Shown here: positions 1 to 59,764 of the stretch, one piece after another
Numbering within the stretch: position 1 is the first letter of the stretch
How the letters are laid out: every line of letters starts with the position of its first letter
From: a virus
Length of the DNA: 59,764 nt
IMG/VR virus record: IMGVR_UViG_3300017971_004765
Span: 1 to 59,764 of that record
Reading direction: 5' to 3' (one strand)
Translations under genes and position numbers: made by a program
The notes under the pieces: generated by a model
The model's input: the letters and a program-made list of their open reading frames with translations, nothing else
Database searches by the model: none
Told to the model about the DNA's origin: nothing

Positions 1-895
1 CTCTACCGCCAAATCCGCCATCGTATTGCTGGCAAGACATAACAAATGATCCGACGTTTGACGGAACATTTACCCCAGATTCTATGAGCGCATCTATAGC
101 GTGCCAAGTGCCCCGCATTGTGCTGCTCATTCCAGCATCGTAACCCCAGCCGCCATCTGAATTTTGTGAATTTAGTATATACTCTATTCCATAGTTTATA
201 ACGTCCTGATGTTCCCCTGGGGCTAGAACCTGTAATATTCGTATGGCGTGATGGGTTCTCCATATGCTGCTTCTCTGCTCAAAAAATCCTACTGATCTGT
301 TATGTACATCATCTACTTTCTCGAAAAGGGTTGTCCCGACGGGATCCCTCTCAAATCCGCCATCATCATTTTGGTTTGGCTCGAGTTGGGAAGATCCATA
401 CAATACTGCTTGGATTGTTTCCTCTATAGTGGGACTTGTCATTGGTTGTAATCCTAGTTCGTGGAGCCCCATAACTCTGAAGTAGTGGCTAGCCATAGTT
501 GGACCAGCAGAGGGCTCCATAGTGCTTCCAGATGTGCCGCCACCTATGCTATCCAGATATGATGCTTTCTCAGTATAAGTTATCCCGAGCGACTTAAGAG
601 CTATTACTGATAGATATGCCATTAAATGATTATCTCTCTCTGGAAAAGAATGTGCCTGTGGAGACCAGGATTTTATCTTTTCTACTATATTATCAGGTAG
701 CGTGGATCCTGTTTGGACTGCTGCCAGGGTGCCGAATCCGTCGTGGTAATATGTTGATAAGTCTGCTCCGTATGGTCCGTAGCCGCCGTCAGACTTAATT
801 GATGACAAAATAAAGTCGGCGGGGCTTTTACCAGTGGCTGGGTATATCGTTATATCTAGTGGGCGTGACCCAGAGGATAGCTTATACTGCGTCAA
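1..895 (-). CDS. Alpha/alpha-toroid (prenyltransferase/terpene-cyclase-like repeat) protein, partial
   Basis: The frame starts at a TTG (893-895), two bases after the stop of the frame ending at 898, with GAGGTG five bases upstream as ribosome binding site. It stays open to the left edge (about 298 codons), so the C-terminus is missing. The product carries repeats such as SQNSDGGWGYD and SCQQYDGGFGGR, the Q-x-x-DGG-x-G signature of alpha/alpha toroids (prenyltransferase beta subunits, squalene-type cyclases, some surface proteins). No catalytic Asp-rich motif is visible in this part, so a binding or structural role is as likely as an enzyme. It sits after the Ig-like adhesin genes, which suggests a distal-tail or surface-interacting protein. 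Confidence 0.75.
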   Translation of the reverse strand, partial: MTQYKLSSGSRPLDITIYPATGKSPADFILSSIKSDGGYGPYGADLSTYYHDGFGTLAAVQTGSTLPDNIVEKIKSWSPQAHSFPERDNHLMAYLSVIALKSLGITYTEKASYLDSIGGGTSGSTMEPSAGPTMASHYFRVMGLHELGLQPMTSPTIEETIQAVLYGSSQLEPNQNDDGGFERDPVGTTLFEKVDDVHNRSVGFFEQRSSIWRTHHAIRILQVLAPGEHQDVINYGIEYILNSQNSDGGWGYDAGMSSTMRGTWHAIDALIESGVNVPSNVGSFVMSCQQYDGGFGGR

Positions 896-897
896 TA

Positions 898-1209
898 CTA
901 CACCTCGAAGATGAAGTCTCCCCAGTTTATCATAACGGTGTGTATGCCTTCGTTTATACCAGCGCTTACCAGGGTATCCCAGGGTATGATTATACTGAAT
1001 TCCCCATTGTCGCCGCTTACCGTGGATCCAAGGACGTTGCTGTTATAAGTTACGTTTATGTCTACCCCGCTTAGGCGGGTCTCTTCGGCGGGCGGGTTCT
1101 GTGCATATATTATACCGACTATTGTGGCATCCTCGCCGTCGCTAATATAAACGTCTTGGGCGTAGGCGCCACCGCCTGCCTCAACTGGCGGCTCTATGGG
1201 CGGCGCTAA
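898..1209 (-). CDS. Ig-like domain in -1 frame, continuation of the 1206-1523 gene
   Basis: This is an open stretch of 103 codons ending at TAG 898. It has no ATG, GTG or TTG start; the frame is open only from about 1285. The product begins with a Pro-rich linker (PPIEPPVEAGGG) and then a beta-sandwich sequence (SGVDINVTY, GDNGEFSI) matching the style of the Ig-like domain just upstream (DRIIEFYIDD, SDGSFSIGH). A -1 shift near 1206-1220 would join the two into one 208-residue, two-domain protein. A programmed shift, a real mutation or an assembly error are all possible. No perfect slippery heptamer is visible. Confidence 0.5.
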   Translation of the reverse strand, partial: LAPPIEPPVEAGGGAYAQDVYISDGEDATIVGIIYAQNPPAEETRLSGVDINVTYNSNVLGSTVSGDNGEFSIIIPWDTLVSAGINEGIHTVMINWGDFIFEV

Positions 1210-1523
1210 CCTGTACCCGAGTCGCCAGGAAAGGCTGCGTAGTAGTCGAATGCCCCAGCGCTGTTGAACGTGTGTCCTATGCTAAAGCTGCCGTCGCTAA
1301 GGGTTAGGGTTTCCTTTACCTTAACGTCGTCTATGTAGAATTCAATTATTCTGTCGGGTAGTCCCTCAGAACTGTCAGGGTCTCTTAGAGTACCATTGAA
1401 AGTCCCAGCCAGCGGAGCATCCCCAGAAATGTTGAGCGGATCCAGCGTAAGAATTGGAAATTTGTGGGATTCACTCACCGTTGCTGTCCCGTGGGAACTG
1501 GTCACTGCGTCGTATATTACCAA
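1206..1523 (-). CDS. Ig-like domain protein, probable tail or surface adhesin
   Basis: The product has 105 residues. The central part (residues 35-95) reads as one bacterial Ig-like beta-sandwich with alternating hydrophobic strands, and the C-terminal end GDSGTG stops abruptly in what looks like a linker. The start follows the membrane protein gene at 1526 with almost no gap. The reading frame next door (898-1209) encodes a second domain of the same style, so this is probably the first half of a longer adhesin. Function is inferred from fold style and from its place beyond the tail genes. Confidence 0.6.
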   Translation of the reverse strand: MVIYDAVTSSHGTATVSESHKFPILTLDPLNISGDAPLAGTFNGTLRDPDSSEGLPDRIIEFYIDDVKVKETLTLSDGSFSIGHTFNSAGAFDYYAAFPGDSGTG

Positions 1524-1525
1524 GT

Positions 1526-1795
1526 TTACTCACCAACTTTTAGCGTCAGAGCTGTGAACCAATCAACTGCTAGGTAACTGACAGATATTACTAGCAGGGC
1601 ATCATCCCCGCCAGAGATAGCCATCTTACCTACCAGGAACAGGAACAGTCCAACTATTGCACCTAGTGCTACTCTCCTTATCCACTCGTAGCTCTCTCCC
1701 CAGGCTTTCTGTGCCACGAGGCACCAAGCGGCGCCACCCAGCACTCCAACCAGGAGATTAACGAAGAGACCAATATAATCAAACATATTTACCAT
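1526..1795 (-). CDS. Small multi-spanning membrane protein, holin-like
   Basis: The product has 89 residues and three hydrophobic stretches (about residues 8-28, 42-60 and 66-84) separated by short charged loops (QKAWGESYEWIRR). It starts about 25 nt after a TATA block at 1815-1832, so it probably has its own promoter. Together with the coiled-coil membrane protein at 1833-2042 it resembles the holin pairs found after phage tail genes. No endolysin is visible in the window, and archaeal walls differ, so lysis is only one possible role. Confidence 0.6.
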   Translation of the reverse strand: MVNMFDYIGLFVNLLVGVLGGAAWCLVAQKAWGESYEWIRRVALGAIVGLFLFLVGKMAISGGDDALLVISVSYLAVDWFTALTLKVGE

Positions 1796-1814
1796 ATCCT
1801 ATTTGTTTTCATTG

Positions 1815-1832
1815 CTTATAAATCTTTGCTTT
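1815..1832 (-). promoter_or_regulatory. BRE/TATA promoter for the holin-like gene
   Basis: Read on the minus strand the block is AGCAAAGATTTATAAGC, close to the recurrent CGAAACATTTATATAC box of this genome. Its TATA part lies 20-27 nt upstream of the ATG at 1795, the spacing expected for an archaeal leaderless or short-leader transcript. Confidence 0.6.
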
Positions 1833-2042
1833 TTAAAAAATAATATTAACTAATATAGTTACCAACAAAGAAACTATTCCCCCGATGCTAGCCATTTTTA
1901 TCTCCATATTGGTAACCCTGCTATTTATGGTTTTTATTTCTCCCTTTATTTCTACAAGATCTTTGTCTATATCCTCTAGCGCCTTGAGAGTATAGCCCCT
2001 CCACTCGGCTGTTTTGATCGTGAAATTGTTATTTTCAGGCAT
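1833..2042 (-). CDS. Coiled-coil protein with C-terminal membrane anchor, XhlA-like
   Basis: The product has 69 residues. I chose the ATG at 2042, inside the last codons of the PAS gene (8-nt overlap), because GGAGGT lies just upstream; the longer frame lacks such a site. Residues 15-45 are a charged heptad-like helix (LEDIDKDLVEIKGEIKTINS) and residues 48-69 a single hydrophobic segment. That layout matches the XhlA family, small holin partners of phages. The gene precedes the multi-spanning membrane protein, supporting a lysis or egress pair, but homology was not tested. Confidence 0.6.
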   Translation of the reverse strand: MPENNNFTIKTAEWRGYTLKALEDIDKDLVEIKGEIKTINSRVTNMEIKMASIGGIVSLLVTILVNIIF

Positions 2043-2451
2043 CGGTGACCTCCTCACAAATGTTTATTGTGCCAGAAACACCATTGTATATTAGTGGTAT
2101 GACGGTTACGAAGAATGTTTTGTCGCTTACTGGAGACTTCTGTATGGATGTTAATATTCTTCTTGTTTCTATGGCTCTCTTGGAAGGATATATTGGAGGG
2201 GGATCTGATAGCTTCCACATCTTGTACCATTTGTCGCCTACTTCTATATTGGCGCCGCATTCAGACGCATGCACACTGGCTGCGTTATTCATAGAAACAA
2301 TGTTATCGTTATTATCTATAATAAATATAATTGATTGAATATTGTCGAATATTAACTCGAGAAGCTCTATTAGTTCTGTATGCTCGCCCAAAATTCGTAC
2401 CTGTATGGCTAACTCTGTGGTTAGCTCTTTAAGTCTAGAAAGATCTACCAT
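2035..2451 (-). CDS. PAS-domain protein
   Basis: The product has 138 residues. After an N-terminal helix (residues 1-30) it shows a complete PAS-type fold: FIIDNNDNIVSMNNAA (the 'D-x-x-G-x-I-x-x-x-N-x-A' region), then a conserved WYKMW segment, and a closing VTVIPLIYNGVSGTINICEEVTD, the usual last strands followed by 'x-D/E-V-T-D'. There is no kinase, HTH or other output domain. It is the first gene after a TATA block at 2488-2504 and overlaps the next gene by 8 nt. A stand-alone PAS protein among virion and lysis genes is unusual; it could sense a small molecule or redox state to time lysis, or bind a host sensor. Confidence 0.75.
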   Translation of the reverse strand: MVDLSRLKELTTELAIQVRILGEHTELIELLELIFDNIQSIIFIIDNNDNIVSMNNAASVHASECGANIEVGDKWYKMWKLSDPPPIYPSKRAIETRRILTSIQKSPVSDKTFFVTVIPLIYNGVSGTINICEEVTDA

Positions 2452-2487
2452 AGTATCCCTGTGGTATGATTTTGCTTGTTTCCTCGT

Positions 2488-2504
2488 CTTATAAAAGTTT
2501 CTCT
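2488..2504 (-). promoter_or_regulatory. BRE/TATA promoter for the PAS/holin operon
   Basis: On the minus strand it reads AGAAACTTTTATAAG. The predicted transcription start near 2463 leaves a leader of about 12 nt before the ATG at 2451. It overlaps the gap just after the stop of the 2512-2892 gene, so it starts a new transcript for the leftmost genes. Confidence 0.55.
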
Positions 2505-2511
2505 TTAATTT

Positions 2512-2892
2512 TTATTGGTGGACCCTGGTTAAGCGGATCCAAAAAGAGACGTGATCCACGTAGCCTGGGCGCATGTTGTAGTTATAGTCATCTACGCAAT
2601 ACCAGCCAGATACATCGTTGCCTGCTCCGCCGCCAGATGAAACATATCTTAACACGGAGCTGTCGGGGGAGTAGTCCTGCACGTTGTCTGCAGAGCCCCC
2701 AGGTATGACGAACTTGGCGTAGCGACCAGCCCACTTGAATTCGTCGGTGAGGGACTGTATGAAGTTGTAGGCGCCTGTTTCCCCTTTGGCATAGTCACCA
2801 GTAATATTTAGATAGTTAGTACCAACTCTTTTCGTGCGGGCGTTGTGCCCAATTGCGTTCTCAATATCGAATGTTCCTATTTTGAAGACCAT
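2512..2892 (-). CDS. Hypothetical virion-associated protein
   Basis: The product has 126 residues from the ATG at 2892, preceded by GGAGAGG; the longer frame would overlap the upstream gene by 60 nt. It is Gly- and Tyr-rich with aromatic strands (GWYCVDDYNYNMRPGYVDH) and no recognisable motif. It is coupled to the genes on both sides in the distal-tail cluster, so a structural role is likely. I do not recognise the family. Confidence 0.6.
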   Translation of the reverse strand: MVFKIGTFDIENAIGHNARTKRVGTNYLNITGDYAKGETGAYNFIQSLTDEFKWAGRYAKFVIPGGSADNVQDYSPDSSVLRYVSSGGGAGNDVSGWYCVDDYNYNMRPGYVDHVSFWIRLTRVHQ

Positions 2893-3137
2893 AATTTCCT
2901 CTCCGGTAGGGGAATACCGATTTCTGGTGGAACCCATTCGTAATCGTATTCTATATAATTATCTTTATCCTTTGCTAATAAATCTATTGATGAACCAATA
3001 AATTTATTTAGTGTTGAGGAGCGAACCATAACTTGTACCCAATTATCTTCTCCTATACTCATAGAAACAGCAGAATTGGATAGGGTCTTGTATTTTTCCT
3101 TGTCGCTTATGAAGAACTCGAAAACTTTAAACTTCAT
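2877..3137 (-). CDS. Hypothetical protein
   Basis: The product has 86 residues, mixed alpha/beta, with no recognised motif. It overlaps the gene before it (start at 3137 inside the end of the 3134-3604 gene) and the gene after it by 16 nt, so it is translated as part of the tail-adhesin operon. Confidence 0.6.
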   Translation of the reverse strand: MKFKVFEFFISDKEKYKTLSNSAVSMSIGEDNWVQVMVRSSTLNKFIGSSIDLLAKDKDNYIEYDYEWVPPEIGIPLPERKLWSSK

Positions 3138-3604
3138 GTTTCAAATGTCACCTCTAATACTCCAGGATCACCAGAATCTTCTTCTATGATAACGTTGTAT
3201 ACCCAGCAGTTCCTTAGCCAGCCGCTTGCATAGTTATCGTTAGCGTAGAATCTGAAGTTTATATTATCTTCTTCTGACCAGCCGCTTATTGTTTCTTTGT
3301 ATGTTACATATGCCCCTCCTGGTGTTCTTAATGTACCTACGGCTCCGCTGTTTCTCCATATTTGGAAATCACTTTGCGAGTCATCTGATTTACATTCCAT
3401 AGAAATTGTTAAATCAAATGTGCCAGTAATACCAACATTATTTATGTACATTGTTCTCATAGTGTACCAACCAGCACCAGGGGATGCCTCTACAAGCTCG
3501 TTTGTCCGCCGTATATCGTGTCCGGTTTCGTTGGCTTCGTCTCGCTCTGTAAACTCTACTCCTCCTCCGCCAGCACTAGCTGCCCTCCTAACGTAAACAA
3601 CCAT
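3134..3604 (-). CDS. Beta-rich tail or adhesin protein
   Basis: The product has 156 residues. After a short Gly-rich start it is a run of predicted beta strands (GTFDLTISMECK, INFRFYANDNYASG, VYNVIIEEDSG) like the jelly-roll or carbohydrate-binding modules at phage tail tips. No catalytic motif is visible. It lies in an unbroken series of similar beta-rich proteins between the tail hub (5059-7089) and the lysis-like genes. Confidence 0.6.
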   Translation of the reverse strand: MVVYVRRAASAGGGGVEFTERDEANETGHDIRRTNELVEASPGAGWYTMRTMYINNVGITGTFDLTISMECKSDDSQSDFQIWRNSGAVGTLRTPGGAYVTYKETISGWSEEDNINFRFYANDNYASGWLRNCWVYNVIIEEDSGDPGVLEVTFET

Positions 3605-3609
3605 ATGTG

Positions 3610-4584
3610 TCAGTGCCTCCTCGCATATATACCATAGAAATTTCCCGTGGGGCTAGGAGTGGGCGGATTGGGGTCATAGTATCCCGAGTCCTCGAAAGAG
3701 AATATTGCCACTTGTTCCGAGGTATGGTTCCTTTCAGAGTCGTTTTGGTCTTCTAGCGACCAAACCTTGACGTTGGTTCCATCTGCAGTTTTAGAAAATG
3801 CATATCCTCCATCTCCACCATCCATAGCTTGCTGAAAAACTACGAAGACGGCAGGAGTGGTCGAAAGTGAATGCGCAATGTTGTATCCATCTGCAGAGTT
3901 TCCTAAACCTAGAATATTATCAGAGGATAACACTATTGTAACTTGAGTGCTATCATCGTCAGACATATCCATAGAAAAATTGGATGACTGCTCAACTATA
4001 ATGTAATCAATGGTTTCACCAGAACTGAAATCGCCTGTGGGAACCTCACAGTCAGTGAAGTGTATGTGGCAGGTTCCATCAGGGACGTATATCGGGTCTC
4101 CCTGAGTACCAGTTTCACAAACCCAAGTAGTCACCCAGCCTGCATTATTGTGACTTGTTCTAGAACAGAAGGCTACTGGTGTTCCAGAGAATTCTGGTAT
4201 AAGTGTAACGTTACCATCGGTGCTCCAGTTACTCTTACTATCTACATCTGTATCTTCTATCTGTCCGACCTGTACCTTTATTGATGTGTTGGGCAATGTA
4301 TAATCTGTTTCTTCGCCCGTATCCTCAGCAACTATGTAATGAATAGTGCATTCTTCTGGGTCAGTATTGGTTCCAGATTCGGTTACGACCCTGAAGCGAA
4401 CTTCGCATCCAGTAGTGGTAATATTCTTAATTTCGCCTTCTATGGTGTTTTCGGTTTGCCCCGTGTAATTATATTCTGTTGATATCACAACTCTTGGATT
4501 GGTATAGGTTTGGGCAAAGGTCTTGCTGGTCCAAGTTGTAGTTACCTCAGTCCAAGTGCCCCATTCAATTTTAAGGTTTGTCAT
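3610..4584 (-). CDS. H-type-lectin-like repeat protein, putative tail fibre
   Basis: The product has 324 residues in three similar beta domains. Each has a pattern like KTFAQTYTNPRVVIS or HSLSTTPAVFVVFQQ followed by a Cys-containing strand and then IHYIVAED, IHFTDCEV or IDYIIVEQ. The 'F..x-P-x-V-x-V' pattern is the hallmark of H-type lectin domains in phage tail fibres. The C-terminal segment is Pro-rich (PNPPTPSPTG). It probably binds sugars on the host surface. Family assignment is by pattern only. Confidence 0.6.
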   Translation of the reverse strand: MTNLKIEWGTWTEVTTTWTSKTFAQTYTNPRVVISTEYNYTGQTENTIEGEIKNITTTGCEVRFRVVTESGTNTDPEECTIHYIVAEDTGEETDYTLPNTSIKVQVGQIEDTDVDSKSNWSTDGNVTLIPEFSGTPVAFCSRTSHNNAGWVTTWVCETGTQGDPIYVPDGTCHIHFTDCEVPTGDFSSGETIDYIIVEQSSNFSMDMSDDDSTQVTIVLSSDNILGLGNSADGYNIAHSLSTTPAVFVVFQQAMDGGDGGYAFSKTADGTNVKVWSLEDQNDSERNHTSEQVAIFSFEDSGYYDPNPPTPSPTGNFYGIYARRH

Positions 4585-4599
4585 TGTTGCTCGTTCTCC

Positions 4600-5052
4600 T
4601 TATCGCCCCTTTACATAAAAGTCATATAGTTGTGTGACGCCCTTGGTTGTACCAGACACCTTTATCCTGAATGATATGGTGTGAGAAGATGGGCTGCTCC
4701 AGGTATTTATGGATGCTGCGGGGTCATCTTGGAAACCCACAAAAGAGAATCCGTTGCCTTTCACCTTGGTTGATGAGCCTGCCCAAGCACCATCTATGTA
4801 TACGCCAGCTATTACTGCCCCGTTGCCAGCCCCAACCCCAGATTGATATAGGGAGCACCCTATAGATATGCTGGAAACTGGGATACCGTACCCTGAGCCT
4901 GCTATTACATAATGTTCCTTGCAGGAGTCGCCAGCAGAATCGAAGCAGGTCCAATCAGTGGTGCCAGATGTCTCATCCCAGGCGTAGGGGATCCAGGCGT
5001 CTGTTCCGTACCAGTTTATTGGGTTATGATGATGTGGTGATTTTAGAGCCAT
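4600..5052 (-). CDS. Beta-rich virion protein, possible carbohydrate-binding module
   Basis: The product has 150 residues with strands such as IGCSLYQSGVGAGNG, AVIAGVYIDGAWAG and TISFRIKVSGTTKG, typical of a beta-sandwich. Four Cys residues lie in the first half. It follows the tail hub gene by 6 nt and probably belongs to the tail tip or fibre set. No family is recognised with certainty. Confidence 0.55.
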   Translation of the reverse strand: MALKSPHHHNPINWYGTDAWIPYAWDETSGTTDWTCFDSAGDSCKEHYVIAGSGYGIPVSSISIGCSLYQSGVGAGNGAVIAGVYIDGAWAGSSTKVKGNGFSFVGFQDDPAASINTWSSPSSHTISFRIKVSGTTKGVTQLYDFYVKGR

Positions 5053-5058
5053 AACTTA

Positions 5059-7089
5059 TCATCTGCTTTGTACATATCCTTCTATATATCCTTCCATTTC
5101 TCCTTGGCATTTGTCGCTAAACTCTGCCTTGAGATAGTGCCAAGTTCCAGATGTAACATATTCGGTGAATGATATATCTGTCATAGTTAGTGGTGAAGAA
5201 GTAGTTACGCTGCCTCGCCATATTTTTTGATAAGCCCCATCTGTTTTTTGCTTTATATATACAGTTACTGATAATCTATCGTATGTATCTTCGTATATAC
5301 CCGTTTCTATATTTATATTGGAAGCTGGCTGATTTATATCCCATATTTCCCAATAATAATCCCACGTACTATAAGAGTCATTCCTTGCGTTGGGATAGAA
5401 TATCCATGAAACGCCATCAGTTGGATCCCCAAGGGTTGAATTTCTGGGTATGTAATACATAAATGTATGCCAATTACTATGACCATCATCAATTATATGT
5501 CTTAATGGAGTAGTTCTTTCACTATCGTTTAAATATAAGTTATTAGCTCCTTGCTTCAAAGCAACGGTATATCCAGTGAAATCTGTTTCGTTTAATGTAT
5601 CGCAATCTACCCAAGAATGTGGTCTTAGGTGCATTTGGATTGCCCATCCGCAAGTTCCCTTACCACCAACGGCTCTAAATACTTCTCCATATCCGGTTTC
5701 TTCTTCCAAGACCATAACATTTTGTGGTTTATGCAATCCAAACCAAGGAGCGTTAGTAAAACTTTTAGTAATATAATTTCTCATTCCAGGATATACGTAA
5801 TAATTATTTATTCTATAGAAAGGAATAAAGTCACCAACTGATTCATAATTTTGGTATACCTTTATACCATTGCTCCTTATATTAATCTTTGCTTTATTTA
5901 TTTTTTTAACTTCTGGTGGTATATAAAATGGTATTATTAAAGGATAGTTTTGGTCACAATTTTCCGTTTTTGATATCTGCCATATATTAGTCGCCCCTTG
6001 CGGGTGCCGCGCGTTGTGCTCTACTTCTTGCCTAATGCCAGGATTCGTGCCAGCCATAGCTCGAGTTATGTTGCGCCCCTTTTCACCCAGGTCCATATTT
6101 ATTACTTCGCCGCCAGTATCCCACTTGTAAGACAGTTTCTTTACACGCATTTCCGTGTTGTGTAGTGCCAACCTGGGCCAGTCAACCAGAACCGTGTCGC
6201 CAAGACCAACTGTCCACTTTGGGTCATACGCTTCTGTTGTTTGGAGGGTTATTTGGTCTCTTGGCGAGTCGGTTGCGCTCAAACGATAGTTAGCTACATT
6301 TGTAGCATAATCCTGGTTATTTATGCTCCTATCATCGTATACTATTTCTCTTTCCCAGTAAGTTGTCTCAGCATCAGAGTTTACGGCGCTTGCTTTTATC
6401 TGGTTGAATCCTTCTCCTTCTCCTCTTACCCTTACACGGGTTGCTAGTTGCTCGTAATCAACTTCTCTGTAACCATCAGATATTACATTGTACCCATACT
6501 GCATAGTGAATGATGCTGTTTTATCGGTGCCAACTTCGCTCTTTAGCGTTATGGTGTTATCTGTTTCTACGTATGCCTCCCAGCCAGCAAAATTCTTTAC
6601 GGTATCCATTATTGCGCGCCACTTGTTTTCTGCGTAGAATAGACACGTTACATTTGGCGCGTCTGGTCCTGTCTCTCCTAATCTTATACCTGTACCATCG
6701 CATACTTGACTAACTACCTGATTTAGGGGAACAGATACATATGCTATATTGTCATTGGTATAGTACCTGGATATCTTAGCACCGCTGCCCCTACCAGATA
6801 CTTGTATAAGATCATTGTTTGCTCTGACTCTTTCCACTGGACCTATAAATTTTAGGTAAGAGTTCTCCTTGTTTACTATCCTGTTAAATTTGGCAGTTTT
6901 CTTTCCAGCAGAGTAACCCGTGCCGCTAAGAAAAATATTCCTATGGTAGTCATCATTTGGTACTGTAAATGCGAATCTTCCTGGTGACCAAAATTCATAC
7001 TCTACGTTGTTAAGCTGTATCAGGTCTACTTGAGAATTGGCGTCTGTATTACTTATGCTTACTACCCATTCCACTGATCCTTCTGGCAT
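5059..7089 (-). CDS. Tail hub / tail-associated (gp27-like) protein with C-terminal adhesin domain
   Basis: The product has 676 residues. Residues 1-340 have the layout of the siphovirus tail hub family: an N-terminal beta domain (NVEYEFWSPGRFAFTVPND), a middle domain (NKWRAIMDTVKNFAGWEAYV), and a final hub strand set (WTVGLGDTVLVDWPRLALHNTEMRVKKL). Residues 345-676 form a second, beta-rich region (WHTFMYYIPRN, YLKAEFSDKCQGEM) that could be a carbohydrate-binding extension. It directly follows the tape measure gene, the normal order for this component, and overlaps it by one base. Confidence 0.75.
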   Translation of the reverse strand: MPEGSVEWVVSISNTDANSQVDLIQLNNVEYEFWSPGRFAFTVPNDDYHRNIFLSGTGYSAGKKTAKFNRIVNKENSYLKFIGPVERVRANNDLIQVSGRGSGAKISRYYTNDNIAYVSVPLNQVVSQVCDGTGIRLGETGPDAPNVTCLFYAENKWRAIMDTVKNFAGWEAYVETDNTITLKSEVGTDKTASFTMQYGYNVISDGYREVDYEQLATRVRVRGEGEGFNQIKASAVNSDAETTYWEREIVYDDRSINNQDYATNVANYRLSATDSPRDQITLQTTEAYDPKWTVGLGDTVLVDWPRLALHNTEMRVKKLSYKWDTGGEVINMDLGEKGRNITRAMAGTNPGIRQEVEHNARHPQGATNIWQISKTENCDQNYPLIIPFYIPPEVKKINKAKINIRSNGIKVYQNYESVGDFIPFYRINNYYVYPGMRNYITKSFTNAPWFGLHKPQNVMVLEEETGYGEVFRAVGGKGTCGWAIQMHLRPHSWVDCDTLNETDFTGYTVALKQGANNLYLNDSERTTPLRHIIDDGHSNWHTFMYYIPRNSTLGDPTDGVSWIFYPNARNDSYSTWDYYWEIWDINQPASNINIETGIYEDTYDRLSVTVYIKQKTDGAYQKIWRGSVTTSSPLTMTDISFTEYVTSGTWHYLKAEFSDKCQGEMEGYIEGYVQSR

Positions 7090-10000
7090 TACGGAACACC
7101 ACTTTCTCCTTCCATTTCAGCTTCTATTGCTATCTGTTGTAGTGCTATCTCCAGGGCTGCGGCGGCTTCCTCAGGATTAGTCATATCCTCTGCCTGTATA
7201 ACTATTGCGCCCTCTTCCACTATTATTGTTGTGGTTACCCCGCTTCCGCTGAATGTTGGCATAGTGGTTGCTGTACCAGATGCAAGGGCATCAAAATATG
7301 ACTGCATATCTGGCGAAATACCGCCACCTATAACCATATTCGTAACCGTGCCGCTTGCCAAGTCGCCGTATAGCTGCCTCAGGAGGTCTGCTGTTTGTGC
7401 CTCGAGTTCGTTTACTGGCATTAGGAGCTTTTCGGCGTCAAATATTTGTTTGCCAGCCAGGGAGTTTATTATGTTTACCATTGTTACGAGTTCGTCTTCT
7501 ATGTCGCCCGTGGCGCCGCCAGCAGAGTCAACCATCTTCTGTAGCTGCCCGTCTACGCACTCGTATAGCTCCTCGAACTCGCCGCATACTCCTTGCTTTA
7601 TCACGCTGTATGTGCCGTCTGCCAGCTCTTCTATGGACTTGAAGTATATCTTGTTTATGTCGTTCCATTCCTCGCGGGTTATGCGGTCTATGCGCTCAAG
7701 TTCTGTTTCTATGTCGTCGCTTATCTTTTTGAGCTGGTGGTCCACACACTCGTATATCTCTTCCCAGGTGCCGCAGGCGCCCTTCTTGGTGACGATCCAC
7801 TGGTCATTTAGCTCCACTATATTGGTTATTGTGGTGGCGTTAAGGTTGCGCCACATCTCTGCCCACCCGTCTTCTATTTCCTCAGTGGTTCCGTAGAGTG
7901 CCGCATATAATTGGGCTTGCCACTTCCTGAATATGTCTAGGCTATTCTCTGCTGACTGCTCTGCAGTGGTGAATGGCCCAGGAGCAGCTAGGTGGGCGAA
8001 TTCGTCAGACATTGCTGATCCAGTTTCTAGGAACCTCTCGAGTTCCATTATGCCGCGCTCGTAGTAGTCGAGCCATATTTTTGCTTGCGCCTCGGTATAT
8101 GAACCCAGGATTAGAGTTCCTTCATCCATTGCGTCGTTAACGTTCCTGATTTCTTCTGCGAATCCAGCAAGAGTAGAAGCAAAATGATCAAAGAAAGATT
8201 TTGACATACCAGCTAATTCTATTGTGTTATCTAGTTTGTTATTAAATATTCCAAGAGGGGTATCTGCTCCAGGGATGACGGTAGCCATAACTTCCCATTG
8301 TCCCATCCAGTTTTTCTTAAGCATTTCTATTTGCCCCTCGGCGCTGAGACGCATAGCCTCGAAGCCCTGGTATGACCCCGTGATGCTATATTTCTCTATT
8401 AGGGCTTGCTTCTCTTTTTCTTCTTTTTCCTTTATATCTATCATTTTTTGTGCGTATTGTTCAGCTGTGAGGAGTATTTTTTCTCCAGCTACTGTATAGC
8501 ACTGATATGTTTCGGTGAATGATTCACAAGCATTCTCTTTGGTTACGTCCCATACACCAGACATTCGTTCTGTAACATTGGTAATTTCTTCAGACATAAG
8601 TTCTCCAAATTTTTCTGCGGCGCGCTTAGTCTTTTTTATCGCATAACCAGAATCAGTACATTCCCACATTTCGCTAGTAGTAGCTTCACATATTTCCAAA
8701 CCAAGCTCTTCTGCGGCTTTTCTAGCTTCTTCGCTAGCACCATATATTACTTCTACTAATCCACCGCCTAAGTCAATTACATCACTTATTTCCCTTGCTT
8801 GTAGAGATGAAAACAAGTCTTCCAAAGTTGGTTTAGTTGCTTCTACAAAATTTCTTATCCTTTCTTCTGTTAATTCTATGGTTGAGTCAGCTTGCTCAAA
8901 GAAGTCTCTTAATATCTTAGTATCAAATAGATGCTTCCAATCACCTATGAATTCCTCTACATCTAATCCCCACTTAGTTGTTGATAATCTTGCTGCCTCT
9001 ATACCGCCAAATATATCGTTGAGGTGAGAAGCAAGGTCGAATCCTTCTGTACCAACTAGAGCCATAGCGTCTTTTAATTGTTGCATAGTAATTGTGCCGC
9101 TTCTGAATAATTCAATTAGTCTTTGCCCCTCGACACTAGACATTCTTGTCTGTTCGGCATAATTAGCTTGTCCTGAGGACATATCAGATAGTTCGTCCTC
9201 TAGTTCCACAGCAGCATTATAGACATTATTTAGTGCTTTACTGAATTCTTTATGAGCAGTAGTATTTATATCAACCAGGGAAGTCCAGTTCGGGTATAAC
9301 TCGCTTATCGTCTTATTTAAATATTCTGCGTTAGTCTTCATATCTTCGTATCTTTGTCTGGCAGTGCTTGTCTGGTAATGCAACTTTTCCATTTTTGCTT
9401 CTTCGTCTTCCATAGCAAATATTAGTTCTTTCTTTGACTTGGTTAGTTTCTGTTCTGCTTCAGCCATTTTTTCTAAGTTCAAAATAAACGACTTGAATAC
9501 TTCTCCTCCCCAGGCGCCATCTATGAGATCATCGAACCAGTCAGTCATCTCTTCTACGGTCATATTTGTTTCTTTCATTATATCGTTGAGAACATCAGTG
9601 GCATTGGCGCCATCCATTATTTGCCTGAACCATTCCATATGTTTATCGGTTAAACTACCTATGCTAAATCCAAAGAGTTTTGAGGCTCCAGTAACCTCTT
9701 CTACACTGGCATCAAGTTTATCCATAGAACTCTTTATTATATCTACGCTTATTCCTGTTTGTTCGCTAGCTATAATTATACTACTAGCAAGAGAATTTAC
9801 ATCTGTAGTTGTTCCTTTATATTCTTCTTTTAGTTGTTCTAATATTTTTTGCTGACTTAGATATGCCTTGCTGCTTTCAGATACTGCGCCAACCAATTCT
9901 TCTTCTTGTCTCTTTAATTCTTCTATTTCTAATTTTAGCCCCCTAGCCATAGTATAATCATAAAGGGAACCTCTGCTGAGCATTTTCTCTCTTTTTTCTT

Positions 10001-11339
10001 CTAATCTTGTTCTCTCTTCTGTAATTGCAACTAATCTTTCTTGTAACGTAATAAATTCGGTTGCTTTTGTTCCAACTATTTCCCAATCAGTTACTTTAAA
10101 GGATTCTTTTTCAGCAAGTATCCTTTCGTGTATAGCTTTTGTTACTCTATCTTGTATAGTTTCTTCTTCTTTCAACATACCTATGTATGAGGATATTCCT
10201 TTTATAAATGTAGCAAGTGCGCTTGCTCCTTCTTTTAAGGTAGGCAAAAAGTAACTACCAATGTTTGTGTATAGCTTTGTTATCTCTGCATTAAGTTGTT
10301 TCTGTGATCCCCTATATGTGTCTAGCTGCATCGTTGCTTGCCAAGTTGCTTCACCAACCATATTTGTAGATGCATACAACTCATCAAACGCGTCTGTTCC
10401 TTGTCTCAGGAGGGCAGCCATTGCTGGACCACCACGGAGACCGAACATATCCATAAGGTCTCCTGCGTTCTCCACCATAGGCGCAAGCTTTATAAGGATA
10501 TCGCGCATACTATTTATTTTAGGGTTTATATCTTCGTATGTTAATCCATACCTAGCAAGAATCGAGGTTGCTTCTTTGGTGGGCTTGATGAGTCCTGATA
10601 TAACTCTTCTGAATCCTGTTCCAGCCATAGAAGCTGATAGACCAGCGTTATATAGGAGACCCAAAGATGTAGCTGTTTCCTTGAGATCTAATCCAGCTGT
10701 GTATGCAATTGCTCCTGCGTACCTAAGAGACTTACCTAGTTTATCTATGCGAGCCTGAGAATTAGCTATAACACCAGCAAATGTGTCGGCTATTACCATA
10801 GTGTCTCCAGCTTCTCTGCCGAATTGCTTGATGGTGCTGATCATTATTTCTCCTACGTCGTTAAGATCGGCACCCGTAGCTGCCGCCATAGTTAGGGTTC
10901 CTTCTAGGGCGCTTATTGATTCTTCTACGTCATAGCCAGCACTGGCAAATATATACATAGCGTCTGCAGCTTGTAATGCGTTATATCCAAGGTCAGAAAT
11001 TGACTGAACTTTAGCTGCCTCAGACAATTCATTTAGCTCATCAGTGGTTGCATGCGCAACTGCACCAACATTATGGATATTTTGTTCAAAGTCGGCTGCT
11101 GTTTTATATATTTCTCCTATGGTTTTCTTCAAAAATCTGAAAGCATAACTAACTGGGTCAATGGCAAACACCAAACGCCCCATAGCCTTACTCATTAAAC
11201 CAGTTTGCTTGGTCGTCTTTTCTACTGATTGCGTAAATCCTTTTATGTTTGCCGTGGTCTTTCGAATAACTGTGCCAGTATTCTTATCCATAGCCTCTAT
11301 GACTAGCTGCAGTTTCCCTATCTCGTAGGTGGTCGCCAT
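7089..11339 (-). CDS. Tail tape measure protein (TP901-type)
   Basis: The product has 1416 residues. The first 330 residues match the TP901 core: MSKAMGRLVFAIDP, NVGAVAHATTDELNELSEAA, SISDLGYNALQAADAMYIFASAG and GLYNAGLSASMAGTGFRR. The rest is mostly helical and coiled coil. At the usual 1.5 A per residue it predicts a tail near 200 nm. An unusual feature is four short Cys-pair motifs in the second half (ENACESFTETYQCYT, KGACGTWEEIYECVD, QGVCGEFEELYECVD and EICEATTSEMWECTD), spaced like repeated disulfide hairpins. It lies between the tail chaperones and the tail hub. Confidence 0.9.
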   Translation of the reverse strand: MATTYEIGKLQLVIEAMDKNTGTVIRKTTANIKGFTQSVEKTTKQTGLMSKAMGRLVFAIDPVSYAFRFLKKTIGEIYKTAADFEQNIHNVGAVAHATTDELNELSEAAKVQSISDLGYNALQAADAMYIFASAGYDVEESISALEGTLTMAAATGADLNDVGEIMISTIKQFGREAGDTMVIADTFAGVIANSQARIDKLGKSLRYAGAIAYTAGLDLKETATSLGLLYNAGLSASMAGTGFRRVISGLIKPTKEATSILARYGLTYEDINPKINSMRDILIKLAPMVENAGDLMDMFGLRGGPAMAALLRQGTDAFDELYASTNMVGEATWQATMQLDTYRGSQKQLNAEITKLYTNIGSYFLPTLKEGASALATFIKGISSYIGMLKEEETIQDRVTKAIHERILAEKESFKVTDWEIVGTKATEFITLQERLVAITEERTRLEEKREKMLSRGSLYDYTMARGLKLEIEELKRQEEELVGAVSESSKAYLSQQKILEQLKEEYKGTTTDVNSLASSIIIASEQTGISVDIIKSSMDKLDASVEEVTGASKLFGFSIGSLTDKHMEWFRQIMDGANATDVLNDIMKETNMTVEEMTDWFDDLIDGAWGGEVFKSFILNLEKMAEAEQKLTKSKKELIFAMEDEEAKMEKLHYQTSTARQRYEDMKTNAEYLNKTISELYPNWTSLVDINTTAHKEFSKALNNVYNAAVELEDELSDMSSGQANYAEQTRMSSVEGQRLIELFRSGTITMQQLKDAMALVGTEGFDLASHLNDIFGGIEAARLSTTKWGLDVEEFIGDWKHLFDTKILRDFFEQADSTIELTEERIRNFVEATKPTLEDLFSSLQAREISDVIDLGGGLVEVIYGASEEARKAAEELGLEICEATTSEMWECTDSGYAIKKTKRAAEKFGELMSEEITNVTERMSGVWDVTKENACESFTETYQCYTVAGEKILLTAEQYAQKMIDIKEKEEKEKQALIEKYSITGSYQGFEAMRLSAEGQIEMLKKNWMGQWEVMATVIPGADTPLGIFNNKLDNTIELAGMSKSFFDHFASTLAGFAEEIRNVNDAMDEGTLILGSYTEAQAKIWLDYYERGIMELERFLETGSAMSDEFAHLAAPGPFTTAEQSAENSLDIFRKWQAQLYAALYGTTEEIEDGWAEMWRNLNATTITNIVELNDQWIVTKKGACGTWEEIYECVDHQLKKISDDIETELERIDRITREEWNDINKIYFKSIEELADGTYSVIKQGVCGEFEELYECVDGQLQKMVDSAGGATGDIEDELVTMVNIINSLAGKQIFDAEKLLMPVNELEAQTADLLRQLYGDLASGTVTNMVIGGGISPDMQSYFDALASGTATTMPTFSGSGVTTTIIVEEGAIVIQAEDMTNPEEAAAALEIALQQIAIEAEMEGESGVP

Positions 11340-11347
11340 CTAATCCC

Positions 11348-11491
11348 TTATAGTTTCTTTTCTCGTATCAAATTTTTCAGCCCGTCCAGGTGCTCCCAGG
11401 ATAGACATACTGATCGGTGATGGTCGGGGTCATCAATAATGATGCCCCAATCCATCTTTATTATCTTTGGGCAGCACCCGTGCTTACACAA
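11348..11491 (-). CDS. Small Cys/His-containing tail-module protein
   Basis: The product has 47 residues from a TTG at 11491. The N-terminus is MCKHGCCPK, and the rest carries DDPDHHRSVCLSWEHL, so a small metal-binding fold is possible. In-frame codons extend a little upstream without a standard start, so the true start may be earlier. It sits between the tail chaperone and the tape measure, where many phages have a small gene of unclear role. Confidence 0.45.
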   Translation of the reverse strand: MCKHGCCPKIIKMDWGIIIDDPDHHRSVCLSWEHLDGLKNLIREKKL

Positions 11492-11493
11492 TT

Positions 11494-11577
11494 CTAGCGT
11501 TTCACTCGTCGTATCTTAACCCTCCTTTTTGGGTTTTTTGGGTATTTCCCACCGCTATTATCGCGATTTCCCGTCAT
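11494..11577 (-). CDS. Short basic peptide, tail module
   Basis: The product has 27 residues and is very basic (KNPKRRVKIRRVKR). Its ATG overlaps the stop of the frameshifted chaperone product as ATGA, which suggests coupled translation. AAGGAGG near its end may serve as ribosome binding site for the next ORF. It could be a real peptide or only a coupling device. Confidence 0.35.
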   Translation of the reverse strand: MTGNRDNSGGKYPKNPKRRVKIRRVKR

Positions 11578-12175
11578 CGGTGCATCTTCTTCTTTAGGTT
11601 TGCGCGCCTCTGTGCGTTAGCGCGCTCCCTTGAATCAACTTCCATTCCAGTCATAAGGAATGCTAATTGTTCCTGCGTTAATTCAGCCATCTGATCCGGG
11701 GTGTATCCAAATTCCTTCATTACACGGTAGATACCGAGGGCGTCATCCTCCCAGAAGAGTCGCTCAAAGGGTTAGATCCTTCGCGCCCTCCTAGTCGGAG
11801 CATCTCCTCGTTGTACTCCCTAAAGATCTCTGGGTGCTTGTCTTCAAGCCACGTCTCGAGCGGCACGCGAATGTCGCTCAGGTCGCCCATAGCATTGCCC
11901 AGCGCCAGAACATCGTCTGCGCTAAGATTGTCGAGCCACTCCTGATCCTTGGGGTTGCCCCCATTCTCGAGACCCGACAGCAAGGATATATCGTTCTTAT
12001 CCCAGCCGTCTGCGGCGCGACCCACCTTCTTCATCTGGGCATACTTGAGCTTGGCTATCTTGTAGGTGCCTCCCTCATCAGGTAGGGTTACCTCTACCTT
12101 TCTCTTTCCGTCTTCCATTATTGTTCCTGTATCTATAGACACGTTTTCACCTTTAAACCCCAGCAGGGCCAACAC
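11574..12175 (-). CDS. Tail assembly chaperone, -1 frameshift (G-T) product
   Basis: Shifting -1 at 11765-11771 extends the 151-residue chaperone into a 200-residue product. The extension reads PFERLFWEDDALG, then MKEFGYTPDQMAELTQEQL and a basic tail ANLKKKMHR. The 'FGYTPDQ...LT..QL' segment is the typical T-part of phage tail chaperones. As in lambda gpG/gpGT, the long form is expected to bind the tape measure while the short form coats it. The stop at 11574 overlaps the next ATG. Confidence 0.8.
11720..12175 (-). CDS. Tail assembly chaperone, short form (gpG-like)
   Basis: The product has 151 residues. It starts with a beta-hairpin (IDTGTIMEDGKRKVEVTLP) and continues as a helical domain ending ...REGSNPLSDSSG. 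It lies just upstream of the tape measure and just downstream of the tail tube genes, the standard site for the G-type chaperone. The last 17 codons after CCT-TTG are used only when the ribosome does not slip. Confidence 0.75.
   Translation of the reverse strand: MLALLGFKGENVSIDTGTIMEDGKRKVEVTLPDEGGTYKIAKLKYAQMKKVGRAADGWDKNDISLLSGLENGGNPKDQEWLDNLSADDVLALGNAMGDLSDIRVPLETWLEDKHPEIFREYNEEMLRLGGREGSNPLSDSSGRMTPSVSTV
11765..11771 (-). promoter_or_regulatory. -1 ribosomal frameshift site CCCTTTG
   Basis: On the minus strand the zero-frame codons are AAC CCT TTG AGC. The heptamer C-CCT-TTG fits X-XXY-YYZ, so both tRNAs can re-pair as CCC TTT after a -1 slip. The new frame immediately gives the conserved chaperone T-domain. 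Tail chaperone slippage is a well known phage feature; this exact heptamer is what I see here. Confidence 0.8.
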
Positions 12176-12209
12176 CTGTCCGGGTCCGTTCGGTTATTCA
12201 GTGCCTAGA

Positions 12210-12593
12210 TTAGGTACTTATATTGACGCAGACAAAATCCAGGCTCTCGGTTGCAGCTCCGTCAGCTTCTCCGGCGCCTCCCCACGAGGACCACATACAC
12301 TTGCTGCATGTAATCGAAACAATGCCCTCCTTGATTGCACCAATAAAGGTGAACGAGGCGGGCTTGCTCTCGGTGGGGTTGGCTGCCAGATCAGCGTAGG
12401 TATCATTCGCGTATAGCTTGCTAATGCTGCCGGTCACATTCTTTGGACCGACGCTTATATCACAAGCGCTACGAGACCCCAGGACAAAGTGGCTCTCAGT
12501 TGAATTATCAACATCAACGCTCCACCCCTCTACCTGGGCAACCTCGGTGTCTGCAACCTTTATCTGTCCTTGCCATCCTCTATACACTACCAT
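12210..12593 (-). CDS. Tail tube protein, copy 2
   Basis: The product has 127 residues and is clearly paralogous to the 12605-13036 protein: both share YRGWQGQI or FRGWQGRI, VAQVEGWSVDVDNSTE, VGPKNVTGS/T and WGGAGEADGAATE. The fold pattern and place just before the chaperone fit a siphovirus tail tube subunit. Two consecutive tube genes may give a mixed tube, or one copy may make the tube end or initiator. It has two to three extra Cys residues (residues near 44 and 95-98) not found in copy 1. Confidence 0.75.
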   Translation of the reverse strand: MVVYRGWQGQIKVADTEVAQVEGWSVDVDNSTESHFVLGSRSACDISVGPKNVTGSISKLYANDTYADLAANPTESKPASFTFIGAIKEGIVSITCSKCMWSSWGGAGEADGAATESLDFVCVNIST

Positions 12594-12604
12594 TTTGTTT
12601 CCTC

Positions 12605-13036
12605 CTATGTAGCTATGTTAGCCGCAACAAAGTCTATATTTTCTGTGGCGGCTCCGTCAGCTTCTCCTGCGCCTCCCCAGGTGCTCATTTGCAATCCCCA
12701 GGCGACAACGGATGTCTTGCCTCCATAGTCAATCCATCCCTTGAATGCCCAAGACGATGGTTTAACCTCGGTGGGATTGATAAAGCTCTTCGGGAAGGTA
12801 TTCGTGTACCATAGCCTATTAAATGTGCCAGTAACGTTCTTTGGGCCAACGCTAACGTCGCCCGCGCTACGGCTCCCCAGGTAGAAATGGGTCTCAGTTG
12901 AATTGTCAACGTCGATGCTCCATCCCTCTACCTGTGCTACTGCGTAGCTAGGAACAAAACGATCAGGAAAGCTCGTCTCTACGGAGTTTGTCATACCGTA
13001 TTCTATTCGTCCTTGCCAACCTCTAAAGGTCGCCAT
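12605..13036 (-). CDS. Tail tube protein, copy 1
   Basis: The product has 143 residues, related to the following gene over almost its whole length, with an insertion of about 17 residues near the N-terminus (TNSVETSFPDRFVPSYA). The order terminator, tube, tube, chaperone, tape measure is standard for tails of this type apart from the duplication. Which copy is the major tube subunit cannot be told from sequence. Confidence 0.75.
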   Translation of the reverse strand: MATFRGWQGRIEYGMTNSVETSFPDRFVPSYAVAQVEGWSIDVDNSTETHFYLGSRSAGDVSVGPKNVTGTFNRLWYTNTFPKSFINPTEVKPSSWAFKGWIDYGGKTSVVAWGLQMSTWGGAGEADGAATENIDFVAANIAT

Positions 13037-13037
13037 A

Positions 13038-13190
13038 TTAGCCCTCCGTTTCTATTAGTTTCCTCTCTACTTTCTTTGGTTTCTTTTCCTTCTCTTCGAA
13101 TTTTGACAGCTGCTTTTTCAGGGCTTCTACCTCTTTCTTGAGTTCGTCAACCTTTTCCTCCAAACCAGCTATCACTTCTATGTGTCCCAT
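13038..13190 (-). CDS. Small coiled-coil protein, tail module
   Basis: The product has 50 residues. Residues 9-32 are a heptad-patterned helix (LEEKVDELKKEVEALKKQL), followed by a Lys-rich tail. It fills the gap between tail terminator and tail tube genes, starting 10 nt after the former. It is too short for an ORF list with a 60-codon limit but its spacing and composition look real. The role is unknown. Confidence 0.6.
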   Translation of the reverse strand: MGHIEVIAGLEEKVDELKKEVEALKKQLSKFEEKEKKPKKVERKLIETEG

Positions 13191-13199
13191 TACAACACC

Positions 13200-13643
13200 T
13201 CAATGTGGTTTTATCACGGGTACTAGATAAGTTATCATCTTCCTCCAGCTATCCCATTCTTCTATGTATCCAAGATCTGCGAGACCTATCAGGGTGGCGT
13301 CAATCATACTGGGACCGTTCCCACTGGCGTCTGCCCAGCTCTGCATACCGCTCCTATGAGAAGCAATATAATCGCTTATGTCATCGACCATTCTGTCGGC
13401 ATCTAGGGTGTCATCGCCGTATATATCAAATTGAACCGAGAAGTCGTATCTATTGGCTTTTCGTCCCGTGGACCACAGCTCTCCGATTCCAACCTCTTCC
13501 TGGCGGGCGAAGGTGGTCCTGATCCTAACTTCTGGGGGTCCAACAAAATCTTTTTCTGGATAAGCCTCGTATATGCGCTGCACGCTGGGCATAGCTGTCC
13601 TGGCTATGTCTATCATCATTGATGTAAGAAGTTCGGTTTGCAT
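13200..13643 (-). CDS. Tail terminator / tail completion protein
   Basis: The product has 147 residues, alpha/beta, with the pattern of tail terminator proteins: an N-terminal helix (IDIARTAMPSVQRIYEAYP), a central strand (YDFSVQFDIYGDDT), a helix (ADRMVDDISDYIASH) and a final strand (KMITYLVPVIK). It sits between the gp10-like and tail tube genes, the canonical position. Family assignment is by position and fold pattern. Confidence 0.65.
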   Translation of the reverse strand: MQTELLTSMMIDIARTAMPSVQRIYEAYPEKDFVGPPEVRIRTTFARQEEVGIGELWSTGRKANRYDFSVQFDIYGDDTLDADRMVDDISDYIASHRSGMQSWADASGNGPSMIDATLIGLADLGYIEEWDSWRKMITYLVPVIKPH

Positions 13644-13647
13644 TGCC

Positions 13648-14103
13648 TCACCTGGACGCCCCTCTAGCTACCTTTTCGGTTTCTTCCTTTGCGATCTCTA
13701 CTATTCGATCCTGGTTATCAATAAAGGCAGGCCATAGAAAGGGTCGTGGAGGCACTGCGCGGAATCCAGTTGTCCCCAGCTCGTGGAACACTGAATGCTC
13801 AACGTCTGAGTAAACTATACCCAATGTTTGGTTACCCTGACTTAAATAGGTTGTCTTCATACTTTCAGCCAGTTCGCCAGTCCTATATAATCCCTCGAAG
13901 CCACCGAAGCGCCCGAGCCCCTCCTTGTACTTGAAGGGGGGCCACTCGGGGCGCCCGTGGCGGATATTGTACTCGGCGTCGGTGCGCACAAGCTCTATTA
14001 CGCGCTTTATGGTTTCTTCCATTGCGTCCTTGTTTAGGTCGTCCAATAGGTTTAGCTTGCGTATTATTTCCTTGTCGCCCTTTACCGTGAGCCTTACGTT
14101 CAT
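13648..14103 (-). CDS. HK97 gp10-like neck / minor tail protein
   Basis: The product has 151 residues from the ATG at 14103, which overlaps the stop of the previous gene as ATGA; the 191-residue frame reaches into that gene. It shows the gp10 family signature HSVFHELGTTGFRAVPPRPF followed by LWPA. The usual N-terminal part (KEIIRKLNLLDDLNKDAM) and the middle 'GRPEWPPFK' loop are present. It acts at the head-tail joint. Confidence 0.85.
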   Translation of the reverse strand: MNVRLTVKGDKEIIRKLNLLDDLNKDAMEETIKRVIELVRTDAEYNIRHGRPEWPPFKYKEGLGRFGGFEGLYRTGELAESMKTTYLSQGNQTLGIVYSDVEHSVFHELGTTGFRAVPPRPFLWPAFIDNQDRIVEIAKEETEKVARGASR

Positions 14104-14504
14104 CTTCGCCCACGCGCCCTCTTTAGACCAACCTCGTGGTATATGACGGCGCTGCCCACCAAGCTCTTTTGCTGCCAAGTAAGATTGTAGTATTCGTCGC
14201 TGTCCATACCCGCCAAGTACCACTCATCTTCCATATTGTAGTCGGTCCCAGATGGGACCACGGCAACAGCGTCACCCACCTCTATGCGCCCCAGCTGTAT
14301 TAGTCTATAGTCGTCAGCTGTAACCGTGCGCCAGACCCCAGTAAAAGATGTAACAGCTGAAGAGCCATAGCTGAGGTTGCCCCTGTAGTAAGCGTGGCTG
14401 GTGGCGCCGCTAAACTTCCTCTGGTATATCGGGCCGCCAAACTCCGTGAGGAAGTCCTCAAAATCCGACTTTACCCTGGATATATCTACGTGCTTACCGG
14501 GCAA
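14100..14504 (-). CDS. Head closure (stopper)-like protein
   Basis: The product has 134 residues. Its pattern, with a strand set ending VGDAVAVVPSGTDYN and a later WQQKSLVGSAVIYHEVG, resembles small beta-barrel head closure proteins. It overlaps the gp10-like gene by 4 nt (ATGA), the usual order in head-tail connector modules. No motif proves the family. Confidence 0.55.
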   Translation of the reverse strand: MPGKHVDISRVKSDFEDFLTEFGGPIYQRKFSGATSHAYYRGNLSYGSSAVTSFTGVWRTVTADDYRLIQLGRIEVGDAVAVVPSGTDYNMEDEWYLAGMDSDEYYNLTWQQKSLVGSAVIYHEVGLKRARGRR

Positions 14505-14509
14505 TCAAA

Positions 14510-14824
14510 TCACGGCTGTGTTTCTTCAGTCTTGTACACGGTCCTTGCGGTTCGCCCATATCTGGTTGACCCAACATCAGTGGCGCTCAATGCGCCCCAC
14601 CACTTGACTACATACTCGGTTTCCACGGTCCCGTCGTTTGGGATTGTCCAATCATAGTAATACGCGCCCGTGTATGAGCGCGTAGGGGTCGTGGTATCCG
14701 AATTGTGAATCGTTATTGTGGGACTGGATGGATCGGTTAGAGTCGTGCCCACAAAGAACTTTCCCCATAAGCGGATCGTGTGATTCTTCTCGTATGGTCC
14801 GACAGTTCTGCCTACTCTACCCAT
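14510..14824 (-). CDS. Ig-like / beta-sandwich virion protein
   Basis: The product has 104 residues from the ATG at 14824, preceded by AAGAGGC. The sequence (SPTITIHNSDTTTPTRSY, YYYDWTIPNDGTVETEYVV) looks like one beta-sandwich domain, as in capsid decoration or connector-associated proteins. A TATA-like AATATAAAAT lies about 25 nt upstream, so it may have its own promoter. Confidence 0.5.
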   Translation of the reverse strand: MGRVGRTVGPYEKNHTIRLWGKFFVGTTLTDPSSPTITIHNSDTTTPTRSYTGAYYYDWTIPNDGTVETEYVVKWWGALSATDVGSTRYGRTARTVYKTEETQP

Positions 14825-14867
14825 ATTTTTGCCTCTTAAGTTTATTTTATATTTTTTCACCAAATTA

Positions 14868-14887
14868 CGCTAAGCTGGAGCTTAGCG
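14868..14887 (-). terminator. Perfect hairpin between adhesin block and connector genes
   Basis: CGCTAAGCT and AGCTTAGCG form a 9-bp stem with a 2-nt loop, right after the stop at 14891. It is followed on the minus strand by an AT-rich stretch rather than a clean U-run. It may act as terminator or transcript stabiliser at the border between the accessory block and the connector genes. Confidence 0.5.
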
Positions 14888-14890
14888 GTT

Positions 14891-15160
14891 TCATTTCTCC
14901 ACTGCGACTGGAGCTTCTAAGAGCAAGGCTCTCAACGATTTGGCTGCTCTGCACAGATCATCGTTGCGCTGCGCTATCCGCTTATTCTCCGCGATGATAG
15001 CCACTATATCGGAGGCCTTTGCGTCTTCTGGTAGCTCGACCAGTGACTCTAGAGGCCTCTCTGTGAAGCGGATCGTGTCCGGCAGCGTCCCCGCCTCGAC
15101 CCGGCTCTGCAGCCTCTCTCGATCCTCGACGCTTGTCTGGTAATACAGCTCCTCGCTCAT
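14891..15160 (-). CDS. Hypothetical helical protein
   Basis: The product has 89 residues, mostly helical (ASDIVAIIAENKRIAQRNDD, AAKSLRALLLEAP), with no Cys and no known motif. Its codons are GC-rich like the beta-helix gene just upstream, from which it is separated by 22 nt. The shared composition suggests the two arrived together. A chaperone or anchor for the beta-helix protein is conceivable but not shown. Confidence 0.5.
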   Translation of the reverse strand: MSEELYYQTSVEDRERLQSRVEAGTLPDTIRFTERPLESLVELPEDAKASDIVAIIAENKRIAQRNDDLCRAAKSLRALLLEAPVAVEK

Positions 15161-15182
15161 CTCGCATCACTCCCTCCAAACA

Positions 15183-16748
15183 TCACTCCTGCACATTGCT
15201 CCCTACCGCTGTGCCTGCCGGGGGAACCGCATTCACCACGAGACCACGCAGGAAGCAGTTATAGATCGGGCACGGATCATAGGCCGACTGGCTGATGATG
15301 CTTCTCTGGTTGGTGGGGTCCAGTGTCTCGGCGTGGCTATTCGTCAGACGCCATGCATCCGCAGCCTCGGCAACATCCGTTACGTAGAATGCGTCGCTCG
15401 CCCCATTCGCAAGGAGGAAACCGTTGGCAAACCGTGCTATGCCCACCGTATCCATATACAGGGCGTAACAGGTGCCATAATTCGTCATCACGACGTACCT
15501 GACGCTGAGGCTGCCCTCCGCTATGCCTGCGCTCGGCGTGGCGTACATATAGCCCGCTGCCGCCACCTCCACATTAGTGATGGCGAAGTATTTTGCGCCG
15601 GTCGAGTCGATTGGTATGCCTGCAGCTATCTCGTTGCCCCCGATGCTGGTTCCTAGATCCAATGTGGTGCCGCCAGCAGCCGCTGATGTGACCTGGACAT
15701 ATGCTCCCACCAGTATGTATGGGTGCACTGCATAGGGCTGAAACCTGCCATTGTCTGCACTCGTATACGTCCACCAATAATTGCTCTTGGCCCCGCCCAC
15801 AGCCGTGCACTCCGCGAAGCTCGGGCTAGACGAGCTATCAGTAAAGATGCCGTAGCAGTATGTGCCTCCGCCACCACCAGTAATCGTGCACCCCGAGAAG
15901 CTCGGGCTAGACGAGCCACCAGTAATGATGCCGAAGCAGGATGTGCCTCCGCCACCACCAGTAATCGTGCACTCCGCGAAGCTCGGGCTAGACGAGCTAT
16001 CAGTAATGATGCCGAGGCAGGATGTGCCTCCGCCACCACCAGTAATCGTGCACCCCGAGAAGCTCGGGCTAGACGAGTCACCAGTAAAGATGCCGTGGCA
16101 GGATGTGCCTCCGCCACCACCAGTAATCGTGCACCCCGAGAAGCTCGGGCTAGACGAGCCACCAGTATAGATGCCGAAGCAGGATGTGCCTCCGCCACCA
16201 CCAGTAATCGTGCACCCCGAGAAGCTCGGGCTAGACGAGCCACCAGTAAAGATGCCGTGGCAGCTATTGATTGTTGCAGTGACCTCGTTCAAGAATCGGC
16301 AGCCAAAAAGCCGCAACGTATCGTCACATGTCCCCGAGAAGTAGGAAGCATGAACTGCAGCCGTGATCGGCGTGGTGTCCCGCCTCCGCACAGTCACGTC
16401 CCGCCAGATCGCGTTAGTCACCGACGCAAAATTCACGCCATTAACCGTGCTAGGTGTATCCACGATGATGTCACAGCCACAACCATACACGTCCACGTTG
16501 TTCCGAGCGGTCAGAGCGGCGGTACATGTAAAGGTGCCCCCGCTCGGCACCAGCGCAACACAGCCCCCACCAAGCCCCTGGACATAATCAAAGGCTGCCT
16601 GTATCACCACTGCGTGATCCGCACTCGGTCCCGCGATCACACCGCTATGCTCGCCAAGCCTCGCCACGGCCTGCCCATCGCAAAGATAAACCTTCGCAGT
16701 AGCACATATTCCGTACTTCCACGGAGCCGGAGAACCCATATCCACCAT
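15183..16748 (-). CDS. Right-handed beta-helix protein with 27-residue repeats, putative receptor-binding or depolymerase spike
   Basis: The product has 521 residues from the ATG at 16748, preceded by GGAGGAG. Residues 30-130 look like the head of a pectate-lyase-like spike (ADHAVVIQAAFDYVQGLGGG, NNVDVYGCGCDIIVD). Then come about six near-identical 27-residue coils of the type FSGCTITGGGGGTSCxGI, and a C-terminal beta domain. Substitutions between coils cluster at the residue after the second Cys (F, H, L, Y) and two residues on (Y, F, I). Base composition is much more GC-rich than the neighbours. No catalytic motif is obvious, so binding or cleavage of surface glycans are both possible. Confidence 0.8.
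   Translation of the reverse strand: MVDMGSPAPWKYGICATAKVYLCDGQAVARLGEHSGVIAGPSADHAVVIQAAFDYVQGLGGGCVALVPSGGTFTCTAALTARNNVDVYGCGCDIIVDTPSTVNGVNFASVTNAIWRDVTVRRRDTTPITAAVHASYFSGTCDDTLRLFGCRFLNEVTATINSCHGIFTGGSSSPSFSGCTITGGGGGTSCFGIYTGGSSSPSFSGCTITGGGGGTSCHGIFTGDSSSPSFSGCTITGGGGGTSCLGIITDSSSSPSFAECTITGGGGGTSCFGIITGGSSSPSFSGCTITGGGGGTYCYGIFTDSSSSPSFAECTAVGGAKSNYWWTYTSADNGRFQPYAVHPYILVGAYVQVTSAAAGGTTLDLGTSIGGNEIAAGIPIDSTGAKYFAITNVEVAAAGYMYATPSAGIAEGSLSVRYVVMTNYGTCYALYMDTVGIARFANGFLLANGASDAFYVTDVAEAADAWRLTNSHAETLDPTNQRSIISQSAYDPCPIYNCFLRGLVVNAVPPAGTAVGSNVQE
15784..16262 (-). repeat. Six tandem 81-bp repeats inside the beta-helix gene
   Basis: The marker CCTCCGCCACCACCAG on the plus strand recurs at 15865, 15946, 16027, 16108 and 16189, exactly 81 bp apart, with a degenerate first unit at 15784-15864. 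Each unit encodes one 27-residue coil. Such repeats can gain or lose coils by recombination. Confidence 0.9.
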
Positions 16749-16769
16749 CAATATCTCCTCCAATTTTCG

Positions 16770-16901
16770 CTAAGCATCAACTTCGCGTATCTTATCTTCA
16801 ATTCTGTTAAGCCTCCTGTATAGCCACAGCCATCCAATAGCCATAGCAGCATAGAAAACCACATAATCCGTACATATCAAGGGTTCTATTATCCATCTCA
16901 T
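16770..16901 (-). CDS. Small single-pass membrane protein
   Basis: The product has 43 residues from the ATG at 16901, two bases after the stop of the discoidin-like gene and after AGGGAT. It has one hydrophobic segment (YVVFYAAMAIGWLWLY) and a charged C-terminal helix (RRLNRIEDKIREVDA). Size and layout resemble small phage membrane proteins next to fibre genes. The role is unknown. Confidence 0.55.
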   Translation of the reverse strand: MRWIIEPLICTDYVVFYAAMAIGWLWLYRRLNRIEDKIREVDA

Positions 16902-16903
16902 AT

Positions 16904-17488
16904 CTATCCCTGCTTCATATTTGGTAGCTCTACCGCCTGCACCTCGTAGGGCTTGACGTATGTTGTGCCGCTTGCAATGTATTTCCACTTGAGCTGGATG
17001 TACCTAGCCCTGAGGTATTGTGTCGGCAATTGGAATACTTCTTCTGTTTGCTCTTGATTATGGCAAAGATCGTTCTCCTGCCAAGTAGAGTTATCATCAG
17101 ACCAGCCGATATGCATACCCACGGGCTTGTCGTTATCATTCCACATACCGAACTTGCCTGTGACAAAGACGCCATAGGTAGACCCCATATCGAAGACAAG
17201 CTTGCCTACTGTGGAGAGACAGCCAGCGGCGTGTGTAGCTGAGAATGAACCCGTGCCAGCAGAGGTAGACCAGTCATTGTCGGTCATATTGCCGAGACTT
17301 GTCGGAGCGGCTGACCAGCTAGAGGCGGTTGGCGTTACCGAGTACAGCCGATTTCTTGGCAGAAAGTTTGCCTCATCGTCGCCACCGTCCTGATGGCGAC
17401 CAACGTGGCTCTTCTGATCGGCAACCATAGAGTCCCAATCGGCAGATAGAATAGGATCCCTAGCGGATTTATCTTCATCCCATGTCAT
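16904..17488 (-). CDS. Discoidin (F5/8 type C)-like carbohydrate-binding protein
   Basis: The product has 194 residues. Residues 50-190 follow the F5/8C pattern: NMTDNDWSTSAGTGSF at the start, LVFDMGSTYGVFVTGKFGMW in the middle, then IGWSDDNSTWQEND and YIQLKWKYIA at the end. This domain family binds sugars or lipids. The gene lies among other accessory virion genes, so host surface binding is the likely task. Confidence 0.65.
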   Translation of the reverse strand: MTWDEDKSARDPILSADWDSMVADQKSHVGRHQDGGDDEANFLPRNRLYSVTPTASSWSAAPTSLGNMTDNDWSTSAGTGSFSATHAAGCLSTVGKLVFDMGSTYGVFVTGKFGMWNDNDKPVGMHIGWSDDNSTWQENDLCHNQEQTEEVFQLPTQYLRARYIQLKWKYIASGTTYVKPYEVQAVELPNMKQG

Positions 17489-17516
17489 TATAATTACCTT
17501 TTCATTGCCTGTCTTA

Positions 17517-17783
17517 TTATATTATTTGTTCGCTTTCTAATATATGCTGATTATCTTCTTCAGACATTAATATCCTACATTGCGTGGACATCATACCGTC
17601 AAACTCATCCACATCGAATAGGGCAAAGTCAAACAGAGATGCCAAGCTACCAGTTCCAAGTGTCCCGTCTTCCTGGCAAATTATGTGGCATACGTCGTCC
17701 TCCCACATAACGAAGCGCGGATACTTGGGTATAGTGCTTATTACGTGATATATGAGTGTCAGGTCGCCAGTTACCGTTGGCAC
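17517..17783 (-). CDS. Hypothetical protein
   Basis: The product has 88 residues with mixed strands (FVMWEDDVCHIICQED) and an acidic C-terminus (SEEDNQHILESEQII). No family is recognised. It is spaced by 9 nt from the upstream gene and belongs to the accessory virion block. Confidence 0.5.
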   Translation of the reverse strand: MPTVTGDLTLIYHVISTIPKYPRFVMWEDDVCHIICQEDGTLGTGSLASLFDFALFDVDEFDGMMSTQCRILMSEEDNQHILESEQII

Positions 17784-17792
17784 TCAGCCACC

Positions 17793-18329
17793 TCAGGCGG
17801 CAGTGTCGCCCTTGATCTCGAAGCCCCAGTAGTCATTGCTGGCAGCAGCGGCATTCGCGCCCACCACTCTCTTAACCCAGACTCCGACAACCGAGCAGTT
17901 GGCGAGATTAGCGGTTCCGCCCCAGCTGATACCAGTGGCCTCGGTAGATGAGTTAACAAAAGACACCCCTGTGGGCGCCGTACTCTCATCAGCAACACTC
18001 TGACACCAGTAGGTATTACCAACCAAACCCGTATCAGGAGCATCGAAGCCAAAGTATATAATTGTACTGGGTGACGGAGTTGTCTGTGATACCCAGCAAA
18101 CCGCGCTCTGCAAAGTGAGCGTAGCATTGCTGTTCCTAATCCAGAAACATCTATACTCGGTGTCACCAGCAGCTGCCTCTGCCCCAGCAACATCGTCCCA
18201 TAGGTTGTTAGCGGAATTGTCCGCTATACTTGCCGCGAGGGACATAAATCCCCCGAGGGAGCTGTTTGCCGTAGTGTTTGCACTTCCGCCATTCAAGCGA
18301 AACTTTATCTCGTCACTCGTAATAGCCAA
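17793..18329 (-). CDS. Virion protein, probable head-fibre or adhesin
   Basis: The product has 178 residues, rich in Ala, Ser, Thr and Asn, with alternating strands (YRCFWIRNSNATLTLQSAV, STIIYFGFDAP, CSVVGVWVKRVV). Comparable proteins occur in phage structural clusters with unknown detailed role. It has no membrane segment and no enzyme motif. Confidence 0.55.
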   Translation of the reverse strand: MAITSDEIKFRLNGGSANTTANSSLGGFMSLAASIADNSANNLWDDVAGAEAAAGDTEYRCFWIRNSNATLTLQSAVCWVSQTTPSPSTIIYFGFDAPDTGLVGNTYWCQSVADESTAPTGVSFVNSSTEATGISWGGTANLANCSVVGVWVKRVVGANAAAASNDYWGFEIKGDTAA

Positions 18330-18342
18330 ATATTTTCTTCCT

Positions 18343-19041
18343 TTAATATCTTAATGGATAATCTGTTCTGCTAACTCCGCCAAGAATTTCGTCTGCGGCG
18401 GATATAACCTGTCCTCCGATTTCGGTGAAGTTTGTATCGTCAGCTCTATAATGGTACGGCTCAAACATCCACATCTTTTTGCCGCCCTTGAACACGGTGT
18501 GGGCGCTTCTCTGTTTCCAGTCGTCGGTTCCAGATTGGTTAACCTTAAAACTCGTGCTTCTATCCCTGTCGTAATATGTATAGCTATGCGTCTCATACAA
18601 GCTGTGTGTGCCGTCTGTCATAGAGTACGTGCCAAGTATATCCAGGTGCCACTTGTATATCCCTCCTGGTGCAGCCGCAGGGAAGCTTACCCCAGCGTAG
18701 AAGTATTGCTTCGCGTTAGTAGCTGAACCAAAAGCACCCTTTACTGGATAAACCGTAGCAGACCAGTCCTTCGGAATAGTAGAATCAGGGCCAGAGTTAG
18801 CAACATTTGCAACAATACCCATATCATCGTAGAATGTCTTATCATCCCTCAAAGATATCTCAACGCTGTAGAGAGTAGAAGATGTTGCCTGGGTTTGGGA
18901 AACTCCGAATGCAAAACTTATGGTGTCCCATTTACCAAAATCCGGGGAACCAGCATAACTGATAGTATAAGCAGAACCAAATGGCTCTGCGCCCGTACCA
19001 TAAGTCCATATTATATCTGCTGTTGATCTACCATCTCCCAT
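18343..19041 (-). CDS. Beta-rich virion protein
   Basis: The product has 232 residues with many aromatic strands (FGKWDTISFAFGVSQTQ, KQYFYAGVSFPAAAPGG, YKWHLDILGTYSMTDG). It has no known motif. The one-base gap to the gene before it shows translational coupling. I infer a structural surface protein from context and composition. Confidence 0.55.
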   Translation of the reverse strand: MGDGRSTADIIWTYGTGAEPFGSAYTISYAGSPDFGKWDTISFAFGVSQTQATSSTLYSVEISLRDDKTFYDDMGIVANVANSGPDSTIPKDWSATVYPVKGAFGSATNAKQYFYAGVSFPAAAPGGIYKWHLDILGTYSMTDGTHSLYETHSYTYYDRDRSTSFKVNQSGTDDWKQRSAHTVFKGGKKMWMFEPYHYRADDTNFTEIGGQVISAADEILGGVSRTDYPLRY

Positions 19042-19042
19042 A

Positions 19043-19324
19043 TTACCACTCCGCTATGTAGTGAACCCTGGGTGAGCCACCAACAACACTCTGTGATGTA
19101 AAGCTAGTTGTTTGCATATGCAAATCAATGGTCACGCTGGAAATCGTCGGCAACTTAAACTGGGTCGTACCTATAGTGACATAAGCGCCGGGTCCATCAG
19201 ACCAGAATGTTAAGCGCTTAGAAGTATAGCCAAAGTTAACTGCGGCTCCCGCTGCGGCGCTGCCAGCAGTCATATTCTGGATTACATCTACTTCACCTAC
19301 GCCCCATTTTCTATATGCTGTCAC
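19043..19324 (-). CDS. Small beta-rich virion protein
   Basis: The product has 93 residues; the centre (GPGAYVTIGTTQFKLP, SSVTIDLHMQTTSF) is beta-rich and resembles small phage decoration or fibre-adaptor proteins. It is directly coupled to the 18343-19041 gene. Confidence 0.5.
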   Translation of the reverse strand: MTAYRKWGVGEVDVIQNMTAGSAAAGAAVNFGYTSKRLTFWSDGPGAYVTIGTTQFKLPTISSVTIDLHMQTTSFTSQSVVGGSPRVHYIAEW

Positions 19325-19346
19325 ACTTAATATCCTCCTATTTTTC

Positions 19347-20558
19347 TTATGTTAACGAAGGTGTATCGAGGTCGTACCTGTCAAGCACCTCTTTGATTAA
19401 TTCAACAAACTGTTGAGCAGTGTTTCTAATATCCCAATGCTCTATAGCTCTTTTACGAGCCGTGGCTCTTATAGCTTTCGGATTGTCTTTCATTTCGTCC
19501 CACAGCTTGCAGAAACACTCACCTATGCTGACGGGATCAAAAAGATCTGCCCTATAGAAGAATGGTTCAGCGTCCCAGTCCTTTCTAGTCCTGAAGTTTA
19601 TAGCTGGTGTGCCACAAGCCATAGCTTCGCGCCCGGTCCTCGAGGATTCTCCAGTCAACACGGGGTTAAAGAATATGTCGAATGCCCTATAGAAGTGCTC
19701 TGGATATGTAACCCTAGCCATACAGGAATTTGCAGGGGTAAACCTGTGATCTATTCCCAGGTGCGAGGCAAGCCTATTCATAAGGTATGGGTCGCTCTCT
19801 GCACCAGCCACGCACATACCGATATTAGGCAGATAACTCTCGGCATACTTTATAGCATGCAAAAATGTGTCTGGGAGCTTGAAGTTTCTCCACTGCTCTA
19901 GGTAACCCACTACGGGCTCCCCAGTCATATCCTTTATTCTGGAGCCCCTTGGTCGCCACCTAGTCAAATCCACTCCGAAAGGAATGTACCTAACGTCGCC
20001 AAAACCCAACTGTTTCAAGAACCATTCTTGCCTCTTGTGGAATGCAACCGTAATATCGGCTTCCTTTGTTCTCTGGACAGTGCCAGTGAAAGGCGCGCCC
20101 ATTTGTGCGCCCTCGTATAACTCCGTAGTAAGGCAATACTCTGGATATGAACCGTGAGCCGCAAAAATTATGGGTTTCAGCTTTTCGGTCATTTGGTCGC
20201 CCTTCCAGTGCATAATGTGTATATCAGCTTCCTTTATTGCCCAATCATAATTAGCCATACACAGGAAGCGCCCATTAGAGCTATATATGTCACTTGGGAA
20301 CTTTGGTATTGGTCTAGGAATTCCGCCCTTACCTCCGCACCTACCGCAAGGATCCACGCCGTTTTTGCCAGATCCACCGCATTCGGGGCAAGGTATAGGA
20401 GAATCGTTGTGGAATTTCTCTACCTGGAGCATATCTAGAACGGGGTAATTTTCTCCGCCGTTCCTGGCAGATGGATGAAGCATTTGAGCCTCTATACCCA
20501 TAGCTCGCTCTGCCATTATCAGTTCCTTTACCGTCTCATACATCCCGCTTGGCGCCAT
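19347..20558 (-). CDS. GT4-like glycosyltransferase with inserted DnaJ-type zinc finger
   Basis: The product has at least 403 residues. The C-terminal half has the GT-B signature: IPFGVDLTRWRPRGSR, VVGYLEQWRNFK, then FDIFFNPVLTGESSRTGREAMACGTPAINF with the usual 'E-x7-E' area. Between residues 57 and 78 it carries CPECGGSG and CGRCGGKG, two CxxCxGxG motifs as in DnaJ zinc-finger domains, which is not normal for this family. The frame continues upstream without a standard start for about 29 codons, and that part (KVLWVPNGESLFPRTP) looks like the missing first Rossmann strand, so translation may begin at a non-canonical codon. It lies alone among virion genes, far from the main glycan cassette. 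Confidence 0.75.
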   Translation of the reverse strand: MAPSGMYETVKELIMAERAMGIEAQMLHPSARNGGENYPVLDMLQVEKFHNDSPIPCPECGGSGKNGVDPCGRCGGKGGIPRPIPKFPSDIYSSNGRFLCMANYDWAIKEADIHIMHWKGDQMTEKLKPIIFAAHGSYPEYCLTTELYEGAQMGAPFTGTVQRTKEADITVAFHKRQEWFLKQLGFGDVRYIPFGVDLTRWRPRGSRIKDMTGEPVVGYLEQWRNFKLPDTFLHAIKYAESYLPNIGMCVAGAESDPYLMNRLASHLGIDHRFTPANSCMARVTYPEHFYRAFDIFFNPVLTGESSRTGREAMACGTPAINFRTRKDWDAEPFFYRADLFDPVSIGECFCKLWDEMKDNPKAIRATARKRAIEHWDIRNTAQQFVELIKEVLDRYDLDTPSLT

Positions 20559-20729
20559 CGTAGGAGTTCGTGGGAATAACGACTCCCCATTGGGAACCCA
20601 AAGAACCTTTAAACCTATCGACAGGTTCGCCCAGGATAATAGACGTTGTGGTGTGCTACTTTAATAGTTTCCAATCAAACACCGATAACCCCTTGGCGAT
20701 TTGCACTTAAAAAGTGCACTAATAGGATT
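20559..20729 (-). other. Intergenic region upstream of the zinc-finger glycosyltransferase
   Basis: This stretch holds the likely N-terminal extension of the glycosyltransferase (in-frame codons from about 20645 down), an inverted repeat AACCTATCGACAGGTT around 20611-20626 and the hairpin at 20703-20717. No separate gene is visible. Confidence 0.5.
20703..20717 (-). terminator. Hairpin after the head-tail connector gene
   Basis: GCACTT and AAGTGC form a 6-bp stem (7 bp with the flanking T/A pair) around a 3-nt loop, 12 nt beyond the stop at 20730. On the minus strand the loop side is T-rich. It probably ends or attenuates the head-gene transcript before the accessory block. Confidence 0.45.
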
Positions 20730-21119
20730 TTAGGTTGCTTCAAATCTGAAATACGAGGCGTTGCCTAAAACCTTTAGGGATGCGTGCGCAAGCCTCTCGT
20801 ATTGATCTGCGAGAGCCAGTAGCTGTTGACCGCCAGTGCTCTTAACCGTAGTCCATGCGCCTATTCTGTAGTCTGCCCCAGCGTAATATTTGCCAGCCGC
20901 CATATGTCGCAATACGTAGGCGGTAGTCAAATCTGTGCATGCGACCTCTACGAGGTCGGAATCCATAGAAGAAAAAGATTGCCTCTGCGTGTAGCGCTCT
21001 ATGTACGCAGAGGCGTGTGTAATGTAACGCTCAATCGTGGTGTCGTCAATATCGTGGTCTATGTTGGCGCTACCTAGCCTTTCCTTTACCTTTGTTACAG
21101 ACGTACGTGCGGTCGTCAA
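20730..21119 (-). CDS. Head-tail connector (adaptor, gp6-like) protein
   Basis: The product has 129 residues and is helical: VTKVKERLGSANIDHDIDDT, IERYITHASAYIERYTQ, VACTDLTTAYVLRHMA. The start 'V..RLG...-I-D-D-x-x-I-x-x-x-I-x-x-A' is typical of adaptor proteins that bind the portal. It directly follows the capsid gene, as expected. Confidence 0.75.
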   Translation of the reverse strand: MTTARTSVTKVKERLGSANIDHDIDDTTIERYITHASAYIERYTQRQSFSSMDSDLVEVACTDLTTAYVLRHMAAGKYYAGADYRIGAWTTVKSTGGQQLLALADQYERLAHASLKVLGNASYFRFEAT

Positions 21120-21162
21120 TCTAACCCTTTGCTATAAGGATCACTTTAATATTAAAGCGACT

Positions 21163-22086
21163 CTACAGAGAGGTTATCGCAACTATTGCCGACTCCTGGA
21201 TTACTGCAACGTCGAAACGCGAAGTAACCACAAGACCCTGCTGGTCAGTCACCGGATCCGAAACGGACTCGAGTGTCCAATCCCTCTTAAGCGTAAGAGC
21301 CCCACACTTCTGCCTCTCCAGGACCATAGCGCGGGACTTGCCCGCGTCACTGTCCTCGAGCAGGGCCGTCATAGTGACGGGGATCCCGAAGATGGGCGGC
21401 ATATTGCCAGTATTGAACATTCGCTCCTTCCAGGAAGCAGATGTGGTATCAGCAGTGGCTGCAGCAACAGCCCAGTTGAACTGCATCATATTCTCCCAGA
21501 AGTCTGGGCTAACAATGATGTCAGTTGCCCTGTGCCCGTACTGATGAAGCCTCTTGATTGCGTTCCTGATCTCGGATATTGACAAGGTGTCAGCTGCAGT
21601 TGACGTAAACGTATTAGTCGTCGCGCCATCGAATAGGGTGTCAAGGATCTTCTTGTCCTCGAACTCCTTGGCTGCACGCATAACCTCGGCAGTATTCCTA
21701 GCAATCACGTTCCAAGCGGCATCCTCAATAAGCTCCTTGGTCACGAGCGGTCTCTTACCATACTTCTTAGGTATGGATTCGACATACTCGATCTCCTGGT
21801 GCGTCTGAGGCACAGCGCCACCCTCAGGGATCTCAACCGGATCGTAGATCGACAGCTTCCTCGGGACATCGGTGGAATACTTGTCCTTCAGGTAAATAAC
21901 GGAGCGCCCTGGTTTCCCAAGGATATCCGTGTTAACCCTGACAAGACTCCTGCCAATGATCGGGTAAGCTGGCGAAGCGTCGATACCAGAGAGAACCTCA
22001 GGGATGAGCCTGTTCAGCGAGTCAGTATCCCTAGTTGCCAAGAGTTCCGAAAATTGTCTTTCTAGTTCTACCATTTCCATCTTCAA
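21163..22086 (-). CDS. Major capsid protein, HK97 fold
   Basis: The product has 307 residues. Features of the family are the N-terminal helix, the extended loop region (VPRKLSIYDPVEIPEGGAVP), the spine helix (ELIEDAAWNVIARNTAEV) and the P-domain end (GALTLKRDWTLESVSDP, GLVVTSRFDVAVIQESAI). It follows the decoration-like gene by 5 nt and precedes the connector. The protein carries little N-terminal delta domain, consistent with a separate scaffold fused to the protease upstream. Confidence 0.9.
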   Translation of the reverse strand: MKMEMVELERQFSELLATRDTDSLNRLIPEVLSGIDASPAYPIIGRSLVRVNTDILGKPGRSVIYLKDKYSTDVPRKLSIYDPVEIPEGGAVPQTHQEIEYVESIPKKYGKRPLVTKELIEDAAWNVIARNTAEVMRAAKEFEDKKILDTLFDGATTNTFTSTAADTLSISEIRNAIKRLHQYGHRATDIIVSPDFWENMMQFNWAVAAATADTTSASWKERMFNTGNMPPIFGIPVTMTALLEDSDAGKSRAMVLERQKCGALTLKRDWTLESVSDPVTDQQGLVVTSRFDVAVIQESAIVAITSL

Positions 22087-22091
22087 ACACC

Positions 22092-22616
22092 TCAGAGCAT
22101 CAGCTTCATCAGGAACTCGTCGCCAGACGCGGCAGACTGATAAGCCTTACCGACAATCTGGTCAATGTAGGACAGTCCACCAGTCCCCTCTCGGAGATCA
22201 GGTGCAGACTTGGGGTCGCCATCGCTCGCAGGCACAAGCAGCTTACCTGCCTGGACGGTGTTAGACTCCATCCCCGTGGGGGAGAAGAGAGTAACCTTGA
22301 CCACTCCAGAGTTGTAAACAGCTACCTTGTCTCCGACTTGCGCCGGATGCGCGGTAACTCCAACAACCTTTCGCGGCTCTGCGAACGCTGCTCCAGAAAC
22401 AGCCAGCCTAACGGTAGGCGTGTATCCGTACTCAGAGTCCTTCATACCATCGGCGTAGACGAGCTTGTATGCATCAATACCTGATGCCCTCACTCCGTCG
22501 ATGGTGACGTTTCCTGTTTCGCTATCTGAAATGAGGAAGAACGGCACGGGAACACAATTCTCGACAACTAGACCTTCTGCGTCTCCCCACAAATCGGTGC
22601 TAGTTATAAAAGCCAT
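22092..22616 (-). CDS. Capsid decoration / cement protein (DUF2190-like)
   Basis: The product has 174 residues. It is beta-rich and ends QIVGKAYQSAASGDEFLMKL, the C-terminal pattern of DUF2190-type cement proteins ('vGkAl...a.sGe.i.v.l'). Middle strands include VVGVTAHPAQVGDKVAVYNSG. The site between protease/scaffold and capsid is normal for a decoration protein. Confidence 0.7.
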   Translation of the reverse strand: MAFITSTDLWGDAEGLVVENCVPVPFFLISDSETGNVTIDGVRASGIDAYKLVYADGMKDSEYGYTPTVRLAVSGAAFAEPRKVVGVTAHPAQVGDKVAVYNSGVVKVTLFSPTGMESNTVQAGKLLVPASDGDPKSAPDLREGTGGLSYIDQIVGKAYQSAASGDEFLMKLML

Positions 22617-22627
22617 TTGTTCTCACC

Positions 22628-24121
22628 TCAAAATTCTATATACGACTCTGCACGAGTTGGTCTACTCCACAGAGTTCTAATTATTTCTCCGAGGGCAAAG
22701 TCGGCGCCCTTCATCTTGGTAGCGGCCTTAATCAAGTCCTTATCGGACATTTGATTAATGGTCTTATTGCTATCAGATTCCTGGACGACTCCCTGTCCCT
22801 CGACAGAAGTATTTTCACGATTTCGAATAAGGAAGTTCAGCAAAACATCCAAACCATGCCTATCGACAGAGACAAGGTTATCCTTATCAGCACTAGGATC
22901 AATGTCTAGGATTTTCTTGATTATGTCACTGTTATCAATGGTGTTCTCTGGCTCATCCCTTGCCGCTTCCTCAACCTTTGCAGGCTCAGGTTCTGGCTTA
23001 GGCTCGGGCTTCTCTGCCCTCATCTCTATGAGCTTGTCGATCATTTCTTTCTGCTCGCTTATCATAGACTTCAGCTTCTCTATTTCGCCGTCATTGGTGT
23101 TCTTGACATCCTCGTTGACAATCTCTTCAGAAGTTTCAACAACCTCATTCTCCTTGTTATCCTCAGTCTCTATGACCTCGGGCTCAGAAGTATCGGCTGC
23201 CTCGACCTTATTCTCGTCCTTGGGCTGATCTTCAGCCATGCTAATCACTTCTTTATTATCTTCTCCTTCAGTTTTTTCCATTTCAGTAGGCTCCTTAGGA
23301 ACCTCTGTTTTGTTCTCTTTCATCTCGTCATCTCCAAATTTTACGGATGGCATATTGTCAGAAATATCTGGTATTTCAACTTTCGTCAAAACTATGTTTC
23401 CATCCGTATTCGTTGAAGTATAAATATCAAATTGTCCTTTGCCGTTATCTATCCTTACAAAAGGAATAGTAAACGTTGTATTATCTAATGGATCTTCCAC
23501 TTTTATAGCTTTCTGCTCGCCATCTATTATCTTGGCATCTTCCCAGCACTCGTCACACTCCAGGTTGTTAAGAACGTTTGTTGAGTTGGCATCTTTACAA
23601 GCTGGACTGGTAACCCAGGCTAGGTGTTCGAATTCTAGATTCTTAGCCAATATCTTTGTTTCCATTTCTCCATCTTCAGAATTTTCCTTTGGTACATCTA
23701 TCCTATGAAGGTCTGCCCAGACGCCAACTGATACTGGACCCCACAAGTCCTTCTTGACCCTCTCAACTGCCTTCTCGAGCCTGACCTCTGCCTCGAATAT
23801 AATGCCTGACTTTACTGGTCCAGCATTCTCACCTACCAGAATTGTATCTGAATAGGTAAAATTATTTACTTTCCCAACAATGTCCCAGACATCTCTCGAG
23901 TGATTAGCTCTCAGTTGAAGCGTCTTGCAGACATTCCCCGGACACAGGGATTCTACACCCTTTTTTAATTCTTCCTTAGAAAATTCTACACCGTTCCAAG
24001 TTCCTTCGGTTATAGCTATTCCTCTTACCTTGAGAGCATCTTCTCCTGCATACTTGGACTCTTCCAATTCAATATTTGGGCTCTCTAGATACATTTGTAT
24101 ATGTTCTTTTACTCTCTCCAT
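22628..24121 (-). CDS. Prohead protease fused to scaffold
   Basis: The product has 497 residues. Residues 1-190 resemble the prohead protease family: RGIAITEGTWNGVEFSKEEL, a His in LRANHSRDVWDIVG (residue 74) and a Ser in WGPVSVGVWADL (residue 131), the likely catalytic pair. Residues 260-400 are Glu/Lys-rich and coiled coil, as in scaffolds, and the last 90 residues are a small helical domain that may bind the capsid protein. Fusion of protease and scaffold in one chain fits its position between head protein and capsid. Confidence 0.8.
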   Translation of the reverse strand: MERVKEHIQMYLESPNIELEESKYAGEDALKVRGIAITEGTWNGVEFSKEELKKGVESLCPGNVCKTLQLRANHSRDVWDIVGKVNNFTYSDTILVGENAGPVKSGIIFEAEVRLEKAVERVKKDLWGPVSVGVWADLHRIDVPKENSEDGEMETKILAKNLEFEHLAWVTSPACKDANSTNVLNNLECDECWEDAKIIDGEQKAIKVEDPLDNTTFTIPFVRIDNGKGQFDIYTSTNTDGNIVLTKVEIPDISDNMPSVKFGDDEMKENKTEVPKEPTEMEKTEGEDNKEVISMAEDQPKDENKVEAADTSEPEVIETEDNKENEVVETSEEIVNEDVKNTNDGEIEKLKSMISEQKEMIDKLIEMRAEKPEPKPEPEPAKVEEAARDEPENTIDNSDIIKKILDIDPSADKDNLVSVDRHGLDVLLNFLIRNRENTSVEGQGVVQESDSNKTINQMSDKDLIKAATKMKGADFALGEIIRTLWSRPTRAESYIEF

Positions 24122-24370
24122 TCAAGACCTCCTTGCGTCTTCTGGATCTTCTGCTATGAATTCATCATTTTGAGTATTCTTATTCCAATTACCAGTTCCA
24201 GGATAATATTCTGGCTGCCCTATTGCGCCAACCGGAGGCAACTTTGTTGACTCAGCCACTTCTCGGGCGTGCGCCAAACTAGAATATCCTATGAAATACC
24301 CGTCAACAAGTTTTCTGCCCCCCTTGTAAACGGTTATCTTCCTGTTCTTCTGGTATCTTGGTGCAACCAT
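24122..24370 (-). CDS. Hypothetical head-module protein
   Basis: The product has 82 residues from the ATG at 24370, which shares one base with the stop of the previous gene (TAATG). The N-terminal part (RKITVYKGGRKLVDGYFIGY) could be a small beta domain. No family is recognised. It sits between the ChaB-like gene and the protease. Confidence 0.5.
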   Translation of the reverse strand: MVAPRYQKNRKITVYKGGRKLVDGYFIGYSSLAHAREVAESTKLPPVGAIGQPEYYPGTGNWNKNTQNDEFIAEDPEDARRS

Positions 24371-24624
24371 TAAAATTGTACGCTCCATCCAAGCTTAGTT
24401 ATTCTAATGCTGTCTTTTATTCTTTCAAGGTCTTCATTATTCCCTTGACTTTTAATCTTACCGTTGGCTCGTTCAAAAGCGCGCCCTTCACACTTCTTTT
24501 TTGTGGCGCCGCTCTCCTTCATACAGGAATTATATACAGAATTCCATATTGCTGCCCACTGAGCAGCTTTAGATTTTGGGACGTAACTCGGTACGTTTGA
24601 AGGTGTATATGGCATATTATTCAA
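24370..24624 (-). CDS. ChaB-like small protein
   Basis: The product has 84 residues. SNVPSYVPKSKAAQWAAIWN, then CMKESGATKKKCEGRAFERAN follow the ChaB pattern ('lP...aq.iw...fN.....g....eaa...Aw..vk'). ChaB-like proteins are common in viral head modules, with unknown exact role. It overlaps the Mu-F-like gene by 8 nt. Confidence 0.65.
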   Translation of the reverse strand: MNNMPYTPSNVPSYVPKSKAAQWAAIWNSVYNSCMKESGATKKKCEGRAFERANGKIKSQGNNEDLERIKDSIRITKLGWSVQF

Positions 24625-25288
24625 CCGCCTTTATAGTGCACGAACAATTAGGGTGATGGGGCAAAGGTGGCAAAGAATCTATGCTTGTTACTCTACCATT
24701 AAGTTTGCTGCAAGTTGAACAAGAATCTGGTAGAGATACCCAAGCCACCTTGCTTATTCCTCTATATTTATATTCGTTTATCCTGCCTTCGTTAGCCGCC
24801 CTCATAACTTCGGTTGCGGCTAGCCGATCAACCTTTGGACCCATATTTACTAAGTCGCGCTTAATATTTTGTATCATAGTTGATAGAGGCTGCCTCTCCA
24901 TAGCTCTGAGCCTCATAATTATCCTAAGCTCATTGGATAGTTTCATTATCTCTTCACCAGTGAATTCTCTAAGCTTATTCACGGCGTTCATATCTTCTGC
25001 TCTGAAACCCAATTCTGGGGGTGGCTGAGGTTTTGGTAATGTTTCTTCTGCTTGTGCCTTGCCAGATACATACGCGTCTACTATTGACTGTGTGACTTTG
25101 TTTATGCTCTCGGTATCTACAGACATCCCCCAGGATTCTGTCGCTCTGCGCCCCATATCTTCTGATAGTTCATATGCGGCAATAACCCTGTCGGTATACG
25201 TTCGTATGGCTTTTTTTACTGCGCCGCTATAGATATTATCTAGAGAATGAACCTCGTTTATCCATTCACTCTCTTCCAAAGTTATCAT
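24617..25288 (-). CDS. Mu gpF / SPP1 gp7-like minor head protein
   Basis: The product has 223 residues. Residues 125-220 have the family core: LIQNIKRDL-like helix, RLAATEVMRAANEGRINEY, WVSLPDSCSTCSKLNGR and the closing LPPLPHHPNCSCTI with paired Cys and His. The protein is made in few copies and works with the portal in DNA ejection or packaging in studied phages. It overlaps the portal gene by 23 nt. Confidence 0.85.
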   Translation of the reverse strand: MITLEESEWINEVHSLDNIYSGAVKKAIRTYTDRVIAAYELSEDMGRRATESWGMSVDTESINKVTQSIVDAYVSGKAQAEETLPKPQPPPELGFRAEDMNAVNKLREFTGEEIMKLSNELRIIMRLRAMERQPLSTMIQNIKRDLVNMGPKVDRLAATEVMRAANEGRINEYKYRGISKVAWVSLPDSCSTCSKLNGRVTSIDSLPPLPHHPNCSCTIKAVE

Positions 25289-26738
25289 ACTCCGTATCTA
25301 TATCGAACTCGCTTCCCCTATCTGTAGCGGGGCGCTCCTTGGCTCTTTCCCCATCATCTTTCTTTCCCTTGTTGTCGTCGTCTTCTGGCTCTTCTTCTTC
25401 ATCGTCATCGCTCGGTGGGGGTCTTGCTGGTCCACCAGGGGTTCCTTCTGGACCCTGAACTGGAGGCTTTATGAATCCTTCTTTTTCTTTCTCTGGTATG
25501 GTTTGCTTGTCAACAGCCTCTGCCCATGTGCCTTGCAATCCTGGAGTCATATTCCTTATCTCGTCCCTGGTAGCCCAGCCAGTGCTCCTGTCTGATCCAA
25601 GCATTCTCTGGTACCTGAGGATCATTGCGTCCTCGTCTTCCTGTGCTATTGGGTTAAATACTATTTCTGGTACTTCCCCCATACCATATCTATGTAGGAT
25701 GGTTTTTATTGATTCCGCCATTATGCGTTGCAGTGACCTGCAATAACGCTCGAAGCTATCCATCATAACATTTGCTGAGCTTCGGTTAGAGTCCCCAGGC
25801 TTGCCCATCAATACTGGCGGGACCATCAAGGCAGCATAGACTTGCCTCTCAAAGTAGTCCAAATACGGGGAAACATTGAATGCGGCTCGAGATGATTCTA
25901 GTTGCTTGAAGTTTATCAGCGATGGAACTGCCCATAGCCTATTCTTGTCTATGTCTATCTTTCCCAGGGCATCCTTCATATCTTTTAGCGCTTTAGGTGA
26001 TGGCATAATATCCGGGCTGCCCATCTCAGCAATTATTATTGGGGCAGCAAATTTCTCAGTTATAGTGAGCATTAGTTTCTCCAGGCTCCATAGGCAATCT
26101 ATGGCGTATTTTGCAGCTGCTAGAATAGAAACCCCTTTTACGTCTGAAGAATAAGGATTGTAAGTGTGAACTATCTTTTCATACTTGAATTGTATTGGTT
26201 CTCTTCCATCGCCAACTACCTGGGAATAAGCATTTTCGTCTGGTATAACTCCGTGCTCATCTCTATTAACCTTGATCTGGCTCGTAGGCAGTATCATTAG
26301 AGCCATCTTATCGTCTTTCTTTCGTATCTCTGTGAACGTGTCGCCAGTTATGAGCATAACTTTTATGGCCCTGTTAACCCATTCGTCCATCTTAGTTTTT
26401 TCTCTAATTTTTTCTGCCTTCTTTATCAATTCCTCATCGTCTGAAATAAACTCGAAACCCACGCCTATAGTGTAATATGTAGTTAAGTCGATAGCTGATC
26501 TAACCCTGGCGTCTTTTCTGTATATATTTTCATATTCCTTTGTATCTACATCAGGGCGCTTTATGAGGAAACCGTATTTATCTTCCTTTAAACCAGATGC
26601 TCCAACTACCCCTATAGCATCCGCTAATGTTATTAAACTTTCGATAGAATTCTTTGATATATTATATGCGATGCGGGCTGGCAGTACAGATACGCCCGCC
26701 TTGAAAGCGCGGTTAAAGACGCTGGCTCTAGAAGGCAC
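25266..26738 (-). CDS. Portal protein
   Basis: The product has 490 residues. Portal features include DVDTKEYENIYRKDARVRSA at residue 62, the helix and wing (WVNRAIKVMLITGDTFTEI), a crown segment (VPSLINFKQLESSRAAFNV) and the helix LMVPPVLMGKPGDSNRSSAN. The C-terminus is Pro-, Glu- and Asp-rich and disordered. The start is probably GTG at 26738; there is no Shine-Dalgarno site, and TTATTTAAG lies about 24 nt upstream, which suggests a leaderless transcript that restarts the head operon after the glycan cassette. Confidence 0.88.
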   Translation of the reverse strand: MPSRASVFNRAFKAGVSVLPARIAYNISKNSIESLITLADAIGVVGASGLKEDKYGFLIKRPDVDTKEYENIYRKDARVRSAIDLTTYYTIGVGFEFISDDEELIKKAEKIREKTKMDEWVNRAIKVMLITGDTFTEIRKKDDKMALMILPTSQIKVNRDEHGVIPDENAYSQVVGDGREPIQFKYEKIVHTYNPYSSDVKGVSILAAAKYAIDCLWSLEKLMLTITEKFAAPIIIAEMGSPDIMPSPKALKDMKDALGKIDIDKNRLWAVPSLINFKQLESSRAAFNVSPYLDYFERQVYAALMVPPVLMGKPGDSNRSSANVMMDSFERYCRSLQRIMAESIKTILHRYGMGEVPEIVFNPIAQEDEDAMILRYQRMLGSDRSTGWATRDEIRNMTPGLQGTWAEAVDKQTIPEKEKEGFIKPPVQGPEGTPGGPARPPPSDDDEEEEPEDDDNKGKKDDGERAKERPATDRGSEFDIDTEYDNFGRE

Positions 26739-26855
26739 GATTCTATTAATGTCGTCCGTGACTTAAATAACTTGGCACTATATTAGTAAAATTGTGGTAC
26801 AAAAGAAGCTCCAATATTATATTATACATACAAATAACAATATTATGTTTTGTAA
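26739..26855 (-). promoter_or_regulatory. AT-rich junction between glycan cassette and portal gene, probable promoter
   Basis: This is the only clear gap at the left side of the glycan cassette. It is AT-rich (repeated TAATATTA-like tracts at 26811-26845) and contains TTATTTAAG at 26757-26765, placed about 24 nt before the portal GTG. It probably drives the portal and head genes independently of the cassette. Confidence 0.45.
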
Positions 26856-27002
26856 TCACGGCTTTGGTCTGTATTTTCTACTGGGCTTACCAAGGAACTC
26901 CTTTATAGCGTGACATACCCACGCATTCCTGCTCCTGTCAGGGTAAGAACTACAGAAATCTATAAGATCATCTTTCAATTCGCTTGGTATCCAGATACTC
27001 AT
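26856..27002 (-). CDS. Ribbon-helix-helix-like DNA-binding protein
   Basis: The product has 48 residues from the ATG at 27002, which shares one base with the stop of the GT2 gene (TGATG). MSIWIPSELKDDLIDFC, then SRNAWVCHAIKEFLG is the strand-helix-helix pattern of MetJ/Arc-type regulators. As last gene of the cassette operon it could autoregulate the cassette or the portal promoter next to it. Confidence 0.65.
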   Translation of the reverse strand: MSIWIPSELKDDLIDFCSSYPDRSRNAWVCHAIKEFLGKPSRKYRPKP

Positions 27003-27787
27003 CACTTCGCTTTCGCTTCTGTCCAAGCTTTCATTATTCCTCGAATCATACTCGGGACGCCAATCCTCATCATACGTGCCGCTGGAATCTCTATCGGGAG
27101 GTTGTGCGCCAAGCACACCTTCGCGTGATAATACGCCTCTTTCTCCCGATTGTTCGATATGTTCCCTGTGTGCCGCCGATTGAGTGTGAGCATCTCTTTC
27201 AAATGACCGAATGTAAATCCCTCCTTATAACACCTGATATGATAATCCCAATCTTCAACGTTTAAGAATTCTTCGTTCCATGCCAGCCTATTTATAACTT
27301 TCATATCCCAGAGAATGCTAGAACCATTTATAAAATTAACATTGCAAAGCAAGTTAAAATCAAAGTCTTGAGAAGGAGAAGCAAAAGCTTGATTATCATC
27401 AGTTATCATAACTGTGTCCGTGTAACATATATCAACTGGGTTGTTCTTAATGTATTCTAGTTGCATCTTTATCTTGTCTGGTCTCCATTCGTCGTCTCCA
27501 GCAATCCAAGCAACATATTTACATTTGGATCTCAAGTTATTTAATATATGGTTGCGAATAACGTTATCAGTTGCAGGCAAACCCATATTTTTCTTATTTT
27601 CTATTAGGGTTATTTTAGGGTTTTTACCATATTTGTTTCGAAGGTTTTTGGTAAACTCTTTTTCAGAACCATCGTTACACATAACTATCTCTACGTTTTC
27701 TCCTTGTGCCAGAACACTTTTTACAGCTAAATCTATCATACCTGGGTTGCCATTGTATATTGGCATCATAGTAACAATTCTATCCAT
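27002..27787 (-). CDS. Glycosyltransferase family 2
   Basis: The product has 261 residues with a GT-A fold: VTMMPIYNGNPGMIDLAVKS at the start, VEIVMCNDGS, and the nucleotide/metal site AWIAGDDEWRPDK. A later NVEDWDYHIRCYKEGF segment is the acceptor-side 'E-D-x-D' motif. It should move a sugar from an NDP-sugar to a glycan. It overlaps the upstream methyltransferase by 8 nt and the RHH gene by 1 nt. Confidence 0.88.
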   Translation of the reverse strand: MDRIVTMMPIYNGNPGMIDLAVKSVLAQGENVEIVMCNDGSEKEFTKNLRNKYGKNPKITLIENKKNMGLPATDNVIRNHILNNLRSKCKYVAWIAGDDEWRPDKIKMQLEYIKNNPVDICYTDTVMITDDNQAFASPSQDFDFNLLCNVNFINGSSILWDMKVINRLAWNEEFLNVEDWDYHIRCYKEGFTFGHLKEMLTLNRRHTGNISNNREKEAYYHAKVCLAHNLPIEIPAARMMRIGVPSMIRGIMKAWTEAKAK

Positions 27788-28379
27788 TGTTTTTTCCCTC
27801 CATAAGTATCCATCTGTTATTTATCTCGTTATCCAGAGTTATATCGAAGTTCTCAATCTTACTAAAAGATGTTCTCAAGACACTTCCAAGTTCATAAGGA
27901 GTCATCTTATTTTTGCTGTTAACATAATCAGGGTGCTCTCTGTTCGGTGTCATAATGAAAAAGGATCCATCGTTTTTCATAACTCTATGAACCTCTGAAA
28001 CAAAGCCAATCTTATCGGTTACGAATTCTATTATTGCAATAGCCATAACTCTATCAAATATGTTGCTGCTGAAAGGTAAGCGGCAACAATCTGCCTTGAT
28101 AAATGGTATATTGGGTATTTCTTTTGCAGCGCAGGCTAACTTTGATTCATCTATGTCTATACCAACTGAATCTATATTAGAAGGCAAAAAAGATTCTAGT
28201 ACACCAACTCCGCAACCAATGCTTAGAAAGTACCCAGGCGGCAAGTTAGCTATTAGCGCTGGTAGAGCCATCCTGGGATCATTAAAGTCTCCCCAGAAAT
28301 AGTCTGGATACCTGGACCAATAGCTAAGAACTTTCCACATATATTTCTTTCGCATCTTCCTTGTCAAGTTAATTAACAA
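27780..28379 (-). CDS. SAM-dependent methyltransferase (class I)
   Basis: The product has up to 199 residues. SIGCGVGVLESFLPS is the SAM-binding glycine motif, VGIDIDESKL the acidic end of the second strand, and DRVMAIAIIEFV motif post-II; FFIMTPNREHP follows. The start may be TTG at 28379 or the ATG at 28355. In this setting it probably methylates a sugar or a lipid-linked glycan. Confidence 0.8.
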   Translation of the reverse strand: MLINLTRKMRKKYMWKVLSYWSRYPDYFWGDFNDPRMALPALIANLPPGYFLSIGCGVGVLESFLPSNIDSVGIDIDESKLACAAKEIPNIPFIKADCCRLPFSSNIFDRVMAIAIIEFVTDKIGFVSEVHRVMKNDGSFFIMTPNREHPDYVNSKNKMTPYELGSVLRTSFSKIENFDITLDNEINNRWILMEGKNNG

Positions 28380-29281
28380 TTATCTATAACATCTCTGTTG
28401 TACATCAATAAGAATATGGTGGGCCAAGTTTCACTCTCGCCACCAGTGCGAATAGGAATAGAACCGTCTTCTAGTTGATCTTCGTAAACAGTTTTCATAA
28501 GCAAATCTGCCTCATATTCCATACCTATATTATGCAAGTGGTATGCGCACTGTATATTTGCTCCAGGCATAGACCACGATCTATCAGAGGACCAAGCAGG
28601 AACTCTGCCATCAGGCATCAAATTTTTTGCTGCCCAGGCAGCCCCCTTCTCATATTCTGCTGGGAAATACTTTTCTATTCCATCGAGAGCATATGCATGA
28701 AAGTGGCTGAACACATATCTGGTTTTAGGATGACAATGAAAAGCGCCGTCATCCCTCTGTAAGTGCATAAGTCCGTTGAGATATGAGCGACTCATATCAA
28801 ATCTTTCAAATATGGGCATAAGCTTTATGTAGTGTGCCCCTGGCATAGTGTAATACAAATTCTCATTGTTCCAGCAACTTCCCTTTGAATCAAACATAGC
28901 TGGTAAATGACCTAGTGTATCCAATATAGTTTTTATCCTGTTTACCATCTGATGAGCCGCATTAAAATATTTCTCTTGATAACTATATTCCCACATATCC
29001 AGAAGAGCATCTGCGCAGATCATAGTATCGAAAACATAAGCTATATCTTCATTGCCGTCCCACGACAAGAAACCATTATTGTTTAAGTTAACAATATAGT
29101 TGGCACTACGAGTAGCGTAATCGTCCTCATCATACATAAGGCATACTTTAGTGTAATAGCCCGTTATCTCGGTATATGGATATATCTTATTCTTTTGATT
29201 CGGACTTGCGAGGACGCCCCCGTCCTCTCTTTGGCTTGCTTTGAGCCAATTCAATGCCCTCGACTCTGGACTCGATTTCAC
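28373..29281 (-). CDS. Alpha/alpha-toroid protein (glycosidase- or cyclase-like)
   Basis: The product has about 302 residues, starting at GTG 29281 or later. It has repeated helix pairs with short sequence marks ALNWLKASQREDGGV, LNGLMHLQRDDGAFHC and VYEDQLEDGSIPIRTG, as in six-hairpin glycosidases and terpene-cyclase-type toroids. Such proteins are found near surface-glycan genes. The first 95 nt overlap the AT-hook ORF in another frame. Whether it is an enzyme cannot be told; Asp and Glu residues are many but no family signature is clear. Confidence 0.6.
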   Translation of the reverse strand: MKSSPESRALNWLKASQREDGGVLASPNQKNKIYPYTEITGYYTKVCLMYDEDDYATRSANYIVNLNNNGFLSWDGNEDIAYVFDTMICADALLDMWEYSYQEKYFNAAHQMVNRIKTILDTLGHLPAMFDSKGSCWNNENLYYTMPGAHYIKLMPIFERFDMSRSYLNGLMHLQRDDGAFHCHPKTRYVFSHFHAYALDGIEKYFPAEYEKGAAWAAKNLMPDGRVPAWSSDRSWSMPGANIQCAYHLHNIGMEYEADLLMKTVYEDQLEDGSIPIRTGGESETWPTIFLLMYNRDVIDNC

Positions 29282-29357
29282 TTAGCTTCTCCTCCAAGGT
29301 TGCTATATAATCTATCAGCTCGTTCAGTTTTCTCTTGTTCTCGTTTATAGATTCCAT
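29187..29357 (-). CDS. Small coiled-coil AT-hook protein
   Basis: The product has 56 residues from the ATG at 29357. A helix (LNELIDYIATLEEKLSEIES) is followed by KPKRGRGRPRKSESKE, an AT-hook (GRGRPRK). The frame is open upstream as far as a perfect AAGGAGGTGATC box and would add INKLEVVPIAPFPGAH if an ATA codon were used. It overlaps the next gene by 95 nt. DNA binding is inferred from the hook. Confidence 0.5.
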   Translation of the reverse strand: MESINENKRKLNELIDYIATLEEKLSEIESRVEGIELAQSKPKRGRGRPRKSESKE

Positions 29358-29404
29358 ATGCGCCCCAGGGAAGGGAGCAATAGGTACTACTTCTAACTTA
29401 TTTA

Positions 29405-30427
29405 TTATTCGATCACCTCCTTATACAATTCTATCTCTGAATCTAATACCTTCTTCCTCGAGAAGTTGCGCTGTATGCGTTTCCTCCCTCTTTCTCCTTG
29501 TTTCTTCCATTCTTCCTCATCAACTATCAAGTCGTCTATCCTGGTAGCCATCTCTTCTATGTTTGTGACCCTGTAATACGGATCCATAAAATATGAGACA
29601 TCTTTATCTGGCTCATATTTATCTATAAATTCCTTTGCCCCAGAGCGGCAGAAAACTACTGGGCGCTTGCATGCCTGTGACTCCATAACTGGTATGCCGA
29701 AGCCGGTATATTCTGGTGGGTCGGCAAACAGGGTAACCTTGGATGACGATATCAACGTAGGGATCTCTGAATTAGGTACACCATCAATATGACTAAAACC
29801 ATAGCGCTCAACCTCAGAGAGCATAGGGCCGCGCCCCACGAATAAAACTTCAACATCACTCTGTACCCCAGCTGCAGCAGCGCAGACGGTAGGTATATCT
29901 TTATCACTTGCATCTAGCCTCCCAACGTGTATAATTCTATTTTCTGGCTCGCATTTCTCCTTAAATGTCTTCGTGTCCACATAATTAGGTATAAATTTTG
30001 TCTTGCCTATATGCCCAAAGTCTCTCATATACCTTACGTAGCTCTTCTGGGTAGCTATTATTGCTGAAGCAACATGCAAAGCATATATACGGCAACCAGT
30101 AAAATACTCAGCTTCTTTCTTATCATACTTCCTGGCTATATTGCACTCAACATCTATTCCGTGTAAACTGGGCACGAAAGGAACAGAATATTGCTGGCAG
30201 AAGGAAGCCACTATAGCTGATATTACGAAGCGCCCACCTTCCAGGGTGCGCACCACATCTGGCTCGGTTTGCTTCAAGAAGTCCCCGAATCTTCTAAAAT
30301 CTGTTTCGCCAGTTCTAAATACTACTACATCGTGACCCTTCTCATTATAACCCTTAGGTCGATCCCACCAGCGATCCTCGTCTGAATATGCTGACAATGG
30401 ATCATTAGGGACTATTGCTATTTTCAT
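29405..30427 (-). CDS. Glycosyltransferase family 4-like
   Basis: The product has 340 residues, GT-B fold. The N-terminal half has GYNEKGHDVVVFRTG; the donor half has IIHVGRLDASDKDIPTVCAA, VEVLFVGRGPMLSEVE and the E-x7-E region FGIPVMESQACKRPVVF. It overlaps the FemAB-like gene by 23 nt. It is one of four GT-B enzymes in the cassette and should add one sugar of the glycan. Confidence 0.88.
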   Translation of the reverse strand: MKIAIVPNDPLSAYSDEDRWWDRPKGYNEKGHDVVVFRTGETDFRRFGDFLKQTEPDVVRTLEGGRFVISAIVASFCQQYSVPFVPSLHGIDVECNIARKYDKKEAEYFTGCRIYALHVASAIIATQKSYVRYMRDFGHIGKTKFIPNYVDTKTFKEKCEPENRIIHVGRLDASDKDIPTVCAAAAGVQSDVEVLFVGRGPMLSEVERYGFSHIDGVPNSEIPTLISSSKVTLFADPPEYTGFGIPVMESQACKRPVVFCRSGAKEFIDKYEPDKDVSYFMDPYYRVTNIEEMATRIDDLIVDEEEWKKQGERGRKRIQRNFSRKKVLDSEIELYKEVIE

Positions 30428-31124
30428 AACACCATCTCCTGTATTCTACCAATTTTCCTCCGAATTGAGACTTGAACTTGTACGCGGCATCTCTTCTGCA
30501 GCCGCCCAGATCAAACCACTCGAATTTATTATCGTGTATAGCTTTATCTATTAAGCAGGACTGGTTGCCACCAGAGCCAAGCCAATAAAACATTTCTGGA
30601 TACATAACAAGGAATACGGCAAAAGATTTTAGTTCGCCGCTCTTATTGAAATAACCATAAAACTTTGCGTGCTTGGCGTCATCCATGAGCGCGAATATGT
30701 GCGACTTATCGTAGCTTTTGACGGGATGGTTATCCCATATCTTAAATATGTACCTAAGCTGAGGATAAGTCAACCTAAATATATATCCATTCTCTAGTTC
30801 CTTGCGTATATCGTAGCGGCGATCCTTTGATGGCGCATATGTATCTGGGGTAATTATATATGTCCTATCCTGTATTGGCACCCAATCCATCATCATAAAG
30901 TAAGTGTATCTAAGTTCACATTTATTTGAACCAGCAGCTATATTTTTTACTGCTTTCCAATAATCGTCGCTCGAGAACTTCGGTATAGCCTGCGAAATAA
31001 TAGTTGTATCAATATCATCTATATTAAATGCATATATAGTTTCGGCGCCTACCGTCTCCTTTATGGGAGTTATGTTTTTAGTGGCGCCCCATATGTTGTG
31101 CATCCATTCTGTTTGAAATATCAA
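30405..31124 (-). CDS. FemAB/GNAT-like aminoacyl- or acyltransferase, copy 1
   Basis: The product has 239 residues. The C-terminal part EWFDLGGCRRDAAYKFKSQF followed by GGKLVEY is the FemAB-family end ('D-L-G-G...F-K..F-G-G...y'). In bacteria these enzymes add amino acids to peptidoglycan; relatives in surface-glycan clusters are thought to acylate sugars. A second copy lies at 32501-33346. The acceptor here is probably an aminosugar made by the cassette. Confidence 0.72.
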   Translation of the reverse strand: MIFQTEWMHNIWGATKNITPIKETVGAETIYAFNIDDIDTTIISQAIPKFSSDDYWKAVKNIAAGSNKCELRYTYFMMMDWVPIQDRTYIITPDTYAPSKDRRYDIRKELENGYIFRLTYPQLRYIFKIWDNHPVKSYDKSHIFALMDDAKHAKFYGYFNKSGELKSFAVFLVMYPEMFYWLGSGGNQSCLIDKAIHDNKFEWFDLGGCRRDAAYKFKSQFGGKLVEYRRWCYENSNSP

Positions 31125-31384
31125 TCTGATAACCTCGCTAAGAATTCGTCGCCAGCTGCGGCACTCTCATAATAATGCGTATATATAAGTTGATCAGCGA
31201 ACCCGCAGGAACTACATCGAATTGCGCCTAATCCATGAAGCCATCCGTGCCAGTTACCACGTTCGTCGCATCCCTGCTCCATGAAGCAGGTCTTGCTCCC
31301 GCATTTAGGGCAGATAGTAGGAAGGATCTTGCTGTTCTTTTCATTTTCTGTTAATTTGCTATAAGTAAAAACTACCATATGCAT
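31121..31384 (-). CDS. Zinc-ribbon protein
   Basis: The product has 87 residues. CPKCGSKTCF near residue 24 and IRCSSCGF near residue 56 make two CxxC knuckles of a zinc ribbon with an intervening HGWLHGL loop. It overlaps its neighbours by 1 and 4 nt, so it is part of the cassette operon. It could hold partner enzymes together or bind nucleic acid; nothing in it says which. Confidence 0.6.
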   Translation of the reverse strand: MHMVVFTYSKLTENEKNSKILPTICPKCGSKTCFMEQGCDERGNWHGWLHGLGAIRCSSCGFADQLIYTHYYESAAAGDEFLARLSD

Positions 31385-31641
31385 TATATCGCCTTCTTCG
31401 CGGAAAGCACATCTTCTGAGGAAACCTTAATTGGGAGGTGCTCAGACATAGTTCTGTAATAGTGCATCTCTATATACAGGTCGCCCTCCCTGGCGTAGCG
31501 ATGAAACTTCCTGAATCCTAGTTTACCTTCTATAAGCTTCCATCCCTGATTTACCAAAAGCTCATCTATAGTGTTCATAGGGCCGTGGCTCATAGGAGTC
31601 CTATCACTTGGATACTCGGTTATTTCCATTATCGTGATCAC
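31384..31641 (-). CDS. Hypothetical protein in glycan cassette
   Basis: The product has up to 85 residues; it may start with GTG at 31641 (overlapping the previous stop as GTGA) or ATG at 31629. It is alpha/beta (NQGWKLIEGKLGFRKFHRY, LYIEMHYYRTMSEHLP). No family is recognised. Coupling on both sides shows it is a working member of the operon. Confidence 0.5.
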   Translation of the reverse strand: MITIMEITEYPSDRTPMSHGPMNTIDELLVNQGWKLIEGKLGFRKFHRYAREGDLYIEMHYYRTMSEHLPIKVSSEDVLSAKKAI

Positions 31642-32504
31642 CTATATTCAAGATACTCTATGGATTTTATAGCCGCATCTCCATTACCAAAATCTTCCTT
31701 TGTTACTCCATCAAATTCGTGGAACGGGCGCAGCGAAGTCACGGGGGTATCTAGCCATATAGACTCTCTGTATACTCCGCCAGAATCCGTATAAACGTGG
31801 TTAGCGTCACATATAAGTTTCAACATTTCTGAATGCTGTACTGGATCATTGACAATGAAATCCTTGGGTATCAGAGATGAATCAAAGTTATCTCTAACCC
31901 TTGGGTGCATTATCCACAATACGGGCAGATCCCTGGGGATCGTTTCTAGCATCTCTGAGAGCACTGGCATAGAATCTTGCCTGTGGACAGTCAGCAAATT
32001 GTATGCCTGATATAGTCTGTCCCCCTCTGTCAATGGCGGAATCTCCAGCAAGTCTAGCAGCACATCTCCCACAAAAACAGCATCCCCAAGACATCTTTCG
32101 TCTAGTAAGTTGTAATAAGACTGTTTCGTTGGACATAAATTCACATCTGACATATGGTCTACCCCCCTCCTGATAAATTCTTCTGGTATTGGGTCGGAAC
32201 ATCTCAAGCCCGCCTCTACGTGAACCAGGGGATAGTTGTATTTTTTTGCAATACCAGAAGCCTCAACCGTGCAGTTGCAGTCGCCATAAACCAAGATATA
32301 ATCAGGGTTATACTTAGCCAGCGGGTATGGGTCAAAGCCCCGTATCTGGGTGTCGTACTCCTCTGAGAACATCTTGCTCATCTCGAAGTCCCAGTGCTGA
32401 TCTAGCGACATAATCATATGTTCGCAATGATCCTTAGCCGCTCTTTCAATGGCGGCAACCTTTATAAATTGTGGGCGCGTGCCCACCAGCGATAGTAGCT
32501 TCAT
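31638..32504 (-). CDS. UDP-N-acetylglucosamine 2-epimerase-like (WecB family)
   Basis: The product has 288 residues from the ATG at 32504 (ATGA overlap). Motifs in order are LSLVGTRPQFIKVAA, ILVYGDCNCTVEASG, LVHVEAGLRC, LLTVHRQDS and YTDSGGVYRES, all WecB/MnaA landmarks. It should interconvert UDP-GlcNAc and UDP-ManNAc or a similar 2-epimer pair. It is about 80 residues shorter than usual; the missing part lies between the N-terminal strands and VYGDC, so activity may be altered. Confidence 0.8.
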   Translation of the reverse strand: MKLLSLVGTRPQFIKVAAIERAAKDHCEHMIMSLDQHWDFEMSKMFSEEYDTQIRGFDPYPLAKYNPDYILVYGDCNCTVEASGIAKKYNYPLVHVEAGLRCSDPIPEEFIRRGVDHMSDVNLCPTKQSYYNLLDERCLGDAVFVGDVLLDLLEIPPLTEGDRLYQAYNLLTVHRQDSMPVLSEMLETIPRDLPVLWIMHPRVRDNFDSSLIPKDFIVNDPVQHSEMLKLICDANHVYTDSGGVYRESIWLDTPVTSLRPFHEFDGVTKEDFGNGDAAIKSIEYLEYR

Positions 32505-33346
32505 AACCACAACACGTACCTTTTATATTGCTTATATATACCGTTATACTTACTCTTAGAGCGCTTAATACCCTCGTCCTTGCTATTAGGTTCAGGCGAT
32601 GGGGTGACCCCGCCAAGATCATAATAACTGATTCTGCGCTCCCTGGCAATATCCAAGGCCCCCATACGAATAGGTTCTATTGGATACACCTTGCTTGGTA
32701 ACTCAGTTACCCTGGCTACGTGAACCTCTTCTATCCAATCCTTCCCGCATAAGAAAGACATAGCTGATATTAGTTCATTATCAGAGTTATAGGCGCCAAG
32801 CGTAAATGTTGACTCATTTCTCCAAGCCCATATCGCATCAAAGCATCCTCGAGGCCAGGGCGCCAAGCAGAGATCCTGTCTATGCATAAGGTATAATTTG
32901 TGGTACTTTTCAAAGTCATCTTTATCTGATATGAGTTGTATATAGCACCCAGCTTTATCAAAGTTTCTGCAGTTCTGGCGCACCTTCTTTCCTGGGCGCC
33001 AATCCTCGTCTTTAAGATCTATTAGGAATGTTGCCATATCTGTATATCTAAGATTGTTGCCCTGCTCGTATATGTCGTGTATTTCTTCACCGTCACAAGT
33101 ATTAAATGGGTGCTCAACGAAATCAAATATGCTAACGCCATTATTTCTGCATATGTTTATAGCTTCCTTGAATTCTAGGGAACGATCCTCTACTATAGGA
33201 AAATACATAGTCTTTACCCATTTCTTTCCATAAGAATCCAGGGTGACTCGCAGATTTGCACCGCTTCCAAGGGTTAAGCATTGCTCACCCATCATCTTTA
33301 CGTACTCTGGGTAAAATGGAGTATGATCGAATGGCACAGGGATCAT
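32501..33346 (-). CDS. FemAB/GNAT-like aminoacyl- or acyltransferase, copy 2
   Basis: The product has 281 residues from the ATG at 33346, which overlaps the stop of the upstream glycosyltransferase as ATGA. The C-terminal end YYDLGGVTPSPEPNSKDEG followed by RSKSKYNG is the FemAB pattern with an F-K pair partly replaced. Middle strands (FTLGAYNSDNELISAMSFL) match the GNAT core. It is related in layout to the 30405-31124 protein but clearly diverged, suggesting two acceptors. Confidence 0.68.
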   Translation of the reverse strand: MIPVPFDHTPFYPEYVKMMGEQCLTLGSGANLRVTLDSYGKKWVKTMYFPIVEDRSLEFKEAINICRNNGVSIFDFVEHPFNTCDGEEIHDIYEQGNNLRYTDMATFLIDLKDEDWRPGKKVRQNCRNFDKAGCYIQLISDKDDFEKYHKLYLMHRQDLCLAPWPRGCFDAIWAWRNESTFTLGAYNSDNELISAMSFLCGKDWIEEVHVARVTELPSKVYPIEPIRMGALDIARERRISYYDLGGVTPSPEPNSKDEGIKRSKSKYNGIYKQYKRYVLWL

Positions 33347-34347
33347 TTTGGTTTGCTCCTGGCTACACTCTCTTCTATTACGTCTACCAATAGGCGCGCT
33401 TGTGTCTCGTAGTCGTATCTCTTTTCTACCCATTCGCGCATATGCGCCGACGCCTTGGTTTTGTCGCGCTCACTTAGATTGCTCCACCAGCTTAACATTG
33501 TTTTTAATTCATCAAAGTTATCCCACACGCATTCAGGTGGATACATCTCATTTGCCCCATCCCAATGGCGCACCATAGGATACAAACCTGAAAGCATACC
33601 TTCAGCTATGACACAATGTGTTCCTTCCTCTAGGGAGGCGGACAATATTATACTGTTGTCTCTAAACATACTTGATAATTCTTCTTGTGGTACTTTAGGA
33701 GAATACGTAACATTTTTTATCTTTCTAGTCTTTATTACGTCCTGGCAATTAATCCAATATTCTTTGCCATCCTGCTTACCAGGGTCGCCAACTATATTCA
33801 AATTCCAATCTGGCATAGTGCTCATAAATTCTATCATTTCGTAGTGACCCTTCTTCCAGTATATGTTTCCAGCCATCATTATTTCGTTACCGTAAGTTTT
33901 ATCTATTGGTATATCAAATAACTCTGCATTGTAACCGTTATTTATTAGGTGCTGCCTAGATGGTTTCCTCTCTATCCACTGGTTGAATTTTCTCTGGCAC
34001 TGCGGGGCAACAAAGATTAGATCATTAATTACTTCCCAGGGTAGCGTATGAGCAAACTGTTCGTATAGCTCTATTCTATGCAGGCGCACAACAACAGGAA
34101 TTTCTAGCTTGTTTATAGCCTTCCATATTGCCACATCCATAGCCAAATTTTCTGCAAATTCCACATACGCCACATCTATATCGTCGAACATACGGAAGAA
34201 GCGAGCCCTATCAATGAAGTTGTCCCTAGTGAGCAGCATCTCATTCTTTCCTAACGCAAAGAACTTTAGATTCCACTTGCGGCGCTCCATCTCGCTAAAA
34301 ATATTACCCATAAAATTGTTATTCATACTAAATATACCAATATTCAT
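33343..34347 (-). CDS. GT-B glycosyltransferase
   Basis: The product has 334 residues. The start MNIGIFSMNNNFMGNIFSEM fits a first Rossmann strand; the second half has IMMAGNIYWKKGHYEMIEF, LNIVGDPGKQDG and ILSASLEEGTHCVIAEGML (the E-x7-E area). It acts on an NDP-sugar donor, with unknown acceptor. It is coupled to the FemAB-like gene by ATGA. Confidence 0.82.
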   Translation of the reverse strand: MNIGIFSMNNNFMGNIFSEMERRKWNLKFFALGKNEMLLTRDNFIDRARFFRMFDDIDVAYVEFAENLAMDVAIWKAINKLEIPVVVRLHRIELYEQFAHTLPWEVINDLIFVAPQCQRKFNQWIERKPSRQHLINNGYNAELFDIPIDKTYGNEIMMAGNIYWKKGHYEMIEFMSTMPDWNLNIVGDPGKQDGKEYWINCQDVIKTRKIKNVTYSPKVPQEELSSMFRDNSIILSASLEEGTHCVIAEGMLSGLYPMVRHWDGANEMYPPECVWDNFDELKTMLSWWSNLSERDKTKASAHMREWVEKRYDYETQARLLVDVIEESVARSKPK

Positions 34348-34364
34348 TTTTTACACCATTTATT

Positions 34365-34679
34365 CTATTTGTCTTCTATATGGTTTATTCTGATTTTGTT
34401 GGCAATGTACTCGAAGTAATCTGCTACGCTTTTCCAGTCATAGTATGGATTGTTATATTGTTTGCAACAGCTTCCTTTTTTATCTCTGGCTCCGTATCCG
34501 CATACTACGGTCGAGAAGTCCCCATCGCAGTTGCCACACATTGGGCGAGCGGTTAGGAATCCGCAGTATGGACACTTGAGTATTCTTGGGTTATAGGTTT
34601 TAATTCCGTCTAGATGTTTATAACTATTGTGTGGAGGTTCAGGTGTATCCCATCCATCGTATGGTCCTTTTCCTGTCAT
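34365..34679 (-). CDS. Zinc-ribbon protein
   Basis: The product has 104 residues. CPYCGFLTARPMCGNC and CGYGARDKKGSCC give four Cys pairs, enough for one or two zinc ribbons. The N-terminus is Pro- and Gly-rich. It sits one base before the next glycosyltransferase gene stop. The role is unknown; several cassette members of this type suggest scaffolding. Confidence 0.55.
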   Translation of the reverse strand: MTGKGPYDGWDTPEPPHNSYKHLDGIKTYNPRILKCPYCGFLTARPMCGNCDGDFSTVVCGYGARDKKGSCCKQYNNPYYDWKSVADYFEYIANKIRINHIEDK

Positions 34680-34680
34680 T

Positions 34681-35697
34681 TTACCATCTCAACTTAGACA
34701 CATCTATAAATTCATATATATTTTGTTCCTCAATAGCAGCTTTCTTCCATATGTCACTGAACTTTTTGTGCCAATATGGATCATCGCCGTTAACCAAATG
34801 ATTGTATAAGTGTATTTGACGAGGGGCAACTGACTCATAAGATATGAACCATTCAGCCCACTCTCTAGATTTCTTTTTTATATCAATTAGATCTTTCGGG
34901 TTATCCAACAAGAACTTTATTGTGGCTTTTAATTCTTCCTCAGAATTGGGTGAGAGAACAGGACACTTTGGACGATTAACGCGTGATATAGGTTGCATAC
35001 GAGAAATGGTGGCTAGCCCAAAACAAAGCGCTTCATTTTCAGAAGCGCCAATGTCCCCAGGTCTCATCTGACCATAGAGAATATCAGAATGACGCTTAGC
35101 ATCTAGCGAAGCTTCGTAACTTTCACCCTCTAACATTATAACTTCAACATCTAAATCAGATACTGATTCTATAAACATATCTGTGTCTTTATAATCCCTT
35201 CTGCTAGGTGTGTGCACTAATCTTATAGGATTACTCAACTCGGGCCAACTATCACAAGTTTTCCATAGATGCGTAGGATAAGCCATAGGAATAAAATAAT
35301 ATCTCGGTGCAAAGCGACCCAATTCATCTGTAGTTAGTATACATAATGGGAACTTCCGTGTTCCCTTAATGAAACTTGATAACGTGTCAAGCTGAGCATT
35401 AAAAATGAATCTACCAGCCATCCTTAAAAACCCGCCTCTAAACTCCCAAACTATAGGTTTTTCTTCTTCGTCTACCCCCATACTAATTAAGCTGGTATCA
35501 GATATATGAATTATATCTGCCCACTTCAATAAGTCTTTGTCAGGCTCTTCTATATTCCATTCTAAATCTCTTTTGCTTTTCTCGTTAACCGAAGCCAGTA
35601 TCACACTATGCTCATCTCCATAGATATGCCTAATTGCTTCAGCTCTATGCCAATTACCATCACCCATATCTGTCCAAGAAAGATAAAGAATATTCAT
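34681..35697 (-). CDS. GT-B glycosyltransferase, paralogue A
   Basis: The product has 338 residues and is a clear paralogue of the 39369-40364 protein: both begin MNILYxSWTDMGxGNW and share EFRGGFLRM, ELGRFxPR, TPSRRDYKDTD and SFES/SYESVAPR. The donor-site loop is GASENEALCFGLATISR. Two copies of the same enzyme type suggest two similar sugar links in the glycan. It overlaps the radical SAM gene by 4 nt. Confidence 0.75.
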   Translation of the reverse strand: MNILYLSWTDMGDGNWHRAEAIRHIYGDEHSVILASVNEKSKRDLEWNIEEPDKDLLKWADIIHISDTSLISMGVDEEEKPIVWEFRGGFLRMAGRFIFNAQLDTLSSFIKGTRKFPLCILTTDELGRFAPRYYFIPMAYPTHLWKTCDSWPELSNPIRLVHTPSRRDYKDTDMFIESVSDLDVEVIMLEGESYEASLDAKRHSDILYGQMRPGDIGASENEALCFGLATISRMQPISRVNRPKCPVLSPNSEEELKATIKFLLDNPKDLIDIKKKSREWAEWFISYESVAPRQIHLYNHLVNGDDPYWHKKFSDIWKKAAIEEQNIYEFIDVSKLRW

Positions 35698-36986
35698 TCT
35701 TGCTTGCCCCCCCTATAAGTATCATAAGCATATCGCTGAAGCTCCAGAAGGCGCTCCTTGGAAAGATTATGCTCTATCGTAGGAGAATAATAAAAGCAGT
35801 AGTCATCGAAATTGCTGCTCTTTATGGCTCCGAGATCCCGAGCCGTTTTTTCCATTTCTGTTCCAGGTAGAGGAATCGCTATAGTGAACTGGGCATTTTC
35901 TGTGTCCAACTCCTTAGCAAAATCAATTGTCTGCATTATAGTTTCTTCTGTATCGTAAGGAACACCTATCATATAGTTGCCCAGAATCTTAATTCCAGCT
36001 TCTTTAGTCATCCTTACAGCTTCCCTGGATTGTTCTATAGTTATTCCTTTTCTCAGGGACTTTAGTATATCGTTGTTACCAGACTCAAATCCGTATGTTA
36101 TTCTGTCACAGCCAGCTTCTTTGGCTAGCCCTAGTAATTCGGGGTCAACCCTATCAACGCGCGTACTGAACCTAAAAGATATATCCAGGGTGTTCTCTAT
36201 CATACCATTAAATATATCTATGGCGCGCTGCCTATGCATTGTGAATGTGTCATCCGAAATTATAACATTGTGTATCTTATATACATCAACTATTTCTTTC
36301 ATTTCTGCTATAACATTTGCTGGGCTCCTATAACGAATCTTCTTGCCAAATATTGCGCCAGAGCCGCAGAAAGTGCAGTGGTACGGGCAGCCCCTGGAAG
36401 TAACAACTAGCGTCGTGGGCTTACCAGTATATACGTTTGTATAAAGAGAGTTATCAACCAAGTCGCGCGCAGGGAAAGGCAAAGCATCCAAATTATCTAC
36501 AATTGGGGTCTTGTATATTCCGTGCATTTTTGCTTTCTTGTTCCTGCCAGCTTCAAACATAAGCGGCGCCGCTGGTTCCCCCTCGCCCTGCACAATGAAA
36601 TCAAAGTTCTTATCCAGTAGGGTTTCCGGGGCGGCTGAGGCATGCGGGCCACCAATAACTTGGACCACATCATCAAGTTCGTAACTTATCATGCCAGCTA
36701 TATTATTACAGGTATTTACTAGCGGAGTAGTTGCAGTATAACCAACAACATCAGGATAATTATCAATGATATATTTTTCCTCATCCATAATATTCCTTGC
36801 TTCGGCGTCAAGGATACTTACTCCCACGCCAGCATCCTGCAAAACTGCAGCGATATACATAAGCCCGATAGGATTGGACTTGCCGTGTTCCTTGTCGTTG
36901 GGGAGCACGCTACGCCTCATATTTCGGTACACTACGCTATTGTTTGGGTGCACCAGCATTATTTCTACATCTTCAAGGCTTTTCAT
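35694..36986 (-). CDS. B12-binding-type radical SAM enzyme
   Basis: The product has 430 residues. Residues 1-170 form a B12-binding-like domain (SNPIGLMYIAAVLQDAGVGV, VQVIGGPHASAAPETLL, VQGEGE). The radical SAM cluster is C200, C204, C207 in TSRGCPYHCTFCGSG, with SAM-site strands RITYGFESGNNDILKSLRKG and ILGNYMIGVPYDTEET. It lacks the DxHxxG metal of classic cobalamin binders, as many members do. It may C-methylate or rearrange a sugar or lipid of the glycan. Confidence 0.85.
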   Translation of the reverse strand: MKSLEDVEIMLVHPNNSVVYRNMRRSVLPNDKEHGKSNPIGLMYIAAVLQDAGVGVSILDAEARNIMDEEKYIIDNYPDVVGYTATTPLVNTCNNIAGMISYELDDVVQVIGGPHASAAPETLLDKNFDFIVQGEGEPAAPLMFEAGRNKKAKMHGIYKTPIVDNLDALPFPARDLVDNSLYTNVYTGKPTTLVVTSRGCPYHCTFCGSGAIFGKKIRYRSPANVIAEMKEIVDVYKIHNVIISDDTFTMHRQRAIDIFNGMIENTLDISFRFSTRVDRVDPELLGLAKEAGCDRITYGFESGNNDILKSLRKGITIEQSREAVRMTKEAGIKILGNYMIGVPYDTEETIMQTIDFAKELDTENAQFTIAIPLPGTEMEKTARDLGAIKSSNFDDYCFYYSPTIEHNLSKERLLELQRYAYDTYRGGKQE

Positions 36987-37383
36987 AACCCTTCCATACC
37001 CCCTTGTTTACAGCTGGCGCGCCTGCCCAGAGTTCCCCGTCCAGCACCATAGTCCCCCTCTTGACAAAACTATTCGCGCCAATAATTCCGCCCCTCCCTA
37101 TAAAAACATTTGGTTCTATTACGGCATTGCTGCCAATGAATACATCGTTATCAATAGTTACGCTAGCCTTGTATGATTTGCCGCCCTCGTTTGTGTGCGT
37201 GTATATCTTTACCCCTGCGCATATAGTAACGTTGTCGCCAATAACAATGTCCTTATGGTAACCGTCCAGAATAACCCAGGGGCCAATCCAGCAACACTTG
37301 CCCATCTTTACGTTGCCGCTAATCAGCCGCTCGCACTCGCCAGCGAACTCGAGCGTCCTGACAGAATTACTATACTCGCTCAA
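36973..37383 (-). CDS. Hexapeptide-repeat acyltransferase, copy 1
   Basis: The product has 136 residues from TTG at 37383. Hexapeptide turns IVIGDNVTICAGVKI, VTIDNDVFIGSNAVIEP and VFIGRGGIIGANS build a left-handed beta-helix, followed by the usual WAGAPAV end loop. Members acetylate aminosugars or sugar hydroxyls; a His near IYTHTNEGG may be the catalytic base. It overlaps both neighbours by 14 nt. Confidence 0.85.
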   Translation of the reverse strand: MSEYSNSVRTLEFAGECERLISGNVKMGKCCWIGPWVILDGYHKDIVIGDNVTICAGVKIYTHTNEGGKSYKASVTIDNDVFIGSNAVIEPNVFIGRGGIIGANSFVKRGTMVLDGELWAGAPAVNKGVWKGYEKP

Positions 37384-38077
37384 ACAACATCACTATACCA
37401 TTATATACATCTTTACCCTTTTCCTGGTAAGTAATAACTTCCCTGCACTCGAAACCATTCTCCTTAAGAATCCTTGATGACTCAAGCGCGGGATCCGGGT
37501 AAGTCTGTATCAAAACGTAATGCACATTCGGGAGGGTCTTCAATGCGCCAGCCAAAACCTTAGGATCATATCCATTTACAGTTATCTTCAATACATCTAT
37601 ATTATTGATATTATGGTTATGGCAAAAATTATCCAAAGTTTCGGTAGTAACATTGATAGGAATCTTCTTCCCAGGTCTATATTTCTTTATCATAGATTCT
37701 CCAGAAACACCATCAGACTCAGTGTAGAGCTTAGTTTTCTTGCCGCCAACATCGGAAAGCGCCAGCATAAAGCCGCTAACCCTGACCCCATAGAGAGAGG
37801 CATTCGCTTTCATACAATAGAACGTAATGGGATTGGGTTCAAAAGCATATATCTTGCCTTTCTTACCAGCTGCCAGCGCCGCTGGGATAGTGTACTCGCC
37901 AGTGGTGGCGCCCACATCGAATATAACGTCGCCAGGAGAAATAATATCTATGTATCTCTTGTGTTTATCCACAAATGAAAGCGCCCAAAAAATTATAGAA
38001 GAATCTATAAATGGGGAACACCATTTTCTACCGTCTTTTAGATGGGCAGTATAAACCTTGTAATCCTTGTCTGGCAC
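37370..38077 (-). CDS. FkbM-family methyltransferase
   Basis: The product has 235 residues from GTG at 38077, which shares one base with the stop of the upstream gene and has GGGGTGG before it. DVGATTGEYTIPAALAAGKK is the SAM motif, IYAFEPNPITFYCMKANA the second strand and IDVLKITVNGYDPKVLAGAL the FkbM signature. These enzymes O-methylate sugars in many surface glycans. Confidence 0.85.
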   Translation of the reverse strand: MPDKDYKVYTAHLKDGRKWCSPFIDSSIIFWALSFVDKHKRYIDIISPGDVIFDVGATTGEYTIPAALAAGKKGKIYAFEPNPITFYCMKANASLYGVRVSGFMLALSDVGGKKTKLYTESDGVSGESMIKKYRPGKKIPINVTTETLDNFCHNHNINNIDVLKITVNGYDPKVLAGALKTLPNVHYVLIQTYPDPALESSRILKENGFECREVITYQEKGKDVYNGIVMLFERV

Positions 38078-39372
38078 TAAAACCACCCCAATTTATCTTC
38101 GTATTTGTCCAAATACCCCTTCAGGGCAGGGAAGGCGCCCTCATCACCGATATACGCGCCGTCTATGTAAACAGCGTCTCCCAGGTGACCAATAGTCCTG
38201 GCAGCAACCAAGTTTTCGTTCCTGGGGGAGCTTTCTAGGTTCGCTATAGCAGTAAAGACGCCACCTTCTATCTTCTCTAGCGCCCAGCTATCAGTGAATA
38301 TCTGGCGCTCATAGGGTAGGGTATTAAGTGCATATCCATCCAAAACAGAAGGAACATTTACACCTGCAGCGTCCAAAATAGTTGGAACGATATCAACCAA
38401 GCTACAGAGACGCTTGGGGTGCTTGGAAACTGGGAAACCCTTGGTAATTAACGGTATTCTTATAGCTTCTTCGGATACGGATGGAGAATTACAGAAGTTT
38501 CCATTATGCTCCATCTCCCCGTGATCAGATGTAAGTATTATTTTTACCTCAGGATCATACTCTTCTAGTTTTACTATCAGGTTGGCGAGCTTGGAGCAAT
38601 CAAATAAGCTAACGCCTTCAACGTATAGCTTTACCATCTCCTCTAGCAATGAGTTATCTTCCTTAAGTTTCTCGCGCAGAGCAAAATCGAAAGCTCTAAA
38701 GTATGCCAGCTCTTGAAGAGCATATGGGAAGCTGTTATAACCACCTATCCTGTTTACTTCTTCTAGCGCTCTTTCCGATAAGTCAAACAAACTAATGTCG
38801 TGGCGATCACATATTCTCTTTATCCTTGGTATATATGAACCATTGTTTTGTGATATTCTATCTGCCCCACCAGTTTCATAATAATAAGGCTTATGAACAT
38901 CGAACAGGTGGAAAAAGAAAAAGTTGTTTTTCCCAACGATATTATTATCGAAAACATCTTCTATATACATATCTTCGTCGCCCTCAAGGGGCTCAAACAC
39001 GAGATTAAATCCACGAGTTATGCGCTGCGTCTCGAAAGTTGGATGCTCTACCCAGGCAATGTTGAAATATCCATTGCTACTAAGCATTTGCGGCAATGTC
39101 GGGTAACTCTTGGTCATCCCAGAAAAGAACGTAACCGTCTTGTGCTTATTCGGGTAAACCCCCGTCAACATAGATGCGTGCGAAGAAGGAGTATATGACG
39201 CGGGCGCATATGCGTTAGGAAAGAATTGTCCGTCCTCAGCCAGGAAATCCATAGTTGGAGTATACACCATATCTTTGGTTATGCCATACTTTTCTAGTTT
39301 AGATATATCGTTGAAACAAGATAAACAATCCAGGCGCAAATCATCCACAGAAATCAATACAATATTAGTCAC
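38077..39372 (-). CDS. Alkaline-phosphatase superfamily (sulfatase-like) enzyme
   Basis: The product has 431 residues from GTG at 39372 (GTGA overlap, GGAGGTG upstream). Metal sites are NIVLISVDDLRLDCL at the start and ILTSDHGEMEHNG near residue 290. The nucleophile region reads SYTPSSHASMLTGVYP, with Thr or Ser where sulfatases have Cys/Ser, so it is more likely a phosphatase or phospho-sugar/phosphoglycerol transferase than a formylglycine sulfatase. It may add or remove a phosphate-type group on the glycan. Confidence 0.78.
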   Translation of the reverse strand: MTNIVLISVDDLRLDCLSCFNDISKLEKYGITKDMVYTPTMDFLAEDGQFFPNAYAPASYTPSSHASMLTGVYPNKHKTVTFFSGMTKSYPTLPQMLSSNGYFNIAWVEHPTFETQRITRGFNLVFEPLEGDEDMYIEDVFDNNIVGKNNFFFFHLFDVHKPYYYETGGADRISQNNGSYIPRIKRICDRHDISLFDLSERALEEVNRIGGYNSFPYALQELAYFRAFDFALREKLKEDNSLLEEMVKLYVEGVSLFDCSKLANLIVKLEEYDPEVKIILTSDHGEMEHNGNFCNSPSVSEEAIRIPLITKGFPVSKHPKRLCSLVDIVPTILDAAGVNVPSVLDGYALNTLPYERQIFTDSWALEKIEGGVFTAIANLESSPRNENLVAARTIGHLGDAVYIDGAYIGDEGAFPALKGYLDKYEDKLGWF

Positions 39373-40364
39373 CAGCGCACCTCCATAGGTTCCCAAAATT
39401 CCTCTATACCGTAATGCTCCTTAGCTGCCTGTTTCCATATCTTTGAATGCTCGTCCCACCAGTATTGATCGTCGCCAAACATAACGTACTCATAGAAAGC
39501 CTCCATTCTAGGGGCGACACTCTCGAAAGATAGGAACCAGGATGCCCAGCTGCGCGACTTCTCCTTCATAAGTTTGCAGAAGTCATCATTGGACGCGAGG
39601 GCACTAAGAACATTTCTCAAGTCTTCTTTATTGCCAACATTTATTATTGGGCACATAGGATTATGAACCCTGACTATTGGTTGAAGGCGGCACACAACAG
39701 CCATACCCATAGCGAGCGCCTCTTTGCTCGAGCCGCCAAAGTTACCAGCCTTGAACTTATCGAAATAAACGTCGCACTCTTTCTTTGCTTCTATGGCGGC
39801 GCTCGGAGGCTGATCCTCGATTATAGTTAGCTCAACATCATCCAGGGAATTACAAACCTCTATCAAAACGTCGGTGTCCTTGTAGTCCCTGCGAGAAGGA
39901 GTCTGGAGAACTTTCAGTGGGTGTCTTGGCTCGGGCCACTCAGGATAAGGAATACTCATAGCGTTAATATCAAATGGAATAGGGATATAATGGAACCTTG
40001 GGACAAAGCGACCAAGTTCTGGGACAGTTATAATTGGAATCTTGTATTTGGCTTGATAATTCCAGAAACCCCTGGACAGCATTCTAAGAAATCCGCCCCT
40101 AAACTCGAGGACAAAATTTGGGTGCTTATCTAAACCAAACTGAGTAGGGAAAGTGTCGCTCTGGTGGATAACATCTGCCCACTCTATGGCTTCCTCTGGA
40201 GGCTTAGCATTATTTGTGTCTTTTCTTGCTTCAGACATATCATAGTTGCTCATACCATTCAGAGACCAGCACTTGGCATTACTATTCGTACACTTGTTTA
40301 TAGCCTGGGCGCGGAACCAGTTGCCGCTGCCCATATCTGTCCAAGAAACATATAATATATTCAT
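39369..40364 (-). CDS. GT-B glycosyltransferase, paralogue B
   Basis: The product has 331 residues from the ATG at 40364, overlapping the PIG-L stop as ATGA. It is a paralogue of the 34681-35697 protein over its full length. The donor loop is GGSSKEALAMGMAVVCR. Paralogues A and B lie 4 kb apart in the same operon, which argues for two related glycosidic links. Confidence 0.75.
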   Translation of the reverse strand: MNILYVSWTDMGSGNWFRAQAINKCTNSNAKCWSLNGMSNYDMSEARKDTNNAKPPEEAIEWADVIHQSDTFPTQFGLDKHPNFVLEFRGGFLRMLSRGFWNYQAKYKIPIITVPELGRFVPRFHYIPIPFDINAMSIPYPEWPEPRHPLKVLQTPSRRDYKDTDVLIEVCNSLDDVELTIIEDQPPSAAIEAKKECDVYFDKFKAGNFGGSSKEALAMGMAVVCRLQPIVRVHNPMCPIINVGNKEDLRNVLSALASNDDFCKLMKEKSRSWASWFLSFESVAPRMEAFYEYVMFGDDQYWWDEHSKIWKQAAKEHYGIEEFWEPMEVRW

Positions 40365-40966
40365 TTCTTCACATACCTGATACACTCGAAGCCTTCTGCG
40401 TACTCTACGCCAACCTTCCAGCCAACGTGCTCTGCCAGACCCCTTATCTTCTCGGGCTTAATGTATAGCCTGCCCCCCTGACTGGCATACGAATCCAGGG
40501 CCTCAATCTTTTTATCTAATGCAGTGGACCTAATGGGGATAAATACATCATATGGCTCTACGCGGCAATTCCAGGGTTGTATGTAACCAAAAACACTGCA
40601 AGACTTGAAAACCTTTATTGCTTCCCTGTACACGGCATTATGGTCCTGGTGCATATCTTCTGAGCAGGGCACATATACTGCCTCTATACCTGGGAGCTTG
40701 AAACGGATCTTCAACTGTTCCATAATTACGCGAATTTTTTCTCCATCAGAATCCATATGCTTATTGGTTAAATCATACTTGAATCTTAACCATTTACATA
40801 CATTCAAGATATCCAGGGAAGAATTCCACTCGTTCTCGAGATTTTCGCTAACGTCGGGGCACATAGAGAAAGTAACCACGGCTGCCTCGTCATCCCTCAG
40901 AGTAGACAGATAGCCGCCGCAGCCCAGCTCAACGTCGTCTGGGTGCGCCCCGAAGAAGAGGATCAA
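40361..40966 (-). CDS. PIG-L/LmbE-family N-deacetylase
   Basis: The product has 201 residues from TTG at 40966, overlapping the previous stop as TTGA. FFGAHPDDVELGCGG is the zinc-site signature with its Asp pair, and EDMHQDHNAV supplies the second metal His and the general base region. It should remove the acetyl group from an N-acetylated sugar, making the free amine used by the FemAB-like or hexapeptide enzymes. Confidence 0.87.
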   Translation of the reverse strand: MILFFGAHPDDVELGCGGYLSTLRDDEAAVVTFSMCPDVSENLENEWNSSLDILNVCKWLRFKYDLTNKHMDSDGEKIRVIMEQLKIRFKLPGIEAVYVPCSEDMHQDHNAVYREAIKVFKSCSVFGYIQPWNCRVEPYDVFIPIRSTALDKKIEALDSYASQGGRLYIKPEKIRGLAEHVGWKVGVEYAEGFECIRYVKK

Positions 40967-41937
40967 GACAGAGCGTCCTCCAGAACGTTGCAGACATATC
41001 TAATCTCTCCCTCGTCAAGACCAATATAGAAAGGCAGCGTAACAAAATTATAATCAGTAAACTCTGCCCACGGATCAATATAATCCTCGTAGTTAGCCAT
41101 CTTGTGCAAGCGGCTGGTCCCCTGGCAACACTCTACGCCACGAATCTTAAGATTATCTAAAATATCACTTACATCTAAAGAAGACCCAGGAACCATAACA
41201 ACAAATGACTGGTAATTGTAATCATAGTTGACATCTCTTCCTTCCTGACCCCACACGGATACACCATCTGGAAGATACCTATTGTACTTGTGTGCTAAGT
41301 AATGCCTCCTAGAAAGTATAAAATCAAACTTATTTAGCTGAACAATACCAATGGCAGCCTGGATGTCTGACAACCTAAAGTTGTATCCAAAGTCGAAACC
41401 CGTGCGCTTGCCATGATAGATAATGTTCCTGGCCCTATCGTATAGCCTCTTATTGTTGGTGCACAGGCAGCCCCCTTCGCCAGTGCTAACTGGCTTGCGG
41501 GCGTGGAAAGAATAACAGGCGATCTCTGGTGGTACACTAGTATCAGCCACGCTGCCCAGCGAGCAGGCGCAATCCCCGATGGGCCACTCCCTGTCGCCAA
41601 CCTTGAGCCCTAGCACATCGACCCCCATATCGAAGTCGCGATCAGTTATCAGTGGCTCGTAACCGGCTGCCAGCACCTGAGTGAGCGTGGCGGGGAACGT
41701 TATATGTGGGATCCTTATGGTGTCCTTGTCCCAGAACGGATAGGTATGAAGAGCAGCTAGCAATGCAGTAGAACAGGATGACGTAGCAACCCCATAATCG
41801 TATCCCTCAATCTTGGCGACCATCTCGGCAAACTCGTCGGCCTTCTCGCCGCCAGCTACCCAGCCAGAGTCCAAAACATCACCAACAGCATCCAAAGTTC
41901 CCGGAGGGAAATATGGCTTACACATACGAACATTCAT
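40963..41937 (-). CDS. DegT/DnrJ/EryC1/StrS-family sugar aminotransferase
   Basis: The product has 324 residues. The PLP lysine is K148 in CYSFHARKPVSTGEGG; D122 in WPIGDCACSLGS lies where the ring-nitrogen Asp is expected; GYNFRLSDIQAAIGIVQ is the conserved dimer segment. It should transfer an amino group to a keto-sugar nucleotide. It is somewhat shorter than the usual 370 residues. Confidence 0.88.
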   Translation of the reverse strand: MNVRMCKPYFPPGTLDAVGDVLDSGWVAGGEKADEFAEMVAKIEGYDYGVATSSCSTALLAALHTYPFWDKDTIRIPHITFPATLTQVLAAGYEPLITDRDFDMGVDVLGLKVGDREWPIGDCACSLGSVADTSVPPEIACYSFHARKPVSTGEGGCLCTNNKRLYDRARNIIYHGKRTGFDFGYNFRLSDIQAAIGIVQLNKFDFILSRRHYLAHKYNRYLPDGVSVWGQEGRDVNYDYNYQSFVVMVPGSSLDVSDILDNLKIRGVECCQGTSRLHKMANYEDYIDPWAEFTDYNFVTLPFYIGLDEGEIRYVCNVLEDALS

Positions 41938-42170
41938 CTATATACCTCAAAAACTTTCTTCCAACCCGGCTCCAATACCTCGTTGCATCTCTTACAAAAT
42001 CTAACCCTATGCACAACGCAACTATTAGGAAAACTAACTTCCTTTGTTACGCAACCAGGGTGACCAAATACTCTGCACCGAAAATTGTTATATTTATTCC
42101 TAACAGACGTTAATAGATTCCCACCAAAGAGTCCAGTCAACTGTTTCCTCAAGTCTAGAGATAAACTCAT
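41934..42170 (-). CDS. Zinc-ribbon protein
   Basis: The product has up to 78 residues; the start is uncertain because the ATG at 42170 overlaps the epimerase gene by 71 nt, and a shorter form starting near 42095 without a standard codon is possible. FRCRVFGHPGCV and RFCKRCNEVLEPGW give Cys pairs of a ribbon. It ends with an ATGA overlap to the aminotransferase. Confidence 0.5.
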   Translation of the reverse strand: MSLSLDLRKQLTGLFGGNLLTSVRNKYNNFRCRVFGHPGCVTKEVSFPNSCVVHRVRFCKRCNEVLEPGWKKVFEVYR

Positions 42171-42954
42171 TGTCGATGTCTCTAAATCTATCCTCGTCGG
42201 AGATATCAGGAATCTTATTTCTCTCCTTGTCAATTACTATTTCACCATCTATTCCCAAGGATCTGACAAGCTCTATTAAGTCTTCAGTGGATACAGACCA
42301 TACCTTTCTTATGGTAGGCACATCCGAAACACAATTAATAGACGCCCTAGCCACATCCTTAACGTACTCAAAATTAAGGGTTGTATGCCCGCTATACACA
42401 GTAAATGGGTTACCATTAATCCAATTGTGCAGCAGCATAGGAAGAAACGCTTTATACTGAGGGGCAGGCTGCCTGGGACCAAACATATTCCAGGGTTTCA
42501 TAATGGATATATTTAGCCCTTTAGAAATAGCGCCCGCGCAAGCCATATCGCATGCGGCTTTCAGGGCGCCATAAGAATTCTCGTATGGAACGTTAGCCTT
42601 GGCGGAAGATATTTGCACCATCTTGTCGAAAGTCTTGATCTCCATTTCCCTTATGAGCGTGAGAACCTCACCCGTGGCTTCCTTGAAAGCATCAACGTAA
42701 GAAGGAGTGCGCACCCAGGCGCAATTAATTACGCCGTCATAGCCCCCATATGAGAACCCGTCTATGTCAGAAATATATACCCCAGGGTTGCCCTCCCATA
42801 TCGTAGGGGAATCGGAGCCCTCCTTCTCTATATCCCACCATAGTTGCCCAGTAACCAGCAACGAAACAACATCAACGTCTATGTTTTGTTTCAGCGCCTC
42901 CTCGCAAATAGCCGAACCAAGGAAGCCGCAGCCGCCAATAACACAAATCTTCAA
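42100..42954 (-). CDS. NAD-dependent sugar epimerase/dehydratase (extended SDR)
   Basis: The product has 284 residues from TTG at 42954, with GGAAGGAT upstream. ICVIGGCGFLGSAICEEAL is the NAD-binding GxxGxxG motif; NSYGALKAACDMAC holds the Tyr-x-x-x-Lys pair; KPWNMFGPRQPAPQY and FEYVKDVARASINC are extended-SDR marks. It likely makes or reshapes an NDP-sugar used by the aminotransferase next door. Confidence 0.87.
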   Translation of the reverse strand: MKICVIGGCGFLGSAICEEALKQNIDVDVVSLLVTGQLWWDIEKEGSDSPTIWEGNPGVYISDIDGFSYGGYDGVINCAWVRTPSYVDAFKEATGEVLTLIREMEIKTFDKMVQISSAKANVPYENSYGALKAACDMACAGAISKGLNISIMKPWNMFGPRQPAPQYKAFLPMLLHNWINGNPFTVYSGHTTLNFEYVKDVARASINCVSDVPTIRKVWSVSTEDLIELVRSLGIDGEIVIDKERNKIPDISDEDRFRDIDNEFISRLEETVDWTLWWESINVC

Positions 42955-42955
42955 A

Positions 42956-43318
42956 CTAATCCTTCCATACCCAGCTATTAGGCGCCAGATTAGTGCCATC
43001 CTTTATAACCACATTCGGATCAATAACACTGTTGGCGCCAATAACCACGTCACTTCCTATAACTACATCTCCAGTCACAACATCATAATCAGGGCTGCCG
43101 TCGGGCTTGCCCCTAATCGTCTTGACAACCCTAGTGCGGATCATAACTCCCTCTTCTATAATAGATCTGTCGCCAATATCTATGTTGCCAGAGCTGGCAT
43201 CCAGCAAAGAAAATGGCGAAACAACTACCTCTTTGCCAACAATTATATTTTCATTTCCGACCAGTATGCGGTCGCCATCGTCCTTTCCCAAAAGAATATT
43301 TCCCTTCAAAATAGGCAA
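42956..43318 (-). CDS. Hexapeptide-repeat acyltransferase, copy 2
   Basis: The product has 120 residues from TTG at 43318, preceded by AGAGGTG. Turns such as NIIVGKEVVVSPFSLLDAS, IDIGDRSIIEEGVMI and GDVVIGSDVVIGANSVIDP form a left-handed beta-helix. It lacks the usual His and end loop of copy 1, so it could be a non-catalytic or a different acyltransferase. Confidence 0.75.
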   Translation of the reverse strand: MPILKGNILLGKDDGDRILVGNENIIVGKEVVVSPFSLLDASSGNIDIGDRSIIEEGVMIRTRVVKTIRGKPDGSPDYDVVTGDVVIGSDVVIGANSVIDPNVVIKDGTNLAPNSWVWKD

Positions 43319-43329
43319 AAAAACACCTC

Positions 43330-44352
43330 TTATATACCCAAGTAATATGACTGAAATACCCGCTGCAAAGTGGATCCTATTGGCGGCGGCGGGAACCTCT
43401 TCTCGTTTACTACTTCTCCCTCAGCTAACCTGACAGCCAAATATGGAACAGAGTAATCATTGGAAGCCACGAAAGACGAGATCCTTGGGTTAACCTCTAT
43501 CAAGTGATCGTCTATGAATTGTATGTTCACCCAGTAATTAAAGCCATATTCCTTGCAGATATGCTTAGCCATAGCCAGATTAGATGGATGCCTAACAACG
43601 CTAGCCATAGTGCAAACGTGGTCGCGCTTATCCTTAACGTGCAACACCTGGGACCATAGAACCTCGCCATCCTTGCACAAGCAATTAACGAAATACTCGT
43701 TACCAGTGTAATAGGGCATAACTACCCACTTCTTGCTGGAATCGTTAAACCACTTAGAAGCAGTAAACATATTCAGGAAGCGCGGATATGACACATAAAG
43801 AAACCCTGGTTTAAACTCGTTCCTAGCTATGAAATCATCTATCTTTTTAATAATGAATACCCCTCGGGTGCCCCTACCCCCGAGAGGTTTGACAACAAGA
43901 CCCCTCTTATCTACTCCCATCTGGTTCAATCGGAGCAGCATAGATTGCCCCGTCGCAACCTTGTATGGGATGCCAAACCTGTCGTATAGGGCAGCCTTGT
44001 TGGAAGCCTCCAGTATGACATCGGGGCTGGAGGCGAGTACCTTGTTTACCCCATCTCGAGAACCATTCAAGACCTTGGACTTTTGTAGCTTGGCGGCATC
44101 CATAGAGTTAAGAGGGAAGATCCACTTACAGGACTTAGCCGTGGCTTGAACAATAGAAATATATTTAGAATCAGAAACCTCTGGAACCACAACAAACCTG
44201 TCGTACAACCACCTATTGTTAGCCCAATCGTTGGAGTCGGTGCCAACGAGAAAAACAGAGGGATGAAACTTCTTTATGTCGTGGGCAATGGCTTCCCCAT
44301 TTGGTGCCCCACAGAATGGAATCATAATTCTCGTATCAGGAATAAACGACAC
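43330..44352 (-). CDS. ATP-grasp ligase
   Basis: The product has 340 residues from GTG at 44352, leaderless behind the cassette promoter. An N-terminal Rossmann part (RIMIPFCGAPNGEAIAHDIK) precedes the ATP-grasp core: RGLVVKPLGGRGTRGVFI is the glycine-rich phosphate loop, and YWVNIQFIDDHLIEVNPRIS the metal-binding strand. It resembles CarB-like ligases of surface-glycan clusters that link an amino acid or other acid to an amine. It is the first gene of the cassette operon. Confidence 0.85.
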   Translation of the reverse strand: MSFIPDTRIMIPFCGAPNGEAIAHDIKKFHPSVFLVGTDSNDWANNRWLYDRFVVVPEVSDSKYISIVQATAKSCKWIFPLNSMDAAKLQKSKVLNGSRDGVNKVLASSPDVILEASNKAALYDRFGIPYKVATGQSMLLRLNQMGVDKRGLVVKPLGGRGTRGVFIIKKIDDFIARNEFKPGFLYVSYPRFLNMFTASKWFNDSSKKWVVMPYYTGNEYFVNCLCKDGEVLWSQVLHVKDKRDHVCTMASVVRHPSNLAMAKHICKEYGFNYWVNIQFIDDHLIEVNPRISSFVASNDYSVPYLAVRLAEGEVVNEKRFPPPPIGSTLQRVFQSYYLGI

Positions 44353-44374
44353 CTATAAGTATATATACGTCATC

Positions 44375-44391
44375 CTTTATAAACCTTTCGG
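44375..44391 (-). promoter_or_regulatory. BRE/TATA promoter of the glycan cassette
   Basis: On the minus strand it reads CCGAAAGGTTTATAAAG, placed 23-31 nt upstream of the GTG at 44352. It lies in the 41-nt gap after the large terminase stop and is the only strong promoter found before the portal gene, so it probably drives the whole 17.5-kb operon. Confidence 0.75.
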
Positions 44392-44393
44392 TT

Positions 44394-45812
44394 TTATCGG
44401 GCTTGAATATCAACAATTCTGCCAGAAAAGTTATGAAACTCGGTCCCAAGATCATTCCTGGTCGGCAAAACGCCCCCCTTACCGAAAGGCGTGATCTCCC
44501 ATATGTCATCTGGAGCAACCCTGGCGCTAGGCGACTGGCTGATGCCCCAGGCTGCCAGTGCCAACGATATGACGCAATCGTCGTGCTGCCCCTTCGGAGC
44601 TTCGTAAGTAACATTGCCAGCGTCCGTAACAGAATACTCGAACATCTCGAGTTCGCGCAATACCTCCATAAGAACGTTATCCGTGCTCCAGGGTGGCACG
44701 CTTATCATTTCCCTCTCTATGCACATAGCCAAATTGTCTATCAGAGGGATCTTTGTGGTCCTGCTAATCTTGTATGGATATATATTCGTGCCCATACGAA
44801 CCAAGATATCGAACAGCGGGTCGCCAGCACCTGTGGCATCCAGCCACACCTCGGCGCCATTCCAATCCTGGGCAAGCTCTGCTATATGGTTTATCTGCCT
44901 AGCCCAATCCATCTTATTAAAACGCTCTATGTATGCAACCCTGCCAGTTTGTTTCTCCATAACCACTATAACTGTGAAATCTATTTGCTTGCCAACGTCC
45001 ACGCCCATAATGTATTGCTTACCCTCCATCGGGGTATTAGAGATCCTGAGTTTGGGATTAATTATTTCGTCTAGACCCTGGAAAACCTCTCCGCCGCCAG
45101 ATATAAATTCAGCTAGCCATTCCTGCCTGAAAACCCTATCTGGATCGTTCTTCCTGTGATACTCGAACTCCTCTTCTGGGACATAAGGCGAAACGTCGCT
45201 AGAGAAAGTCCAAGACTTGTAATACTTGTCACTGGGATCTTGCCCCTTCAAGAATGCTTGATAAAACCAGTTCTTTCCGAAAGGTGTAGAAATAATTGCC
45301 GCCCATCCAAGTTTTGTAGCGAGGCGGGGCTGTATATACTGGCTCCATATCTCTTCATTTATTCTGGAACCCTCATCCAGAACTACCCAATCCAATGTTT
45401 CTCCAAGGAGCTGATCTGGCTCCACGCACGACTTACCAACAACTTCGGATCCATTATCCAGGCGGATGAACTTAGTATGCTCGCTTTGTTTATCAACATA
45501 TGGCTTAATAATTGGGGTGTTTACAAGCCTGTAAACCTCCCTAAAAACCTTCTCAGAGAGCGTATATGTCTGTCCTATAATCCACCCACGCGTATCAGGG
45601 AGGCACACCAGCGCCGCTAGAGCCTCGTGCGCGGCTGCATAAGTCTTCCCAGATCTTACGCCACAACAGAGGATACGAAATCGGTGGGTATCAAGATGAA
45701 ACGGAATCTGTGCTGGATGGGGCTCGTACCCCACCATCCTGAACACTTTCCACTTCATCTCCCTCGGAACGTGGGGCGCCGACTTCGGGGCTTTCTTCTT
45801 CGCTTTCGTCAT
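44394..45812 (-). CDS. terL: Large terminase subunit
   Basis: The product has 472 residues. Walker A is GVRSGKT (51-57), Walker B VVLDE (143-147), and the coupling motif IISTPFG lies near 173. The nuclease has D272 in MGVDVGKQIDFT, D325 in VWLDATGAG and the HDD at 410-412. The protein cuts and pumps DNA into proheads. Its start overlaps the small subunit gene by 122 nt; an internal ATG at 45758 is an alternative. Confidence 0.95.
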   Translation of the reverse strand: MTKAKKKAPKSAPHVPREMKWKVFRMVGYEPHPAQIPFHLDTHRFRILCCGVRSGKTYAAAHEALAALVCLPDTRGWIIGQTYTLSEKVFREVYRLVNTPIIKPYVDKQSEHTKFIRLDNGSEVVGKSCVEPDQLLGETLDWVVLDEGSRINEEIWSQYIQPRLATKLGWAAIISTPFGKNWFYQAFLKGQDPSDKYYKSWTFSSDVSPYVPEEEFEYHRKNDPDRVFRQEWLAEFISGGGEVFQGLDEIINPKLRISNTPMEGKQYIMGVDVGKQIDFTVIVVMEKQTGRVAYIERFNKMDWARQINHIAELAQDWNGAEVWLDATGAGDPLFDILVRMGTNIYPYKISRTTKIPLIDNLAMCIEREMISVPPWSTDNVLMEVLRELEMFEYSVTDAGNVTYEAPKGQHDDCVISLALAAWGISQSPSARVAPDDIWEITPFGKGGVLPTRNDLGTEFHNFSGRIVDIQAR

Positions 45813-46374
45813 CTTTATTTACCTCGTATGTAGCTTCTATGGTATTTGGATCTGGTATATCGGGCGTGGGCTGATTAGATATAACATCTTTTAGGGTTGT
45901 ATGCGCCTGCAAAGACAGGGTTGGAGTAATAATCTTCACAACTCCCAAATCAATATCAGCCATACCCTTGAGCGCCATAACTTGCTCCTTGCTCCCAGGT
46001 TCGGCGGACTCATAAGTATCATACATAAGCTTCTTTGTCTGCCTAAGAGAATCCATAAGCTCGCGGCGAACAATCTCATAGTTCTCTGGATGATTAGCAT
46101 ACCATTCTCGTATGGCGTGCCTGTCGCTATTCAAAGTTGTGGTTTTAACATCTATACCTTGTTTAGCCAACTCAGTCTTTATCTGTCTGTTGGTCATGCC
46201 GCGAATGCCCAACTCGTACACAATGGAGCGCCTATGTTCAATAGCCATCTTCTGCTTTGGAGACATCGCCCTTTTCTTCTTTCTCTTGTATGGAACCTTC
46301 TTGTCCCTTACCTGTCTCATAGCTATTTCCATTTTTTCTTCTTCGGTGAGATCTATGATACTGTCCTTACCCAT
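45691..46374 (-). CDS. terS: Small terminase subunit
   Basis: The product has 227 residues. An N-terminal basic region (KKVPYKRKKKRAMSPKQK) is followed by a helix-turn-helix (ELGIRGMTNRQIKTELAKQG), then an oligomerisation helix (RELMDSLRQTKKLMYDTYES) and an acidic disordered tail. It recognises the packaging site. The stop lies deep inside the large subunit gene. Confidence 0.8.
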   Translation of the reverse strand: MGKDSIIDLTEEEKMEIAMRQVRDKKVPYKRKKKRAMSPKQKMAIEHRRSIVYELGIRGMTNRQIKTELAKQGIDVKTTTLNSDRHAIREWYANHPENYEIVRRELMDSLRQTKKLMYDTYESAEPGSKEQVMALKGMADIDLGVVKIITPTLSLQAHTTLKDVISNQPTPDIPDPNTIEATYEVNKDDESEEESPEVGAPRSEGDEVESVQDGGVRAPSSTDSVSS

Positions 46375-46537
46375 TACGATTTGCCCCCAGGGAGCTGGAT
46401 TTAATTAGCAAAGCTATAACTGAACCATAGTCAGGGCAGCCCTCTACAAACTTTATGTGTTTTATCTGGTTATATGTGCCCTCGGTTACGGTTATGTGCC
46501 GTGTCTTCTTCTCCGAGAGCGGCTTCTTTGGGCGCAT
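46367..46537 (-). CDS. Small ribbon-helix-helix (VapB-like) regulator
   Basis: The product has 56 residues, below the size cut of simple ORF lists. RHITVTEGTYNQIKHIKFVE followed by DYGSVIALLIKSS is the pattern of short RHH antitoxins and repressors. Its stop overlaps the terS start by 8 nt (ATGGGTAA), and AGAAATCTTTTTAAG lies about 25 nt upstream of the ATG. It may repress its own terminase operon; no toxin gene is next to it. Confidence 0.65.
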   Translation of the reverse strand: MRPKKPLSEKKTRHITVTEGTYNQIKHIKFVEGCPDYGSVIALLIKSSSLGANRNG

Positions 46538-46558
46538 AGAAAAGAATAAGTCGCGTGA

Positions 46559-46573
46559 CTTAAAAAGATTTCT
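46559..46573 (-). promoter_or_regulatory. BRE/TATA promoter of the terminase operon
   Basis: On the minus strand AGAAATCTTTTTAAG precedes the ATG at 46537 by about 25 nt. It is a weaker match than the right-end boxes. Confidence 0.5.
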
Positions 46574-46670
46574 ATTAATTAATTAAAATTGCAGATCCAC
46601 TGGCGCAGAGGGGGTATGCTTCTAGAAAGCCCCCGGACGAGTCTGCTGCGGTCACGCGCGATAGGCCCGC

Positions 46671-46886
46671 TGTATGCGGTGGGAGTCGAACCCACAAGCC
46701 ACCAGAGACCGCTTCGGACTCCATCTGTTTCGCCGGATTCCTTTGAATATTCTTCCCGAGGGGCGGGACTCGCTGGTTAGGCTGTCCCGAATTCCCGATG
46801 CCTCGGGTTCTCCCCTCGGGGCGGGTACCACCCGCGCATATTATTTACGCACCATTGACCAACTCGAGGCCAATGGGCACATATAC
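46671..46886 (-). ncRNA. Structured RNA with a tRNA-type T-arm
   Basis: There is no long ORF here. A consensus TATA block at 46901-46916 predicts a transcript start near 46881. The 3' part carries a perfect T-arm, GTGGG-TTCGACT-CCCAC (46679-46695), followed by CGCATAC and then A (46671). CGCATAC can pair with GTATATG at the 5' end (46880-46886, one mismatch and one wobble) or TATGCG at 46835-46840. Other helices include CCATTG/CAATGG, GTGCGTA/TATGCGC, CCGAGGGG/CCCCTCGG and CGGGAC/GTCCCG. No canonical D-arm or anticodon arm was found, so it is not an ordinary tRNA; a tmRNA-like or tRNA-mimic RNA is possible. Confidence 0.55.
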
Positions 46887-46900
46887 TATGTACTTCATCA

Positions 46901-46916
46901 CTTATAAATGTTTCGT
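46901..46916 (-). promoter_or_regulatory. BRE/TATA promoter for the T-arm RNA
   Basis: The minus strand reads CGAAACATTTATAAG, matching the right-end promoter box. It lies just behind the stop at 46920. Confidence 0.7.
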
Positions 46917-46919
46917 TTT

Positions 46920-47033
46920 TTAGCGGCGATTACTGCCTCTTCCAGTGCTACGCGTAGTCTTACATCCGCCTCGACCACGATTAGCCCTCTGGCCCTTGCC
47001 GCTGCCGTCGCGCTTGGGGACTCCCTTAGCCAT
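46920..47033 (-). CDS. DUF5320-like small protein, copy 2
   Basis: The product has 37 residues from the ATG at 47033, which overlaps the previous stop by 8 nt. MAKGVPKRDGSGKGQRANRG then RGGC follows the DUF5320-type opening 'DGtG.G....GRG.C'. The rest is Arg- and Gly-rich. A longer frame from 47111 would have a membrane segment but lacks a ribosome binding site. Confidence 0.5.
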   Translation of the reverse strand: MAKGVPKRDGSGKGQRANRGRGGCKTTRSTGRGSNRR

Positions 47034-47223
47034 AGAAGCCACGCCCCCTAGCAAAGCGCCCCCTGCCGCGACCAAAGCCGCGCCCGCGCCTGCGACCCAT
47101 ACCCCTGCCATATACAGGGATATTTTCTGGGGCAACAAACGGAGTGTCAAGCCTATACAGACCAAGACCGCGCCCCGTCAATGGGCCGCCGCCATCTGGT
47201 CCCGTACCATCAAATCCTGGCAT
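47026..47223 (-). CDS. DUF5320-family small Gly-rich protein
   Basis: The product has 65 residues from the ATG at 47223, with AAGGAGGTG upstream. MPGFDGTGPDGGGPLTGRGL is the DUF5320 signature, common in anaerobic archaea and bacteria; the C-terminus is an RG-rich tail. The function of the family is unknown; RG-rich tails often bind RNA. A promoter lies at 47269-47285. Confidence 0.75.
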   Translation of the reverse strand: MPGFDGTGPDGGGPLTGRGLGLYRLDTPFVAPENIPVYGRGMGRRRGRGFGRGRGRFARGRGFYG

Positions 47224-47268
47224 TGAGCAACACCTCCTTAATGTACATATGAATAATAGTCGCCCGTC

Positions 47269-47285
47269 ACTAATAAATGTTTCGG
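47269..47285 (-). promoter_or_regulatory. BRE/TATA promoter for the DUF5320 genes
   Basis: On the minus strand CCGAAACATTTATTAG, a one-base variant of the common box. It overlaps the last codons of the WbqC-like gene and predicts a 25-nt leader with a Shine-Dalgarno site. Confidence 0.6.
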
Positions 47286-47906
47286 TTAACGTTCTCCCCG
47301 TTGAACAACAAATCCAGTATGGGGCGCTCATCACTATAGTCAGCGTCTATGGTCTCTATATCTAACCCATCAAGGAAGTCGGCGTTACCATATAACTCGT
47401 GACCCTGCCCCACAATATATCCAGTGGCGCCAACATTGAGAAGAATTTCCCGTATCAATTCTTCGCCACCCGCGCCGCTGAGCTTCAAACCAGAAGAAAA
47501 TACGCACTTGGTGTCAATATCCATATTAAATCTAATAAAATCTATCAGGCACATATTCATATTTAGCAGGAGCTTCCAATTCTGCTCCAGGTAAGACAAA
47601 ACAAACTTCTTGCGACCAAGGTATATATCCTTAATGTCGGAATACAAGTAGTCAACCCTCTTGCGAGCCTTCTTCTTCCAACGATCATCCAGCGCCACTT
47701 CAACCTCCCTTATGGGGCGCCTATCAGACTTGCGGACCAAGGGGACCGTGAGCCACTCCCCATCAGCCATCCTGGTCCTGTGGGTCCACCGCTGCGGGGA
47801 ATGCTGAATGTGGTCTAAAAAAACAAATAAGTCGGCATCCACCATCTTCTGGAAATAGGGAACCCATGGCAAGAAGTTAGGGCTGGTGAATCGCTACGAG
47901 AGTCAC
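47270..47906 (-). CDS. WbqC-like protein, frame broken at CCC-TAA (needs +1 shift)
   Basis: From 47872 down the frame encodes PWVPYFQKMVDADLFVFLDH and WLTVPLVRKSDRRPI, the WbqC pattern. The missing start of the family motif (IHQPNFLPW) is present in another frame: GTG at 47906 (overlapping the HNH stop as GTGA) gives MTLVAIHQP, then TAA at 47877-47879. Skipping one T in CAG-CCC-TAA-C restores HQP-NFLPW and a 211-residue protein. CCC followed by a stop is a known type of +1 slip site in some phages. WbqC proteins occur in surface-polysaccharide clusters with unclear chemistry. It could also be a mutation or an assembly error. Confidence 0.7.
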
Positions 47907-48316
47907 CGGGCATCACCTCGAAGATATTTTATTGCGCTATACAATATTTCTTCATCATTCATAAAGTTACCCAAACCTAGATTACAATGCGAACACAACA
48001 ATCCACGTATTTCCCCAGTTCTATGGTTATGATCTATATGAAGAAAGTTGTTTTTAGTTGTATCTTCTTTTCCACATATTGCGCATACGCCGCCTTGCTC
48101 TCGCAAAATATCATTGTAAATCTCTGACGTAATACCATAAAGACTCTTTAAATCTTTTGCACGATACTTCTCTGGATACTTTTTTCTATCATTGCGCATC
48201 CATTCCCGTTTACAAGCTTTGCAAGTTCCTTGAAACCCGCGCCCTCTTTTACATTTTGGGAACTCTGAAACAAGTTTCACTACGCCACATCTGTTGCACT
48301 CATATGTTTTCTTCAC
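47903..48316 (-). CDS. Recombination endonuclease VII-like HNH protein
   Basis: The product has 137 residues. Two zinc knuckles CNRCG and CKACK are followed by the endo VII core GGVCAICGKEDTTKNNFLH, IDHNHRTGEIRGLLC and SHCNLGLGNF. Endo VII resolves branched DNA before packaging in T4; the same role fits here near terminase. It could also be a homing-type nuclease. It is coupled by 4-nt overlaps to its neighbours. Confidence 0.85.
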   Translation of the reverse strand: MKKTYECNRCGVVKLVSEFPKCKRGRGFQGTCKACKREWMRNDRKKYPEKYRAKDLKSLYGITSEIYNDILREQGGVCAICGKEDTTKNNFLHIDHNHRTGEIRGLLCSHCNLGLGNFMNDEEILYSAIKYLRGDAR

Positions 48317-48504
48317 TTCAATTCCCCTGGCGCTGGGTAGCCGTGCTTCCAGCGCACTCGCACAGAATCACTGAGATTAGAAGTATACGTCTCGGTCGAG
48401 GTATGCGCCTTAAGGCAGCGCTTGCAATAAACCTGCCACCTCGCTATAACCTCGCCGCAACCCATACAGTAAGCCCACTCGTGACCGCACTTAGGACACT
48501 TCAT
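48313..48504 (-). CDS. Zinc-ribbon protein
   Basis: The product has 63 residues. CPKCGHEW at the start, then CMGC and CKRC, give three CxxC pairs. The C-terminal part is basic (VRVRWKHGYP). It is coupled to the HNH gene by 4 nt. Role unknown. Confidence 0.6.
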   Translation of the reverse strand: MKCPKCGHEWAYCMGCGEVIARWQVYCKRCLKAHTSTETYTSNLSDSVRVRWKHGYPAPGELK

Positions 48505-49245
48505 CTAGAAAACCAACATCTCGAGGCAAACAGGATTCTGGTAACTCTTGTCAGCCTTGTAAGACTTTCTCCACCTGGATTCAGCAAGATATGATTCTAT
48601 ATCTAGATCATACGTTTTCTCGCTAACTATCTCATCAAAAAAGTCTCCCTCGTATACCCAGAACTCTGGGTGAACCAACAACATAACTCGCTGAGACGCC
48701 CAATTAAGCATCAAGTCAGCGTCAAAAGGATCCCACAACATACAGGAATCAGAAACGTATAGCATATTTTCGTCCCTGGCTATACGGTAAGCATTACCAT
48801 CCAAATCGTTTAGGGGATCATCGGTAATAGAAGGATTATGAGGAGATATAGACCAGACACCATCATCAATAATTTTATCTAGGATCTTTATCTGATCTTT
48901 TAGAAACCCTTCTCCAAGAGTGCCAACTGCAATTGGGTCATAGTGAACACCAACATCGTGACCATAATCACTAATAGATTGTATCAACTCTATGTTGCCG
49001 AACTCGAGCGGGTTATACCAGGGGGAAGAAAAAGACACCAAGTAAGAAGACCTGATACCGAGGCGCGACTCAACATAAGCCATATGTTCGGCGGCCTTCA
49101 AGCAAAAATCAATGTCGTGCCTGAGGACCAAGTATGGGCACTCTACCTCATCATACTCCCACATATTAGTTATATTATATTTGCACCCCAGGTGTTTTAA
49201 CAGGGCGCGATACGTGTCCATATCGAAATCGTCTAGTCTTGACAT
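48505..49245 (-). CDS. NodB-like polysaccharide deacetylase family protein
   Basis: The product has 246 residues. YLVLRHDIDFCLKAAEH carries the metal/base Asp pair, YGHDVGVHYDP the second motif with two His, and WSISPHNPSI a later conserved segment; these are marks of the NodB-type deacetylase fold. It may remove acetyl groups from host or viral glycans. It lies outside the main glycan cassette but would serve the same chemistry. Confidence 0.72.
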   Translation of the reverse strand: MSRLDDFDMDTYRALLKHLGCKYNITNMWEYDEVECPYLVLRHDIDFCLKAAEHMAYVESRLGIRSSYLVSFSSPWYNPLEFGNIELIQSISDYGHDVGVHYDPIAVGTLGEGFLKDQIKILDKIIDDGVWSISPHNPSITDDPLNDLDGNAYRIARDENMLYVSDSCMLWDPFDADLMLNWASQRVMLLVHPEFWVYEGDFFDEIVSEKTYDLDIESYLAESRWRKSYKADKSYQNPVCLEMLVF

Positions 49246-49421
49246 ACTTGCTCATCCACCGGGACAGTTATGGTAATCATACCGTACCCCTCTTTTATCT
49301 TGCCCCTCAGCCATATAGACATATCCTTGAACCCATTAATCCTGGCGTCTTCTTCAGCCACAACCACTGAGTTCCAGCCCCGCTTATGCTTATACTTTAT
49401 GGCGCGGCACAGGAACCTCAT
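49233..49421 (-). CDS. Hypothetical protein
   Basis: The product has 62 residues, basic in the first part (RAIKYKHKRGWN) and beta-rich at the end (GYGMITITVPVDEQ). No family is recognised. It overlaps both neighbours (13 and 4 nt), which supports it being translated. Confidence 0.5.
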   Translation of the reverse strand: MRFLCRAIKYKHKRGWNSVVVAEEDARINGFKDMSIWLRGKIKEGYGMITITVPVDEQVCQD

Positions 49422-49690
49422 ACGTAGTCCCTCTTCTCCAGGTCGCTGAAAGGCCCCTTGTTGCCGGTCGCCTGCTGGAACATAACGGTAGCCAGGGTAG
49501 CCAGCTTCTCCGGGGGATCCCCAGCGAACTGCGAAGTAACCATAACCTTACCATTAGAGTTCTGCATAAAAATAACGCGCCCAGGGGCAGCCCCCTGCTG
49601 CTGGATAATTTCCTTCTCCTTGACAATGTTGGGCTTCTCTTCTTTCTTTTCGTTATCCTCTTCCTTCTTTACATCTTTATCCGTTTTCAC
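49418..49690 (-). CDS. Hypothetical protein
   Basis: The product has 90 residues: a Lys/Glu-rich disordered N-terminus (residues 1-30) and a small ordered part (GRVIFMQNSNGKVMVTSQF, LATLATVMFQQATG). It overlaps both neighbours by 4 nt. No family recognised. Confidence 0.5.
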   Translation of the reverse strand: MKTDKDVKKEEDNEKKEEKPNIVKEKEIIQQQGAAPGRVIFMQNSNGKVMVTSQFAGDPPEKLATLATVMFQQATGNKGPFSDLEKRDYV

Positions 49691-50013
49691 TTACAAATAG
49701 CCTCCTTGAATAGATTGCCATCATTGTAAACAAGCCTCTGGTGCATCTTTTCCAGACCAAGATCCTCCATCTCGCCGCCGCAGCGCAGCAAAACTTTAAT
49801 GTCGCGCTCCACAGAATAAGAGTCTTCTAATTCATCAGGCAAATCAGAACCAATCTTGAGAGACTTTGTTAGCCTTGGTTGAGTCTCGTAAATACATAGC
49901 CACAAATCCTGCTCAGCTAGCTGATTCAGAATCTCATCCCATATAATGCGCTCCTCTACGGCAGCAAGCTTCTTATACGTATCGCCAACAGTAGCAGACA
50001 AATCCTTCATCAC
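49687..50013 (-). CDS. Hypothetical helical protein
   Basis: The product has 108 residues, mainly helical and acidic (SDLPDELEDSYSVERDIKVL, GGEMEDLGLEKMHQRLVYND). It begins 4 nt inside the end of the CysD-like gene. Close coupling suggests it could be a partner of that enzyme, but no motif supports this. Confidence 0.45.
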   Translation of the reverse strand: MMKDLSATVGDTYKKLAAVEERIIWDEILNQLAEQDLWLCIYETQPRLTKSLKIGSDLPDELEDSYSVERDIKVLLRCGGEMEDLGLEKMHQRLVYNDGNLFKEAICK

Positions 50014-50861
50014 ATATACCCCAGGTGTCTCAACTTCTGCATCGCATTCTCCGACTCCTTATCCTGCGCCCGCCCCGAGCGCTCCTCAACCCTGCTTGAC
50101 TTCAACTCCTCGATGATATCGTCGATGGTGGCGGCCTCGCTCGCCACAGGAGACGTACAAGGATAACATCCCAGGGAGCGATAGCGGCGCCCCATGTCAG
50201 AGAAATATAGCGGGCACACGGGCAGCCCCCTGTCGCGGGTGTACTCCCATATCTCAAGCTCGGACCAGTGCAGCAGCGGGTGGACGCGAACGTGGTCCAT
50301 GCCCGGTCCAAAGTCGGACTCGAATAGGGACCATCCCTCAAGCTCCATATCAGTGTTAAGCACAATCCCCTTGGACTCTACTGCCTCGGGGTTATGCTTA
50401 TACGGAACCCAGAAGCCCTCCCTGGTGCGCGGCGACATTATATGCTCCTTGCCCCTGACACCGTGCTCGTCCCTGCGGATGCCAACGACCAGGGCGTCAT
50501 AGTGCTCCAGCGCCAACAATTGTTTCAGCGCCTCCGTCTTGAGGGCGGTACAGCACTCGAAGCGCCCATAGTCGGGGCACATATCGTTAGCCATAGCTTC
50601 CAGGTTGCGCGCCACCTTCAAATTCAGCCCCCACTTAAGGGTCAGGGCCTCGCGGAAGGCATACATCTCTGGGAACTTGTAGCCAGTGTTAATATGGATA
50701 ACATCGAAAGGAATCTGACCAAAGAAAGCCTCGCGGCACAGGGACAGCATTGCCACCGAGTCCTTGCCGAATGACGCCAGCAAGCCCACCTTCTTGAACT
50801 GGGAGTAGGTCTCGCGCAGAATGTATACGCTCTTGTCAACGAGGGGTTCGATGTCCATCAT
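50010..50861 (-). CDS. CysD/PAPS-reductase-family PP-loop ATPase
   Basis: The product has 283 residues. The PP-loop is ASFGKDSVAML (29-39). The C-terminal signature YRSLGCYPCTSPVASEAAT (227-245) and EERSGRAQDKES (259-270) is that of sulfate adenylyltransferase subunit 2 (CysD) rather than CysH, with GCYPLTG of classic CysD changed to GCYPCTS. No CysN GTPase gene is in the window. Either it uses host CysN, or it does another adenylation or sulfur transfer such as tRNA or DNA thiolation, or sulfation of glycans. Confidence 0.82.
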   Translation of the reverse strand: MMDIEPLVDKSVYILRETYSQFKKVGLLASFGKDSVAMLSLCREAFFGQIPFDVIHINTGYKFPEMYAFREALTLKWGLNLKVARNLEAMANDMCPDYGRFECCTALKTEALKQLLALEHYDALVVGIRRDEHGVRGKEHIMSPRTREGFWVPYKHNPEAVESKGIVLNTDMELEGWSLFESDFGPGMDHVRVHPLLHWSELEIWEYTRDRGLPVCPLYFSDMGRRYRSLGCYPCTSPVASEAATIDDIIEELKSSRVEERSGRAQDKESENAMQKLRHLGYM

Positions 50862-50864
50862 AAA

Positions 50865-51020
50865 TCAACCAAACAACGAAAAGTATAAGCCCAATAATGC
50901 GCTGCCAAAACACAAACCGAAACCCGTAGTTACCAAACCATCCATATCAAATGAGGTTCCAAGAATCATTAGCGCCAAGCCAAGAATTGGTACAAACAGG
51001 TATACGCTATCGTCGGTCAT
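50865..51020 (-). CDS. Small two-span membrane protein
   Basis: The product has 51 residues with two hydrophobic segments (LFVPILGLALMILG and GFGLCFGSALLGLYFSLF). Its ATG overlaps the stop of the previous ORF as ATGA and its stop is 3 nt before the CysD-like start, so it is part of the operon. Role unknown. Confidence 0.6.
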   Translation of the reverse strand: MTDDSVYLFVPILGLALMILGTSFDMDGLVTTGFGLCFGSALLGLYFSLFG

Positions 51021-51130
51021 CTAAATCCCCTGCTAGCTTTTATTCCAAGCCAGAACAACAAAACATAATTTATGACCAGCCACTGCCCCATCAACATAGT
51101 TAGTAATAAGTTTTGTGTATCACTCAACAT
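51017..51130 (-). CDS. Small one-span membrane protein
   Basis: The product has 37 residues. It starts 2 nt after the RNA ligase stop. After a short soluble start (MLSDTQNLLL) comes one hydrophobic segment (WLVINYVLLFWLGI) and a basic end (KASRGFR), giving a likely cytoplasmic C-terminus. Role unknown. Confidence 0.55.
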   Translation of the reverse strand: MLSDTQNLLLTMLMGQWLVINYVLLFWLGIKASRGFR

Positions 51131-51131
51131 A

Positions 51132-51842
51132 TTAACCAAAATCCTTCGTCTTCAACTTGATTACCAGCGGCTTGCCGTTGCGCCGCAGCAGCAGCGGCTC
51201 CGTGCGCGCCACGATACCCTCAGCCATGCGCTCACCGTCGCCCTCCTCCATAGAGACGAATGACGGGAAACCCTGGCGCACAAGCTCCACGATGCCGCCC
51301 AAGCCCGTCTTGTAGCCCCACACGGGGACCGCCTTTATATCTAGCTGGGCAGCAATATCCTCCACGGAACTCCTCTCGAGCCACCAGTTGCCCACCAGAA
51401 CGTCGAACAGCCGGAAACTGGGGACCGAGGAATACGCGCCGCCCCCATTGATCTTCGGACCATAGCTCTCACCGAATAGGACAACTGGACCATCCATATC
51501 AGGGAACGCGGCTGCAAGCTTATCAACCGTGAACACCTTATCGAACAGATCGACCAAACCGAGCCTCTCAAACATACTGGGGTCAGTCTTGTCGGTCCTG
51601 CCCCCATAAAATACTGTGGGACCGATTACCTCAGTGGCGCAGCCACCCTCCATACAGTTGGGCTCAAAAATAATTCTAGTGTTCGTGCCATCAATCTTCT
51701 CGGTGACCGTCCACCTGCGAATCAGGGCGGCTTCCTTGAGGCGCAAGTGGTCCTCGTCAGGGATAACTTTGAAGTCATCACCCCTGTTGTATAGGGTGTC
51801 TATTTTAGGATACTTTGGGTACACGGGCGGAGCCATATTCAT
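51132..51842 (-). CDS. RNA ligase (Rnl2-like nucleotidyltransferase)
   Basis: The product has 236 residues. Motif I is TEKIDGTN with the AMP-accepting K49; motif III FGESYG (123-128); motif IV EGIVAR (208-213); motif V VIKLKTKDF (227-235). This is the core of ATP-dependent RNA ligases; no C-terminal extra domain is present. In T4 such enzymes repair tRNA cut by host defence. That role is plausible here, though a DNA ligase-like task cannot be excluded. Confidence 0.85.
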   Translation of the reverse strand: MNMAPPVYPKYPKIDTLYNRGDDFKVIPDEDHLRLKEAALIRRWTVTEKIDGTNTRIIFEPNCMEGGCATEVIGPTVFYGGRTDKTDPSMFERLGLVDLFDKVFTVDKLAAAFPDMDGPVVLFGESYGPKINGGGAYSSVPSFRLFDVLVGNWWLERSSVEDIAAQLDIKAVPVWGYKTGLGGIVELVRQGFPSFVSMEEGDGERMAEGIVARTEPLLLRRNGKPLVIKLKTKDFG

Positions 51843-51854
51843 AGAATAAACCCC

Positions 51855-52040
51855 CTAACCAAAAAATCGGTATCCACAACTCCTACAAAACTTGTCGCCA
51901 ATGTGGACAGCGCCCTTGCCACACAGGTAACATTTAACTTTGGCGTCCCTCAAGTGAGAGCCGCACGCATAACAATACTTATCCCTAGTAGGACGCATCT
52001 CCTCGCAACACGTACAATACTTAGAAAACATATCCTTCAT
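51855..52040 (-). CDS. Double zinc-ribbon protein
   Basis: The product has 61 residues from the ATG at 52040, preceded by AGGAGAT. Four Cys pairs, CTCCEEM, CYACGSH, CYLCGKG and CRSCGYR, build two ribbons in tandem, as in 'double zinc ribbon' proteins. Role unknown; nucleic-acid or protein contacts are likely. Confidence 0.65.
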   Translation of the reverse strand: MKDMFSKYCTCCEEMRPTRDKYCYACGSHLRDAKVKCYLCGKGAVHIGDKFCRSCGYRFFG

Positions 52041-52059
52041 ACCAATCTCCTGGAACATA

Positions 52060-52245
52060 TCAAGACCTCAAAACCATAATTAGCCCCGCGCCAAAACCAA
52101 CAAAAATCATAGATGCGAATGGGACCACGGCAAACAGGGGGGCGCCAGCGTTAACCATAGAAACAGAAATGGCAGCAACAATAAAAAGAAGCACTCCAGC
52201 TATACAGGAAACCATAATGCGCATAAGCAAAAGATCAATGTCCAT
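52060..52245 (-). CDS. Small two-span membrane protein
   Basis: The product has 61 residues from the ATG at 52245 (2 nt after the preceding stop). Two hydrophobic spans are visible (MVSCIAGVLLFIVAAISVSM and LFAVVPFASMIFVGFGAGLI). It is one of five small membrane proteins in this operon. Confidence 0.6.
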   Translation of the reverse strand: MDIDLLLMRIMVSCIAGVLLFIVAAISVSMVNAGAPLFAVVPFASMIFVGFGAGLIMVLRS

Positions 52246-52246
52246 A

Positions 52247-52531
52247 TTACTCGCCGCCCTCAATTATACTATCAAGAGCCTTCTTAATAGTCCACCCATC
52301 AACATCGAAGCCCACACTCAGCGACACCATAGACTCATCCGAAAAGTATATCTCCTCGAGCCCCTTCCGAACATCTATCTGCTTAGCCAGCAACCCAACA
52401 TATTTGTCAACGTCGCCAGGGGCATAGCGAGCCGCCCTCTCTATGGCTTCCCCCAGGTGCTGCTCCAGCCCCAGGGAGTGCTTGATGGCGCAACGCATAC
52501 AATGCGGGAACCACGGCTCCTGGGGCATCAC
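52247..52531 (-). CDS. Hypothetical protein with N-terminal Cys pair
   Basis: The product has 94 residues. HCMRCAIKHSLGLEQHLGEA has a CxxC with nearby His, followed by helices (KYVGLLAKQIDVRKGLEEIY) and an acidic end. It resembles no family I know. It shares one base with the upstream gene. Confidence 0.55.
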   Translation of the reverse strand: MMPQEPWFPHCMRCAIKHSLGLEQHLGEAIERAARYAPGDVDKYVGLLAKQIDVRKGLEEIYFSDESMVSLSVGFDVDGWTIKKALDSIIEGGE

Positions 52532-52716
52532 TAATCATCCTCCTCCAATTCGTCCAGGAAAAAGGAGACGGCGTAAGTAAGAAGCACAAAACATATACCA
52601 ATCGCAAAAAATGTGGCGTATTCAGGATGCGCCCTAAGAAGCTCCACAATGCCCATAGTGCCCAAAATCAAAGCGGCAGAAATAAAGCCGCCAATGGCTA
52701 GGTTACGCAGCATCAT
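52531..52716 (-). CDS. Small two-span membrane protein, paralogue A
   Basis: The product has 61 residues. The pattern LLRAHPEYATFFAIGICFVL ending in an acidic FLDELEEDD parallels FLKNHPDFIPWFVIGIFIFV and ILEEMFFNDAA of the next gene upstream, so the two are paralogues. Both spans are about 20 residues long. Role unknown. Confidence 0.6.
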   Translation of the reverse strand: MMLRNLAIGGFISAALILGTMGIVELLRAHPEYATFFAIGICFVLLTYAVSFFLDELEEDD

Positions 52717-52894
52717 TGAAAAACATCTCTTCCAGAATTACACCAAAAAATAGAGTCAACACAAATATAAAGATACCAATAACAAACCAGGGAATAAAAT
52801 CAGGATGGTTCTTAAGAAATACAATCAAGGAAACAAAACCAGTCACCAAGGCCACAGCTAGAATTAAACCAGCAACGTAGTGGATCGCGCCCAC
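52703..52894 (-). CDS. Small two-span membrane protein, paralogue B
   Basis: The product has 63 residues from GTG at 52894, preceded by GGAGGGC; longer frames run into the upstream gene. Two spans (AGLILAVALVTGFVSLIVFL, WFVIGIFIFVLTLFFGVIL) flank an HPDF turn. It is a paralogue of the 52531-52716 protein; they may form a hetero-oligomer. Confidence 0.62.
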   Translation of the reverse strand: MGAIHYVAGLILAVALVTGFVSLIVFLKNHPDFIPWFVIGIFIFVLTLFFGVILEEMFFNDAA

Positions 52895-52895
52895 T

Positions 52896-53120
52896 TCAGG
52901 CGCCCTCCATAGCGGAGAGGGCGGCGCGCGCCCTGTCGAGCCCCACCTTGTAGCCGTCGCGCACATTCTCCCAGTATTCCAGGGCGGGAGAATTACCGGG
53001 CTCCACCTGGGATAGGCGCCCCAGGGAACGGTTATAATCTTCTACCCTATTAGCCACATCGCTCCTAATCAGCTTTACAATATACTCGTATTGCCCATCA
53101 GAAAGCTCAACAGAAACCAT
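52896..53120 (-). CDS. Hypothetical helical protein
   Basis: The product has 74 residues from the ATG at 53120, about 30 nt downstream of the TATA block at 53151-53168. It is a helical hairpin by pattern (DGQYEYIVKLIRSDVANRVE, DGYKVGLDRARAALSAMEG). It is the first gene of the operon that runs to the CysD-like gene and beyond. Confidence 0.55.
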   Translation of the reverse strand: MVSVELSDGQYEYIVKLIRSDVANRVEDYNRSLGRLSQVEPGNSPALEYWENVRDGYKVGLDRARAALSAMEGA

Positions 53121-53137
53121 ACAAAAACACCACAATA

Positions 53138-53503
53138 CTATACGCGCCCAGAGTATATAAATGTTTCGTTTTGCGCATCCTCTAACCCGTGCTTATAGCC
53201 GTGTATGAAAGCCCGAATATAGTGGAACCTAATAGCCTCTATCATCTCGTCGCCCACATCGTGGACCCCCAGCAAGTCGGAAATATATGACCAGTGCTCC
53301 TCTGCCAGGGGCTCAGCTCTACTTGTTAAATTGGGCATAGGCAACAAGTCCCGATAATCTAGCTCTACTCCCCCCCTTATAGGGCAACAATGTAATGCGC
53401 CGCCGTAAACCTCCTGGCGGCAGAAGGGGCATAATCCTATAGGTTCCTGACTCATACATACATCACCAAATGGCTCCGCAAGTTCAGGTTCGTTTTCGCT
53501 CAT
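53138..53503 (-). CDS. Zinc-binding hypothetical protein
   Basis: The product has 121 residues. CPFCRQEVYGGALHCC is a zinc knuckle, followed by a helical part (ISDLLGVHDVGDEMIEAIRF). The last residues (NETFIYSG) are encoded by the promoter box of the next operon, so promoter and coding sequence overlap. It belongs to a row of four zinc-site proteins behind the promoter at 54134. Confidence 0.55.
   Translation of the reverse strand: MSENEPELAEPFGDVCMSQEPIGLCPFCRQEVYGGALHCCPIRGGVELDYRDLLPMPNLTSRAEPLAEEHWSYISDLLGVHDVGDEMIEAIRFHYIRAFIHGYKHGLEDAQNETFIYSGRV
53151..53168 (-). promoter_or_regulatory. BRE/TATA promoter of the 47-53 kb operon
   Basis: Exact consensus box (minus strand CGAAACATTTATATACTC). 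It lies inside the end of the 53138-53503 gene and about 27 nt before the predicted start near 53125. Confidence 0.85.
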
Positions 53504-53698
53504 TCAGCCAGCCTCCTTAAAGGCATCGCACTCTGCAATGAACATTGAATCCATATCCTCGTTCAGAAGGGTGCACCAAAGATCCCATTCTTCTCTATGA
53601 GCCAGCCACTTGGCATCCATGTGCTTACACTTCTCACACTTCCAATCAAAGACGCAGACCGCCTCCTCCATACAAGTTTCATCGTATCCAAAAATCAC
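53504..53698 (-). CDS. Small Cys-rich protein
   Basis: The product has 64 residues. CVFDWKCEKCKHMD and further single Cys residues suggest a zinc site; the rest is acidic and Trp-rich. It abuts both neighbours without gaps. No family recognised. Confidence 0.5.
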   Translation of the reverse strand: MIFGYDETCMEEAVCVFDWKCEKCKHMDAKWLAHREEWDLWCTLLNEDMDSMFIAECDAFKEAG

Positions 53699-53923
53699 TC
53701 AGCCCGCCTCCTCCTTCCCCTTCTCATCGCAAGCCCAACATAAATTAAGGTCGCCGCGCTGCACGGTCATGTCGCCAGGGAAGAACGCAAAACAGCCATC
53801 GCACCAGATCATAAGGCAATTATCATCCATATTAAGGCGCTCGATAAGATCCTGCGTGAGCCTCTCCAAGGCCCGCAACCTAAATTCTACTTCAGACTCC
53901 TTCAATAAGCCGCCTCCCATCAA
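53699..53923 (-). CDS. Small zinc-binding protein with N-terminal helix
   Basis: The product has 74 residues: a helix (VEFRLRALERLTQDLIERL) and a Cys module (WCDGCFAFF ... LCWACDEKG) with two CxxC pairs, typical of a small zinc ribbon. It abuts both neighbours. Confidence 0.55.
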   Translation of the reverse strand: MMGGGLLKESEVEFRLRALERLTQDLIERLNMDDNCLMIWCDGCFAFFPGDMTVQRGDLNLCWACDEKGKEEAG

Positions 53924-54115
53924 TCACTCAGGGCGCCCCCTCTCTTCTGGCGAGTCTATAGTCATAGTGTAGCCGCAGTGCACGGGCCACCCATGCAATA
54001 TGCATTCCTTAGGGTCAACCCTCTCGCGATGCCCGCACTTGGTACACCAGACAATACCGCGCCGAAGCCTAGGGGTATTACGTATCCATTCATCTGCAAT
54101 CATACATGCACACAT
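53924..54115 (-). CDS. Small zinc-binding protein
   Basis: The product has 63 residues. CTKCGHRERVD and CILHGWPVHC supply metal ligands. Its ATG at 54115 lies about 25 nt after the TATA block at 54134-54152, so it is probably leaderless and is the first of a four-gene operon of zinc-site proteins. Confidence 0.55.
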   Translation of the reverse strand: MCACMIADEWIRNTPRLRRGIVWCTKCGHRERVDPKECILHGWPVHCGYTMTIDSPEERGRPE

Positions 54116-54133
54116 AGGAACAATACGCGCCCA

Positions 54134-54152
54134 TAGTATATAAATGTTTCGG
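54134..54152 (-). promoter_or_regulatory. BRE/TATA promoter
   Basis: Minus strand CCGAAACATTTATATACTA, consensus with one change at the end; 22-30 nt before the ATG at 54115. Confidence 0.8.
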
Positions 54153-54259
54153 TAGCCAGGGGGCTGGTGACAGGTGACTGGGGAAACTGAAAGTTATGTG
54201 CGCTGATGGGGCCACCCCTCCTCCTCAATGGGTATAGGTTCCTTTGGACTGGAGCCTTT

Positions 54260-54357
54260 GTCGAAGGCTGAAGGCTGAAGGTCGAAGGCTGAAGGCTGAA
54301 GGCTGAAGGCTGAAGGTCGAAGGCTGAAGGCTGAAGGCTGAAGGTCGAAAGCTGAAG
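54260..54357. repeat. Fourteen 7-bp iteron-like repeats
   Basis: The plus strand is an unbroken run of 14 units of GCTGAAG, with GTCGAAG/GTCGAAA at units 1, 4, 9 and 13. The stretch lies in a gap of about 310 bp without a convincing gene; the ORF through it only mirrors the repeat. Tandem 7-mers of this type can be initiator-binding iterons, or a slippage-prone filler. Confidence 0.8.
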
Positions 54358-54374
54358 ATGAAGAAAGAGAAAGA

Positions 54375-54402
54375 GGGGACCGGTTCCCCATTACCGGTCC
54401 CC
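54375..54402 (-). terminator. Strong hairpin terminator
   Basis: GGGGACCGG and CCGGTCCCC form a perfect 9-bp stem around a 10-nt loop, 27 nt after the stop at 54429, followed on the minus strand by a pyrimidine tract (TCTTTCTCTTTCTTC). Confidence 0.65.
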
Positions 54403-54428
54403 TGATAGATGCCTAATAGATGCCAGTC

Positions 54429-54602
54429 TTACGCATAAGGTCTAAGCTCAGCCTTGATAGCTTGGTATGGCTTCCTGTGGGGAGCATATGTGTGAAAGAC
54501 TTCTTGGTCTACGGGGCACACATATACGTTCGGACCGGTCCGCATAAGTTCGTTCCCGTGCGTTGGGCAATACGCTATTCCCCAATTGAATGTTGGCCTC
54601 AC
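54429..54602 (-). CDS. Small Cys/His protein
   Basis: The product has 57 residues from GTG at 54602, preceded by GAGGAGG; the longer 100-residue frame overlaps the upstream gene by 116 nt. YCPTHGNELMRTG and VYVCPVDQEVFHTY suggest a metal site. Role unknown. Confidence 0.55.
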   Translation of the reverse strand: MRPTFNWGIAYCPTHGNELMRTGPNVYVCPVDQEVFHTYAPHRKPYQAIKAELRPYA

Positions 54603-54615
54603 TTGCGATTCCTCC

Positions 54616-54915
54616 TCAGATTTCCCAAGGGTTTTCCGATAGAACGTCTCTTGCGAATTCCAGACTACATTCTTCGCAAAAACGTGCTTCCTCTTTTCCG
54701 CATTCGCAAAGAGACTTTCGGTGTTCGTCAATTGCTTGGGCTCTTATCTTGCCAGCTAGCATCAGCAGACCTTTCCTCTTTTCCCACGAGGTAGAATCTT
54801 CGAAGATTCTATCCCACACTTTCCATGCTTCGGGATTTTCAGGCTCTCTTGACCAATCCCAAAACGCCTTAGCGAATTCCTCTGCGCTTTCCCAATTGCT
54901 CCGTTTTGTGTTCAT
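54616..54915 (-). CDS. Hypothetical protein with C-terminal Cys cluster
   Basis: The product has 99 residues from the ATG at 54915, preceded by CAGGAAA and about 45 nt after the TATA element at 54961-54978. An N-terminal helical part (ESAEEFAKAFWDWSREPENP) is followed by CECGKEEARFCEECSLEF, a zinc site. Role unknown. Confidence 0.55.
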   Translation of the reverse strand: MNTKRSNWESAEEFAKAFWDWSREPENPEAWKVWDRIFEDSTSWEKRKGLLMLAGKIRAQAIDEHRKSLCECGKEEARFCEECSLEFARDVLSENPWEI

Positions 54916-54960
54916 TTTCGTTTCCTGTCCCAAAAGGGGCGTTTTGTAGTACATAGCTAT

Positions 54961-54978
54961 GCCTTATAAAGATTTCCT
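54961..54978 (-). promoter_or_regulatory. BRE/TATA promoter
   Basis: Minus strand GGAAATCTTTATAAGGC, a variant box. Predicted start near 54940 gives a 25-nt leader to the ATG at 54915. Confidence 0.55.
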
Positions 54979-55010
54979 AAAATCAGACCAAATTCAATCA
55001 GAATATCACA

Positions 55011-55086
55011 ACCTTAACGTTAAGGTATCGATAGGTTTTGATTAGATGATACTGACTGGTATTCAGTCACTGACTGAGAGTCAGTC
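55011..55086. promoter_or_regulatory. Palindrome-rich control region
   Basis: ACCTTAACGTTAAGGT (55011-55026) is a perfect 16-bp palindrome, directly followed by TATCGATA and then by an ACTGACT/AGTCAGT inverted repeat near 55069-55085. With the neighbouring terminator and tandem repeats it fills about 260 bp without a gene. It could be an operator cluster or part of a replication origin. Confidence 0.55.
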
Positions 55087-55109
55087 AAAAAAAACCGACC
55101 AGTCGGTTT
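55087..55109 (-). terminator. Intrinsic terminator
   Basis: AAACCGAC and GTCGGTTT form a perfect 8-bp stem with a 2-nt loop, followed on the minus strand by a run of T (55087-55091). Confidence 0.6.
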
Positions 55110-55146
55110 AGGCCCCCCAAAAAACGGCTATAAAAAAGCAGAGATT

Positions 55147-55233
55147 CCATCCATCCATCCATCCATCCATCCATCTATGCCATCTATACCCTGCCATCTA
55201 TACCGTGCCATCTATACCCTGCCATCTATACAG
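55147..55233. repeat. CCAT tetranucleotide run and four 14-bp repeats
   Basis: Seven CCAT units (55147-55174) are followed by CCATCTATACCCTG at 55180, 55194 (one base different), 55208 and a partial copy at 55222. No gene lies here. The 14-bp units may bind a protein. Confidence 0.8.
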
Positions 55234-55264
55234 AAAAAAGAAAAATGGGCGCCTCTCAGCGCCC
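55233..55264 (-). terminator. Intrinsic terminator
   Basis: GGGCGC and GCGCCC form the stem, partly inside the last codons of the 55256-55411 ORF, and a long T-rich tract follows on the minus strand. Confidence 0.65.
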
Positions 55265-55411
55265 GCCGTAGAAAAGCCTTCTCTCCAGGCATGCCCTGCA
55301 CATACACCCAGGCGAGTGAGTGCTATCTGCCCAAGCCCTCGAAGGCTTAGCGGTCTGCGCTGGTTTCTTGCTCTTCTTGCTCTTCTCGATGGTTTCTCTC
55401 ACACGAGTCAC
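55256..55411 (-). CDS. Small basic Cys protein, leaderless
   Basis: The product has 51 residues from GTG at 55411 (a second GTG precedes it). KSKKSKKPAQTAKPSRAW is basic, then GCMCRACLERR is a possible metal site. It starts about 25 nt after a consensus TATA block and ends in a terminator hairpin, so it forms a minimal single-gene unit. Confidence 0.55.
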   Translation of the reverse strand: MTRVRETIEKSKKSKKPAQTAKPSRAWADSTHSPGCMCRACLERRLFYGGR

Positions 55412-55430
55412 CACTAACCCATTAGCGCCC

Positions 55431-55449
55431 GAGTATATAAATGTTTCGG
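55431..55449 (-). promoter_or_regulatory. BRE/TATA promoter
   Basis: Exact consensus box, 20-28 nt before the GTG at 55411. Confidence 0.85.
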
Positions 55450-55481
55450 TGGCGCTCGAGCCCCCGGCATTAGAAGAAGGT

Positions 55482-55594
55482 GGGGCGGTTGCCAGTTGAC
55501 CGGCAACTGTTCATCAGGGTTGGCAGACCCCTCTTACTCGAAGCCCGCTTCTTGGCGGATCTCCAAACCCGCCTCACGGGACCGCCCCGTTGCC
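55482..55594 (-). ncRNA. Candidate structured RNA
   Basis: A consensus TATA block predicts a start at about 55594. No ORF longer than 20 codons follows. The transcript would have GGGGCGGT near its 5' end pairing with ACCGCCCC at its 3' end, and internal hairpins GAAGC/GCTTC and GTTGCC/GGCAAC. It also has TGATGA, as in C/D-box RNAs, but no clear D-box partner. Confidence 0.45.
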
Positions 55595-55601
55595 AATATA
55601 G

Positions 55602-55778
55602 CTATGCAGCCCGAGTATATAAATGTTTCGTTTCCCCACGGGGCGGGGGCAGAAACCCAGGCAGGCACTTCTTCTCCTGCCCAGGCCCCCGGAACCCCAG
55701 GGGATAGTGCGAAGCGGTGGAGCAGCGCCCCAGTGAGCGAGTGCCCCCACCCGCTGTGTCGGCGCCCGCCTCACACAT
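55602..55778 (-). CDS. Possible small protein, leaderless
   Basis: The product would have 58 residues from the ATG at 55778, 20-27 nt after a TATA block. It is Gly- and Pro-rich (FRGPGQEKKCLPGFLPPPRG) and its end is encoded by the next promoter box. Composition is not strongly protein-like, so an RNA product of the same unit is an alternative. Confidence 0.35.
   Translation of the reverse strand: MCEAGADTAGGGTRSLGRCSTASHYPLGFRGPGQEKKCLPGFLPPPRGETKHLYTRAA
55613..55630 (-). promoter_or_regulatory. BRE/TATA promoter
   Basis: Exact consensus box, upstream of the candidate RNA at 55482-55594. Confidence 0.85.
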
Positions 55779-55795
55779 ATACTTATGCAACCGAA

Positions 55796-55812
55796 GCTTA
55801 TAAATGTTTCGG
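55796..55812 (-). promoter_or_regulatory. BRE/TATA promoter
   Basis: Minus strand CCGAAACATTTATAAGC; directly abuts the 3' end of the 55817-55886 RNA. Confidence 0.75.
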
Positions 55813-55816
55813 TTGT

Positions 55817-55886
55817 GTGGGCGCAATCGGTTAACCAGCAAAGTGCCCGGTTTCGGGTTATGCCGACCAGCGCCGACGCCACCCAC
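55817..55886 (-). ncRNA. 70-nt structured RNA, copy A
   Basis: The sequence is nearly identical to 56425-56494. Its ends, GTGGGTG and CGCCCAC, pair over 7 bp, and the stem continues with TCGG/CCGA after a two-pair mismatch. An inner CCCG/CGGG hairpin caps the molecule. The 5' end lies about 27 nt after the TATA centre of the promoter at 55907-55925, as expected for a transcript start. Compared with copy B, a G-C pair of the outer stem is an A-T pair there. Confidence 0.7.
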
Positions 55887-55906
55887 AATATAGTCATACG
55901 AGGCGC

Positions 55907-55925
55907 CCCTTATAAATGTTTCCCT
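55907..55925 (-). promoter_or_regulatory. BRE/TATA promoter of RNA copy A
   Basis: Minus strand CGAGGGAAACATTTATAAGG; TATA consensus with a variant BRE. Confidence 0.75.
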
Positions 55926-56044
55926 CGGAGCCTCGAGTCAGCTAATTTAATCGGATTTGTCCTGACCCAGCAAAATTAGTTAGAACAGGGATTTGTCTCG
56001 AGCCAGATTTTTTACTCGTAATTGTCGCCAGCCCCCATAGCCAA

Positions 56045-56073
56045 AAAAATAGGGGCGATTTGTCGCCCCTCAG
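56045..56073 (-). terminator. Intrinsic terminator
   Basis: AGGGGCGA and TCGCCCCT form a perfect 8-bp stem with a 4-nt loop, followed by seven T on the minus strand. It overlaps the stop codon of the 56070-56357 gene. Confidence 0.85.
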
Positions 56074-56357
56074 TATTCGCTCGGGAACAGGATCGTTGTG
56101 GCGCTCCTGTCCGCCTCGGTTATGATCCAGATCTTGGGTATGGGATACTTGCCCTCGTAGACGCTGAACAGGCGACCCTCGCCCTCGAGTGCCTCGTCAT
56201 TCAGGGCCTTGTCCTCGGGGCGCAAGTCGCCCCAGTCGCCCTTAGTGTGTCTCTCATAGCTCCCCACCACAAATCGGTAGAAGTCCATATCTTCCCACAT
56301 AAGGGCGTCCACGCCAGCCGTAGCCACCAGTTGCCCGATGTCAAACAACACACACAT
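56070..56357 (-). CDS. Conserved phage/plasmid-type small protein
   Basis: The product has 95 residues from the ATG at 56357, about 30 nt after a TATA block. GQLVATAGVDALMWED, HTKGDWGDLRPEDKALNDEAL and WIITEADRSATTILFPSEY form a pattern I know from many phage and plasmid proteins of unknown function. A terminator hairpin follows, so it is a single-gene unit. Confidence 0.7.
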   Translation of the reverse strand: MCVLFDIGQLVATAGVDALMWEDMDFYRFVVGSYERHTKGDWGDLRPEDKALNDEALEGEGRLFSVYEGKYPIPKIWIITEADRSATTILFPSEY

Positions 56358-56384
56358 CACCTCTACAAGTACATTGCACGCCAC

Positions 56385-56400
56385 GCTTATAAATCTTTCG
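56385..56400 (-). promoter_or_regulatory. BRE/TATA promoter
   Basis: Minus strand CGAAAGATTTATAAGC, one base different in the spacer from the consensus; serves the 56070-56357 gene. Confidence 0.75.
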
Positions 56401-56424
56401 TTTCCTCGAGCCTCGAGAAAAAGT

Positions 56425-56494
56425 GTGAGCGCAATCGGTTAACCAGCAAAGTGCCCGTTACCGGGTTATGCCGACCAGCGCCGACGCCACTCAC
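56425..56494 (-). ncRNA. 70-nt structured RNA, copy B
   Basis: This is the second copy of the RNA at 55817-55886. The outer stem here is GTGAGTG/CGCTCAC; the change G-C to A-T relative to copy A keeps the pairing. The loop of the inner hairpin also differs while its CCCG/CGGG stem is kept. The 5' end is 26 nt after the TATA centre of the promoter at 56513-56531, and TTTTT follows the 3' end, so the unit looks complete. Confidence 0.72.
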
Positions 56495-56512
56495 GTATAA
56501 CACTATGCGCCT

Positions 56513-56531
56513 CGAGTATATAAATGTTTCG
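56513..56531 (-). promoter_or_regulatory. BRE/TATA promoter of RNA copy B
   Basis: Exact consensus box. Confidence 0.85.
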
Positions 56532-56540
56532 TTTCTGGCA

Positions 56541-56570
56541 AAAAAGAAAAAATTGGGGGATTATTCCCCC
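56541..56570 (-). terminator. Intrinsic terminator
   Basis: GGGGGA and TCCCCC pair around a 4-nt loop that includes the stop codon of the 56561-56755 gene; a T-rich tract follows on the minus strand. Confidence 0.75.
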
Positions 56571-56755
56571 TTAACTATGAGCAGTTGCCCACGCCCGAGC
56601 CCGAGCCCTACGCCAAACTTGGGGTAGCACCCCTCACACATAAACGCCCACGGCCCCATGCGAGTCCGCCCGTCAACTTCTGCGGGCTTCCCGCAAAAGT
56701 CGCATTTCGGGCGCTCGAGCACCTCAGCCGTCCGCAAATCCTTGGTTGTGGTCAC
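56561..56755 (-). CDS. Zinc-ribbon protein
   Basis: The product has 64 residues from GTG at 56755, nine bases after the predicted transcript start. CDFCGKPAEVD and FMCEGCYPKFG form a zinc ribbon with a 20-residue loop, like treble-clef-free small ribbons of archaeal viruses. The C-terminus is Gly-rich. A terminator overlaps its stop. Confidence 0.62.
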   Translation of the reverse strand: MTTTKDLRTAEVLERPKCDFCGKPAEVDGRTRMGPWAFMCEGCYPKFGVGLGLGRGQLLIVKGE

Positions 56756-56782
56756 GCCATCACCGAATAGTAGTATGCAGCC

Positions 56783-56801
56783 CGAGTATATAAATGTTTC
56801 G
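56783..56801 (-). promoter_or_regulatory. BRE/TATA promoter
   Basis: Exact consensus box for the zinc-ribbon gene at 56561-56755. Confidence 0.85.
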
Positions 56802-56831
56802 TTTTGGGCAAAAAAAGAAAACGGGCGCCCC

Positions 56832-57014
56832 TCAGATGAGAGACGCCACCCGATATCGCTTCTCGCAGCCCTCACAAGTGACGACATAGTTGGCGTCAGG
56901 CTCAACCAGTCGCTCGCACCCGCAATGGGGGCACTCGACCTCCGCCACCGAGTCCCACGTCAGGGGCACGGTCACGGTTCGCAGATTTTCGGTTTCACGC
57001 ATCCGCATCACCAC
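56832..57014 (-). CDS. Zinc-ribbon protein, leaderless
   Basis: The product has up to 60 residues; GTG 57014, GTG 57011 or ATG 57008 may start it, all at the predicted transcript start. VECPHCGCERLVEPDAN and VTCEGCEKRYRV give a classical two-knuckle ribbon. Role unknown. Confidence 0.62.
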   Translation of the reverse strand: MVMRMRETENLRTVTVPLTWDSVAEVECPHCGCERLVEPDANYVVTCEGCEKRYRVASLI

Positions 57015-57030
57015 CTTGTCCTTGGATTCA

Positions 57031-57048
57031 GAGTATATAAATGTTTCT
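57031..57048 (-). promoter_or_regulatory. BRE/TATA promoter
   Basis: Minus strand AGAAACATTTATATACTC, consensus with A for C in the first BRE base. Confidence 0.82.
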
Positions 57049-57051
57049 GAA

Positions 57052-57084
57052 AAAAGAGGGGGCGGTCACGGGATATCCGTGACC
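57052..57084 (-). terminator. Intrinsic terminator
   Basis: GGTCACGG and CCGTGACC form a perfect 8-bp stem over the end of the 57066-57272 gene, and CTCTTTTTTC follows on the minus strand. Confidence 0.75.
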
Positions 57085-57272
57085 TCAAACTTGACGATCT
57101 CGACGCTCTCCAGCTCGGGGACCACGCGCTCCCACGCCTCGGGGGGCATGTCGAACGCCTTGATGACAGCGGCACGCTCCGCCGCCTTGTCGTTCTCCGC
57201 CTCGACCTCGACGGTGACGGTTGCCACCGCCGGGGTCTCGAAGGTATACTTGTATGTTGCCACACAGGTCAC
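57066..57272 (-). CDS. Small hypothetical protein, leaderless
   Basis: The product has 68 residues from GTG at 57272, located where the transcript should start. YKYTFETPAVATVTVEVEAE, then a helix NDKAAERAAVIKAF and a strand at the end suggest a small beta-alpha-beta domain. Role unknown. Confidence 0.55.
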   Translation of the reverse strand: MTCVATYKYTFETPAVATVTVEVEAENDKAAERAAVIKAFDMPPEAWERVVPELESVEIVKFEVTDIP

Positions 57273-57292
57273 CGAATATACCTACGCAGCCC

Positions 57293-57311
57293 GAGTATAT
57301 AAATGTTTCGG
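57293..57311 (-). promoter_or_regulatory. BRE/TATA promoter
   Basis: Exact consensus box for the 57066-57272 gene. Confidence 0.85.
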
Positions 57312-57317
57312 TTATGG

Positions 57318-57449
57318 TCACTTCTTGAATAGATCCTTAGCCAACAGAATGAGAATCAGAACAGAATGACCATATTCTGCTGAATCATATTCAAGAAGAA
57401 TTGCGCATCGCTCAGAGTCACGACATTCACCTCCTTTAACCTGTGCCAA
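57318..57449 (-). CDS. Possible small protein
   Basis: From TTG at 57449 (near the predicted transcript start) the frame gives 43 residues ending HSVLILILLAKDLFKK, a short hydrophobic tail. A competing 21-codon frame starts at a GTG behind a perfect AAAGGAGGTG box (MTLSDAQFFLNMIQQNMVIL); a -1 shift at its end would join it to the same hydrophobic tail. Which form is used is unclear. Confidence 0.35.
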   Translation of the reverse strand: MAQVKGGECRDSERCAILLEYDSAEYGHSVLILILLAKDLFKK

Positions 57450-57464
57450 TACCGTAGTCATCGG

Positions 57465-57481
57465 TGTTTATAAATGTTTCG
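57465..57481 (-). promoter_or_regulatory. BRE/TATA promoter
   Basis: Minus strand CCGAAACATTTATAAAC, close to consensus. Confidence 0.75.
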
Positions 57482-57596
57482 GTTTCCGGCCCCTCTTCTT
57501 GGGCGGGGCTCCCAGAATGAACGCCAGCGTCTCCGCCAGCACCAGCACCACCACCGCAACAATGGCGAGCCCAATATCAGCAAACTTGAAACGCAT
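57468..57596 (-). CDS. Small membrane protein with basic AT-hook-like tail
   Basis: The product has 42 residues from the ATG at 57596, which follows AAGGAGGTG. One hydrophobic span (IGLAIVAVVVLVLAETLAFI) is followed by PPKKRGRKPKHL, an AT-hook-like tail. It could tether DNA to the membrane; this is inference. Its leader is long and structured, unlike most genes here. Confidence 0.6.
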   Translation of the reverse strand: MRFKFADIGLAIVAVVVLVLAETLAFILGAPPKKRGRKPKHL

Positions 57597-57671
57597 CACC
57601 TCCTTGGTAAGGTATCGGCGGGCGACCTCACGGGGACGGGAAGCTTGACGAAAGCTTGGCCACCCGCCGAC
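57597..57671 (-). promoter_or_regulatory. Structured 75-nt leader
   Basis: The leader of the membrane protein gene folds as TCGGCGGG paired with CCCGCCGA, enclosing an AAGCTT-TCGTC-AAGCTT hairpin. The ribosome binding site lies just after the closing strand. It may control translation or be a processed RNA. Confidence 0.5.
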
Positions 57672-57690
57672 TGAATACCGTTGCGCACTC

Positions 57691-57707
57691 GAGTATATAA
57701 ATGTTTC
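57691..57707 (-). promoter_or_regulatory. BRE/TATA promoter
   Basis: Minus strand GGAAACATTTATATACTC, consensus with G for C in the BRE. Confidence 0.82.
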
Positions 57708-57718
57708 CTTGGTGCCCA

Positions 57719-57735
57719 CCGAAACATATTTAAGC
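57719..57735 (+). promoter_or_regulatory. Divergent BRE/TATA promoter on the plus strand
   Basis: CCGAAACATATTTAAGC is a promoter box facing right, back to back with the minus-strand box at 57691-57707. It predicts a start near 57755. It is the only plus-strand box of this type that I found. Confidence 0.6.
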
Positions 57736-57784
57736 AGGGATGCTAATAGGCTATGGATCCTTTTTTTCTTTTTAGGTGAGAAAT

Positions 57785-57943
57785 GTGTTTGTTAGAAGAA
57801 TAGGAGAATTCATCGGATTCGCAGCGTGTCTAACTATGGCTTTAACCATTTTTGCGGGCACAGTTATAGTTTTATTATTGAGGTATTCAGTCATCACACT
57901 CACCTTTTATGAATTTAACAGCATCATCAGGGTTATCAAATAG
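57785..57943 (+). CDS. Plus-strand small membrane protein
   Basis: The product has 52 residues from GTG at 57785, preceded by AGGTGAG; an in-frame GTG at 57776 would add three residues. It has a hydrophobic segment (AACLTMALTIFAGTVIVLLL) flanked by basic residues (VRRIGE, RYS). The last 57 nt overlap the end of the minus-strand gene at 57887. It is the only convincing plus-strand gene in the window and has its own promoter. Confidence 0.5.
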   Translation: MFVRRIGEFIGFAACLTMALTIFAGTVIVLLLRYSVITLTFYEFNSIIRVIK

Positions 57944-58117
57944 AACGATGCTGCATACTGGACATTCATACTCATCCAATGCTGAATCAGAAGGTATGCT
58001 GTCTTCTTTCTTAAATCCTAGTTCACCGTTTTTATCTAAACCAACGTAATATACAACCAATTCATTGGTATAATTTACCAGATGTGTTATCTCTTCACCA
58101 CACACGGGACACTTCAC
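57887..58117 (-). CDS. Zinc-ribbon protein
   Basis: The product has 76 residues from GTG at 58117, preceded by AGGAGGC. CPVCGEEITHLV and YECPVCSIVLF form a zinc ribbon with a long inserted loop of about 40 residues. The end (DNPDDAVKFIKGECDD) is acidic. TTATATAG near 58170-58177 may be its TATA element. Confidence 0.6.
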   Translation of the reverse strand: MKCPVCGEEITHLVNYTNELVVYYVGLDKNGELGFKKEDSIPSDSALDEYECPVCSIVLFDNPDDAVKFIKGECDD

Positions 58118-58168
58118 TTCAAGTTGCCTCCTAGCAATGATAATCTACCGTAATCAGGTATCCTCCCT

Positions 58169-58279
58169 CTATATAACCGCTATGTCGCACAACCACAATA
58201 CCGCCCACGCCTCGGGCGGGAAACGACTCTTGGGTTTCACCGCCCAACTCACGGGCTCCGCCTTCTTGTAGCGCCTCAT
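58169..58279 (-). CDS. Small hypothetical protein
   Basis: The product has 36 residues; its ATG overlaps the stop of the zinc-ribbon gene as ATGA. It is basic at first (RRYKKAEPVSWAVKPKSRF) and hydrophobic at the end. Coupling supports it, but it is short. Confidence 0.4.
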   Translation of the reverse strand: MRRYKKAEPVSWAVKPKSRFPPEAWAVLWLCDIAVI

Positions 58280-58473
58280 ATCAGTCCCACCTCTTTCGCC
58301 AGCTCGATCCGCCTCTTCACCCGCTCGAGTTCTGGGTTATACTCCTCCTCGGGGTATTCCTCGTAAAGCTCCCAGCACTCGGGGCAGCGCCACGAGCGCC
58401 CACCCAAGAACTGCAGATCAGCGCCGCACTTGACGCAGACCTCCACGCCGAAGCCATCACGCACCAGCTTCAT
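58276..58473 (-). CDS. Zinc-ribbon protein, leaderless
   Basis: The product has 65 residues from the ATG at 58473, 25 nt from the TATA centre. VCVKCGADLQFLGGRSWRC and PECWELYEE form the ribbon; a charged helix (ELERVKRRIELAKEVG) follows. It looks like a small DNA- or protein-binding factor. Confidence 0.62.
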   Translation of the reverse strand: MKLVRDGFGVEVCVKCGADLQFLGGRSWRCPECWELYEEYPEEEYNPELERVKRRIELAKEVGLI

Positions 58474-58491
58474 AAGATACCCCTTACAGGC

Positions 58492-58510
58492 AGAGTATAT
58501 AAATGTTTCG
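58492..58510 (-). promoter_or_regulatory. BRE/TATA promoter
   Basis: Exact consensus box for the 58276-58473 gene. Confidence 0.85.
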
Positions 58511-58554
58511 TTCGACCCACAAAAGAAAAGATGGGGGCTCGAGTCCTATTAGCG

Positions 58555-58581
58555 CTGGTTGTTAACTCCACTTAACGTTCA
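58555..58581. repeat. 27-bp direct repeat, left copy
   Basis: CTGGTTGTTAAC, four variable bases, CTTAAC and TTCA match the copy at 59179-59205 at 22 of 27 positions. The repeat ends exactly at the stop codon of the 207-residue gene. Confidence 0.75.
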
Positions 58582-59202
58582 ATCCAAGTCTTCGATCTGA
58601 TCTCTGATCACATCTAAATCCTTCACCGATTCTATCTTCTCGCTCGCTAGGTCAGTAAAGACCTGCTTTACTGGCTCCCGCAATCGTTTTGGCACGACCC
58701 AAACATAGTCGGGTAAAAAATATCCGCTGACATGCATATAGTTCCGCATATGCTCAAACGCGCGAATCATTCTGTGAGCATTGGTTGCCTTCTCTATTGG
58801 TCGTGTTCGGATTGCCGTTTCAATCTCACGCTCACATTCTCTGTGCGCCATAGAATTGTAACGATACTCATCCCAGTTTGCTTGGAGTGCATCGCATGAT
58901 GGCCACGCTGATCTTGACGCAGAACTACATATCTCTCCCATAAGACGCATCTGTTGAGGTCCGTAGCCAGTAAAGTTCGCAATCGAATACGAGGGGTCAT
59001 CCCGCGAGAATTTGCGTTCCGTCCGTTGCGCAATCTTGCAAAACGTGACAAGACTTTCACGAAGCACGGGTTTGCATTCGTCTGGCTCACGTTCACCTGT
59101 CTGTGCTTCTAGGATGCACCTTGTACCGTCAACTATGTCAAGCAGGTTCTTCTTGACCTTTTCGGGTCGCATAACCATCTGGTTGTTAACACCTCTTAAC
59201 AT
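58579..59202 (-). CDS. Hypothetical protein flanked by direct repeats
   Basis: The product has 207 residues (ATG 59202; an ATG at 59178 with upstream AGAGGTG is an alternative). It is mainly helical (PEKVKKNLLDIVDGTRCI, RECEREIETAIRTRPIEKA, NAHRMIRAFEHMRNYMHV) with scattered Cys. No family is recognised. It is three times longer than its neighbours, its base use looks less GC-rich, and it is bordered by 27-bp direct repeats, so it may be a recently inserted gene. Confidence 0.6.
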   Translation of the reverse strand: MLRGVNNQMVMRPEKVKKNLLDIVDGTRCILEAQTGEREPDECKPVLRESLVTFCKIAQRTERKFSRDDPSYSIANFTGYGPQQMRLMGEICSSASRSAWPSCDALQANWDEYRYNSMAHRECEREIETAIRTRPIEKATNAHRMIRAFEHMRNYMHVSGYFLPDYVWVVPKRLREPVKQVFTDLASEKIESVKDLDVIRDQIEDLD

Positions 59203-59205
59203 TCA
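59179..59205. repeat. 27-bp direct repeat, right copy
   Basis: This copy covers the end of the 59203-59412 gene and the start of the 207-residue gene. Confidence 0.75.
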
Positions 59206-59412
59206 GACGAATCCGTAGTTCTCGACCTCGACAAATACCCCGTCATATGTTACCTCACCGTTGAGTATCCGCCCTTGGTCTCGGTAGGCAGCCGCCGCCG
59301 CCTCCTCCTCAGCTCGGGCGATCTCCGCCTCAATCTCCTCGACCAGCTCCCGGTCGAGCTGCTCCTCGATTTCCGACTCAGCTACATCTCCATAGTCCAT
59401 GTCAGTCACCAC
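59203..59412 (-). CDS. Small acidic protein, leaderless
   Basis: The product has 69 residues from GTG at 59412 or 59409. It begins TDMDYGDV, is strongly acidic and helical (EQLDRELVEEIEAEIARAEE) and ends with a strand pair. The start TDMD is shared, at DNA level too, with the next upstream gene. Confidence 0.55.
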   Translation of the reverse strand: MVTDMDYGDVAESEIEEQLDRELVEEIEAEIARAEEEAAAAAYRDQGRILNGEVTYDGVFVEVENYGFV

Positions 59413-59430
59413 ATACTACTACGCAGGCGC

Positions 59431-59447
59431 CCCTTATAAATCTTTCG
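59431..59447 (-). promoter_or_regulatory. BRE/TATA promoter
   Basis: Minus strand CCGAAAGATTTATAAGG, same variant as at 56385. Confidence 0.75.
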
Positions 59448-59640
59448 GTTCGCCCGCCCACCAAGAATCGTCTCTCCGATCCTCCGCCTCGAGTTCGGTG
59501 AGTATCACATAGCGCTCCCACGCCCGATCAGCCGCCCACCTCATCTTGGGGCGGGAGTCCATTGGGTTCGGGCCGTCTATGTAGTAGTCGTCACTCGAGC
59601 AGTGCTCCAACCCATAAGTCAGCTCGTCCATGTCAGTCAC
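59434..59640 (-). CDS. Small acidic protein, leaderless
   Basis: The product has 68 residues from GTG at 59640, 27 nt after the TATA block. It is acidic and aromatic (DDYYIDGPNPMDSRPKMRW, ERYVILTELEAEDRRDD). The first 15 nt equal those of the 59203-59412 gene, suggesting cassette duplication. Role unknown. Confidence 0.55.
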   Translation of the reverse strand: MTDMDELTYGLEHCSSDDYYIDGPNPMDSRPKMRWAADRAWERYVILTELEAEDRRDDSWWAGEPKDL

Positions 59641-59660
59641 CGAATAGTAGTATGCAGGCG

Positions 59661-59679
59661 GAGTATATAAATGTTTCGT
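59661..59679 (-). promoter_or_regulatory. BRE/TATA promoter
   Basis: Exact consensus box for the 59434-59640 gene. Confidence 0.85.
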
Positions 59680-59706
59680 TTCCGGGAAAAAATAAAGAGG
59701 GGCGGA

Positions 59707-59764
59707 TTAGAAATGTACCTCGTATCTTCCAACCCGCCCGTCGCCGTACTTGAGAACAACCCGC
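59707..59764 (-). CDS. C-terminal end of a gene cut by the right edge
   Basis: Nineteen codons ending RVVLKYGDGRVGRYEVHF and TAA are open to the edge. A T-rich tract (CTCTTTATTTTTTCC on the minus strand) follows, possibly a terminator. The product cannot be named. Confidence 0.4.
   Translation of the reverse strand, partial: RVVLKYGDGRVGRYEVHF

What the first reader, a model, noticed from the sequence alone, without database searches (positions are those of the whole stretch)
26856..44391. A 17.5-kb glycan-synthesis operon inserted between large terminase and portal
About 24 coupled genes cover nucleotide-sugar making (SDR, WecB-like, DegT, PIG-L, hexapeptide enzymes, ATP-grasp), sugar transfer (one GT2, four GT-B), methylation (FkbM, class I, radical SAM) and acylation (two FemAB-like). 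It interrupts the usually tight terminase-portal order and has its own BRE/TATA box. That is far more than a single tail-modifying enzyme and suggests the virus builds a complete, unusual aminosugar glycan for its virion or the host envelope.
Basis: partly seen in the sequence, partly recalled or inferred. Interest (0 to 1): 0.88.

Follow-up and report, generated by a model that had tools for sequence, protein, structure and literature searches.

The report
Archaeal virus carries sugar-coat gene cassette
A tailed virus of archaea carries about two dozen genes for building and decorating a complex sugar chain, set between two virus-head genes that are neighbours in nearly all its relatives; it probably coats its own particles, or remodels its host's surface, with a custom glycan.

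Summary
Between TerL (44394-45812) and portal (25266-26738) lie 17,655 bp of tightly packed same-strand genes. A GT-B paralogue pair adds two more; the FemAB calls are weak. An archaeal BRE/TATA site (20 in the window, 0.08 expected) sits before the first gene. Nine archaeal proviruses and 24 of 29 related viral contigs keep TerL and portal within 825 bp, so this is a real insertion. Codon usage gives no sign of a chimera.

Two corrections. Glycan genes are not confined to the gap: a WbqC gene lies upstream of terS/terL and another GT-B among the structural genes. And the theme recurs: six TerL-related viral contigs carry glycan cassettes beside head genes, one with two genes inside the TerL-portal gap.

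The block encodes no membrane protein, flippase or oligosaccharyltransferase, so I favour cytoplasmic glycosylation of virion proteins (0.5) over host-envelope remodelling (0.35). Product, target and host are unproven. Verdict: new variant of a known kind.

The parts
44377..44391 (-). BRE/TATA promoter CCGAAAGGTTTATAA of the block, directly 3' of the TerL stop and about 25 nt before the ATP-grasp start (leaderless spacing)
   Evidence: 20 sites of this class vs 0.08 expected
43330..44352 (-). ATP-grasp ligase (ATPgrasp_Ter / PylC-like N domain)
   Evidence: PF15632 7.8e-13
42956..43318 (-). left-handed beta-helix (hexapeptide) protein
   Evidence: PF00132 6e-12; short, no His seen in the usual catalytic stretch (by eye)
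42100..42999 (-). extended SDR, NAD-dependent epimerase/dehydratase family (GGCGFLG, YGALK)
   Evidence: PF01370 3.4e-16; motifs
41934..42233 (-). 99-aa ORF overlapping the SDR gene, doubtful (Zn-ribbon-like, below cutoff)
40963..41937 (-). DegT/DnrJ/EryC1/StrS sugar aminotransferase, PLP lysine motif intact
   Evidence: PF01041 9.5e-44; PseC/LegC-like below equivalog cutoffs; motif
40361..40966 (-). PIG-L-family de-N-acetylase (AHPDD, HQDH intact)
   Evidence: PF02585 3.6e-9
39369..40385 (-). GT-B glycosyltransferase paralogue 2
   Evidence: 43% to paralogue 1; family profile to PglA/GT4 structures
38077..39396 (-). sulfatase-like (alkaline phosphatase superfamily) enzyme; lacks the Cys/Ser-x-Pro-Ser-Arg sulfatase signature, Thr at the likely nucleophile position
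   Evidence: PF00884 7e-22
37370..38086 (-). FkbM-type methyltransferase
   Evidence: PF05050 3e-14
36973..37383 (-). hexapeptide acyltransferase-like protein
   Evidence: PF00132 2e-12
35694..36986 (-). B12-binding radical SAM enzyme (CPYHCTFC), candidate C-methylase or other sugar-modifying enzyme
   Evidence: PF04055 6e-30, PF02310 4e-19
34681..35697 (-). GT-B glycosyltransferase paralogue 1
34365..34679 (-). 104-aa ORF with CxxC zinc-ribbon-like motifs, unassigned
33343..34347 (-). GT4-type glycosyltransferase
   Evidence: PF00534 1.2e-7
32501..33433 (-). possible FemAB/GNAT acyl- or aminoacyltransferase
   Evidence: PF13480 0.018, PF02388 0.036, both below cutoff
31638..32510 (-). WecB-like non-hydrolysing UDP-HexNAc 2-epimerase, most active-site motifs present
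   Evidence: PF02350 3.5e-38; TIGR00236 1e-29 (below equivalog cutoff)
31384..31641 (-). 85-aa ORF, unassigned
31121..31384 (-). 87-aa ORF with zinc-ribbon-like motif
30405..31124 (-). 239-aa ORF, FemAB-like by eye only
   Evidence: no hit
29405..30427 (-). GT4-type glycosyltransferase
   Evidence: PF13692 5.6e-11
28373..29281 (-). 302-aa protein, possibly an alpha/alpha toroid; unassigned
   Evidence: no family hit; low-confidence all-helical model
27780..28379 (-). class I SAM methyltransferase
   Evidence: PF08241 1.5e-15
27002..27787 (-). GT2 glycosyltransferase without membrane segments
   Evidence: PF00535 3e-18
26856..27002 (-). 48-aa ribbon-helix-helix-like ORF (by eye), ATGA-coupled to GT2, end of the block
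26757..26794 (-). regulatory element (late-type promoter candidate, TTTAAGTCACG) upstream of the portal unit
46554..46591 (-). second copy of the same element, upstream of the small ORF 46367-46537 / terS / terL unit
44394..45812 (-). large terminase subunit (TerL)
45691..46374 (-). probable small terminase subunit (position only)
   Evidence: position; no Pfam hit; only a weak PHROGs hit, phrog_645 'Rnase E' 4e-4
25266..26738 (-). portal protein
   Evidence: PF04860 1e-15, PF06074 6e-14
24617..25288 (-). MuF-like head protein
   Evidence: PF04233 1.3e-6
21163..22086 (-). major capsid protein
   Evidence: PF25209 1e-13
47270..47872 (-).
   Evidence: PF08889 2.7e-28
48505..49245 (-). possible polysaccharide-deacetylase-like protein (HDID motif), weak
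   Evidence: chitin deacetylase 0.07; no PF01522 hit
19347..20558 (-). GT-B glycosyltransferase among the structural genes, outside the block
   Evidence: PF13692 1.6e-5, PF00534 9e-6, just below cutoffs

Best explanation
The block is a virus-owned operon that makes one or more modified (amino)sugar nucleotides and assembles them, in the cytoplasm, into a decorated oligosaccharide, most likely placed directly on virion proteins of an archaeal tailed virus. Proposed order: (1) the WecB-like epimerase and the SDR make the 2-epimerised and/or keto sugar nucleotide; (2) DegT puts an amino group on it; (3) hexapeptide, ATP-grasp and possibly FemAB-like enzymes acylate or aminoacylate the amino group, and PIG-L removes N-acetyl groups; (4) one GT2 and four GT-B enzymes link the sugars; (5) FkbM, class I and B12-radical SAM enzymes methylate or otherwise modify the chain, and the sulfatase-like enzyme adds or trims an ester. 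Shown: the genes, most catalytic motifs, the operon structure, the promoter sequence, and the insertion into an otherwise conserved gene order. Inferred: substrates, order of steps, that the glycan ends on the virion, and that the host is an archaeon of or near the phylum Halobacteriota.
For: Family matches and motifs. Coupled same-strand genes with a BRE/TATA site directly upstream. No block protein has a credible membrane segment; the two borderline windows are N-terminal parts of the radical-SAM and SDR proteins. So export, flipping and lipid-linked assembly are not encoded, which suits modification of soluble virion proteins. The block is embedded among head genes, and another GT-B lies among the structural genes. 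Codon usage matches head genes. The portal unit and the terS/terL unit carry the same rare element, as expected if an insertion split one late unit. Related viral contigs repeatedly carry GT, DegT, SDR, B12-radical SAM or ATP-grasp genes beside their head genes, and Tunturi_4 has one GT between TerL and portal. Capsid and tail-tube glycosylation by phage glycosyltransferases is reported for mycobacteriophages (PMC12363180, citing Freeman et al. 2023). Mimivirus uses a nine-gene cluster with a sugar aminotransferase and an acetyltransferase linked to its fibre glycan (PMC4691112).
Against: No product, acceptor or virion has been measured. The block's promoter is of the BRE/TATA class concentrated in the 53-59.7 kb small-gene region (presumed early), not the element at terS and portal, so expression may precede virion assembly. 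Enzymes of this breadth are typical of cell-surface glycan loci, and related genes sit together in Halobacteriota genomes. Several ORFs are unassigned. Host identity is inferred.
Confidence: 0.5

Rival explanations
1. The operon remodels the infected archaeon's surface glycan (S-layer N-glycan, glycolipid or exopolysaccharide) using the host's lipid carriers and export, to block superinfection, alter receptors or protect the infected cell, as proposed for the 24 LPS genes of cyanophage P-SSM2.
For: Breadth of enzymes; promoter class shared with the presumed early region; DegT, SDR, hexapeptide and GT-B relatives sit together in Halobacteriota genomes (L131, L132, L134); PIG-L and sulfatase-like enzymes fit remodelling; P-SSM2 precedent (PMC2984593).
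Against: No flippase, polymerase, oligosaccharyltransferase, lipid-carrier glycosyltransferase or any membrane protein in the block; the sulfatase-like enzyme has no signal segment; placement among head genes; cassettes in related contigs also sit beside head genes.
Confidence: 0.35
2. The enzymes modify viral DNA (base hypermodification with sugars or amino acids) rather than proteins.
For: Glycosyltransferases, ATP-grasp, radical SAM and a nearby PAPS-reductase-family gene can occur in DNA-modification clusters (general knowledge).
Against: No thymidylate synthase, dCMP hydroxymethylase or deazaguanine gene was found among the larger ORFs scanned; WecB, DegT, PIG-L and sulfatase-like enzymes are sugar-nucleotide/glycan enzymes.
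Confidence: 0.03
3. The block is an assembly chimera or a contaminating piece of host chromosome.
For: Similar genes are known from cellular surface-glycan loci; no second genome with this exact block was found; reads were not available.
Against: Codon usage and GC are continuous with the head genes; both junctions fall cleanly between genes on one strand; the viral BRE/TATA class lies exactly at the entry junction; the same rare element stands before terS and portal; further glycan genes lie elsewhere in the record; six related contigs show the same theme.
Confidence: 0.05
4. The operon is cargo with no role in virion or surface glycan (for example a decayed or horizontally passing island).
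For: Some ORFs are unassigned; one hexapeptide protein is short.
Against: Nearly all junctions are overlapping or coupled, catalytic motifs are intact in most enzymes checked, and no block gene is visibly broken.
Confidence: 0.05

Closest known systems
Cyanophage P-SSM2 LPS gene clusters (PMC2984593)
   Same: About two dozen surface-glycan synthesis genes in a tailed virus genome.
   Different: Two clusters in a bacterial T4-like phage; proposed to alter host LPS. Here one coupled operon in an archaeal virus, inserted between TerL and portal; enzyme sets not compared.
Mycobacteriophage virion glycosylation (Che8, Corndog, Myrna; reported in PMC12363180)
   Same: Virus-encoded glycosyltransferases acting on capsid and tail-tube proteins.
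   Different: Described there as single glycosyltransferases; no multi-enzyme sugar pathway reported.
Mimivirus / chlorovirus autonomous glycosylation (PMC4691112)
   Same: Virus encodes sugar-nucleotide synthesis (a sugar aminotransferase plus acetyltransferase in Mimivirus) together with glycosyltransferases and modifying enzymes for virion glycans.
   Different: Giant eukaryotic viruses, unrelated; different enzyme set and genome context.
Viral contigs L002, L151, L153, L155, L182, L183 (found here)
   Same: Homologous TerL (31-36% identity) and glycan cassettes beside head genes with DegT, SDR, GTs, MTs, B12-radical SAM or ATPgrasp_Ter; L183 has a hexapeptide enzyme and a GFO/IDH dehydrogenase between TerL and a portal-like protein.
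   Different: Portal not detectably related to the window's, lower GC, no significant BRE/TATA motif; cassettes mostly follow the MCP rather than split TerL from portal.
Archaeal proviruses L119-L128 and haloarchaeal viruses Hardycor1, HRTV-25, HRTV-27, HGTV-1
   Same: Homologous TerL and/or portal, MuF and (in three) MCP; archaeal hosts.
   Different: TerL and portal adjacent; no glycan block detected in the stretches held.
Tunturiibacter phage Tunturi_4
   Same: A glycosyltransferase gene between TerL and portal.
   Different: One gene instead of about 24; bacterial host.

Membership tests
Archaeal tailed virus (Caudoviricetes) | TerL, portal and HK97-type MCP genes | tested here: met
   TerL, portal, MuF, capsid families
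Archaeal tailed virus (Caudoviricetes) | Archaeal transcription signals | tested here: met
   20 BRE/TATA sites vs 0.08 expected, all on the coding strand
Archaeal tailed virus (Caudoviricetes) | Direct host link (CRISPR spacer, provirus, isolate) | not tested
   Only relatives of TerL/portal/MuF in Halobacteriota genomes
Virus-encoded autonomous virion glycosylation system | Own sugar-nucleotide synthesis enzymes | tested here: met
   WecB-like, SDR, DegT; exact substrates unknown
Virus-encoded autonomous virion glycosylation system | Several glycosyltransferases | tested here: met
   GT2 and two GT4 by Pfam; GT-B pair by family profile
Virus-encoded autonomous virion glycosylation system | Glycan present on virion proteins | not testable with these tools
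   needs mass spectrometry of virions
Surface-polysaccharide / lipid-linked oligosaccharide locus | Lipid-carrier glycosyltransferase, flippase, polymerase or oligosaccharyltransferase | tested here: not met
   no membrane protein in the block and no such family hit
Catalytic sulfatase (38077-39396) | Cys/Ser-x-Pro-x-Arg formylglycine signature | tested here: not met
   TPSSHASMLTG instead; filed only as sulfatase-like / alkaline phosphatase superfamily
FemAB acyltransferase (32501-33433; 30405-31124) | Significant FemAB/GNAT profile match | tested here: inconclusive
   0.018 and 0.036 for the first, none for the second; negative

The most novel reading that the evidence does not exclude
An archaeal tailed virus makes its own complete, multiply modified (acylated, C- and O-methylated) aminosugar oligosaccharide in the host cytoplasm and attaches it to its own head or tail proteins: autonomous virion glycosylation in archaea, independent of lipid carriers, with the operon carried inside the packaging/head module and recurring in a wider lineage of TerL-related viruses.
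Probability: 0.35. Interest if true: 0.8.

Novelty: new variant of a known kind. Interest (0 to 1): 0.6.

Why it matters
If right, a 60-kb archaeal virus devotes more than a quarter of its genome to a custom glycan, which makes autonomous viral glycosylation directly testable outside giant viruses and shows that the head module can host a large replaceable glycan cassette. The six related contigs mean the question can be studied comparatively: which sugars, on which protein, for what purpose. The enzymes (B12-radical SAM, ATP-grasp, GT-B pair) are also candidates for new sugar chemistry.

Tried and rejected
- Single-sequence AlphaFold of 28373-29281 and 32501-33433: mean pLDDT 37 and 31, not used; no fold search was run on them.
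- FemAB by PF13480 and TIGR03019 on the whole record: no hit; only the direct hmmscan gave weak hits.
- NodB/polysaccharide deacetylase for 48505-49245: PF01522 negative, one weak PDB hit.
- Relatives by portal, MCP and ATP-grasp alone in IMG/VR: none. Extended promoter 18-mer in IMG/VR: none. GT-B paralogue and toroid protein against phage GenBank records: none.
- Assembly chimera: examined with codon usage, junctions, promoter and repeats, and judged unlikely.
- mcrA test of the provirus hosts: most lack it, so they are not methanogens as a group.
- Terminal repeats: none found, so completeness of the record is unknown.


Full report
What is there. The window is a 59,764-bp IMG/VR virus record, without terminal repeats, with its main genes on the minus strand. 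TerL, portal, MuF and a major capsid protein are recognisable, and TerL keeps its ATPase and nuclease motifs in alignment with phage and archaeal-virus TerLs. Between the TerL stop (44394) and the portal start (26738) lie 17,655 bp. They hold about 24 same-strand ORFs, nearly all overlapping or coupled; the only spacer over 17 nt is 123 nt. Pfam gives significant matches for GT2, class I methyltransferase, two GT4-type transferases, a WecB-like 2-epimerase, a B12-binding radical SAM enzyme, FkbM, two hexapeptide proteins, a sulfatase-like enzyme, PIG-L, DegT, an extended SDR and an ATP-grasp ligase (NCBIfam agrees at subfamily level, below its equivalog cutoffs). The checked catalytic motifs are intact in DegT, PIG-L, SDR, radical SAM and FkbM, and in WecB apart from one pattern as I wrote it. 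The paralogous pair 34681/39369 (43% identical) is a GT-B family by a 12-sequence profile. The FemAB assignments are weak for one protein and absent for the other.

Archaeal character. The pattern VVGAAANNTTTATAW occurs 20 times, all on the minus strand, against 0.08 expected; 17 sites lie in the small-gene region above 53 kb. Ten of the 20 sites, all above 53 kb, share a longer box (TTTATATACTC) that the block promoter lacks.

Gene order. In Thermus phage G20c and archaeal viruses Hardycor1, HRTV-27, HRTV-25 and HGTV-1, TerL and portal are neighbours, with at most one small ORF between them. Twelve of 394 Halobacteriota genomes encode a match to the window's portal; nine loci also hold a TerL relative, with TerL-to-portal gaps from -1 to 825 bp. 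Among 80 IMG/VR loci found with an archaeal TerL alignment, 29 have a detectable portal of this family, 24 of them with a TerL-portal gap of at most 591 bp. Large gaps in two of the rest (L201, L211) hold what look by eye like other structural genes, not glycan genes. The insertion is therefore real and large relative to kin.

Not a chimera. Codon usage of the block correlates 0.84 with the head genes, better than head with tail (0.52), and block-versus-rest is not unusual among random splits. The element TTTAAGTCACG occurs exactly twice in the window, before the small ORF/terS/terL unit and before portal, within a 38-nt similarity of 27/38 against a next best of 22/38. I found it after the fact in a repeat scan, so its chance value should not be read as a corrected probability; it suits one shared type of promoter on both sides of the insertion.

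A WbqC-family gene (PF08889, 2.7e-28) lies upstream of terS/terL, with a weak deacetylase-like ORF further upstream, and another GT-B lies among the structural genes. The glycan genes therefore surround the terminase genes. The same theme is seen in L002: a polysaccharide-synthesis SDR and a DegT before TerL, and GT, UDP-sugar dehydrogenase, methyltransferases and a rhamnosyltransferase-like gene after MCP. It recurs in L151, L153, L155, L182 and L183, which share related TerL and portal proteins among themselves and with L002. In L183 a hexapeptide enzyme and a GFO/IDH dehydrogenase lie between TerL and a portal-like protein. L182 has the same ATP-grasp family as the block; L151 has a B12-radical SAM, and L155 a match to the block's. 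L011 has GT2 and GT-B genes between portal and MCP, and Tunturi_4 a single GT between TerL and portal.

Origin. Relatives of DegT, SDR, hexapeptide and GT-B genes sit together in Halobacteriota genomes (L131, L132, L134) at 20-41% identity, so the ancestry is probably an archaeal surface-glycan locus, but not a recent transfer.

How it most likely works. No block protein has a credible membrane segment, and no lipid-carrier, flippase or oligosaccharyltransferase family was hit. The products are therefore soluble sugar nucleotides and a chain built in the cytoplasm. Virions of tailed viruses also assemble in the cytoplasm (general knowledge), so direct glycosylation of virion proteins needs nothing more. 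Host-envelope remodelling would require the host's lipid carriers and export, and remains the main rival; it is favoured by the early-class promoter. Which is right needs mass spectrometry.

Known precedents. 24 LPS genes in cyanophage P-SSM2 (PMC2984593); capsid and tail-tube glycosylation in mycobacteriophages (PMC12363180); a nine-gene glycan cluster with aminotransferase and acetyltransferase in Mimivirus (PMC4691112). A study of haloarchaeal tailed viruses (PMC8651126) does not mention glycosyltransferases in its text, and one of 38 archaeal proviruses (PMC11705971) has no word beginning 'glyco'. I found no paper describing such a block in an archaeal tailed virus, but the library is partial.

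Verdict.

Noticed in passing
window 53,100-59,700 (-): Ten BRE/TATA promoters with a longer shared box (TTTATATACTC) before small genes; the 18-mer CGAAACATTTATATACTC has no match in IMG/VR.
   Followed up: partly
window 2-895 (-): ORF cut by the window end with a prenyltransferase/squalene-cyclase alpha-alpha toroid domain (PF00432 2.8e-9), an odd domain next to tail genes; the record is therefore incomplete here.
   Followed up: no
window 50010-50861 (-): PAPS-reductase-family gene (4e-41); relatives lie near TerL in provirus locus L125 and viral locus L166.
   Followed up: no
window 51132-51842 (-): RNA ligase family protein (PF09414 2e-16).
   Followed up: no
window 47903-48316 (-): Endonuclease VII / HNH-type gene (PF02945 2.7e-24) beside WbqC, a possible mobility factor.
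   Followed up: no
window 3610-4584 (-): Possible H-type lectin domain (0.0016, below cutoff) in a tail-region protein: glycan binding besides glycan making.
   Followed up: no
window 29290-29360 (-): The only real spacer in the block may hold a short coiled-coil-like ORF overlapping the next gene.
   Followed up: no
L002, L151, L153, L155, L182, L183: A viral lineage with TerL, portal and MCP followed by varied glycan cassettes (LicD-like and sulfotransferase-like genes by eye, B12-radical SAM by profile), few Shine-Dalgarno-like sites and unknown hosts.
   Followed up: partly
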